A stretch of 34,290 bases of DNA from a virus, in the IMG/VR virus record IMGVR_UViG_3300033148_002372, positions 1 through 34,290 of that record. One strand, 5' to 3'. The position numbers and the translations under genes are program-made. Positions 1-34,290 of this stretch are shown in pieces; within the stretch, counting starts at the first letter, position 1; every line of letters starts with the position of its first letter. The notes below the pieces were generated by a model. It had not been told where the DNA came from, made no database searches, and saw only the letters and a program-made list of their open reading frames with translations.

Positions 1-21
1 CCTTCTAGTTTTTAATATAAT

Positions 22-153
22 TTAAGAGTCTAGTATCTTTGTAATAACTAAATAAAAGTGTGCAGGTAGTTGTGTTTCCCACTGATGTACTAGATCACTT
101 ATAGCTCTTAACTTAGCTTTATTCTTTGTTCCGTTTTTAAACTTCTTCTTCAT
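22..153 (-). CDS. 43-aa basic protein of the early operon
   Basis: This is a short ORF of 43 codons on the minus strand that starts with a Lys-rich stretch (MKKKFKNGTKNKAKL) and ends in a more hydrophobic tail (HFYLVITKILDS). Its ATG overlaps the TGA of the 71-aa gene upstream as ATGA, the coupling used throughout this operon, and that is the main reason to believe it. I recognise no family. The basic N-terminus would suit nucleic-acid binding, but that is only inference. It is the last gene of the early operon visible before the window edge. Confidence 0.5.
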   Translation of the reverse strand: MKKKFKNGTKNKAKLRAISDLVHQWETQLPAHFYLVITKILDS

Positions 154-365
154 ACTCTCGGTGTTGACCAAAACTTAATCCACTTTTGTATTTTCTTCTT
201 ACGGACATATTCTCTAAAACCCAATCTCCACATCAACCTATCAAAGTAGTTTAGTTTGGCTATGGTTACAATAACTCTTTTGTCCATAAACTTGTCTGTA
301 AACCACAAAGCGTTCTTTCTTCTTATTAGTTTGAATTTGTTAGGGTCAAGTTTCATACTTCTCAT
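150..365 (-). CDS. 71-aa basic hypothetical protein
   Basis: A small, strongly basic protein with many Lys, Arg and aromatic residues (RRKNALWFTDKF, RLGFREYVRKKKIQKW). The chosen ATG follows a GAGGAAGC purine run and overlaps the end of the upstream 87-aa gene by 20 nt. An in-frame ATG three codons later (356) is an alternative start. Its own TGA overlaps the next ATG. No family is recognised. The charge suggests DNA or RNA contact, but there is no catalytic motif. It lies in the early operon with other tiny phage proteins. Confidence 0.5.
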   Translation of the reverse strand: MRSMKLDPNKFKLIRRKNALWFTDKFMDKRVIVTIAKLNYFDRLMWRLGFREYVRKKKIQKWIKFWSTPRV

Positions 366-609
366 GCTTCCTCTTTTGCTCGGCTACTGCTTTGTTGTAG
401 CCATCAATAAACAATGGCATTTCATAACTAGCTTGTTCAATTTGTTCTTTGCTTAACTCTACATCTTTCAATATAGCTTTTATGGTTTTGGTGATGAATT
501 GTTTAGTTCCCCTCATTTGAGTATCAAAAGGCATAGCCTTTAAGTCATCTGTTATTTCATCAAACTCTACCTCCCACTCCATCACACTATCTAGTTTGTT
601 ATTTGGCAT
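346..609 (-). CDS. 87-aa acidic hypothetical protein
   Basis: The open frame extends back to 687, but I place the start at the internal ATG at 609 (MPNNKLDSV). The upstream part of the frame is occupied by the coupled 58-aa zinc-ribbon gene, and the 609 start needs only a 19-nt overlap with that gene. The product is helical-looking, with an acidic N-terminal third (EWEVEFDEITDDLKAM) and a charged Lys/Glu-rich C-terminus (KAVAEQKRKHEKYET). There are no cysteines and no catalytic motif that I recognise. Function is unknown; it is probably an accessory early protein. Confidence 0.5.
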   Translation of the reverse strand: MPNNKLDSVMEWEVEFDEITDDLKAMPFDTQMRGTKQFITKTIKAILKDVELSKEQIEQASYEMPLFIDGYNKAVAEQKRKHEKYET

Positions 610-767
610 TTTGTTAAATCTATTCCTGCTTGCTCTGCATAAACTAAAAGTATCATTACATTCTTTCCACACTTTGGACATCTCCAATCAGCCCTACCTT
701 TACGAATAAGGTTTTTGAAGTCATGGTCGAAAATTTTACATTCCTTCCTTTTATCCTTTGTGTTCAT
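591..767 (-). CDS. 58-aa zinc-ribbon protein
   Basis: A 58-codon ORF whose ATG forms an ATGA overlap with the stop of the 92-aa gene upstream. It carries a single CPKCG knuckle at residues 30-34 (WRCPKCGKNV), with a lone Cys at 10 and another at 54, so four cysteines in all could bind zinc. The first 28 residues are very basic (KDKRKECK, LIRKGRADW). Tiny zinc-ribbon proteins are common in phage early regions and often bind nucleic acid or host proteins; the target here is unknown. It is one of four in this operon. Confidence 0.6.
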   Translation of the reverse strand: MNTKDKRKECKIFDHDFKNLIRKGRADWRCPKCGKNVMILLVYAEQAGIDLTKCQITN

Positions 768-1042
768 ATGTTTTTAAGGGTTTTGAGAATTTGCTTGTGA
801 GTTTCCTTTACAACCCCAACAACACTTCTATTTTTAATTGCTGATAGGTCAATGGATATTCCCTCTATCTCCTCAACCACCTTACTTCTTTCTTCTTTGA
901 GGGCTTCTGTTTTTAATTCTAGTAATTCCTCACACAAACTTTGTGTAGTTCCCCATCCATATTCGTCTGAAAATTCAGGAGCATGTTTTTCTATTAAGTC
1001 CCAAAGCTCCTCAACCTCCGCTTTTATGTCTTTATTTGTCAT
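764..1042 (-). CDS. 92-aa coiled-coil-like hypothetical protein
   Basis: The protein is mostly charged helix (ELWDLIEKHAPEF, LLELKTEALKEERSKVVEEI), with heptad-like spacing over residues 40-65. I start it at ATG 1042 (MTNKDIKAEV); a TTG four codons upstream would extend it slightly. There is no clear Shine-Dalgarno, and an unusual 219-bp gap lies upstream. The stop overlaps the ATG of the 58-aa zinc-ribbon gene (ATGA), so the two are coupled. No enzyme motif or family is recognised. Confidence 0.55.
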   Translation of the reverse strand: MTNKDIKAEVEELWDLIEKHAPEFSDEYGWGTTQSLCEELLELKTEALKEERSKVVEEIEGISIDLSAIKNRSVVGVVKETHKQILKTLKNI

Positions 1043-1261
1043 ATATGCAATCAACTGACTACTTCAGCTTTATGTATGCAATAATTTTGTTATTCTTGGG
1101 TACTTTCATATTTAAAGGTTCAAGTGGTGGGGACATTCTCGGAGTTCTGCATTGTCACCGAGTCCAGTTAGCATCCAAATTTAAGGTTGGTGTCACCCAA
1201 ACTAACTTAAGGTTGACTAGCTTTCCTGTCCTCTCTTATCCCCACCCTTCAACTTTTAAAT
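1043..1261 (-). other. 219-bp gap in the early operon, possibly structured
   Basis: This is the only long gap in an otherwise overlapping minus-strand operon. No convincing ORF fills it; the longest candidates on the minus strand are 20-25 codons. It is visibly richer in G and C than its surroundings around 1125-1250. It holds an inverted repeat, CTCGG at 1138-1142 with CCGAG at 1158-1162, flanked by GGA at 1131 and TCC at 1163. It also contains CAACCTTAA twice on the minus strand. It could be a decayed gene, an RNA element in the polycistronic transcript, or a recombination scar. Confidence 0.35.
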
Positions 1262-1690
1262 TTACTCACTTTCAGTTTCAAAATAATCTCCTTCGTATTT
1301 TCCTGAATCATCTCCTCTTTCTTCTATGTCTAGTAAATCTTTGTTTTCGTATATGTTGCCAATAATTTCATAATCATAATATCTCCCTAACATTCTATGT
1401 TTGGTCATTTTCATTTCGGTCATTGGTATAAATTGTCCATCTTCAAATTTAACTTCTATGTTTTCTGATTTACTAAACACATCATAATCTAGCATTATCC
1501 GACATTTGAGGATATCCCCCTCATATATCTCTTTTCCGTTTTTGTCTTTTAGACCAGTGAATTGCATAAGTTGTCCATCCTCATAATATTCTGTTAATAG
1601 TTGATGGTCTTGGTCTTGAACTGAAACGATATCAAAGTAAATCATTTCTGCTAATCCAATATCCCAGGCTCTGAATTTAATTGTTCTCAT
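1262..1690 (-). CDS. YopX family protein
   Basis: The protein has the hallmarks of the YopX family seen in many phages: an MRTIKFRAWD opening (1-10), a QFTGLKDKNGKEIYEGDI core (43-60) and EIIGNIYEN near residue 108. At 142 residues the length is normal for the family. The molecular role of YopX proteins is not established; a beta-rich homomultimer is known structurally. The start overlaps the stop of the nuclease gene by 4 nt, so the two are translationally coupled. The C-terminal 25 residues are acidic (DIEERGDDSGKYEGDYFETE) and look like a lineage-specific extension. Confidence 0.9.
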   Translation of the reverse strand: MRTIKFRAWDIGLAEMIYFDIVSVQDQDHQLLTEYYEDGQLMQFTGLKDKNGKEIYEGDILKCRIMLDYDVFSKSENIEVKFEDGQFIPMTEMKMTKHRMLGRYYDYEIIGNIYENKDLLDIEERGDDSGKYEGDYFETESE

Positions 1691-2397
1691 AATTGTTTGA
1701 TTAAATCCTTGTCTGTCATTTTAAGGTACTTTTCTTCAAATGGAGCATAAGCTAGATTTTTAGTCCAAGGTACTTTGGGATTAACTTCAAACTTTGGAAG
1801 GATCTGTTTTTCTTTCCAGTCTTTCATGGCTTTGTCATAGCTTTCTATTGTTTTGTTAACATCACTGGTTAATAGTCTGGTTTGGAATATATAGGTATTT
1901 ACTCTCAAATCTTCGGCTGAGATGATATCTAAGGCATAGTATTCACTTTTAAGTCCCAGAGCATAGAAACAAGCCTGAAGTTTAAAGTGATAATCGACTT
2001 CTGTTTTGGTGATTCTTTTGAGTTTGGCGTTGGTTACACTTTTGACTTCATGGGGTATGTTTCCTTTCTTGAATTGTGCTTTGTCCGATTTTAGAATAGC
2101 GTCAAGATATCCGATTGCTCCCCGATATTTAACTTCAACTTGAGTATCTACAAGGATTTTCTTCATTCTTTCAACAAACCAATCTTCAACATCGTTTCCT
2201 CTTTTGAATTTGCCTAACAGATATGGTTCAAACTTCTTTGTAGGTATGCCAATAGACTTCATGACTTGAAATCTAAGGGGTTGATAGAGCATTGAAGCAC
2301 TCAATAGACCACTTGAAGTGTGTTTGGCTTCTCTTGCTTTATTATCAGCAATTAGTTGTTTGTCGATTAAGTCTTGGTAATATGTATCAATTATCAT
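1687..2397 (-). CDS. PD-(D/E)XK nuclease, RecB/Cas4-like exonuclease
   Basis: A 236-residue nuclease of the RecB/Cas4-type PD-(D/E)XK group. Visible elements in order are an N-terminal helix with RGNDVEDWF at about 66-74, the metal-binding Asp in GYLDA (96-100), the catalytic E-V-K in HEVKS (116-120), and the helix QACFYAL (141-147) matching the family's QxxxY motif. The Cas4 iron-sulfur cysteines are absent; there is only one Cys, so this is the cluster-free form typical of phages. A role in recombination or processing of phage DNA ends is likely. Both ends are coupled by ATGA overlaps, to the zinc-ribbon gene upstream and the YopX gene downstream. Confidence 0.85.
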   Translation of the reverse strand: MIIDTYYQDLIDKQLIADNKAREAKHTSSGLLSASMLYQPLRFQVMKSIGIPTKKFEPYLLGKFKRGNDVEDWFVERMKKILVDTQVEVKYRGAIGYLDAILKSDKAQFKKGNIPHEVKSVTNAKLKRITKTEVDYHFKLQACFYALGLKSEYYALDIISAEDLRVNTYIFQTRLLTSDVNKTIESYDKAMKDWKEKQILPKFEVNPKVPWTKNLAYAPFEEKYLKMTDKDLIKQL

Positions 2398-2531
2398 ATA
2401 ATTTTATTACAATCGTGGCAAAATATCTCTAGTGTGTAATCTTCCCCGTCTGGCTCTTGGTGTGTGTCTAAATTAGACGATCCGCAGTAAGGGCAAATCC
2501 CGTTTTTAACTTTCTCTTGATATTCGTTCAT
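2394..2531 (-). CDS. 45-aa zinc-ribbon protein
   Basis: A 45-codon ORF with two complete zinc knuckles, CPYCGS at residues 13-18 and CHDC at 38-41. This is the CxxC-x(n)-CxxC layout of a minimal zinc ribbon. The linker is acidic (DTHQEPDGEDYTLE). Its ATG overlaps the stop of the 52-aa gene and its TGA overlaps the ATG of the nuclease gene, so it is translated immediately before the nuclease. A cofactor or DNA-binding role next to the nuclease is possible but not shown. Confidence 0.65.
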   Translation of the reverse strand: MNEYQEKVKNGICPYCGSSNLDTHQEPDGEDYTLEIFCHDCNKII

Positions 2532-2686
2532 AAATTGTCAATTCTGATGTTTTCTAACATAGTTTCCATTTTAATTGCTTCCTCTTGAAGTTTGTCCCCA
2601 TTATATGCTGACCATTTGCTTAAATCGTCAACATTGTCTTTCATTACTGTTATAAGTGTCTTGAGGTATTTCTGGTCAAATTCCAT
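2528..2686 (-). CDS. 52-aa helical hypothetical protein
   Basis: A 52-codon ORF that begins MEFDQKYLKT and is predicted by eye to be two amphipathic helices (ITVMKDNVDDLSKW, KLQEEAIKMETMLENI). It lacks cysteines and recognisable motifs. It starts 14 nt after the stop of the 78-aa gene, and its TGA overlaps the ATG of the 45-aa zinc-ribbon gene. The coupling and clean frame support it as a real gene. Function unknown. Confidence 0.5.
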   Translation of the reverse strand: MEFDQKYLKTLITVMKDNVDDLSKWSAYNGDKLQEEAIKMETMLENIRIDNL

Positions 2687-2700
2687 AATTCATTATAAAA

Positions 2701-2937
2701 CTAATCGTGTGCTTTTGTCAAGTAGTGTTTTTTATATACTGCCGGTGATATTTCCCTGATACCATATAGCGTATTGTCTTGGAACTTAATAAAGTGGCTG
2801 GCTTTTAACTTCTTGCTTTTGAGTATCTTCTTATAAGGTAATATCTCGTATAAAATCCCTCGCCACTTATATATACCAAATTCCACTTGATCAACTTCGT
2901 CATTTAAAAATGTTTCCAAAACCTTTTGCCTACTCAT
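2701..2937 (-). CDS. 78-aa hypothetical early protein
   Basis: A basic protein with many aromatic residues (FGIYKWRGILYEILPYKKI, HFIKFQDNTLYGIREI), probably a small beta-rich fold. Its ATG overlaps the TGA of the 49-aa zinc-ribbon gene (ATGA). No family is recognised. The short length, basic charge and position fit a phage-encoded host-takeover or nucleic-acid-binding protein, but nothing in the sequence fixes the function. Confidence 0.5.
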   Translation of the reverse strand: MSRQKVLETFLNDEVDQVEFGIYKWRGILYEILPYKKILKSKKLKASHFIKFQDNTLYGIREISPAVYKKHYLTKAHD

Positions 2938-3083
2938 TGTCTACAGTAAAAACAATCTACTTTTGTTATAAGAGTTTCTTTATCGTTCTTGATTGCTTCG
3001 ATCTTGGCGTATTTGTTTTGGCAATTAGGACAAGTATCAATATATTTTATGGTTTGATTTAATTCTATTGTTTTGTATTTCAT
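2934..3083 (-). CDS. 49-aa zinc-ribbon protein with hairpin leader
   Basis: A 49-codon ORF with CPNC at residues 18-21 and CFYC at 44-47, a minimal four-cysteine zinc ribbon. The start is well fixed: the leader reads TTAGAAAGGAAAATATG, a strong Shine-Dalgarno at good spacing. Upstream of that is hairpin A (3106-3137). The stop overlaps the ATG of the 78-aa gene. Function unknown; nucleic-acid or protein binding is likely from the ribbon. Confidence 0.65.
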   Translation of the reverse strand: MKYKTIELNQTIKYIDTCPNCQNKYAKIEAIKNDKETLITKVDCFYCRQ

Positions 3084-3105
3084 ATTTTCCTTTCTAATTC
3101 TCAAT

Positions 3106-3137
3106 AGGGCAGATTATAGCCTTCGATAATCTACCCT
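3106..3137 (-). promoter_or_regulatory. Intergenic hairpin A ahead of a Shine-Dalgarno
   Basis: On the minus-strand RNA this forms a 12-bp stem: an 11-bp core (arms 3107-3117 and 3126-3136, one G-U pair) plus an A-U pair at 3106/3137, with an 8-nt loop. It begins 7 nt after the TAG of the 57-aa gene and is followed by UUGAGAAUUAGAAAGGA and the start of the 49-aa gene. No U-tract follows, so it is not a standard terminator. A role as an RNA-processing or stability element is inferred from its recurrence in the next two gaps. Confidence 0.6.
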
Positions 3138-3144
3138 GTGAAAG

Positions 3145-3318
3145 CTAGTTTGCATCTTCTCCACAATTATCACAAAACAGTTTACTTTTCTCTAAGTCAG
3201 GATCAGAAAAGTCTATCCCATTATCTGTTATTTGCCCATCTTTGCCTACTTCTACATCAACCGATTGATATACTGGACATCTCCATTTGTCATTAGACCC
3301 ACAATTTTTACATTTCAT
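3145..3318 (-). CDS. 57-aa zinc-ribbon protein
   Basis: A small zinc-ribbon protein with CKNCGS at residues 3-8, a further Cys at 14 (WRCPVYQ) and CDNCGED near the C-terminus. The middle is acidic (VDVEVGKDGQITDNGIDF). The open frame continues 18 codons further upstream, but I choose ATG 3318 because it sits behind an ideal AAAGGAGG Shine-Dalgarno, and the longer start would run back through hairpin B. Role unknown; it is the third of four ribbon proteins in this operon. Confidence 0.65.
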   Translation of the reverse strand: MKCKNCGSNDKWRCPVYQSVDVEVGKDGQITDNGIDFSDPDLEKSKLFCDNCGEDAN

Positions 3319-3345
3319 ATATTTATCCTCCTTTCTAATTCTCAC

Positions 3346-3374
3346 CAATAGGTTCGACAACTTCAAACCCATTG
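3346..3374 (-). promoter_or_regulatory. Intergenic hairpin B ahead of a Shine-Dalgarno
   Basis: Arms 3346-3357 and 3363-3374 pair over 12 bp on the minus-strand RNA, with two G-U pairs and a 5-nt loop. It starts 6 nt after the TAG of the 90-aa gene and is followed by GUGAGAAUUAGAAAGGAGG and the next start codon. The stem sequence differs completely from hairpins A and C, while the position and the sequence after it are kept. Confidence 0.6.
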
Positions 3375-3380
3375 TGAAAA

Positions 3381-3653
3381 CTATTTTTCAATAAGTGTGT
3401 CAATCTCGCCTTGTGCTTTCTGTATCTGAAAACGATAGTCATCTTCATCTTCTGTCATCTCATACTCGGAACAAAGTAGTTTATCAATCAATCCATGAGA
3501 TTTTTTCGATAAAGTGTCTTTTGTTTCGTACTTTTTGGCAACTTCATCTATCCATACTTCAACTTGTTCTTTGTCTTGCTCATTTTGCAAACTGGTTTTG
3601 CCGTATTTGCCCGACATAAATCTTTTCAGTGCCTTGTATGTTTTGTTGTTCAT
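3381..3653 (-). CDS. 90-aa charged hypothetical protein
   Basis: A charged, helical 90-residue protein (KEQVEVWIDEVAKKYETKDTL, EYEMTEDEDDYRFQIQKA). The N-terminal YKALKRFMSGKYGKT is basic while the C-terminal half is acidic. The start at 3653 is fixed by the leader GATTAGAAAGGAGAATATG. Hairpin C lies upstream and hairpin B downstream. No family is recognised. Confidence 0.6.
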   Translation of the reverse strand: MNNKTYKALKRFMSGKYGKTSLQNEQDKEQVEVWIDEVAKKYETKDTLSKKSHGLIDKLLCSEYEMTEDEDDYRFQIQKAQGEIDTLIEK

Positions 3654-3677
3654 ATTCTCCTTTCTAATCTCCTCAAG

Positions 3678-3715
3678 GCTTGATCTGTCTGACTGGGTTT
3701 AGTACCAGATCAAGC
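3678..3715 (-). promoter_or_regulatory. Intergenic hairpin C ahead of a Shine-Dalgarno
   Basis: A perfect 10-bp inverted repeat, GCTTGATCTG (3678-3687) with CAGATCAAGC (3706-3715), and an 18-nt loop that can form a further 3-bp stem. It starts 10 nt after the TAA of the 157-aa gene and is followed by UUGAGGAGAUUAGAAAGGAGAAUAUG, nearly the same leader as after hairpins A and B. Confidence 0.6.
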
Positions 3716-3725
3716 TTTCAATAGA

Positions 3726-4199
3726 TTAAATCTTTTCTATAAATTCTTTTACAAGATCAAGCTGTGAACTGCTCAATTCTGCTGTAACTTGTAGCTTGTT
3801 AAAGTCTGGTTTGTTTTCTTTTGCCACTTCTTCTAATTTTTCTGCTAGATCGTGGAAATTAGCGTCAATCAGTGTCCATTTGCATACATCAACTATTCGG
3901 CTGTCCCATTCAAAGTAATTTGTGATCGCCATAGCTATACATTCCTCTGGTGTTGGTTTGTAGTCTGGTTCAAATCGAAAGTTACTTAATTTAACAATCT
4001 TTGCCATCAACTTCATTATTTCCTTGTTGTTATCTTGTCTGCTTGTGTCTTTGATTTCTTTATCTGGCACAATCTCAACGGGTACAAGACAAGTTCCCGA
4101 TCCCTCAACAAATTTTAATATATAATGTTGTCCGTTCTTAATAGATTTATAATCTTCTAAGTGGTTGTCCCATTCTGTCTTTGTTATTTTGTGTTTCAT
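3726..4199 (-). CDS. 157-aa hypothetical early protein
   Basis: A 157-residue soluble protein with no recognised family. The N-terminal third looks beta-rich (GQHYILKFVEGSGTCLVPVEIV), as in small phage binding proteins, and the C-terminal half is helical and acidic (HDLAEKLEEVAKENKPDF, SSSQLDLVKEFIEKI). The ATG overlaps the TGA of the 105-aa gene upstream. The central part has PTPEECIAMAITNYFEWD, with no catalytic signature. It is the largest unknown in the early operon. Confidence 0.65.
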   Translation of the reverse strand: MKHKITKTEWDNHLEDYKSIKNGQHYILKFVEGSGTCLVPVEIVPDKEIKDTSRQDNNKEIMKLMAKIVKLSNFRFEPDYKPTPEECIAMAITNYFEWDSRIVDVCKWTLIDANFHDLAEKLEEVAKENKPDFNKLQVTAELSSSQLDLVKEFIEKI

Positions 4200-4513
4200 A
4201 GACTTGTATATAGTCCTGTGTTTCGTTCTATTGATCCTCTCAATCCGTCAAAGTATATTCCCTTATCCTCAGATATTAGTTTGCTTTTATCTGTATATGT
4301 TTTTAAACTGAATGCGTTATACCAATATTCAATATCGTATGTGTCCATAGCATTTAACAGGATTTTGATTTTGTTTACTCTTTTTGAGTTCCTGCCGACT
4401 TTGAATATTACGCCATTTTCTAAAGCTATCATTGGTTTACCTTTTGCCCCGATCATATACAGGGCTTTTCCGCCGATCTGCTGTAAAATTGTGGTAGCTG
4501 TTGTTTTGTCCAT
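4196..4513 (-). CDS. 105-aa conserved phage-type protein of unknown function
   Basis: The pattern IGGKALYMIGAK, GVIFKVGRNSKRVNKIKI, LNAMDTYDIEYW and a terminal TGLYTSL matches, from memory, a small protein family that recurs in unrelated phages and plasmids without known function. The GRNSKRVNKIKI stretch is basic. It starts one nucleotide after the stop of the ArdC-like gene and overlaps the next start by ATGA. Being next to an ArdC-N-like protein is usual for plasmid and phage anti-restriction or replication loci, so a DNA-handling role is plausible. Confidence 0.65.
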   Translation of the reverse strand: MDKTTATTILQQIGGKALYMIGAKGKPMIALENGVIFKVGRNSKRVNKIKILLNAMDTYDIEYWYNAFSLKTYTDKSKLISEDKGIYFDGLRGSIERNTGLYTSL

Positions 4514-4514
4514 G

Positions 4515-4784
4515 TTATATTTTCTTTGTTAAATCCTTATTAAATACTACAAAATGAATGGGTCTTTGGGTTGGTTCGCCTTTCTTGTCTGTATCGTCAA
4601 CAAATGTTCTTAAATGTACTCCTTTGCCTTTGGCGTTTATTAACTTGAGGTTTGCTGTTCTAGCTTGTACGAAAGTTATCCATGAGTTTGACTTGTAGTC
4701 TTGATCGTCTTTGACTGCCATTAAAATAGCTTGGTTCATTCCTTTATAATCGTTCCCCGTAGTTTGGTTATATTGTAGTTTCAT
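4515..4784 (-). CDS. ArdC N-terminal-like, probable ssDNA-binding protein
   Basis: An 89-residue protein that resembles the N-terminal domain of ArdC anti-restriction proteins. NDYKGMNQAILM corresponds to the usual Y-x-G-x-N, SWITFVQARTANLKLINAKG to the W-x-T-x-x-Q-A ... K-G-E/K-G block, and HFVVFN to the following strand. In ArdC this domain binds single-stranded DNA; the C-terminal metalloprotease is missing here. The frame is open to 4823, but I start at ATG 4784 because that start falls just after the upstream stop (TAATATG). It is the second gene after the early promoter, which suits a protein needed soon after DNA entry. Confidence 0.6.
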   Translation of the reverse strand: MKLQYNQTTGNDYKGMNQAILMAVKDDQDYKSNSWITFVQARTANLKLINAKGKGVHLRTFVDDTDKKGEPTQRPIHFVVFNKDLTKKI

Positions 4785-4785
4785 A

Positions 4786-4938
4786 TTAGTCAAGGTCAAC
4801 AATGGTGTAATTTTCGTTTTCAATTAATGGAATTATGCTTGTGGGTTTGTCTGGGTTGTTGGTGTTGTTCTCTATCCATTCGACTTCAACCACAACTCCG
4901 CCTTTAACTGTTATTTGTATCTTGTTGTTGTCTTTCAT
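4786..4938 (-). CDS. 50-aa acidic first gene of the early operon
   Basis: A 50-codon ORF (MKDNNKIQITVKGGVVVEVE at the start) with a short beta-hairpin look and an acidic C-terminus. It is the first gene after the strong minus-strand promoter: the -10 ends 7 bp before the ATG and no Shine-Dalgarno is present, so the message may be leaderless. It stops one base before the ArdC-like start (TAATATG). No family is recognised; early first genes of phages often inhibit host or defence functions, but that is inference. Confidence 0.6.
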   Translation of the reverse strand: MKDNNKIQITVKGGVVVEVEWIENNTNNPDKPTSIIPLIENENYTIVDLD

Positions 4939-4945
4939 TACTCTA

Positions 4946-4973
4946 AGTATAACACACGGCGTGCTATTGTCAA
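4946..4973 (-). promoter_or_regulatory. Strong sigma70-type promoter of the early operon
   Basis: Minus strand: TTGACA (4973-4968), 16 bp, TATACT (4951-4946) with an extended -10 TG one base before it. The spacer holds a short inverted repeat, CACG-C-CGTG, which could be an operator. The element reads TGTGTTATACTTA, almost identical to the divergent promoter at 5018. The ATG of the first gene is 7 bp past the -10. Confidence 0.85.
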
Positions 4974-5014
4974 GTATTATTGATGACCAATTTGAGGCTA
5001 AGACCGAGCAGTTT

Positions 5015-5026
5015 TTGTGCTATACT
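5015..5026 (+). promoter_or_regulatory. Extended -10 promoter of the small-terminase transcript
   Basis: TTGTGCTATACT has a perfect extended -10 (TGC before TATACT) and is followed by TAACATATAAGAGG. No good -35 is seen 17 bp upstream (CTAAGA). It forms a divergent pair with the early promoter; the two -10 regions are 10/12 matched as an inverted repeat, suggesting a shared regulator. The transcript begins about 10 nt before the leader ORF at 5043. Confidence 0.65.
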
Positions 5027-5042
5027 TAACATATAAGAGGAT

Positions 5043-5102
5043 ATGCAAGCATTACACACAGGCACGCCAACCTCTTACACATCAAAACCTACTAACCTAT
5101 GA
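5043..5102 (+). CDS. 19-aa leader ORF before the small terminase
   Basis: A 19-codon ORF (MQALHTGTPTSYTSKPTNL) with a Shine-Dalgarno AAGAGGAT directly before its ATG. Its TGA overlaps the next ATG (ATGA), while the terminase-like gene has no Shine-Dalgarno of its own. The leader ORF therefore probably provides translational coupling. The peptide is rich in Thr and Pro with no hydrophobic or regulatory run of rare amino acids, so it need not act as a peptide. Confidence 0.5.
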   Translation: MQALHTGTPTSYTSKPTNL

Positions 5103-5530
5103 GTTTAAAAGGAATGAAACATTCAGCCCTCACTAAGTACAAGATATCCCTTGCTAATAAAAAAGATCGAGGAGAGTTACACAATAAGATTGAAGAATAT
5201 ATTTCTCTGTTATCAGAAAACAGTTTTCCGTCAATCGTATCAGCCTCAATTCATGCCGATATATCAGAGCAGGCGCTGTTAAACTACGAAGCAAGAACCG
5301 AGGACGCTTCAAACATTCGTGTATTACTAGATCGAATTAGAGCGAAGCAAAAAGAGTACTTAATGGTTAATGGTCTAAACAAAAAGTCATCTTCCGCCAT
5401 TGTCAAACTCTTACTGACTGCACATCATGGCATTACAGAAACACCCTCAAATCTAACTCAAAACAATATCTTTTCAATATCCCCTGAGTTACTTAATGAA
5501 GCGTTGGAATTATCCCGTAAGAAGAAGTAA
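5099..5530 (+). CDS. terS: Probable terminase small subunit (gp3-like)
   Basis: A 143-residue protein matching the gp3-type DNA-packaging small subunit pattern. FPSIVSASIHADISEQALLN (about 43-62) resembles the usual helix-turn-helix block P-S-x-x-G-x-A-x-x-L-x-V-S. RAKQKEYLMVNGLNKKSSSA is followed by IVKLLLTAHHGITE, matching the usual L-x-N-G-L-x-G ... x-A-x-x-x-L-x-x-N-H-G-Y. In phages of this type the protein binds the packaging site and loads the large subunit. It is separated from the large subunit by about 7.4 kb, where the sugar operon lies. A transcriptional regulator is the alternative. Translation is coupled to the leader ORF at 5043. Confidence 0.7.
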   Translation: MSLKGMKHSALTKYKISLANKKDRGELHNKIEEYISLLSENSFPSIVSASIHADISEQALLNYEARTEDASNIRVLLDRIRAKQKEYLMVNGLNKKSSSAIVKLLLTAHHGITETPSNLTQNNIFSISPELLNEALELSRKKK

Positions 5531-5611
5531 AAAACCCTTTCCAATTCTTGTATAAGTGTATAAGGATATAGTTTGATTAGTACCTGAAATGGTGAGTGGA
5601 TAGTTCCTCGT

Positions 5612-5655
5612 AAAGGGTGAAATAGACTGTAAATAGACTGTAAATAGTACCCTTT
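5612..5655. repeat. Inverted repeat around an 11-bp tandem repeat
   Basis: AAAGGGT (5612-5618) and ACCCTTT (5649-5655) are perfectly inverted. The loop holds two copies of an 11-bp unit (AATAGACTGTA) from 5621 and part of a third. The element lies between the convergent 143-aa and 68-aa genes. There is no T-run, so it is not a textbook terminator; a protein-binding or weak bidirectional termination role is possible. Confidence 0.45.
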
Positions 5656-5670
5656 CCCTTGTAGATAGCC

Positions 5671-5877
5671 TCACTTACACTTTCCACAATCCCTTACCTT
5701 GTGCTTAAGACAATACCTTGACTGTGTTTGATTGGTGTCTGCTTGGCGGTAAGCATTCCCCCATCTGGTGTTACTTGCTTTACTTGCTATCTCTTTACGC
5801 CTTGAGGCTGACAAGGTCTTGGCTCGTGCCTGACCGCCTCTGCTCCCTAGTTGTTTGGCAATCTCTTTTATGTCCAT
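5671..5877 (-). CDS. 68-aa basic protein with GSRGG/RRKEIA motif and Cys pairs
   Basis: The N-terminal 40 residues match a widespread small plasmid/phage/bacterial pattern: LGSRGGQARAKTLSASRRKE followed by IASKASNTRW. The C-terminus adds CLKHKVRDCGKC, which could bind a metal. The strongly basic, helical N-terminus suggests DNA binding. It is a lone minus-strand gene opposite to its neighbours, with its own promoter 6 bp before the ATG and no Shine-Dalgarno, so it is probably leaderless. A 17-bp operator-like sequence in its promoter recurs inside its own coding region, which suggests autoregulation. Confidence 0.7.
   Translation of the reverse strand: MDIKEIAKQLGSRGGQARAKTLSASRRKEIASKASNTRWGNAYRQADTNQTQSRYCLKHKVRDCGKCK
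5741..5774. repeat. Direct repeat copy 1, inside the 68-aa gene
   Basis: The core GCTTGGCGGTAAGCATT (5741-5757) matches GCTTAGCGGTAAGCATT at 5890-5906 in 16 of 17 positions. Similarity continues as CCCC-ATC-TG...TGTTAC with small gaps. The first copy is in the coding region and the second in the promoter of the same gene. Confidence 0.6.
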
Positions 5878-5883
5878 GTATAT

Positions 5884-5912
5884 ATGTTAGCTTAGCGGTA
5901 AGCATTAATCAA
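5884..5912 (-). promoter_or_regulatory. Promoter of the 68-aa gene with palindromic spacer
   Basis: Minus strand: TTGATT (5912-5907), 17 bp, TAACAT (5889-5884), then six bases to the ATG. The spacer contains a perfect inverted repeat GCTTA-GCGG-TAAGC (5890-5903) placed where a repressor would block RNA polymerase. Confidence 0.65.
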
Positions 5913-5926
5913 CCCCATCATGTTAC
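5890..5926. repeat. Direct repeat copy 2, in the 68-aa gene promoter
   Basis: This is the second copy of the repeat that begins at 5741, with core GCTTAGCGGTAAGCATT and then AATCAACCCCATCATGTTAC. Its first 14 bases form a perfect 5-bp-stem palindrome within the -35/-10 spacer. Operator or iteron function is inferred. Confidence 0.6.
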
Positions 5927-5986
5927 AAGGATAATCAACTCATCAGCTCAGGGCAGGGCTGTGCAGTGAGTTGAACGACAGGTCAT

Positions 5987-6009
5987 GGGGGGGGTAGGGT
6001 AGGGTAGGG
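5987..6009 (+). repeat. Telomere-like G-quadruplex motif G8-(TAGGG)3
   Basis: Eight Gs (5987-5994) are followed by three TAGGG units. This gives four or more G-tracts of at least three bases separated by 2-nt TA loops, which satisfies the usual G-quadruplex pattern with very short loops. It stands out in an AT-rich genome. The strand is plus; the block is intergenic and about 460 bp downstream of the small-terminase gene. Confidence 0.75.
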
Positions 6010-6067
6010 TGCAAATAAACCAGTTGGGAGTCTCACAAGTGTCTTTGATTAGGTAAAGGGAGGGTGT

Positions 6068-6125
6068 ATCCACAGCTATAGACATACTCTTAAAACATCC
6101 ACAGATGTAGACACCTTCTAAAAAC
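6068..6125. repeat. 29-bp tandem direct repeat with DnaA-box-like heads
   Basis: Two directly abutting 29-bp units (6068-6096 and 6097-6125) agree at 23 of 29 positions. Each begins ATCCACAG, close to the DnaA-box core; the first, with its preceding bases, reads GTATCCACA, one mismatch from TTATCCACA. Each ends in an A-rich CTNAAAAC. The units could be iterons, a packaging site or regulator sites. Confidence 0.65.
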
Positions 6126-6167
6126 CCATTACCTCCCCTAATGTAACTAAATGAAATTAAGTATGTC

Positions 6168-6197
6168 TTGACTTATATAAAAGCAAGGTGTTAGTAT
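6168..6197 (+). promoter_or_regulatory. Promoter of the sugar-modification operon
   Basis: TTGACT (6168-6173), 18 bp, TAGTAT (6192-6197), followed by TAAATTA and then directly the ATG of the 34-aa gene at 6205. The bases after the -10 are the same as in the late-type promoters at 30991 and 33831. No Shine-Dalgarno precedes the ATG. Confidence 0.6.
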
Positions 6198-6204
6198 TAA
6201 ATTA

Positions 6205-6309
6205 ATGAATAAGGCTTATGGAGTTTTTTTATTAGTCTTTACTGTTTGTCTTATTTGGTATGCCGGGATTTTGAACGTATTAGCTTTATTATTTATGGGA
6301 GATTTATGA
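6205..6309 (+). CDS. 34-aa single-pass membrane miniprotein
   Basis: A 34-codon ORF. After MNKAYG there is an almost unbroken hydrophobic stretch (VFLLVFTVCLIWYAGILNVL and on) long enough for one transmembrane helix, ending in GDL. It begins 7 bp after the -10, apparently leaderless, and is the first gene of the sugar operon. Its TGA overlaps the next ATG. A membrane anchor for the glycosylation enzymes or a small holin-like or superinfection protein are possibilities; nothing decides between them. Confidence 0.55.
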   Translation: MNKAYGVFLLVFTVCLIWYAGILNVLALLFMGDL

Positions 6310-6356
6310 GAATAAGTATTCGAAGAATAAGACTGGAAAGGATATTCGAAGAATGA
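6306..6356 (+). CDS. 16-aa Arg-rich linker ORF
   Basis: A 16-codon ORF (MRISIRRIRLERIFEE) joined by ATGA overlaps to the 34-aa gene before it and the 310-aa glycosyltransferase after it. It spans both copies of the 12-bp repeat TATTCGAAGAAT. Its first codons, ATGAGAATAAG, resemble the true start of the glycosyltransferase, ATGAGAATAGG, so it may be a duplicated start region serving as a coupling device rather than a functional peptide. Confidence 0.4.
   Translation: MRISIRRIRLERIFEE
6317..6354 (+). repeat. 12-bp direct repeat TATTCGAAGAAT at the operon start
   Basis: Identical copies lie at 6317-6328 and 6343-6354, 26 bp apart. The second copy ends on the first two bases of the ATG of the 310-aa glycosyltransferase. 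A purine-rich GGAAAGGA lies between them and may be the ribosome-binding site. Confidence 0.6.
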
Positions 6357-7285
6357 GAATAGGATTTATAGGTAACTTCATACCAGAATTTTCTACAGAG
6401 AATGACCGGAAATGGACTTTTCTTAGGTTAGGGCATAATGTAGTAACTTTTCAAGAGAACGAAACTTCAAAAGACACTCTTCTTAAATGGATGCCAGACT
6501 TAGACTTACTTCTTTATAGTCACACCCACGACCCGAATTACAATATTTTAGGCTTAAAAGAAGTTTTTGAGACTTATAAGAAAAACAAGGTTCCTACCGT
6601 ATCAGTTCATTTGGATAAGTGGGCTGGTTTAGAACGGGAAAAAGACGTGGGTAAAGAGGCTACTTGGTTTACAAAATATATCTTTATGGCGGATTGTTCT
6701 CCAGAAGCCGAAAAACTGTATAAAAAACATAATTTAAACTATTTTTACCTTCAACCAGGTGTCGTAGAACGGGATTGTTATATGTCTGCTCCTGATCCAG
6801 TTCGATTCCCACATGAGATTGTATTTACTGGTTCTAAGGGCTATCACCAGGAATATCCCTTCAGACCACAACTTATAGAGTTCCTTCAAGAGACTTACGA
6901 AGATCAATTCGGTCATTATGGAAATGATGGTATTGAGGTCGTTAGAGGACATGATTTAAACACTCTGTATGCCTCCAGTAAGATAGTAATTGGAGATTCG
7001 TGTTTTGGAACACAAGAAAACTATGTTTCTGATCGTTATTATGAGGTCCGTGGCAGGGGAGGTTTTCTTCTTAATCCGATTGTTGGAGGAGTAGATACTA
7101 TTGGTGTAGGGCATTACACCCATGATGATTTTGTCTCTTTAAAGAGCAGTATTGACTATTACCTGAAAAACAACAACCTTCGGGAGATTAAGAGAGTAAA
7201 CGGGTTTAACAAAGTTAGAGAAAGTGAAACTTATACCCACAGAGCAGTAGAGATGCTAGAAAGGATAAAAGCCTCAAAATCATGA
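6353..7285 (+). CDS. CgeB-like GT-B glycosyltransferase
   Basis: A 310-residue enzyme with the layout of CgeB-like/group 1 glycosyltransferases. The opening strand is MRIGFIGNFIPEF. YLQPGV (132-137) is the conserved 'interpret the position as names' block between domains, and SDRYYEVRGRGGFLLNP (226-242) is the typical C-terminal donor-binding loop. FVSLKSSIDYYLKNNNLREI with TYTHRAVEML closes the domain. It would transfer a nucleotide-activated sugar in the cytoplasm; donor and acceptor cannot be told. It is the first enzyme of the coupled operon, and the next gene starts within its stop (ATGA). Confidence 0.85.
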   Translation: MRIGFIGNFIPEFSTENDRKWTFLRLGHNVVTFQENETSKDTLLKWMPDLDLLLYSHTHDPNYNILGLKEVFETYKKNKVPTVSVHLDKWAGLEREKDVGKEATWFTKYIFMADCSPEAEKLYKKHNLNYFYLQPGVVERDCYMSAPDPVRFPHEIVFTGSKGYHQEYPFRPQLIEFLQETYEDQFGHYGNDGIEVVRGHDLNTLYASSKIVIGDSCFGTQENYVSDRYYEVRGRGGFLLNPIVGGVDTIGVGHYTHDDFVSLKSSIDYYLKNNNLREIKRVNGFNKVRESETYTHRAVEMLERIKASKS

Positions 7286-7950
7286 TTAGAGAAGGAGTTA
7301 AAAGGCAAACTTGTGAAGCTGGTCATAAAAGTCATGAACGATTAGAAGTTGAGACAGATTTGGGTTTAATGACTGTTTTTAATTGGAATAAGTATAGAAG
7401 TCAACCTGGATTCTATTGTACTGGTCAAGATGATGTTTCTCGTACTTTATTCAATGAAGGAACTTGGGAAAAAGAACAAACCAAGTTAATAGGAAAAATC
7501 CTCAAAGAAGGAAACAAAAAGAACTTAGTTATTGATGTTGGTTCTCATGTTGGTTGGTATTCAAGGATGGCGAGTCAGTTTGGTTATGAGGTTGAAGCGT
7601 TTGAGGGTGATATAGAAAATGTTGAGGTTTTTAAGTTAAATGCTCCAAAGGCAAATATACACACAATATGGTTTGATAAAGATTTAGAGGGTGTTTTTGA
7701 CTTAGACAAAGACGTTGAATTAATGAAAATTGATATTGAGGGTGCAGAGGAACACGTTATCAGGTATTTTGCATCTGGTCTTAATAGAGTTAAACACTTA
7801 ATAATGGAAATTAGCCCTGTGTTTAATGATTCTTACCCTGGATTGATACGAATTTTGCAAGATTTCGGATTTAAGGTTTTAGAGTTAGATGGTAAACCTT
7901 TTGACTTTAATTTTGATTTTAAACAGAGAGATTTGTATTTTAAAAGATGA
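7282..7950 (+). CDS. FkbM family SAM-dependent methyltransferase
   Basis: A 222-residue FkbM-type O-methyltransferase. SAM-binding motif I is VIDVGSHVGWYS (83-94), the acidic ribose contact is in AFEGD (106-110), and the family signature KIDIEGAEEHVI lies at 149-160. LIMEISP and the FGFKVLELDG near the C-terminus are also usual. FkbM enzymes methylate hydroxyls of sugars and polyketides, so methylation of the phage-made glycan is the likely role. It overlaps both neighbours by 4 nt, so production is tied to the glycosyltransferase before it and the nucleotidyltransferase after it. Confidence 0.9.
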   Translation: MIREGVKRQTCEAGHKSHERLEVETDLGLMTVFNWNKYRSQPGFYCTGQDDVSRTLFNEGTWEKEQTKLIGKILKEGNKKNLVIDVGSHVGWYSRMASQFGYEVEAFEGDIENVEVFKLNAPKANIHTIWFDKDLEGVFDLDKDVELMKIDIEGAEEHVIRYFASGLNRVKHLIMEISPVFNDSYPGLIRILQDFGFKVLELDGKPFDFNFDFKQRDLYFKR

Positions 7951-8915
7951 AAAACACAATAATTAAGAGAGGAAACCTTGAAATAGAGACTTTTAAAGAG
8001 AGTTCTGCTGTTCAAGTTATTTTAACTGTTAGTGGCAGTGTAATTATGCACGCCTTCTTGGAAGGTGATGCTTATGAGTTGTGGGGAGACAAAATGGTTT
8101 ATTATCCCTGGGGTATGCCTTATGAACAGAAGGTTGAACAAGTTTGTTTTAATATCCTTTTAAATCATCCTATCGCTTCTGGTTTATCCAAGGTTGAGGA
8201 AAGAATTAGTGCAGAAGATATCAGAGAAATGGTTACTGAGTTAAAAGATGACCTCTTAACTGTGCCTACTACTTATATTATTGTGGCTGGTGGGAAATCT
8301 ACTAGGTGGAAGAATTACAAGGGAATTGAAAAGCACATGATTGAGTTTGATGGTGAACCTATTATTGAAAGAACTATTCGATTATTAAGAACTCATGGAG
8401 TTGAGGATATTGTTGTTGCATCAGATAATAGTAAGTACAAATTTAAGGGAGCAGGGTTATATAAACCCAAGTATGACCCGAAGTATATTGATGCCAATAA
8501 ATACATGGATTCCAAACCTATTTGGAACAAAGAAGGTAGAACTGTGATTCTTTTTGGGGATGTTTACTTCACTGAAAGTGCTATTTACAAGATAGTCAAT
8601 GATTTTTCAAGAAGGTGGATGTTATATGGTCGTTCAGGACCAAGTAATATCGGAAAACCTTATTCTGAACCTTTTGGTATAGGTTTTTATCCCAACGAAC
8701 ATAAATTAATTGAGAGTGGTGCTAATAGGTCTGCCGATTTGTTTAGAAAAGAAATAGCTAATGGAACTTCACTTTGTCATTTGTATAGGTGTTTACTGGA
8801 CTTCCCAGACCATTTAATCAATTCAGAACTCTTTGGTGAAAGAATGGTAATTATTGATGACTTAACAGACGATTTTGATATTCCAGAAGATTATATTAGA
8901 TTTGTAAACAGATGA
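7947..8915 (+). CDS. Sugar nucleotidyltransferase-like protein with novel N-terminus
   Basis: A 322-residue protein in two parts. Residues 1-107 are not recognised and begin with a beta-rich stretch. From 109 on there is an NTP-transferase fold: VAGGKSTRW (113-121) is the nucleotide-binding G-G-x-x-T-R loop, EKHMIEFDGEPIIERTI follows with the usual Lys, and LFGDVYFTE (202-210) carries the metal-binding Asp. Such enzymes activate a sugar phosphate with CTP, GTP, UTP or dTTP, and would supply donor to the nearby transferases. It overlaps both neighbours by 4 nt. The N-terminal domain might be a cupin-like or binding domain, but I cannot confirm it. Confidence 0.8.
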   Translation: MKNTIIKRGNLEIETFKESSAVQVILTVSGSVIMHAFLEGDAYELWGDKMVYYPWGMPYEQKVEQVCFNILLNHPIASGLSKVEERISAEDIREMVTELKDDLLTVPTTYIIVAGGKSTRWKNYKGIEKHMIEFDGEPIIERTIRLLRTHGVEDIVVASDNSKYKFKGAGLYKPKYDPKYIDANKYMDSKPIWNKEGRTVILFGDVYFTESAIYKIVNDFSRRWMLYGRSGPSNIGKPYSEPFGIGFYPNEHKLIESGANRSADLFRKEIANGTSLCHLYRCLLDFPDHLINSELFGERMVIIDDLTDDFDIPEDYIRFVNR

Positions 8916-9598
8916 AAAACGTGAAAATTAATGGCAAGTGGGATATTTTGCTTCCTGAACACAGGGCAAACCGCAAAGAGTGGTTTTCCAAAAAGGGTTG
9001 GGAGAGAAAAAGACTGGATTCTATGTATGAAAAACTCACCAAAGATGATGTTTTGTATTATGTAGGAGTAGAGGAAGGGGAGATGCCAGCACTTTGTATG
9101 CTTTGGGGAGTTAAAAATGTGGTACTTTTTGAACCTAACAAACTCGTCTGGTCGAATGTAAGAGCCGTTTGGGAAGGAAATGACCTAGATGTACCTTTTT
9201 CCTTTGTTGGTTTTGCTAGTAACAAAGATACTAAGGGTGCAAGATTACTTGAGGGTTTTCCAGAATGTTCTAATAAGGAAATTATTACAAATCATGGTTT
9301 TAAGGAATTGAAAGATCCTGGTGATATACCTCAAATCAGAATTGACACTGTGCAATCATTACATATCCCCCCGACTGCTATTTCTTTGGATGTAGAAGGT
9401 TCTGAGTGGGAAGTATTAAAAGGTGCGGAACAGACTTTGAGAAAATATCATCCTAAGATTTGGCTTTCACTTCATCCAGAGTTTCTCTTTGATCAATATG
9501 GGAAGTATTCTTACGAGGTCAGAAGGTGGATTCAAAAGATTGGTTACAAGGAAACTCTTTTGGATTATCAACACGAAGCTCATTTTTTGTATGAATAG
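8912..9598 (+). CDS. Second FkbM family methyltransferase
   Basis: A 228-residue FkbM-type methyltransferase clearly different from the one at 7282. The SAM loop is an unusual YYVGVEEGEMPALC (49-62), followed by the acidic strand end LFEPNK (72-77), IRIDTV (142-147) and the strong family signature SLDVEGSEWEVLKGAEQTL (158-176), ending with LHPE. Methylation of a second glycan position is likely. Motif I lacks the usual D-x-G-x-x-x-G form (VGVEEGEMP), so activity should not be assumed. It is coupled to its neighbours by a 4-nt overlap upstream and an 8-nt overlap downstream. Confidence 0.85.
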   Translation: MKNVKINGKWDILLPEHRANRKEWFSKKGWERKRLDSMYEKLTKDDVLYYVGVEEGEMPALCMLWGVKNVVLFEPNKLVWSNVRAVWEGNDLDVPFSFVGFASNKDTKGARLLEGFPECSNKEIITNHGFKELKDPGDIPQIRIDTVQSLHIPPTAISLDVEGSEWEVLKGAEQTLRKYHPKIWLSLHPEFLFDQYGKYSYEVRRWIQKIGYKETLLDYQHEAHFLYE

Positions 9599-10133
9599 AC
9601 TAACAAAAGAAAAAAACTATTGGAACAAAGCCAGTAAAGATCCCAAAGTAGATATAAAGTATATTTCTGATATCGGCAAAGCACCCTTTTTAGACCTTCT
9701 TGGTAAGGAACTAAAAAAAGGCAAAACCCTTGAAATAGGTTGTGGAGTTGGTCGTTTAATGCAAGATGGTTATTGTGGGATAGATATTTCTGAAGGAATG
9801 TTGGAGATTGCTAAAAAGAGGAAGCCAAAGTGTCATTTTAAGTTGTCTGATGGTAGGAGTATCCCCTACAAAGACGAAACCTTTGACAGTGTTTATTGTG
9901 TATTAGTTTTTCAACACATTCCTTTTGATGCAGTACAATTCTATATTGACGAAGCAAGCAGGGTTCTTAAAAAGGATGGTGTGTTTATTTTCCAGATGAT
10001 ACATGGTGACGAAGATGAACCTTTTTCTAAACATCACAGAGTCGGTAAACTGAATATCGCTAAATTCAGCAAAGATCGTGCCTTACATGGACTTATTCAC
10101 CCACAATGGACTTGGATTAAACTAACTAAATGA
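9591..10133 (+). CDS. Class I SAM-dependent methyltransferase
   Basis: A 180-residue Methyltransf_11-type enzyme. The glycine loop LEIGCGVGRL (47-56), GIDIS (63-67), SDGRSIPYKDETFDSVYC (86-103, motif II with the hydrophobic strand) and LVFQHI (105-110), then RVLKKDGVFIFQM, are all in order. I choose ATG 9591 over an upstream in-frame ATG at 9489 because the extra 34 residues would lie inside the FkbM gene and belong to no domain. The shorter form overlaps that gene by 8 nt. The substrate is unknown; a sugar or sugar-nucleotide is likely from the context. Confidence 0.85.
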   Translation: MNRLTKEKNYWNKASKDPKVDIKYISDIGKAPFLDLLGKELKKGKTLEIGCGVGRLMQDGYCGIDISEGMLEIAKKRKPKCHFKLSDGRSIPYKDETFDSVYCVLVFQHIPFDAVQFYIDEASRVLKKDGVFIFQMIHGDEDEPFSKHHRVGKLNIAKFSKDRALHGLIHPQWTWIKLTK

Positions 10134-11659
10134 AAATAAACTATTTAACAGTAAAAGTAGGTGTTGCTCCAGATTCCTATTGGGACCAGACTTTTATTAA
10201 AGATTTGCTTGAGGACTTACCAGAAGGCGATAGGAAGGTCTTTCTAGTCCCTGGTGCTTATCAGGGTGATGTAATAGACAAAATTAACAAAGAACTTCAG
10301 AAACATGAAAAAGTAATGGTTTTCATAACCTCGGATGAGGAAGGTAAATTTGATTGCTCAAAACTAGAACATCCAGACATGATTCATTATTGTCAGTATG
10401 GGCATTGTGAGAACTTAATACCTCTTGGTTATACTCCACATACTAAAAAGGCTAAGTATGCTCCAAAAGTGTATGACTGGTTTTTTGCAGGTCAGATTAA
10501 TCATACCAGGCGTGAAAAGATGGGTAAGGTTTTAGAAAAACTATTGGCACGAAAAGCCACAGTTGGTTTATATGTTCCGACTGATGGATTTGCTAAGGGA
10601 CTTTCTCCAGAAAGATATATTGAGGCTATGGCTGGTTCTAAGGTTGTTCTTTGTCCGTCTGGTAATGTTTCTCATAGTAGTTTCCGTGTATATGAGGCTC
10701 TTGAGTGTGGAGCAGTACCTATTGTTGATGAGTTTAATGTTGCAGGTGAAACAGGATATTGGCAAAAGATGTTTTCTGATGCTCCATTTCCAATATTAAC
10801 CTCTTATGACGAACTTCCCTATTTAATTGAAAAATACAAAGACAAAGGTCCCGAAGTTTATGCTTGGTGGATTTCCAAAAAACAAGAGATTAAAGAGAAA
10901 CTTGCTATTCAATTAGGATGTCCGGTGGATGCTACAACTGCTGTAGTTGTTACTTCTCCAATTAAGTCTCACCCTGATACTGGAATGATGTGTGAGGCAC
11001 TCAATAGTGTTAAACATCACCTCGATTGTAAGATAGTGATAGGGTTTGATGGGGTTAGAGATGAACAGAAAGACTTTTCTGAAAGATATAGTGAGTATAT
11101 AAATCGGATGTTGTGGATGTGTAACTTCAAATACTCAAAAACAGTTCCAGTTTTGTTTAAAAAACACAAACATCAGTCAGGAATGATGAAAAAGATAATG
11201 CCAATGATTAAAACTCCTCTTTTGTTGTTTGTTGAGCATGACACTCCTTTGGTTGTGGATGAACCGATAGACTTTCCATATTTACAGAGAACTTTACTTA
11301 CAGGTCATTCCTTTCTTATAAGGTTTCATTTTGAGGCTAGTATTCCAAAAGAACATGAATATATGATAATAGGCAAGGTAGAAAACCGATTGTTAAAAAC
11401 CTACCAGTGGTCACAAAGACCGCACTTGGCTAGAACAGACTTTTACACAGAAGTAATCAAGTTCTTTTCAGAGGACAGTAATTGTTTCATAGAAGATTTG
11501 ATTCATGGTAAAGTTATTGATGCCTGGATGGCTGATGAAATGAAAGGTTGGGATAAGTGGCGTATGCACATTTATATCCCAGGAGAAAACATAAAGAGAT
11601 CCTTAAACTTAGATGGGAGAGGCTCTGATTACAAATATGAAAAAGAACAAAAGTGGTAA
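10130..11659 (+). CDS. Two-domain glycosyltransferase fusion
   Basis: A 509-residue protein with two transferase-like halves. Residues 1-260 resemble a GT-B/exostosin-type domain: FFAGQINHTRREK (118-130), LSPERYIEAMAGSKVVLCPS and FRVYEALECGAVPIV (185-199), the typical donor-binding loop. From about 270 a GT-A-like domain begins (AVVVTSPIKSHPDTGMMCEA), with LFVEHDTPL (366-374) in the place of a D-x-D metal motif. A fusion could add two sugars in sequence. The second domain has E-H-D rather than D-x-D, so metal use is uncertain. ATGA overlap with the upstream methyltransferase. Confidence 0.75.
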   Translation: MKINYLTVKVGVAPDSYWDQTFIKDLLEDLPEGDRKVFLVPGAYQGDVIDKINKELQKHEKVMVFITSDEEGKFDCSKLEHPDMIHYCQYGHCENLIPLGYTPHTKKAKYAPKVYDWFFAGQINHTRREKMGKVLEKLLARKATVGLYVPTDGFAKGLSPERYIEAMAGSKVVLCPSGNVSHSSFRVYEALECGAVPIVDEFNVAGETGYWQKMFSDAPFPILTSYDELPYLIEKYKDKGPEVYAWWISKKQEIKEKLAIQLGCPVDATTAVVVTSPIKSHPDTGMMCEALNSVKHHLDCKIVIGFDGVRDEQKDFSERYSEYINRMLWMCNFKYSKTVPVLFKKHKHQSGMMKKIMPMIKTPLLLFVEHDTPLVVDEPIDFPYLQRTLLTGHSFLIRFHFEASIPKEHEYMIIGKVENRLLKTYQWSQRPHLARTDFYTEVIKFFSEDSNCFIEDLIHGKVIDAWMADEMKGWDKWRMHIYIPGENIKRSLNLDGRGSDYKYEKEQKW

Positions 11660-12704
11660 AATAGGTTTAATAGCTTTTGCTAATTCTTCTGGTCTTGGCG
11701 CTCAAACTAGGAGGTTGGCACAACTGATACAACCAGATAGGATTTTGGTTGTTAATTCCTCTGGGTTTTCCCAAAACAAGAAACAGAACTTTGATTGGTA
11801 CAAGGATTTTGAGTTCTTTGTTTCTAACGGGTTTCCTTCAGATAAGGATGTTCTCGCTTTTATGCAGAACCTTACACACATCTTTACTTGCGAGAATCCT
11901 TATAACTTCAACATGATTCACTGGGCTAGGCAAAAGGGAATTAAGACTTATTGTCAGTCTAACTATGAATTTTGTGAAAACCTGGGTAAACATTACCTTC
12001 CTGCTCCAGATGTATTCTTAATGCCTTCTTATTGGAAAATTAAAGAGATGGAAGAAAAGTTCGGTAAGGATTCTGTTGCTTATCTTCCCCCTCCAATAAA
12101 CCCCGATGAGTTTGAGATTCCAAGGAAAATTAACATGAAAAGGAAAGGGAAGCCAAGATTCCTACATATTATTGGAACTTTGGTCACTGAGGACAGAAAT
12201 GGAACCCTGGATTTACTAGAAGCTGTTAAATTGTCTAAAGAAGATTTTGAGTTGGTTATCCACACCCAACATCCACTTCCGATGACTTACTTTTTAGATG
12301 ACAAGAGAGTGAAATACAGAATAGAGGATTTTGTAAACAACTATGAGCTGTATAAGAATTTTGATGCTCTTATTTTACCCAGGAGGTTTGGTGGATTGTC
12401 TTTGACCACAAATGAAGCCCTGATGAGTGGCTTGCCGGTTTTTATGACTGATATCTCACCTAATAATAAGTTGCTTCCCAAAGACTGGCTTATTAGGTCG
12501 GAGAAGAAAGGTTCTTTCATGGCTAGAAGTAAAATTGACTTGTATTCCATTGATGTTAAAAGATTGGCAGAGAAAATTGACTGGCTGGCTTCTATTGGAC
12601 CTTTAACTAAGTTGTTAAAAGAAAAGGCTTTCAAACTCGGCAAGAAGAACTTTAGTGGTGAGATATTAAGACCAAAATATGAAAAACTATTTAAACCTTT
12701 TTAA
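11637..12704 (+). CDS. GT-B glycosyltransferase (group 1 type)
   Basis: A 355-residue GT-B enzyme. The N-terminal strand and glycine loop IGLIAFANSSGLGAQTRRLA (9-28) is followed by the linker YLPPPINPDEF (149-159). The C-terminal donor-binding block is LPRRFGGLSLTTNEALMSGL (247-266) with PVFMTDI after it. I start at ATG 11637 (MKKNKSGKIG), which overlaps the upstream gene by 23 nt; a more upstream ATG at 11613 would only lengthen the overlap. It is the last gene of the uninterrupted sugar operon. Its 3' end overlaps the convergent minus-strand gene by 14 bp. Confidence 0.85.
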   Translation: MKKNKSGKIGLIAFANSSGLGAQTRRLAQLIQPDRILVVNSSGFSQNKKQNFDWYKDFEFFVSNGFPSDKDVLAFMQNLTHIFTCENPYNFNMIHWARQKGIKTYCQSNYEFCENLGKHYLPAPDVFLMPSYWKIKEMEEKFGKDSVAYLPPPINPDEFEIPRKINMKRKGKPRFLHIIGTLVTEDRNGTLDLLEAVKLSKEDFELVIHTQHPLPMTYFLDDKRVKYRIEDFVNNYELYKNFDALILPRRFGGLSLTTNEALMSGLPVFMTDISPNNKLLPKDWLIRSEKKGSFMARSKIDLYSIDVKRLAEKIDWLASIGPLTKLLKEKAFKLGKKNFSGEILRPKYEKLFKPF

Positions 12705-12885
12705 CCATAGGAAGCCCACTGTGGGTTTCAAAAACTTTGTATTTAAGAGGCAAATCGCCTTTGTAGTAGTCATCTTTAATTTCTTTGCTAAAGTAGTAAG
12801 AAATAGCCTCAATTTTGTTTCTAGGAAGAATTACTTTTCTGGTGTGAAGATACCACTTCGTTCCATTTTTAGAAGAAAAAACCAT
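12691..12885 (-). CDS. 64-aa moron-like protein, CPR-type small family
   Basis: A 64-residue protein on the strand opposite to all neighbours. It begins MVFSSKNGTKWYLHTRKVIL, has AISYYFSK in the middle, and ends ETHSGLPMVKK. From memory, a small family with the pattern W-x-L-H ... Y-F-S-K ... G-Y-x-V ... T-G-L-P-x-L-K-K is common in Patescibacteria/CPR genomes, so this could have come from such a host; I cannot check it here. It has its own extended -10 promoter whose -10 ends 6 bp before the ATG, with no Shine-Dalgarno. It overlaps the upstream glycosyltransferase convergently by 14 bp. Confidence 0.7.
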   Translation of the reverse strand: MVFSSKNGTKWYLHTRKVILPRNKIEAISYYFSKEIKDDYYKGDLPLKYKVFETHSGLPMVKKV

Positions 12886-12891
12886 ATTTAA

Positions 12892-12920
12892 AATATAGCA
12901 CGCAATTAGAAATTATGCAA
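12892..12920 (-). promoter_or_regulatory. Extended -10 promoter of the 64-aa moron
   Basis: Minus strand: TTGCAT (12920-12915), 17 bp, TGC-TATATT (12897-12892), six bases, ATG. Its -35 overlaps the terminase start codon. On the plus strand CATATTTAAAAT (12883-12894) resembles the late-type -10, so a bidirectional element is possible, but no matching -35 was found. Confidence 0.65.
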
Positions 12921-14468
12921 AACCTGTCTGAAGCAGAAGTCAAAAGGGTTCAAGCTACCCTGGAGGGAATGAAGGAAAAGGCTTCTGAAGATCCCATCTA
13001 TTTTATTGACACTTTTTGTTATACCTTTAATCCAAAACTTCCAAAAGGACAAAGTCCTCATTTAAGATTTAAACTATTCCCCTTTCAAAAAAGACTTGTA
13101 AGAGACATTTTAAAAAGTATCAGAGATGGTGAGGATTTGTTTATTGAAAAGTCTAGGGAGGTTGGAGCAACCTATACGATATTGGCTACCATTCTTTGGA
13201 TGTGGAGATACGAACCAGGTTCTAACGTCTTAGTTGGTTCTCGTAAAGAGGATTATGTTGACAACAGGCGTGGTGGAACAACTGGAAACAAAGAAGAATC
13301 TTTGTTTGGAAAACTTGACTATATGCTTTCCAGGCTTCCTGATTTTATGCTTCCTAAAGGTTTTGACAGAAATAGGCATTTTACTTATATGTCTTTAATC
13401 AATCCTGAAAATGGGAATGTTGTTTCCGGTGAATCTGCTAACCAAAACTTCTCAAGAGGTTCTAGGCATAGAATGATCTTTTTAGATGAGTTTGCCTTCT
13501 GGGACCATGGAATTGCAGTTTGGGGAGCAACTGCTGATACTACTAATTGTCGAATTATTGCCACAACTCCAGGGGACAGACCTTCTAAGGCTAAAAGACT
13601 CCGTTTTGGTAAAGATGGTGAGAAAATTAAAGTTGTAACTCTTACTTACAACCAAGACCCAAGAAAAACAAAAAAGTGGTTAGAAACTCAAAGAGACAGA
13701 CGTTCAAGTGAGGACTTCAATCGTGAGATCATGATTAATTGGGAAACCTCTATTACAGGTAGGGTTTATCCTGAAATGGAGAGTGCCGCTTTTGGTGAGT
13801 TCCCATTCCTTGTAAACAAACAGCTTTATTGTAGTTGGGATTTTGGTTTGGATGGTACAGCCTTGATTTTCTGGCAACAAAACCCTGCTAATGGTAAATG
13901 GCGAATTGTTGACTGTTTTGAGTCACAAGACAAGGTTATTCAGTGGTATTACCCTCTTTTTGGAAAACCGATGGATTCTAAGTTCCAATATACCGATGAT
14001 GACATAAAGGCAGTAACAGATATCGCACAATACCCTCCGGCTATTCACTTTGGAGATCCTGATGTAAACAAAAGAAGTTACTTAGTAAAAGATACAACTA
14101 CTAGACAGGAACTAGAAAAGGTTGGGGTTTTTGTCCAGTCAATTCCTAAAAATGACTTTACTACTCGCAGGGAGAAAACAAAGATTGCTTTGCAAAAAGG
14201 AATTGAGGTAGATATAAGTGCCAGAACAGAGTATTTAATGGAGTGTTTAAAGTCTGCTCGTTATCCTCAAAGAGAGGAAACCTCACAGTCTACTCAACCT
14301 GTTTCATTGCCAATTCATGATTGGACATCTCATTTTAGAACCTCTATGGAGTATTTTTTCACCAACATCGACATTTGGAGTACAAAACCCAAAGATGCTC
14401 CTAAATGGGCAGACCAAACAAAAAGTTGGCTTACTAATAGAATGAGGATGAAATCAAGAAGGGGGTGA
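12915..14468 (+). CDS. terL: Terminase large subunit
   Basis: A 517-residue packaging motor. The ATPase half has LFPFQKRLVRDIL as adenine-binding motif, EKSREVGATYT (78-88) in the Walker A position, MIFLDEFAF (187-195) as Walker B with the catalytic Glu, and IIATTPGD (214-221) as motif III. The nuclease half has SWDFGLDGTALIFW (307-320) with the first metal-binding Asp, and IHFGDPDVNKR (377-387) with later acidic residues. It cuts and pumps phage DNA into the procapsid through the portal. The start has no Shine-Dalgarno. The Walker A sequence is unusual (S-R-E-V-G-A-T rather than G-x-x-x-x-G-K), as in many terminases. Confidence 0.95.
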   Translation: MQNLSEAEVKRVQATLEGMKEKASEDPIYFIDTFCYTFNPKLPKGQSPHLRFKLFPFQKRLVRDILKSIRDGEDLFIEKSREVGATYTILATILWMWRYEPGSNVLVGSRKEDYVDNRRGGTTGNKEESLFGKLDYMLSRLPDFMLPKGFDRNRHFTYMSLINPENGNVVSGESANQNFSRGSRHRMIFLDEFAFWDHGIAVWGATADTTNCRIIATTPGDRPSKAKRLRFGKDGEKIKVVTLTYNQDPRKTKKWLETQRDRRSSEDFNREIMINWETSITGRVYPEMESAAFGEFPFLVNKQLYCSWDFGLDGTALIFWQQNPANGKWRIVDCFESQDKVIQWYYPLFGKPMDSKFQYTDDDIKAVTDIAQYPPAIHFGDPDVNKRSYLVKDTTTRQELEKVGVFVQSIPKNDFTTRREKTKIALQKGIEVDISARTEYLMECLKSARYPQREETSQSTQPVSLPIHDWTSHFRTSMEYFFTNIDIWSTKPKDAPKWADQTKSWLTNRMRMKSRRG

Positions 14469-14473
14469 TATGA

Positions 14474-14626
14474 ATGTTTAATGAAATGCTAATAAGAGAG
14501 CAATTTCGTGAGTTAGTAATAAACACGAAAAATATTTTAACCTATATGCAGGAGTCAAAAGAAGAAACACAAAAGTTGAAAAAGGAAATCAAGTTACTTA
14601 AAGAAATGGTTAAAAAGAAGAAATGA
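14474..14626 (+). CDS. 50-aa coiled-coil protein
   Basis: A 50-codon ORF rich in Lys, Glu and Gln with heptad leucines (YMQESKEETQKLKKEIKLLK, then EMVKKKK), likely a short coiled coil. It starts 5 nt after the terminase stop behind the purine-rich GAAGGGGGTGAT and its TGA overlaps the ATG of the GT2 gene. The position between terminase and portal suggests a head-assembly accessory, but its small size and coupling to the glycosyltransferase leave this open. Confidence 0.55.
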   Translation: MFNEMLIREQFRELVINTKNILTYMQESKEETQKLKKEIKLLKEMVKKKK

Positions 14627-15282
14627 AAGCACCTAAAATAGATTGTTCTGTAATAGTTACTTGTTATCAGAAAGAAGAATATCTCAATGAGTGTCTTGAG
14701 TCTGTTAAAAGACAAACTAGACAACCAAAAGAGACTATTCTGGTTCATGATGCTTGTGATAATCCAATGGCTCATGCCATAGCAACAACCATTATTCTTC
14801 CTGAGAATGTTGGTGTTTGTAAGGCGAGGGATATTGGGTTTAATTACTCTACTGGAAGTTTGATTCTCTTTTTAGATGCAGATGACGTTCTATCTCCTGA
14901 TTACCTGGAGAAAATGGCTCTGGTGATTGCTAAAGGAGCAGATGTCGCTTATCCAGACTTGTTTGTGTGGCAAGAGGGTAATTCCTACTTATCAGTTCCT
15001 CCTAACACTATGACTAAAAAATACATTACTAGAAAATCTAAAATGCCTATACCAGTGACTTCCATGATGAAAAGAGAAGTTTATGAAAAACTTGGTGGGT
15101 TTAGGGAAATGCCTGTTTTGGAAGATTTAGACTTCTTCATAAGAGCCATGTGTAAGAATTACACAATCAAAAAGGCTCAAACCCTTTTGTGGTACAGGAG
15201 ATATCCAGGAACTAGAAATTCATTAAGCATTGAAGAAAGAAAGGGGGTGTTGGCTAAGATACTTGCCCAGATAAATGCCTAG
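14623..15282 (+). CDS. GT2-family glycosyltransferase
   Basis: A 219-residue GT-A enzyme of family 2. It has CSVIVTCYQKEEYLNECLES (8-27), the nucleotide-sugar-binding strand ENVGVCKARDIGF (61-73), the metal-binding FLDADD (83-88) and the catalytic-base region PVLEDLDFFIRA (164-175). It would add a sugar to an acceptor; there is no membrane segment. It lies between terminase and portal, away from the main sugar operon, coupled to the small coiled-coil gene and overlapping the next gene by 8 nt. Placement inside the head-gene block suggests a virion acceptor. Confidence 0.9.
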   Translation: MKAPKIDCSVIVTCYQKEEYLNECLESVKRQTRQPKETILVHDACDNPMAHAIATTIILPENVGVCKARDIGFNYSTGSLILFLDADDVLSPDYLEKMALVIAKGADVAYPDLFVWQEGNSYLSVPPNTMTKKYITRKSKMPIPVTSMMKREVYEKLGGFREMPVLEDLDFFIRAMCKNYTIKKAQTLLWYRRYPGTRNSLSIEERKGVLAKILAQINA

Positions 15283-15601
15283 ATTAGTTTTCATACCAAA
15301 GGCATATCCAATGTCGAGTTATGACCATGCAGACGGACACGCAGAGGAGTTTTCCAGTAACAAGTTTGAAGAAAGTATGTATTCTCGTATAAACACAGAA
15401 ATGTTGGTTTTAGATTTATTGGTGAAGCTAAAAGATAGACACAAGATAGTCTTTACATATCTTTTATTAAAAGATTCTGGTTATAAAATAACACATGGAG
15501 ATTGTGCCAAAACAATGTCAATATCGAGACAAGCCTATATGAAATTGGTTAAAACAGTTAGAATAAAGGCGAAGAAAATACTACAAGGGAAGGGATTGTA
15601 G
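15275..15601 (+). CDS. Sigma-region-4-like helix-turn-helix protein
   Basis: A 108-residue protein whose last 65 residues look like a sigma70 region 4 or similar HTH: LLVKLKDRHKIVFTYLLLKD followed by CAKTMSISRQAYMKLVKTVR and IKAKKIL. The first part of the HTH (DRHKIVF) corresponds to the usual D-R-E-R-x-V and the recognition helix to S-R-Q-A-Y-x-K-L-V. There is no region 2, so it is either a minimal sigma factor or an anti-terminator/regulator. It overlaps the GT2 gene by 8 nt. Directly after it lies the first of the late-type promoters (15581-15609), so it is a candidate late activator. Confidence 0.6.
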   Translation: MPRLVFIPKAYPMSSYDHADGHAEEFSSNKFEESMYSRINTEMLVLDLLVKLKDRHKIVFTYLLLKDSGYKITHGDCAKTMSISRQAYMKLVKTVRIKAKKILQGKGL

Positions 15602-15609
15602 GTTATACT
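15581..15609 (+). promoter_or_regulatory. Late-type promoter of the portal gene
   Basis: CTACAA (15581-15586), 17 bp, TATACT (15604-15609), then TAAAATAT and the portal ATG at 15618. Its distance to the ATG would place transcription start within about 1-2 nt of the start codon, and no Shine-Dalgarno is present. It begins inside the last codons of the sigma-like gene. Confidence 0.65.
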
Positions 15610-15617
15610 TAAAATAT

Positions 15618-17591
15618 ATGTCGATGCCAACTAGCAAGAAAGAAAAATATGCGGAGATTGTATATAATCGTTATACAAAAGCCAAAGAGTTGTGCGAAAA
15701 TGTATTCTCCAGGGTAGAAGTCAATCGCAACTTGTATAAGGGTGTCCTCAACTTAGATGACACTTATGAATGGGACTATTCGTTAGTTGACCAACAAGTC
15801 TTTCCTCTTATCAGAAACTACATAGCCAGGTCCAATCCTTCAATGACCAAAGTTAGGCTTGAGGCAAGAAAAGAGGAAGATTTTGAAAGAAGGCAAGTAA
15901 ATCAGGATTTTGTTAATTGGGAAATCAATGAATTACCTCTGACTTCACTTCTTACAAGAGGTTTTTTCTCCAACTATATTGCTGGTAAGGCTTACTACAA
16001 AACTGGCTGGAAGTATGATCCCAGAGTTGTGGTTGAAAATGATGAGTATTCCTATCAGATGCGACCTCTTATCAATCGTGGGGATTTAGAATTTATTAGG
16101 TTTAATAATCTTTTGATTCCTAATAGAAACATCCAAGATTTACAAGAACAGCCTTACATTATCGAACTCATGCAACTTCGTATTGGAGACATGATTAAAG
16201 ACAATGAAACTTTCGGTTATGAGTATTGGGATAAGAAATTTATAGCAAAACTTAAAAAGGGTGGAGTTAGTAGTAAAGAGTTGGATTATGAAGCAGATTT
16301 CGTAAAAGACACTGACACCAAGGATAGAATGGCTTTTATGGCGGCAACTTTTCCTGCGGCACGGATGCAAACACTTGAGGGAGATGTAATCTATATTCCC
16401 TTAATTAAACACGACAGGCAGGTTTTAAATCTAAACATGGAGAATGAATACTGGCATGGTCATTATCCTTATATAGACATGACTGCCTTTCCTGAAGATG
16501 ATGAGTTTTTCTCAATGAGTGTTGTTGATGCTGTAGGAGATACTCAAATCGCCTCTACTGAAGTTTTAAACCAGACACTAACAAACATCCGTCAGGTAAA
16601 CAACAATATGTGGATAGCCGGTACTTCGGCAGCTTCTACCCCTGATTATATGTTCCAGCAAAGACCTTCAGGGATTATTAGAGTTCCAGGTGATCCAAAC
16701 CAAATTCAACCAATAAGACCGATTGACTCTACAAGGTCAATGTTGGCGGTTGGACAGGAACTAAATACTAAGTTTGAAAGAACTGGTGGAATCTCATCAC
16801 TTTATTCATCTGGTTCTGCTTCTACTAAGGCAATCAATCAAACTGCTAGAGGAGCGCAAATAATTGATGAGAACATAGAAACTAATGTGAAAATGATTCT
16901 CGACCTCTTTGGTGAGCAAGTGTTGAAGAAACTTGGGAATCACTTTATTGAACTTAATGCTCAATATGTATCAGAAGAACAAACTTTCGCTGTTACTGGT
17001 AAAAAGGGTGTAAGAGAACTTGTTACAATTTCTCCAGATGAAATAAGTGCAAACTTTGATGTTTACACAATGTCTGAGGAAATGATTAAACAGACTCCTG
17101 CTTCGAGGCAAGCCTCTTTACAAAATCTTATTACCCTTATAAATACGGAGGCTAGTCGGGCAGGAGTACAAGCTGATATAACACCACTAATGGAAGCCTT
17201 AATTGATTCCTACCCAGATATGGAAAATATAGACGATATTATTGTGTCACTTGATGAAAAATCTCAAAGAGATATTGCTATGATGGAAAGAGGGCAAGAA
17301 CCAGAGATACTACTTCGTGACCCACATCTTGAACTTGTAATGGCGGCTTCAATCAGATTTGAAGATTTCCAGACCTTATATCCTCCAGAGATAATTCAGT
17401 TGTTTGAGAAATACACAGAAAAACACTTAAGGTATATTCAAGCTGAACAGGAAGCTAAGATGATGGCACAACCTCAAATGCCACAAGCCATGTCTCCAGA
17501 AGCTATGGCACAATCGGCAGGTGCAGGAACTATTCCAGAAGCTACAGGAACCGGACAGCGAAGTGGTTATAATTTAAGCCAGATCAAGTAA
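15618..17591 (+). CDS. Portal protein
   Basis: A 657-residue protein of portal type, the dodecameric ring through which DNA enters and leaves. DDTYEWDYSLVDQQVFPLIR (about 47-66) near the N-terminus, the FFSNYIAGKAYYKTGWKYDP strand, the PGDPNQIQPIRPIDSTRSML region and GISSLYSSGSASTKAINQTA are typical of large podovirus portals. The C-terminus is Met/Gln/Ala-rich (AKMMAQPQMPQAMSPEAMAQ), as in many portals. Length fits the family. The gene starts 8 bp after the -10 of its promoter without Shine-Dalgarno, while a second in-frame ATG at 15624 could also be used. Confidence 0.85.
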   Translation: MSMPTSKKEKYAEIVYNRYTKAKELCENVFSRVEVNRNLYKGVLNLDDTYEWDYSLVDQQVFPLIRNYIARSNPSMTKVRLEARKEEDFERRQVNQDFVNWEINELPLTSLLTRGFFSNYIAGKAYYKTGWKYDPRVVVENDEYSYQMRPLINRGDLEFIRFNNLLIPNRNIQDLQEQPYIIELMQLRIGDMIKDNETFGYEYWDKKFIAKLKKGGVSSKELDYEADFVKDTDTKDRMAFMAATFPAARMQTLEGDVIYIPLIKHDRQVLNLNMENEYWHGHYPYIDMTAFPEDDEFFSMSVVDAVGDTQIASTEVLNQTLTNIRQVNNNMWIAGTSAASTPDYMFQQRPSGIIRVPGDPNQIQPIRPIDSTRSMLAVGQELNTKFERTGGISSLYSSGSASTKAINQTARGAQIIDENIETNVKMILDLFGEQVLKKLGNHFIELNAQYVSEEQTFAVTGKKGVRELVTISPDEISANFDVYTMSEEMIKQTPASRQASLQNLITLINTEASRAGVQADITPLMEALIDSYPDMENIDDIIVSLDEKSQRDIAMMERGQEPEILLRDPHLELVMAASIRFEDFQTLYPPEIIQLFEKYTEKHLRYIQAEQEAKMMAQPQMPQAMSPEAMAQSAGAGTIPEATGTGQRSGYNLSQIK

Positions 17592-17597
17592 TGTCAA

Positions 17598-18557
17598 ATG
17601 TACGAAACGATTACAAAGCTAGCAAACGAATTTATTAAAAGTATCCAGAATACTGGTGTTTTTGTTGTCAAGTCGGCTAACAAAAAAGCTGATGAATTAA
17701 AGAAGATACTCTCCTCAAACACCTTCTCGGTTATGGTTAAGAATCCTCAGAAAAAGGTTGATGTCAAAGGAACTGTTGTTGTTGGTAATCAATCTAAGCT
17801 AGAAAAGAAAATAGACAAGCTCGAAAAGGCAATCTCTAAGATAAGTGATATTCTTCCCTCCTTAAAAGAAGTTGAAATTACTAATCATAAGAGTTTCCCC
17901 AAGAGTGTAAAGGTTTCTAATTTATCCGATAAGACAAGGGTTCAGAATCTTAATGTTGTTGTAGATGCTTTAGATGAGGTTAAAAAGGTTGTCTCCAAGT
18001 TAAAACTTGACCCTCAAATTAAGGTTTCTGCTCCTAAAATTCCTGCTCCTGTTGTCAAGATAGCAAAACAACCTGCTCCTGTTGTAAAAATACAGGAAAA
18101 AGAGGTCGATTTGTCGGCATTAAATGATTTAACAGACTTTTGGCAATCCCTCACAAAGTCTGCTAAGAAGTCTATCTCAGTAAGACTGTCCGATGGAAAG
18201 AAGTTTTATAAGGCTATGGATAAAATGATTGAGGTTGCCACAGCTAATAATTCAAGTCACTTCCGATACTATACTGGTGGTGAAGCAAGACCTATCGTAA
18301 ACAAGAATGACGAATTACAAGTAACAGTAAATGATACATGGGAAGTTAATGACACTCAGCGAGTTTCAAATGTTTTGACCTACTTTGGGGAAGAAAGTGT
18401 TGATGAGAAATGGAGAGTTAGGAAAGTGACTAAGTCGGGAACACTTACTGCTATAAGACACGCCACTATTAAGAATAATTCTAGTATCGAGGGTTATGAT
18501 GAGGCTTGGGTTGAAAGAACATCTTTAGAATATGGATTAGTAAGGGAGGCTTTGTAA
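17598..18557 (+). CDS. Virion-associated coiled-coil protein of unknown role
   Basis: A 319-residue protein with a coiled-coil-like region at 64-90 ([20 protein letters not shown]), another at 118-138, a Pro/Val stretch with PAPVVKI twice (149-155 and 159-165), and a beta-rich C-terminal domain (from about 220, [14 protein letters not shown] to [10 protein letters not shown]). C-terminal domains ending in x-W-x-x-R-T/A-S-L-x-Y are common in phage proteins encoded just before tail fibres. It lies between portal and the collagen-like fibre, so a fibre attachment or head-decoration role is plausible. Confidence 0.6.
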
Positions 18558-18558
18558 A

Positions 18559-22710
<4,152 letters not shown>

Positions 22711-22711
22711 T

Positions 22712-23032
22712 ATGCCAGCACCAATAGCATTACAAAAAGTAAGCGTAGCACCTGATAAGTATTATTCCATTAAGGGTGGTATTAAAACCGAGATAACTGA
22801 AAAAGAATACAACTCTCCAATAGTAGGAAGCGAGATACGATCTAAAGGTATAGCTTTCGACACTCCAACGGGGAAACTTTCTGATGGTCAACACGCTACT
22901 CAAGAAAATGGTTTCCACTGGGTGAAAATAGCAGGTTATGAAGTTATAAAAATAGACCCAAGCATGGTGGCGAAAAGTAAAACAACACCAGCAGGTTTAA
23001 ATAAAATATTATTAGATTCGGAGGTTAAATAA
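22712..23032 (+). CDS. 106-aa hypothetical structural protein
   Basis: A 106-residue protein with a mixed, mostly beta appearance (SVAPDKYYSIKGGIKTEITE, VKIAGYEVIKIDPSMV), no membrane segment and no recognised family. It follows the fibre gene by one base and its TAA shares the A of the next ATG (TAATG). Its place between the fibre and adhesin-type genes suggests a fibre chaperone, baseplate or small tail component. Confidence 0.6.
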   Translation: MPAPIALQKVSVAPDKYYSIKGGIKTEITEKEYNSPIVGSEIRSKGIAFDTPTGKLSDGQHATQENGFHWVKIAGYEVIKIDPSMVAKSKTTPAGLNKILLDSEVK

Positions 23033-24639
23033 TGGCAATTTCCCTGGGTGCCACAATTAGTAATGCAGACGATACCACTACAGCAACACTAAGTGCTAAT
23101 CATACGACTGACGCAAATACAAAAGCATTAGTAGTTGTTGTTAAAGGATATGATTCATCTGATGCTGACTCGGCAATTAAGAGTTTAACTTTTAATGCTG
23201 AACCCCTTATTGAAGCCGAATATTATAGGAACACAGGAGATGGTGATGATGCTTTTGTTGCGGTATATTATCAATTAAATCCAGCCATTACGTTATACGG
23301 TGTTGTTCTTACAATGGAAGGGTCTTGTACTGACCTTTCTTGGGATGCGGTCAATTTAGTAACTGATGCTTCTGCAGATACGATAATTTTAGACAGTACA
23401 AATGCTGGTAGTACAGGAGCAACAACTACTCATACTGTAACAGTTGACCCAGCCGAAACTGACTCAATATGTATAGGTGGGATTGTCAACAAAGATTCCT
23501 CAGTTAATGACCTTGCGGTTACCACAGGAAATGAACTTGCAGGAAGTGAAGTTGATTTTGGACAACAGACATCTGGGTCTGCTTGGGTTCTTGAACAAAC
23601 TGCTCCAACTGGTGAAGCTACAATAGTTTGGGAAAAAACAACATCAGATGACAGTTGGGCTTGTTCTGCTACTTTCTATGAACAGTTTTATCCTACTGTG
23701 GCTTTAAATACTCCTGGTGATACAGCAGAAATATCAGATACTACTCCAGATTTACTATTTACAGGAACGGATGATGATGATGATGAAATTGAATATCAAC
23801 TACAGGTAGATACTGTTGATACTTTTGATAGTGGTGGCTATAGCTATGGTAGTAACACAACAATAGACTCTTATAGTGAATCAAATCAAAATGATTATAA
23901 AAATGGTGGAAAAGATTACCTAGATTATGTTGGACAAGCCATTCCAGCCATAAGTGGTCTTTATAGGCTCAATGATGTCAAATTTTATTTAAATAGTTTT
24001 TATGATACTTCTGCTACGGGAAATATCTATGCCAAAATATATGCGGTTACGGGAACTCCTGGAACTGATGGTAAAGCAACAGGGTCTGTTTTGGCAACTT
24101 CGGATGCCATAGATGCAAATACACTTACAGATTCGTATACATTGATTACGTTTACTTTTTCTGGGGCTCAACAAATTAATATCGGAGATAATATTGCTTA
24201 TGCAATAATGTTAGATTTTTCTGGTGTTACTGGTGATTCCACGCTTGGTCCAATTCTGGTTGGTACAGACTCGTCTTCTCCTGAACATAGTGGAAATTTG
24301 TTCGATGGAATACAAATTAGTAATTTGTACCCAGATGCAGGAGAGGATGCTTGTTTTTATATTAATGGTGAACCAATGACTAGTGTCCCCCTCCTCGACA
24401 AACTCTCAGAAACCCCAGATGACACCTTTTCAGGTACAGGTGATCCCCATCCTTGGGCTTCAGACAACCAAATAACCTATACAGTTCAAGGAGCAGATGA
24501 ATTAACCGCACCAGATACTTATTACTGGAGAGTAAGAGGAAAAGACCCTGGTGGAAGTGATACTTTTGGAGATTGGAGTGATACATATAGTTTTGATTTG
24601 ACGACTGGTGTAACTAGAAGGGTATTTATTACAACTTAA
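23032..24639 (+). CDS. Tail/adhesin protein with interrupted Fn3-like domain
   Basis: A 535-residue secreted-looking beta protein. Residues 1-215 form one beta-rich domain (LGATISNADDTTTATLSANH, ALVVVVKGYDSSDADSAIKS). From about 220 a fibronectin/Ig-like domain begins (TPDLLFTGTDDDDDEIEYQL, then QVDTVDTFDSG). It is interrupted at about 268 by a jelly-roll-like insert (to about 450) and resumes as PLLDKLSETPDDTFSGTG, TYYWRVRGKDPGGSDTFGDW and SDTYSFDL. The two halves read as one continuous domain, so the insert was probably added later. The TAATG start is coupled to the 106-aa gene. Role: adhesion or fibre decoration. Confidence 0.7.
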   Translation: MAISLGATISNADDTTTATLSANHTTDANTKALVVVVKGYDSSDADSAIKSLTFNAEPLIEAEYYRNTGDGDDAFVAVYYQLNPAITLYGVVLTMEGSCTDLSWDAVNLVTDASADTIILDSTNAGSTGATTTHTVTVDPAETDSICIGGIVNKDSSVNDLAVTTGNELAGSEVDFGQQTSGSAWVLEQTAPTGEATIVWEKTTSDDSWACSATFYEQFYPTVALNTPGDTAEISDTTPDLLFTGTDDDDDEIEYQLQVDTVDTFDSGGYSYGSNTTIDSYSESNQNDYKNGGKDYLDYVGQAIPAISGLYRLNDVKFYLNSFYDTSATGNIYAKIYAVTGTPGTDGKATGSVLATSDAIDANTLTDSYTLITFTFSGAQQINIGDNIAYAIMLDFSGVTGDSTLGPILVGTDSSSPEHSGNLFDGIQISNLYPDAGEDACFYINGEPMTSVPLLDKLSETPDDTFSGTGDPHPWASDNQITYTVQGADELTAPDTYYWRVRGKDPGGSDTFGDWSDTYSFDLTTGVTRRVFITT

Positions 24640-24641
24640 TT

Positions 24642-25397
24642 ATGGCAAACTTTAGTATAGAAGATTTTGAAGATAATGGTTACAACGATTTAACCAATTC
24701 TGGGGTAAATGCTGTAACAGATACTCCCTTTGCTGGTAGTGATTATGCAGCAGATTTTGATGGTAGTAGTTATTTAAAAATAGATGATGGTGACCAGACA
24801 GGATTAGATTTAGGAGCGACATTTACCTTAGAAGCTTGGGTAAGTCCTGCAACATTACCTGTAGATACTACTTACTTTACAATTATTGCTAAAGAGAATC
24901 CGAATGTTACAGCCCAAAGGGGTTTGCATTGGACAATATTTAATCGTGGTGCTGGAGTGATAGTAGAAGCCTTGATATCAGATGGTGACAATCATTATGA
25001 TTATTACCAATGGGATGTAGATGCAATTCTATCTGAAGATACCTGGACACATCTAGCTCTTACTTGTGAAACTTCTCAGCCATCTGCTACTACATTTGAG
25101 TTGTTTTCAGATGGTTCAAGTTTAGGAAATGGGTCAGCACTTATTTCTAATAATGTTTCATTAAACAATAACACTGAGGCATTTATAATTGGTGCTAGGA
25201 ATAGTAACTCTGGGATTACAGATTTTTATGATGGGATTATGGATGGAGTTAGGGTTTGGAATGACATTAGAACAGAATCAGAAATAGACGACAACAAAGG
25301 AATCAAACTTACAGGCAGTGAAGATGGTTTGGTTGCGTATTATCCATTTGAATCAGAAACTTATACTTCAATTCTTCCTGCATTTAAAAGATCATAA
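24642..25397 (+). CDS. LamG/concanavalin-like lectin protein
   Basis: A 251-residue protein of the LamG/Laminin_G_3 (concanavalin-like jelly roll) type. GSSYLKIDDGDQTGLDLGAT, FTLEAWVSPATLP, the central ALTCETSQPSATTFELFSDG and IMDGVRVWNDIRTESEI all follow the family order, as does the C-terminal GLVAYYPFE. Such domains bind glycans, so this is a probable receptor-binding or fibre-linked protein. It starts 3 bp after the adhesin gene stop. It is the last of the four fibre/adhesin-type genes, and the promoter of the next cassette begins one base after its stop. Confidence 0.85.
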   Translation: MANFSIEDFEDNGYNDLTNSGVNAVTDTPFAGSDYAADFDGSSYLKIDDGDQTGLDLGATFTLEAWVSPATLPVDTTYFTIIAKENPNVTAQRGLHWTIFNRGAGVIVEALISDGDNHYDYYQWDVDAILSEDTWTHLALTCETSQPSATTFELFSDGSSLGNGSALISNNVSLNNNTEAFIIGARNSNSGITDFYDGIMDGVRVWNDIRTESEIDDNKGIKLTGSEDGLVAYYPFESETYTSILPAFKRS

Positions 25398-25426
25398 TTG
25401 ACACATATCTAACGATTTGCTATATT
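25398..25426 (+). promoter_or_regulatory. Consensus sigma70 promoter of the sulfotransferase cassette
   Basis: TTGACA (25398-25403), exactly 17 bp, TATATT (25421-25426) with extended -10 TGC. It starts directly after the TAA of the lectin gene. The -10 ends 5 bp before the methyltransferase ATG at 25432, so transcription would start at or beside the A of ATG and the message would be leaderless. Confidence 0.85.
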
Positions 25427-25431
25427 GATAT

Positions 25432-26013
25432 ATGACCTGGAAAAAGGCTCAGGCTTGGGAAGAAAATTGGTGGGGAAATTGTGTAAATACCTTCAACGAA
25501 GAAAAGAAACAACTGATATATGCTCAAAGGATGGGATTGAAAACCTCACCCAATCCTAAAACTCCATACAGATTTGATTTAAAAGGTAAGTCTATTTTAG
25601 ATATTGGTTCGGGACCATGTTCTCTTTTGCTTAAGTGTGAGAATTTCAAACAAAGTTATGCTATTGATCCTTTAATGAATAAATATCCTGAATGGGTTAG
25701 AGAAAGATATAATAGTATTGGGCTTGTTTGTAATGATGAGAAAGGTGAGGATGTGGATGATTACCCTAAAGTTGATGAAGTTTGGATTTATAATGTTTTA
25801 GAACACGTTGATAGTCCTAAAAAGGTTATTGAAAATGCCAAAAAGGTTGGAAAGATAATTCGTCTTTTTGAGTGGATAAATACCAAAAAGAACCCAGGAC
25901 ACCCCCATTCTTTAAAAGAAAAGAAGTTAGACAAGTGGTTGGGTGGAACAGGTAAGACAGAAGATATGAGTTCAAATGGTTTGTTTGGAACTGCCTACTA
26001 TGGAATTTTCTAA
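25432..26013 (+). CDS. SAM-dependent methyltransferase, probably leaderless
   Basis: A 193-residue class I methyltransferase: ILDIGSGPCSLLL (55-67) is the SAM glycine loop, YAIDP (76-80) carries the acidic ribose contact, and VWIYNVLEHVDSPKKVI (117-133) is the usual motif after the substrate strand. The protein ends in GGTGKTEDMSSNGLFGTAY, less typical. The gene starts 5 bp after a consensus promoter and has no Shine-Dalgarno. It opens a three-gene cassette with a sulfotransferase and a GT4 enzyme, so the substrate is probably a sugar. Confidence 0.8.
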   Translation: MTWKKAQAWEENWWGNCVNTFNEEKKQLIYAQRMGLKTSPNPKTPYRFDLKGKSILDIGSGPCSLLLKCENFKQSYAIDPLMNKYPEWVRERYNSIGLVCNDEKGEDVDDYPKVDEVWIYNVLEHVDSPKKVIENAKKVGKIIRLFEWINTKKNPGHPHSLKEKKLDKWLGGTGKTEDMSSNGLFGTAYYGIF

Positions 26014-26014
26014 A

Positions 26015-26503
26015 ATGACAAACACAAGTCCAAAGACTTTTGTCGTATTAGGTTCTAAACGTGGTGGAACTTCTTTTGTGGCTCAAGCATTAGGAAGTGC
26101 AGGAGTAAAGTTTGACGTTTGTGGTAATGGACACAATGAAGATTTAGACTTTGTTCAGTTAAATGACAAGATTTTAAAGTTTGCTGGTGGGGATTGGAAC
26201 AATATCCCAAGTGATGAAAAAATAGCCCATGCAGTTGATCATTATAAACACCAAGTAAAGACCTTGTTGAAACGAAAGAAAATCCAAATGTGGGGTTGGA
26301 AAGACCCACGACAGTCTGCAACCATTAAACACTTTTTACCTTACTTGGAAGATGATGTTTACTTGGTTTGTGTATTCAGGAAAAAGGAACTTGTTGCTCA
26401 AAGTATCAAAACAATATGGGGAAAACCTTTAGCGAAAGGTCGAAAGATTGTAGACAGTTACTATGAGAGGCTAATTGATGCCATAAAGGAGTTTACAAAA
26501 TGA
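26015..26503 (+). CDS. Sulfotransferase-like protein
   Basis: A 162-residue protein with PAPS-binding features. The 5' phosphate-binding loop is VVLGSKRGGTSFVAQAL (10-26), GWKDPRQS (94-101) is the family-typical W-K-D-P-R, and LVCVFRKKELVAQSI (117-131) matches the 3' phosphate-binding segment (R-x-P/K-x-x-x-x-S). I start at ATG 26015, one base after the upstream stop, rather than the upstream in-frame ATG at 25976, which is inside the methyltransferase gene. Sulfotransferases are rare in phages. It would transfer sulfate from PAPS, supplied by the host, to a glycan hydroxyl. Confidence 0.8.
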   Translation: MTNTSPKTFVVLGSKRGGTSFVAQALGSAGVKFDVCGNGHNEDLDFVQLNDKILKFAGGDWNNIPSDEKIAHAVDHYKHQVKTLLKRKKIQMWGWKDPRQSATIKHFLPYLEDDVYLVCVFRKKELVAQSIKTIWGKPLAKGRKIVDSYYERLIDAIKEFTK

Positions 26504-27642
26504 GATTTCACTATATTGCCATGCCTCACCTTCCGGTAACTAAGGAATATATTTCTTGTGCTTTTACACAAAAGATTCACAAGCTAACACGAATGTTGCT
26601 GGATAAAGGTCACAAGGTCTTTTTGTATGGGGTTGACCATACAGACATTAAACACAAGAACCTGGAATTTATACCTACAGTAAATTTGGAGGACATAAGA
26701 AAAGAGTGGGGGGATGGTGATAACAGGTTTGAATTAGGATATGACTGGAAGAATGGAGATTTTAGACACGATTTGAATAAAAAGAAAACCGAGTGTCATT
26801 TTAAATTCAGACAACGGGCAGTTAAGGAAATCAGGAAACGAAAGAAAGATGATGATTTCCTTCTTTTAAGTCAGGGATATTACCATAAAAATATAGCTGA
26901 TGATGTTAAGTTGTTTTTGACTTGTGAACCTGGTATTGGATATCGTGGAAGTTATGCAAAATTTAGAGCCTTTGAGAGTGCCTATATTCAAAACTTCACT
27001 TATGGCTCAGAACACCCAAGACAGTCAATCAACGGCAACTATTACGATAGGGTGATTCCAAACTACTTTGACTTAGATGATTTCAAGTTTAGCAACAAGC
27101 CCGACAATTACCTCTTTTATATAGGAAGAATGATTAAAAGGAAGGGTTTAGCGACAGCCTTAATGGTTGCTCAACATCTTGATAAGAAACTCATATTAGC
27201 TGGTCAAGATTCTGGTGATTGGAGAAAAATTGGAGTTGAATACAAGAAAGCTGAATTTATCGGAACTGTGGGAGTTGATGAGCGGAAGAAACTCTTGTCT
27301 AAAGCCATGGTTACGTTTCTACCGACACTTTACCTTGAACCCTTTGGTGGGACATCAGTTGAGTCCATGCTAAGCGGTACTCCTGCTATAACAACAAACT
27401 TTGGTGTATTTCCTGAAACTATTAGAAATGGAGTTGGTGGATATAGGTGTGATACTTTAAACGACTTTGTTGTGAATACCAGGAAAGCCTTTCAACTAGA
27501 CAGAAAGAAAGTGAGAAGATATGCTGTTAGTAGATACTCAATGGAAGCGGTGAATGAGTTGTACGAAAAGTGGTGGAAGGACTTATACCAAGTATATTTA
27601 AGTACAAAAAGTGATGTTAAAGGTTGGCATTTGATAAAATGA
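26500..27642 (+). CDS. GT4-type glycosyltransferase
   Basis: A 380-residue GT-B enzyme of family 4 type. YLFYIGRMIKRKGLATAL (204-221) is the conserved start of the C-terminal domain, KLILAGQDSGDW (230-241) the nucleotide-binding strand, and LEPFGGTSVESMLSGTPAIT (279-298) the donor-binding E-x(7)-E loop with E280 and E288 acting on the sugar and phosphate. It overlaps the sulfotransferase by 4 nt and the next gene by 4 nt, so the three enzymes are made together. Substrate unknown. Confidence 0.9.
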   Translation: MRFHYIAMPHLPVTKEYISCAFTQKIHKLTRMLLDKGHKVFLYGVDHTDIKHKNLEFIPTVNLEDIRKEWGDGDNRFELGYDWKNGDFRHDLNKKKTECHFKFRQRAVKEIRKRKKDDDFLLLSQGYYHKNIADDVKLFLTCEPGIGYRGSYAKFRAFESAYIQNFTYGSEHPRQSINGNYYDRVIPNYFDLDDFKFSNKPDNYLFYIGRMIKRKGLATALMVAQHLDKKLILAGQDSGDWRKIGVEYKKAEFIGTVGVDERKKLLSKAMVTFLPTLYLEPFGGTSVESMLSGTPAITTNFGVFPETIRNGVGGYRCDTLNDFVVNTRKAFQLDRKKVRRYAVSRYSMEAVNELYEKWWKDLYQVYLSTKSDVKGWHLIK

Positions 27643-28037
27643 TAAAAAGAGTTAGGGATAAAATTCAGAACTATAAACCTCAAGGTAAAGTTTCTGCTGA
27701 TGACTGGGCTGATATTGAAAACCGGTTTAAGCGAGCCAAAAGATTCTTTTCAGATGAAAACCCTATATATATTATTCTTCAAGAGAGTTTAAAAACAGCA
27801 GAGGATATGATTCTTGAGAACAGGATTCGTGAAGTTAGAGAAATTTCCACAATAGCTAAGGGATTCAGAAAGATCTTTATAACACCAAAAAAGATTCAGG
27901 ATGACGAATTGGTTGGTCAAATTAAGTTTATTCGTGGTTTGTTATTAGAAATTCAATCGTGGATAGATAGGCATAATGAGATTGAACAAAAAGAGGCAGA
28001 GGATAAGGTTATAATCGAAAGAGATGAAAAAAAGTGA
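27639..28037 (+). CDS. 132-aa helical hypothetical protein
   Basis: The ORF extends 5 codons upstream, but ATG 27639 forms an ATGA overlap with the glycosyltransferase stop and is preferred. The 132-residue product is helical and charged (IENRFKRAKRFFSDENPIYI, LLEIQSWIDRHNEIEQKEAE), with no motif I recognise. It leads into the head-gene block, so an internal head or scaffold-accessory role is possible. It overlaps the next gene by 14 nt. Confidence 0.6.
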   Translation: MIKRVRDKIQNYKPQGKVSADDWADIENRFKRAKRFFSDENPIYIILQESLKTAEDMILENRIREVREISTIAKGFRKIFITPKKIQDDELVGQIKFIRGLLLEIQSWIDRHNEIEQKEAEDKVIIERDEKK

Positions 28038-28341
28038 TTTTCCTCATAAGTTAGGCAAGTGGATAACAAAAGAGATTCCTGTTGAAAAGATTGATATTGA
28101 TCCAGAAACAGGTGTGGCTTCTAAGGCAACCCATATAGAAAAGTTAAAGGTTAAATATATGGATGTTCCTAGAAAGAAACACAGGTGCAAAGAAGGAGAG
28201 CATATCTTCCGTGTATTAGACAAATCAAGGTATATCTTTGGTTGTAAAAGGTGTCAATATTCTCGCCAAGTTTACCCTGGTGTATATAGATTAACCTCAA
28301 AAGGACACTTGATTCATGTTGAGACAAACAAGCGTATTTAG
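28024..28341 (+). CDS. 105-aa protein with C-H/C-C zinc-binding site
   Basis: A 105-residue protein with HRCKEGEHIFRVLDKSRYIF followed by GCKRCQYSRQ. Its Cys at about 65 (HRCKEGEH) and the CKRC pair near residue 84, with His, can form a single zinc site. The N-terminus is amphipathic (KLGKWITKEIPVEKIDIDPE). No family is recognised. It overlaps the 132-aa gene by 14 nt and ends 13 nt before the late-type promoter that serves the scaffold gene. Confidence 0.6.
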   Translation: MKKSDFPHKLGKWITKEIPVEKIDIDPETGVASKATHIEKLKVKYMDVPRKKHRCKEGEHIFRVLDKSRYIFGCKRCQYSRQVYPGVYRLTSKGHLIHVETNKRI

Positions 28342-28354
28342 TAGCTTCACAGGT

Positions 28355-28383
28355 TTACACTTCAAATAAATTACATATAAACT
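28355..28383 (+). promoter_or_regulatory. Late-type promoter of the scaffold/capsid genes
   Basis: TTACAC (28355-28360), exactly 17 bp, TAAACT (28378-28383), then TAAATTAAG. The -10 is the weakest of the group, but the bases after it are identical to the promoter at 30991. It is followed by a leader of about 90 nt with a hairpin. Confidence 0.6.
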
Positions 28384-28395
28384 TAAATTAAGTCA

Positions 28396-28412
28396 GAAAG
28401 GTTATCCCTTTC
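28396..28412 (+). promoter_or_regulatory. Hairpin in the leader of the scaffold gene
   Basis: GAAAGG (28396-28401) and CCTTTC (28407-28412) form a perfect 6-bp stem with a 5-nt loop in the untranslated leader of the scaffold gene, about 5-10 nt after the expected transcription start. A 5' hairpin may stabilise the abundant late message. No ORF overlaps it. Confidence 0.4.
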
Positions 28413-28481
28413 AGGCAAAACTTCGGGGTGCGAGCCTCGTTAAAAACATCGTTAGGTTATGCAGGAAAGGTGGTGATAATT

Positions 28482-29381
28482 ATGACGGATAATGATACAT
28501 CTGATAGAGAGTTCGGTGAAGAAACCGAAGTCGAGTCAGATGACGTACTAGAATCTGATAAGGAAGAACTTGAGGATAATCAGGAAGAAGAAACCAAAGA
28601 GCCTGAAGAAACTAAAGAAGTTGAACCGGAAGAAAAATCCGAGGATGCTGAAGAAACCAAGTCAGAAACAAAGCTAACAGAGAAGGGAACAAAACTTGAT
28701 CCCAACCCTCAATCAGCAGTACATCAACAACTAGCAAACGAAAAAGCCAAAAGTCAGCAGTATGAGAAAGTCTTGAGGAATCCTCAATTGCTTTCCCAAT
28801 ACATGAAAACCCAGTTTAAGGGAACTCCTGAAAAGGAACAACCAAAAACTGAGGCAAAAGAATATAAGGCTGATGATTTTGAGAAACTTAGTGATGTCGC
28901 CAACGTGGTGAACACACTTCAGAAGAACTTTGCCGATAAGACAAAGTCATCTGAAGAAAAAATCACTGAACTAAAAAATACCATTTCTACAATAGTAGGA
29001 CAGGGACAAAGGCAACAAGTTGCTAGCAATATAGAACGGGACATTGGAACTATCTCCAAACTTCCTGAATTTGACTCTAAAAGTCCTGATTATGTAAAAG
29101 GACTACAAGAACAAATAACAAAGAGGTTTAAGGAGTTAGATTTTGACGAAAATACAAAACTTTTTAGAGGACAGCACTCTATTGCTCAGATAGCGAAAGA
29201 CGCTATTAGTAATATCAATTTGGGCAAGAAGGCAGGTTCTTTAAAGACACAGACTATAGTTAAAAACAAGTCTGCTGGAAAAGTCAAAGTTAGCCCGAAA
29301 GTTGATGAAGATACTGGTGATAAAGAACTTTCTCCAGGGGAATCAATCGCCAAGGGTATTAAAAAACTTAGACTTAGGTGA
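28482..29381 (+). CDS. Probable scaffolding protein
   Basis: A 299-residue, highly charged protein with a long acidic N-terminus (EEETKEPEETKEVEPEEKSE at about 40-60), then helical, coiled-coil-like stretches (LANEKAKSQQYEKVLRNPQL, LSDVANVVNTLQKNF) and a basic C-terminus (KSAGKVKVSPKV and SIAKGIKKLRLR). The layout, an acidic/helical rod with a basic tail placed immediately before the capsid gene, is typical of scaffolding proteins, which guide capsid assembly through the basic end. I choose ATG 28482 because AGGTGGTGAT precedes it; a GTG at 28428 would only add residues in the leader. Confidence 0.75.
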   Translation: MTDNDTSDREFGEETEVESDDVLESDKEELEDNQEEETKEPEETKEVEPEEKSEDAEETKSETKLTEKGTKLDPNPQSAVHQQLANEKAKSQQYEKVLRNPQLLSQYMKTQFKGTPEKEQPKTEAKEYKADDFEKLSDVANVVNTLQKNFADKTKSSEEKITELKNTISTIVGQGQRQQVASNIERDIGTISKLPEFDSKSPDYVKGLQEQITKRFKELDFDENTKLFRGQHSIAQIAKDAISNINLGKKAGSLKTQTIVKNKSAGKVKVSPKVDEDTGDKELSPGESIAKGIKKLRLR

Positions 29382-29401
29382 TTTCTATTGGAGGAAGAAA
29401 A

Positions 29402-29461
29402 ATGAATATAACTAAATTGCCATTCAAAGAACAAAGTGACTTTATTGCACTCTTTGAATAG
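29402..29461 (+). CDS. 19-aa mini-ORF between scaffold and capsid
   Basis: A 19-codon ORF (MNITKLPFKEQSDFIALFE) behind the strong Shine-Dalgarno TTGGAGGAAG. It occupies the gap between scaffold and capsid, and most of it forms a hairpin (arms 29422-29430 and 29451-29459). It could be a translated leader that keeps the hairpin open and passes ribosomes on to the capsid gene, or a true micro-protein. Confidence 0.4.
   Translation: MNITKLPFKEQSDFIALFE
29422..29459 (+). promoter_or_regulatory. Perfect 9-bp inverted repeat before the capsid gene
   Basis: ATTCAAAGA (29422-29430) and TCTTTGAAT (29451-29459) pair perfectly around a 20-nt loop that contains a second inverted repeat, AAAGT-G-ACTTT (29433-29443). 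There is no U-tract, so a terminator is unlikely. Possible roles are RNA processing, stabilisation of the capsid message, or translational control. Confidence 0.55.
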
Positions 29462-29482
29462 GAAGAATTGGGGTGACTAAAT

Positions 29483-30634
29483 ATGGGTGTTAATTACGGA
29501 CAAGGTTCGACTCTAACCGCTACAGACAAGGAACTATATCTTAATATCGAAAAAGAGATTAAGAAATATCCGACTCCAAGAATTGAGTTGGTTAAGAGAA
29601 TCGGAACTTTTAAACAAGCAGTTAAATCTCACAAAGTTGAGTGGTCGTTGCGTGACAACAGGGCAGTTACAGCAGTTGTAGCAGAAGGTACTACGGATAG
29701 TGGTGCAGTTATTACTGTAGATACTCCTGGTGTGTTTAACGTGGATGACTTAATGGAAACCGCCTCTGGCGAGCAACTTAAAGTTGTTGGTGTTATTGGT
29801 GGTGTTCAGATTCAGTTTAGTAGATGGGCTGGTGATGCGGCTGAAATCGCAGGTGCTAGCACAGTAAAGCGAATTGGTATGGTTACCGCACAAGGTAAAG
29901 ATGCTGATACGATGATTACGACTGGTTACGAAGATCTTTATAACTACACTTCCATTTTGGAAGATGTTGTAGATCTTTCTGGTACAGAAAACGAAGCTCT
30001 CATTAGAGGGAAAGAGGATTCTGGTCAACTAATCGCCAGAAAACAGCGAGAATTGGCTGAGGTTTTGCAATCTCAACTCGTTCTTGGTATTCGTGCCAAA
30101 GATGATGCTACCAAGACAACTTCAATGGGAGGTATAAAGTATATGATAGATACTTATGCTTCTGGAAATGTTGTTGACTTTGGTGGATCAGCAACTTGGT
30201 CTGCTACTGGAGATGATGGTCCTATGGGCAAATTGGACAACGCGCTTGATCTATTGAGTGCGAAGGTTTTTGATAAACCAACTCTTTATGTAGGTGGTGG
30301 ATTTATGCGAAAATTCAAATACTTGTTCTCAGATTTGATTAGAACAAATCAAAAGAACGACACAAGAGGTATTGGAAAAGTAGGTACATATCTTTCACAT
30401 TTGTACGGCAAAATTGATGTTGTCTTAATTCAGGAAAGAACTGGATGGATGGATGACTTGGTTTTGGCTGTTGACGAAAGTGATATTGGCTACAAACCTG
30501 AGAGAAATCGAGGGTGGCATACATATCCGCTTGCCAGACTAGGAGATTCGTTCAGATGGCAGGTGTTAGGTGAATACACATTTAAAATGGGTAATCCAAA
30601 CGCACACTGTTATATGCACAATTTGGGAGTCTAG
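29483..30634 (+). CDS. Major capsid protein, SU10/DUF5309 type
   Basis: A 383-residue protein matching the SU10-type (DUF5309) HK97-fold capsid proteins. An N-terminal NIEKEIKKYPTPRIELVKRI region is followed by KVEWSLRDNRAVTAVVAEGT, GKEDSGQLIARKQRELAEVL (the long backbone helix), MGGIKYMIDTYASGNVVDFG and the C-terminal FKMGNPNAHCYMHNLGV. Length is normal. A GGGGTGAC Shine-Dalgarno lies 8-10 nt before the ATG. It forms the icosahedral shell with the scaffold immediately upstream and connector genes downstream. Together with the portal and nozzle proteins it marks the phage as an SU10-like podovirus. Confidence 0.9.
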   Translation: MGVNYGQGSTLTATDKELYLNIEKEIKKYPTPRIELVKRIGTFKQAVKSHKVEWSLRDNRAVTAVVAEGTTDSGAVITVDTPGVFNVDDLMETASGEQLKVVGVIGGVQIQFSRWAGDAAEIAGASTVKRIGMVTAQGKDADTMITTGYEDLYNYTSILEDVVDLSGTENEALIRGKEDSGQLIARKQRELAEVLQSQLVLGIRAKDDATKTTSMGGIKYMIDTYASGNVVDFGGSATWSATGDDGPMGKLDNALDLLSAKVFDKPTLYVGGGFMRKFKYLFSDLIRTNQKNDTRGIGKVGTYLSHLYGKIDVVLIQERTGWMDDLVLAVDESDIGYKPERNRGWHTYPLARLGDSFRWQVLGEYTFKMGNPNAHCYMHNLGV

Positions 30635-30654
30635 TTAAACACTAGTTCCAGCAC

Positions 30655-30676
30655 AGAGCCTCTTTCGAGAGGTTCT
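30655..30676 (+). terminator. UUCG-tetraloop hairpin after the capsid gene
   Basis: Arms 30655-30663 and 30668-30676 form a 9-bp stem (one G-U) capped by TTCG, a very stable loop. Only TTT follows in TTTGCG, so it may be a weak terminator or, more likely, a 3' stabiliser of the capsid message. A second short palindrome (CTAGT-ACTAG, 30631-30645) spans the capsid stop. Confidence 0.6.
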
Positions 30677-30682
30677 TTGCGT

Positions 30683-30690
30683 GGGGGGGG
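30683..30690 (+). repeat. G8 homopolymer between capsid hairpin and promoter
   Basis: An uninterrupted run of eight G directly before the -35 of the late-type promoter at 30691. One other G8 run is present in the window (5987). In an AT-rich genome such runs are unexpected, and they can change length by slippage. Confidence 0.7.
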
Positions 30691-30719
30691 TTACATTCTG
30701 TGTGTAATCAATACATACT
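30691..30719 (+). promoter_or_regulatory. Late-type promoter before the 55-aa gene
   Basis: TTACAT (30691-30696), exactly 17 bp, CATACT (30714-30719), then TAAAATAGG. A TTACA...TGTAA inverted repeat lies between. A GAGGTGAT Shine-Dalgarno follows, so this gene has an ordinary leader. Confidence 0.6.
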
Positions 30720-30744
30720 TAAAATAGGATTGAGGTGATTATTT

Positions 30745-30912
30745 ATGGCTACAAAAACAGCTACAGCAAGGACAGTTTTCGTATTAGGTAGAGAAGTTGA
30801 CGGAAACAGAGAGGCTTATGTCGTAGAAAGTGCAGAGGAATATTCTGTTGATATAGGAACTATGGTGACTTACACAGATCAAACAGCTAGTTTCCCATAC
30901 GCAATTACCTAA
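30745..30912 (+). CDS. 55-aa hypothetical virion protein
   Basis: A 55-codon ORF behind a strong Shine-Dalgarno (GAGGTGAT). The start MATKTATARTVFVLGREVDG and the following EAYVVESAEEYSVDIGTMVT look like a compact beta protein. It is transcribed alone, from a late-type promoter to a good terminator, just after the major capsid gene. Size and place suit a head-decoration or head-completion protein made in large amounts. No family is recognised. Confidence 0.65.
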   Translation: MATKTATARTVFVLGREVDGNREAYVVESAEEYSVDIGTMVTYTDQTASFPYAIT

Positions 30913-30930
30913 TAATAGGTTGACGGACAG

Positions 30931-30969
30931 AAAAGAGGAGGGTGATGTAAATTACCCTCTCTTTTTATT
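30931..30969 (+). terminator. Rho-independent terminator
   Basis: AAAAGAG-G-AGGGT pairs with ACCCTCTCTTTT (one bulged G) around a GATGTAAATT loop, followed by TTTTTATT. It ends the transcript of the 55-aa gene, and the next late-type promoter starts at its last base. Confidence 0.8.
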
Positions 30970-30996
30970 ACAAGGAAAGTGGTTCTAGGTTATACT
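30968..30996 (+). promoter_or_regulatory. Late-type promoter of the connector gene
   Basis: TTACAA (30968-30973), exactly 17 bp, TATACT (30991-30996), then TAAATTAAG and the ATG at 31006. Transcription would begin about 2-3 nt before the ATG, and no Shine-Dalgarno is present. Confidence 0.75.
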
Positions 30997-31005
30997 TAAA
31001 TTAAG

Positions 31006-31719
31006 ATGGCTTTGACAAACACGACCCAGTTTATAGGCACTGTAGGAGAAGTTATGACCTATATGGCTAATTTCGCTGGTGGTACAGTCCCAAATGTAGA
31101 TTCAGATGAATACGCACAATGGCTTTCTTACATCCAAACAAAATATGAGGAGGCTTCTAAGAGGGGATTTTGGAGAAGGCTATTAACCAAAGACGAATTA
31201 ACTCTTACTGTAGGTGACACTGAAGTTTACTTGCCAGTTAGATTCCAAAGGTCAAATTCTCTTTATGTATTAGTACATGGTGAGGTTGATTTAGCAGATC
31301 CAGACAGAGTTCCTGATGACCAAGAAATCTATGTTGAAATGGAGAATGATCCTACTCATGAGAATTTTGGTAGATGGAAAGTGTCTTTTAAGGAAGCAAT
31401 AGAAACTACAGAAGATTGTCTTTTGTGGTATTTTGCTACACCACCTAAACCTTCAGCTTCAGCAGATAAGATACTTTTACCAGGAGATATGCTTGCTTAT
31501 GGTGCTTTGAGTGAATACTACAGAACAGCTAATTTACCTGGTTCACAAGACGATGCAAGAGTAGAATACGAAAATCGTTTTAATGGGTATCTTGCTATGG
31601 AGCAAGTACCAGGAAGGCATGAACTCTTGAAGTTTGTCAGTAACCCAAGAAGCCTTGATAAACTTAGGGTTGCGAGAGACAGATACGCAGTAAGAACTGA
31701 TAGATCAGCTAGAATATGA
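31006..31719 (+). CDS. Head-tail connector/adaptor protein
   Basis: A 237-residue protein with the layout of podovirus connector (P22 gp4-like) proteins. An N-terminal helical part (VGEVMTYMANFAGGTVPNVD, WLSYIQTKYEEASKRGFWRR) is followed by a beta strand segment with LTLTVGDTEVYLPVRFQRSN and a C-terminal helix with LSEYYRTANLPGSQDDARVE. It would sit below the portal. It starts 9 bp after the -10 of its promoter without Shine-Dalgarno and ends one base before the nozzle-type gene. Confidence 0.75.
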   Translation: MALTNTTQFIGTVGEVMTYMANFAGGTVPNVDSDEYAQWLSYIQTKYEEASKRGFWRRLLTKDELTLTVGDTEVYLPVRFQRSNSLYVLVHGEVDLADPDRVPDDQEIYVEMENDPTHENFGRWKVSFKEAIETTEDCLLWYFATPPKPSASADKILLPGDMLAYGALSEYYRTANLPGSQDDARVEYENRFNGYLAMEQVPGRHELLKFVSNPRSLDKLRVARDRYAVRTDRSARI

Positions 31720-31720
31720 T

Positions 31721-33805
31721 ATGTTTAGGTATCCTGAAAAACGTAGTAATCCCAAAATCAAAAGAACTGGAAGTCAGGGTTTTCCTGATGGATGGAACAG
31801 TCTCCCCGATCCTGCTTCACTAAAAGACACTGAGTTATCAGAACTTATAAATGGTATTTATCTTCAATATGGAACAATAACCAAAAGACAAGGAACTCAA
31901 CTTGTAGGCGAAGCCATGGATGGCACAGACAATATTGTAAATGCAAAATCCTTTTATGATATTGACGGAAGTGACTATGTTTTGAGAATTAACGATTTGG
32001 GTAAAATTGAAGTGTATAGTTTTTCGTTGGAAACATGGTCACTTTTAACAGCCAATGTTCCAGAGGGTTATACAGACACTGATCCTGAGTTTGCAGATGA
32101 TTCTCCGATTTTTACTCCTGGTGATTTTATTAACATGGTTCAAATAAGAGATACTATTTACTTTGCTGGACCAAACGACAGAATGGTTACTTTTGATGGT
32201 ACTGATTGGGGAATTTTTGTAACCTTAGATGATCCTGATACTTATCCCACAGTTGCTAAAACAGGCAGTGGTTCTGGAACTCGCACCTACTACTATAGAT
32301 ATGCTTGGTTGAACGAAACAGGTATTACTCTTGCTACTCCAGCAAAAACAGATGAGGCAGAGGGTGAGGGATGGTTTGGAAGTATGCCTGAAATTGATGG
32401 TGGGACTTATTTAACCTTAACACTTCCTGAAGCTCCTTCTGATGCTACTAGGGTAATGATATTTAGAGGAGATACTGCTGAGAATGAATTTTTCTTGGCT
32501 GCTCTTGACGCTTCTGAGACAACTTATGTTGATAAAGACATAAATCCTTTAGGACAGTCTGGAGTTGATTATATGTTTACTGTACCATCTGCAAACAGCA
32601 CAGAAGGTTATCACTTTTACTTATTAGATACTTATCAAAATATGCTTGTGGGTACAACCACAGAACTTGGGAAAGATGTCATTGTTTGGTCAGGTGAGCA
32701 GGAGATTGTTGAAACTATGGATAACAGTCTTTCTTTTACACTTCCAGATGGTTCAGGTTTTGATGGATTTCAAAAAGGAGATGGGCAGGATATTAACGCA
32801 CTTAAATCCTTTTCAGTAGCCAATGATGATGGGCTTGCAGTGTTTAAAGATTCAAGAGTAGGTTTAATGAAAGGTGATCCCGTTGGTGGTTTTAATATTC
32901 AAAATGTCAATGTTATCCGTGGAACAATGTCTCCATTATCTCCTCATATTGCCGGTAATGATATTAGGTTCTATTCAGACGAAGGTGTTGCCACTTTAGG
33001 ACATGAAGAAAACTATGGAACTATTCTTAGGTATTCAGTTTTGTCTCTAAAGGCTGATTCTGTTACTAGAAGGGTTACAACCGCCAATTTACCCAATGTC
33101 TGTAGTGGTTATTACAAGAATTTGTCTTTGTTTGGTATTTCTACAGGAGAGGCAGGAACAGGGAATACCTCAATTCTTGTATATGACGAAAGATATAACA
33201 CCTGGAGTCACTGGACAGGACTTCACCCTTCTGTTTTCTTTACAGCAAAACACCCAACCACTGATGTAGAAAACTTGTATTTTGGTGTATCAGATGCAAG
33301 TTCTGATTATGGTGGGAATGTAGTCAAAATGTTTACCGGAAGAAAAGACTATGCAACATCTACTGGTACTGGAGAAAAGATAACTCTTTCTATTACCACA
33401 AAACAATATGATGCCAAACTTTCCGACCAATTTAAGAAATTCGACAAGGCAGTTTTGGTATTTGGTTCTCTAACAGGTAATGGAACTACAGTTCAAGCCA
33501 TAGGTACTGGAGCAAGTGGAATTGAAACTTTCCCAAGATATCGAGTATCAACAGATCCCGTCTTATCTGGTTTTGGTAATGACGAATGGGGAGATCAAGA
33601 AATAGGAATGATGCAAGAGCCTGAAACTGGAGAAACTCTTTTGATTAAGTATATTAACTTGAGGCAAAAAGACTTGTTTTGGACAAAAATCAACCTACAA
33701 AACGATGGAGAGTCTGATGAAATGACATTTAGAGGAGTGTTTTTCTATTACACCTTGAGTGATAGACAACTACCAGGAAAAGCAAGACTTACAGCTTTAG
33801 CTTAA
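31721..33805 (+). CDS. Nozzle-type tail tube protein
   Basis: A 694-residue beta-rich protein with the pattern of P22 gp10/SU10 nozzle proteins. It has GIYLQYGTITKRQGTQLVGE near the N-terminus, repeated beta blades (MVQIRDTIYFAGPNDRMVTF, KTGSGSGTRTYYYRYAWLNE, PEAPSDATRVMIFRGDTAEN), and SILVYDERYNTWSHWTGLHP with a C-terminal jelly-roll-like part. It closes the head and forms the DNA channel in short-tailed phages. Length fits. It follows the connector gene by one base. Confidence 0.75.
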   Translation: MFRYPEKRSNPKIKRTGSQGFPDGWNSLPDPASLKDTELSELINGIYLQYGTITKRQGTQLVGEAMDGTDNIVNAKSFYDIDGSDYVLRINDLGKIEVYSFSLETWSLLTANVPEGYTDTDPEFADDSPIFTPGDFINMVQIRDTIYFAGPNDRMVTFDGTDWGIFVTLDDPDTYPTVAKTGSGSGTRTYYYRYAWLNETGITLATPAKTDEAEGEGWFGSMPEIDGGTYLTLTLPEAPSDATRVMIFRGDTAENEFFLAALDASETTYVDKDINPLGQSGVDYMFTVPSANSTEGYHFYLLDTYQNMLVGTTTELGKDVIVWSGEQEIVETMDNSLSFTLPDGSGFDGFQKGDGQDINALKSFSVANDDGLAVFKDSRVGLMKGDPVGGFNIQNVNVIRGTMSPLSPHIAGNDIRFYSDEGVATLGHEENYGTILRYSVLSLKADSVTRRVTTANLPNVCSGYYKNLSLFGISTGEAGTGNTSILVYDERYNTWSHWTGLHPSVFFTAKHPTTDVENLYFGVSDASSDYGGNVVKMFTGRKDYATSTGTGEKITLSITTKQYDAKLSDQFKKFDKAVLVFGSLTGNGTTVQAIGTGASGIETFPRYRVSTDPVLSGFGNDEWGDQEIGMMQEPETGETLLIKYINLRQKDLFWTKINLQNDGESDEMTFRGVFFYYTLSDRQLPGKARLTALA

Positions 33806-33807
33806 AG

Positions 33808-33836
33808 TTACAAGTATTAAAGATATAAGTTATACT
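33808..33836 (+). promoter_or_regulatory. Late-type promoter after the nozzle gene
   Basis: TTACAA (33808-33813), exactly 17 bp, TATACT (33831-33836), then TAAATTAGG. The next plus-strand gene is at 34028; the gap is filled by a minus-strand gene, which therefore is antisense to the leader of this transcript. Confidence 0.75.
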
Positions 33837-33840
33837 TAAA

Positions 33841-34008
33841 TTAGGAAAAGATATCTTTCTTTAAAATACTTTTTCTTAATAGATAAATACCTATTATCCA
33901 GATACAAAGGATGAGGTATTTACTTGAAGGATATTGTTCGCTGAATGGAATTGTCATCATAATCATTGTGTAAATTCCACCGACAATTAGAAAGACAAGT
34001 TTTTTCAT
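33841..34008 (-). CDS. 55-aa two-helix membrane protein, probably leaderless
   Basis: The frame extends to 34077, but I start at ATG 34008 (MKKLVFLIVGG). The 55-residue product has two hydrophobic segments (KLVFLIVGGIYTMIMMTI and YLILCIWIIGIYLL) with a short loop between and a Lys-rich tail, so it is a small two-pass membrane protein. It has a perfect extended -10 promoter 6 bp before the ATG and no Shine-Dalgarno. A holin, superinfection or stress moron are options. It lies antisense inside the leader of the last plus-strand gene. Confidence 0.6.
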   Translation of the reverse strand: MKKLVFLIVGGIYTMIMMTIPFSEQYPSSKYLILCIWIIGIYLLRKSILKKDIFS

Positions 34009-34014
34009 CAAGAA

Positions 34015-34020
34015 ATTATA
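34015..34020 (-). promoter_or_regulatory. Extended -10 promoter of the membrane moron
   Basis: Minus strand TGT-TATAAT (34020-34015), followed by six bases and the ATG at 34008. No strong -35 is visible 16-18 bp upstream. TATAAT is the full -10 consensus. Confidence 0.65.
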
Positions 34021-34027
34021 ACATACT

Positions 34028-34258
34028 ATGAGTTGGTTCACAGATCTTTTAGCAAAAACAGGTACAGCTATAAACACAGTGGGACAAGGTGTTATAGAAC
34101 CTCTAAAATCAAACCCCGTTGTTGGTCCTGCTTTAACAGCTACTTTTCCAGAAAAAGGTGTTTCTGAGTGGCTAGAGGCTTTTTACCCAACTGAGGTTAG
34201 TGCTTCTACTGGAGAGACACTTCCTGCTACAGAAGAAGCACTAACCTCAGTTGGGTAA
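34028..34258 (+). CDS. Start of a tail or internal virion protein, 3' end unreliable
   Basis: The first about 60 codons read as a real protein start (MSWFTDLLAKTGTAINTVGQ, PLKSNPVVGPALTATF), of the kind seen in podovirus internal or tail proteins with short hydrophobic helices. From 34151 the sequence folds back on itself, and the last codons and stop at 34258 lie in the returning arm. The true gene is probably longer. It lacks a Shine-Dalgarno; TATAAC lies 5 bp before the ATG, and the late-type promoter at 33808 is the other possible source of its transcript. Confidence 0.5.
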   Translation: MSWFTDLLAKTGTAINTVGQGVIEPLKSNPVVGPALTATFPEKGVSEWLEAFYPTEVSASTGETLPATEEALTSVG

Positions 34259-34290
34259 AAAGCCACTAGCCACTCAGAAACACCTTTTTC
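34151..34290. repeat. 57-bp fold-back inverted repeat at the window end
   Basis: Arms 34151-34207 and 34234-34290 are inverted copies over 57 bp with a single mismatch (34176 against 34265), joined by a 26-nt loop. The second arm runs exactly to the last base of the window. Such structures at contig ends are common amplification or assembly artefacts; a real hairpin end is the alternative. Confidence 0.85.

Follow-up and report, generated by a model that had tools for sequence, protein, structure and literature searches.

Enzyme genes among the virion genes of the window

The window, a stretch of 34,290 nucleotides, belongs to the genome (about 50 kb) of an uncultured virus of microbes. Eleven enzyme genes, A to K, lie in three groups among its virion genes, as the first-pass annotation had described; all eleven open reading frames (ORFs) were found at the expected coordinates, on the plus strand like all other genes located below, and together they make up 18.5% of the genome. 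Neighbouring ORFs overlap by 4 to 47 bases at seven of the eight junctions within the A–G and I–K runs. In profile searches ten of the eleven products pass the curated Pfam cut-off, the exception being J. We divide the genes into two modules, module 1 consisting of A–G and H around the terminase gene and module 2 of I, J and K. A host search through genome contigs yielded a single contig, binned with a Heimdallarchaeota genome, and a nucleotide search among phages found nothing related to contig L289.

Module 1 begins with A (6353–7285; 310 amino acids), a GT-B-type glycosyltransferase (PF13524 Glyco_trans_1_2, 2.2e-9; phrog_28745, 1.4e-28), followed by the FkbM methyltransferase B (7282–7950; PF05050, 7.1e-6; TIGR01444, 1.1e-10). 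The next product, C (7947–8915), carries 105 N-terminal residues of no assigned kind ahead of an NTP-transferase fold (PF12804 NTP_transf_3, 3.3e-9; phrog_33187, 2.1e-24). D (8912–9598) is a second FkbM methyltransferase (PF05050, 7.9e-9; TIGR01444, 3.9e-10) and E (9591–10133) a class I methyltransferase (PF08241 Methyltransf_11, 9.5e-19), for which the ATG at 9591 is a preferable start to the TTG at 9489. The dual glycosyltransferase F (10130–11659) and the GT4-type glycosyltransferase G (11613–12704, start approximate; PF13692 Glyco_trans_1_4, 4.1e-8; phrog_2170, 1.3e-12) complete the run. It is followed by the terminase large subunit (12915–14468; PF03237, 4.5e-9; phrog_5989, 4e-20), the GT2 glycosyltransferase H (14623–15282; PF00535 Glycos_transf_2, 3.5e-25) and an SU10-type portal protein (15618–17591; PF23899, 4.5e-30).

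Glycosyltransferases, like collagen-like fibres, are found in environmental phages, and they are usually explained as modifiers of the host surface or of DNA. Under the first explanation the enzymes would remodel a host surface glycan (O-antigen, capsule or teichoic acid), blocking superinfection or changing the receptor. Glycosyltransferase-rich fibre regions of pelagimyophages were read in this way by their authors (accessible text of PMC7029224), and host-surface change is among the two roles suggested in freshwater actinophages (accessible text of PMC10202952). H matches bacterial polysaccharide glycosyltransferases, and one relative of J lies in a bacterial polysaccharide-type cluster. 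However, the eleven include neither a lipid-carrier enzyme nor a flippase nor a transferase bound to the membrane, so that the families expected for serotype conversion of the GtrABC type are missing; a check of all eleven for hydrophobic stretches turned up a single borderline one, in C, and nothing clearly membrane-spanning in A, B or D–K. The late-gene position and strand of the genes, the absence of an integrase from 20 further proteins scanned and the link of I and K to collagen-like fibres described below also argue against a host-surface role, which we regard as unlikely.

The A–G cassette, H and the packaging genes

A structural model of F (pLDDT 84) and its structure matches delimit a GT-B domain (residues 1 to about 262) followed by a GT-A domain (about 266–495), the domain order of exostosin-like enzymes. 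F passes the Pfam model RXYLT1_C (1.7e-10; 41.1 bits, cut-off 27) and scores 22.2 bits against Exostosin_GT47, under the cut-off of 33.4. PDB sequence searches gave no match, and structure matches include EXT1/EXT2 and chlorovirus AO75L, whose gene has been linked to the chlorovirus capsid glycan (accessible text of PMC9614988). The GT-B half aligns with AO75L at Z 13.8, the identity between F and AO75L being 14–15%; the GT-A matches reflect the general fold and include sugar nucleotidyltransferases and cellulose synthase. Eleven full-length or nearly full-length relatives of F share its catalytic-type residues. The expected catalytic residues are likewise conserved in H and K, as in F, where relatives permitted comparison, and the loss of such residues that the first-pass annotation had named as evidence against its reading was not found.

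The core of A, an FkbM methyltransferase, F and G recurs in phages of other lineages, mostly in the same order. Among the best F matches listed, a relative of A is present in 52 of 62 other-lineage loci, D in 49 and G in 59, and the order A..F..G is kept in 50 (the scan covered the best 80 of at least 562 F relatives; F was analysed in 75 of 79 loci, the remaining four, L039, L055, L059 and L060, stemming from the portal scan). Relatives of A also occur within this lineage and in nine Streptomyces phages, in which a C homologue adjoins the A homologue. C adjoins B in locus L230 too; an earlier view that only this genome has B and C was dropped, since that locus carries both. We likewise no longer count locus L005 as keeping E, as its E-like match sits in the fibre region.

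Terminase genes were sought in 49 of these 62 loci, 11 passing the cut-off of Terminase_6N and 3 that of Terminase_3. In all 15 records with a terminase found, F lies on the same strand, at a distance within 3.1 kb in six and above 8 kb in nine (loci L253 and L254 look like duplicates of each other). In loci L251 and L252 a DNA methyltransferase gene, not packaging genes, lies downstream of the cassette. This arrangement would favour hypermodification of phage DNA or nucleotides by the enzymes, a widespread explanation of phage glycosyltransferases (accessible text of PMC10202952 and PMC12619734); the accessible text of PMC10829341 mentions viral sulfotransferases and, with reference to another paper, sulfotransferase- and glycosyltransferase-based nucleotide modification in phages. 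However, 20 further proteins of the phage, scanned with Pfam (small ORFs excluded; a large share of the proteins match no family), include no base-hydroxylating or thymidylate-synthase-like enzyme, and module 2 follows collagen-like fibres. We consider DNA or nucleotide modification very improbable.

The genes might instead form a loose set of host-derived accessory genes, held in insertion-tolerant regions and without a common product. Their content does vary: locus L009 carries an epimerase and an additional GT2-like gene, other ORFs upstream of the terminase in L010, L017 and L037 show weak similarity to H, and B, C and J are rare within the lineage (the profiles behind the weak H-like matches and the S-CAM7 and rarity results were built partly from searched sequences). 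Against this, every relative that has both the terminase and the portal gene (35 of 35) carries H between them; the portal loci include the near-duplicates L012/L013, L015/L016 and L051/L052. The preservation of gene order across lineages, the catalytic-type residues common to the F relatives and the recurrence of the order I–J–K in an unrelated phage (L160) also speak for a shared product, and we find a loose collection distinctly unlikely.

The first-pass annotation had named a collagen-like fibre as the best acceptor for the whole enzyme set and relatives with the enzymes but no fibre as contrary evidence. Such relatives exist for the first two gene groups: no collagen-like fibre occurs in the examined stretches of loci with F, G and H (L005), G and H (L047 and L015) or A, D, F, G and H (L065). 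Conversely, L054, L010/G008 and L051/L052 have collagen-like ORFs and no A–G upstream of the terminase. Among the matches listed, a collagen-like ORF lies within 5 kb upstream of F in none of 51 loci. Module 1 thus does not track the fibre, and we rejected the fibre as acceptor for A–H.

Module 2, the collagen-like fibre and possible sulfation

The collagen-like fibre protein (18559–22710; 1383 amino acids; PF01391, 2.6e-78) has CBM_5_12 domains (PF02839, 1.3e-8) and 278 G-X-Y triplets. Threonine occupies 146 of the 278 Y positions and lysine only 12, so that of the "Thr/Lys-rich" character first ascribed to it only the threonine part stands; the protein is also Asp/Glu-rich. A LamG/concanavalin-type protein (24642–25397; PF13385, 1.7e-19) is encoded between the fibre and module 2, which consists of the class I methyltransferase I (25432–26013; PF08241 Methyltransf_11, 8.6e-5; phrog_3603, 1.7e-48), the sulfotransferase-like protein J (25976–26503) and the GT4 glycosyltransferase K (26500–27642; PF00534 Glycos_transf_1, 1.3e-16), whose residues E280 and E288 are conserved among relatives. 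The major capsid protein gene lies further downstream (29483–30634; phrog_1328, 2e-15).

Among the matches listed, a collagen-like ORF lies within 5 kb upstream of adjacent I–K pairs in 23 of 42 cases, always on the same strand, and downstream in 3 of 39; the window itself follows this pattern. The upstream excess persists after clustering. The scans covered the best 80 of 142 relatives of I and the best 80 of at least 575 of K; an ORF counted as collagen-like if it had eight or more G-X-Y triplets in a row, and flanks end at contig ends. Locus L160, from an unrelated 90-kb phage, has a collagen-like gene, a 173-residue ORF, I, J and K in the order seen here. This position-specific co-occurrence in other phages supports the fibre as acceptor for module 2, the one part of the enzyme set for which the original acceptor proposal gains support. 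The link is not strict: the order is K then I in 17 of 62 pairs and K without an adjacent I is near collagen about equally often (24 of 51), both among the matches listed, and G008 has collagen but lacks I and K.

J owes its label to motifs and neighbours. It matches no family in Pfam, PHROGs or NCBIfam, a family search with E values up to 10 also gave none, and PDB sequence searches with J, its three-row profile and its relatives gave no meaningful match; the relative in L160 retrieved an Stf0 sulfotransferase at E 0.7, behind unrelated entries. A bacterial relative scores 6.9e-4 against Sulfotransfer_3, under that model's cut-off. The model of J (pLDDT 45), built from two sequences only, was not usable. 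Alignments show that J and its relatives share a GTS loop, a KDPR motif and an R-x7-S motif, which we take to be PAPS-binding motifs; a weak relative in L150 is without KDPR. OQ572406 ("Pseudomonas phage Y4"), a candidate phage relative of J, was set aside as unverified, being unannotated and reading as a bacterial polysaccharide cluster.

Since J has no sulfotransferase family match, we do not class it as a PAPS-dependent sulfotransferase, and the odds are reduced further by the origin of the J-bearing contigs, most of which belong to a single series of metagenome identifiers. Support for the sulfation originally proposed comes from APS kinase genes in two phages, which adjoin a J relative in L003 and the weak relative in L150. 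On balance, the chances that J is a working sulfotransferase appear even, and sulfation of a phage glycan is plausible.

Probable glycosylation of the virion and comparison with known systems

We consider it probable that A–K glycosylate the phage's own virion as two modules, still the best reading of the locus. The most likely product is a particle coat in the form of a methylated, perhaps sulfated sugar chain, because the same gene sets stand beside head or collagen-like fibre genes in other viruses. Glycosylation of the virion is favoured by the constant position of H, the preserved A..F..G order, the shared strand of F and terminase and the bias of I–K towards collagen, together with the gene order in L160 and in cyanophages ACG-2014f and S-CAM7, the APS kinases, the likeness of F to AO75L, the scarcity of membrane segments and the Corndog precedent described below. 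It is weakened by the large F–terminase distances, the DNA methyltransferases of L251 and L252, the loose I–K link, the missing family and model for J, the borderline stretch in C and the general-fold matches of the F GT-A domain.

Module 1 quite probably acts on the virion. It would work in the cytoplasm and make a short glycan bearing methyl groups: H would most likely start the chain by attaching its first (or core) sugar to some conserved protein of the head or tail, with the major capsid protein a possible candidate; A, F (in two transfer steps) and G would extend the chain; the FkbM and class I methyltransferases of the module would methylate it; and C might supply an activated sugar. 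Module 2 probably acts on the collagen-like fibre, where K would transfer a sugar to the Thr-rich protein, I would methylate it and J would sulfate it with host PAPS. What the data show are the identities of ten of the eleven genes, the preservation of catalytic-type residues and the stable gene order and neighbourhood; the acceptors, step order, sugars and sulfation are inferred. In a tentative and rather doubtful elaboration, a collagen-fibre module (collagen-like fibre, methyltransferase, sulfotransferase and GT4, in some phages with APS kinase) would decorate Thr-rich collagen-like fibres with O-glycans that are both sulfated and methylated, and a cassette common to unrelated phages (glycosyltransferase, FkbM, exostosin-like dual glycosyltransferase and GT4) would glycosylate the head.

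Virion glycosylation by phages is already known; what is new here is the module linked to collagen and the cassette that many phages share. Across unrelated phages, gene neighbourhoods connect one enzyme pair with collagen-like fibres and, in many cases, one cassette with packaging genes, so that the question of the acceptor can be put to the test in cyanophages and Streptomyces phages grown in the laboratory. In the literature searched, mostly without subscription papers, we found no sulfated phage virions; sulfated virion glycans, if present, would within that literature be new for phages, and a sulfated particle would alter how the surface charge, adsorption and protection of phages are viewed.

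One close precedent is virion glycosylation in mycobacteriophages Che8, Corndog and Myrna (Freeman et al. 2023, cited in the accessible text of PMC12363180, PMC11256854, PMC12619734 and PMC13313380). As in these phages, phage-encoded glycosyltransferases and a methyltransferase lie among structural genes, those of Corndog between portal and protease (accessible text of PMC4351075). The present phage differs in having many more such genes, a collagen-linked module and the sulfotransferase-like J, and tblastn matches of A, C, D, F, H, I and K included no Mycobacterium phage at the limits used. Chlorovirus PBCV-1 likewise encodes its own glycosyltransferases, most of them soluble and built of several domains, together with methyl capping, and A064R, A061L and the exostosin-like A075L belong to its capsid glycan machinery (accessible text of PMC9614988), but PBCV-1 is an algal virus with N-glycans on its capsid protein. 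According to the same source, the mimivirus enzyme L230 glycosylates viral collagen-like proteins; it is a hydroxylase-glucosyltransferase acting on lysine, whereas K is a GT4 enzyme and the fibre here is Thr-rich.

Among phages, the nine Streptomyces phages share about 26% identity with A and 26–33% with C, and F was not found in them. In Streptomyces phage Rooney, genes 31–33 comprise adjacent A and C homologues and an annotated methyltransferase, and follow a large repetitive gene whose product, gp30, is not collagen-like. Neither cyanophage ACG-2014f nor S-CAM7 has J in the stretches examined, and the S-CAM7 ORF after K is not an I homologue; in both phages a 2OG-Fe(II) oxygenase gene lies near K, on its downstream side. 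S-CAM7 resembles the present phage in having two collagen-like genes followed by K, and ACG-2014f in having a collagen-like gene followed, after one hypothetical gene, by I (41.6% identical to I here) and K.

Enzyme genes and genome

The window, 34,290 bases of an IMG/VR virus record, agrees from position 375 onward with a longer contig (50,101 bases) from this collection at all but 43 positions, of which 8 fall near 3.5–3.7 kb and 35 within 52 bases of the window's end. Because the longer contig bears an exact 114-base terminal repeat, ~50 kb is probably the full length of the genome. The final 52 bases of the window (34239–34290), which diverge from the near-identical contig, are probably an assembly end. 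All eleven enzyme genes claimed in the first-pass annotation were found where it had placed them, on the + strand, an observation held with high confidence. They span 9,223 bases (18.5% of the genome), and all except the sulfotransferase-like J (10 of 11) pass the Pfam cut-off. Module 1, around the terminase gene, comprises a GT-B-type glycosyltransferase (A), FkbM methyltransferases (B and D), an NTP-transferase-fold protein (C), a class I methyltransferase (E), a dual GT-B and GT-A enzyme (F), a GT4-type enzyme (G) and a GT2 enzyme (H). Module 2, downstream of the collagen-like fibre, comprises a class I methyltransferase (I), J and a GT4 enzyme (K). The NTP-transferase match of C is preceded by ~105 N-terminal residues (7947–8260) that its 217-aa Streptomyces phage homologue, gp32, lacks.

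F was modelled from 11 aligned sequences (pLDDT 84, pTM 0.87). Foldseek ranked human EXT1/EXT2 first, spanning both domains, with TM-scores of only ~0.3. Residues 21–262 resemble chlorovirus AO75L (Z 13.8, rmsd 3.9, 220 aligned), and residues 266–495 resemble B4GALNT1 (Z 16.1, rmsd 3.0, 182 aligned) as well as polypeptide GalNAc-transferases (Z ~14), cellulose synthase and sugar nucleotidyltransferases. Given such diverse matches, the GT-A half shows its fold rather than its reaction. Several records split F into separate frames for its two halves, which fits two transfer steps. Passages of PMC9614988 describe PBCV-1 A075L as exostosin-like and as a presumed xylosyltransferase for the capsid glycan.

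Module 1 and the packaging genes

Relatives were gathered through the portal protein: the single sequence retrieved 15 loci, an alignment raised this to 39, and a genome contig added one more. H lies between terminase and portal in all 35 of these 40 loci that have both genes, a set that includes the window's own contig and some near-duplicates. Among 29 aligned rows, residues D85, D87, D88, E167 and D168 of H are conserved in at least 95%. Such strict retention of a GT2 gene among the packaging genes marks it as more than a chance accessory. Many relatives retain G, and often also F, A, D and E, ahead of the terminase gene, and three (L010, L017, L037) carry other ORFs there with weak similarity to H; no A–G match was found in the available stretches of L012, L051, L052 and L054. 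One relative, L065 (1–20350), is a contig placed in a Heimdallarchaeota genome bin and has A, D, F, G, terminase, H, portal and fibre; its ORFs from ~13.5 kb look cellular, and it may be a chimera, contamination or a provirus (stated coverage 0.92).

The cassette also occurs elsewhere. A scan with an F alignment, covering the best 80 of at least 562 relatives, gave 79 loci, of which 75 were analysed. Among the matches listed, 62 of the 75 show no terminase, portal or H of the window's lineage; these 62 contain A (52), D (49), G (59), E (14) and B (9), with the order A..F..G in 50. Terminases, sought in 49 of the 62 records with two Pfam models, were found in 15, always with F on the same strand; the terminase follows F within 3.1 kb in six and is more than 8 kb distant in nine. 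PHROG searches identified terminase and portal just downstream in L249 and L289 and portal in L242; in L251 and L252 the tested downstream ORF is a DNA methyltransferase, and the test returned nothing for L272 and L299. With such mixed downstream genes, the link between cassette and packaging outside the window's lineage is frequent, not general. Neither F nor D has a tblastn match among 50,697 phage records, and homologues of A and C lie side by side in nine Streptomyces phages.

Collagen-like fibres, probable acceptors and possible sulfation

The collagen-like fibre had been proposed as the best glycan acceptor, a proposal that gains support for module 2 and does not fit module 1. Several loci with module 1 enzymes have no collagen-like ORF (at least 8 G-X-Y triplets) in the available stretch: L005 (F, G, H), L047 and L015 (G, H) and L065 (A, D, F, G, H). 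Conversely, L054, L010/G008 and L051/L052 have such ORFs without A–G upstream of the terminase. Across the 75 F loci, among the matches listed, 0 of the 51 with enough upstream sequence and 1 of the 59 with enough downstream sequence have such an ORF within 5 kb on that side. Since enzymes and collagen-like ORFs are uncoupled, the acceptor of module 1 is more likely a conserved head or tail protein.

Within its own lineage, the window shares the I–K pairing with L009 and L048, and each of the three has a large collagen-like ORF upstream; the link is not strict, because G008 has collagen without I–K. Scans with I (best 80 of 142 relatives) and K (best 80 of at least 575) gave, among the matches listed, 62 distinct adjacent I–K pairs (43 I→K, 17 K→I, 2 on opposite strands). 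Of the 42 pairs with sufficient sequence, 23 have collagen-like ORFs within 5 kb upstream (25 ORFs, without exception on the same strand), as do 2 of 17 at 5–10 kb upstream, versus 3 of 39 (0–5 kb) and 1 of 22 (5–10 kb) downstream (Fisher p = 4e-6 for upstream against downstream, among the matches listed). After clustering by I, the upstream and downstream counts are 22/39 versus 4/38 at 90% identity, 22/28 versus 3/27 at 70% and 16/21 versus 2/20 at 60%. Collagen lies within 5 kb of 25 of 47 I loci with adjacent K and 4 of 33 without (best 80 of 142). For K loci (best 80 of at least 575) the counts are 17 of 29 where I adjoins and 24 of 51 where it does not. K is thus near collagen also without I, so that the pair has no stronger claim to the tie than K itself. 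In the window's fibre, Thr occupies 146 of 278 Y positions. We regard this fibre as the probable acceptor of module 2. According to parts of PMC9614988, mimivirus L230 hydroxylates and glucosylates viral collagen, a proven analogue.

Two cyanophages supply independent examples. ACG-2014f has the order collagen triple helix protein, hypothetical, I, K, 2OG-Fe(II) oxygenase, short tail fibre; in the isolate S-CAM7, a pair of collagen-like genes is followed by K, a hypothetical gene (not I), 2OG-Fe(II) oxygenase and a tail protein. The oxygenases, just downstream of the collagen–K genes (L066, ACG-2014f, 12402–12995; L301, S-CAM7, 9733–10329), might hydroxylate the collagen-like protein. Sugar-building genes also adjoin the glycan genes of other phages: L009 has an epimerase (3422–4363), and L003 has a DegT-type aminotransferase plus an epimerase (4005–4820 and 8910–9800).

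The suggested sulfation step gained neighbours and motifs, though not a family. J and its closer relatives share in alignments a GTS loop, KDPR and R-x7-S, which we take to be marks of PAPS-binding sulfotransferases; J had no family match in profile searches, Pfam included, and its structure model was not usable. Among 301 loci, the J profile matched the window contig, L300, L003, L064, L159/L160 and, weakly, L150. APS kinase makes PAPS, and its gene beside J relatives favours sulfation. In the phage contig L003 it is immediately upstream (5.8e-25), and L150 has the order collagen, APS kinase (PDB adenylyl-sulfate kinases, 1.5e-9), a weak J relative (26.9 bits, without KDPR), another ORF and I–K. 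In L160 a 1,498-aa collagen gene precedes an ORF of 173 aa and then I, J and K, and L159 has the same J. In L300, J overlaps a GT4 gene a few genes past an SU10-type capsid gene; the stretch directly past the capsid region of this SU10/P22-type phage (4195–7634) holds LicD-like, cytidylyltransferase-like, short-chain dehydrogenase, J-relative and GT4 genes. An APS kinase (6e-64) also adjoins the bacterial-type J relative of L064 (OQ572406.1, 1–29732), whose Sulfotransfer_3 match (6.9e-4) is below the cut-off. This record, an UNVERIFIED 'Pseudomonas phage Y4' with no annotation and 62% GC, was rejected as a phage, as it reads as a bacterial polysaccharide cluster (glycosyltransferases, sulfotransferase-like gene, APS kinase). 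Weaker APS-kinase-profile matches (37–59 bits) at K and F loci (L192 ~1683, L208 ~5399, L223 ~5927, L294 ~2619 on the - strand) may instead represent different small kinases. The ids of the window's twin contig and of L003, L150, L159 and L160 all fall in one metagenome series, 3300033141 to 3300033153, which is probably a single study; they do not count as independent habitats, which lowers our confidence in J. On balance, J is about as likely as not to be a working sulfotransferase.

Proposed pathway and known systems

Soluble enzymes would modify virion proteins in the cytoplasm. H would lay down the first or core sugar, A, F and G would lengthen the glycan, and the FkbM and class I methyltransferases would add methyl groups; K and I, with J, would decorate the Thr-rich collagen-like fibre. 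We infer the sugars, residues, step order and sulfate. Clear membrane segments are missing from all of the enzymes (C is borderline), which argues against synthesis of a surface polymer; phage glycosyltransferases elsewhere have been read as host-surface or DNA modifiers, in portions of PMC7029224 and PMC10202952. Virion glycosylation is, in our judgement, the likelier purpose of the enzyme set.

Such glycosylation by phages is already known, and the system in the window would be a further variant of it. Excerpts of PMC4351075 place an O-methyltransferase and glycosyltransferases of Corndog between portal and protease and report their detection in infected cells, with capsid modification proposed by the authors. 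Sections of PMC12363180, PMC11256854 and PMC12619734, later papers that cite Freeman et al. 2023, report that Che8, Corndog and Myrna carry glycans on their capsid or tail proteins, and viral sulfotransferases and phage nucleotide sulfation are mentioned in part of PMC10829341. Beside these systems, four features are apparently new within the literature searched: a GT2 gene fixed in the packaging block, a cassette common to unrelated phages, collagen-linked K or I–K genes and a plausible sulfation step.
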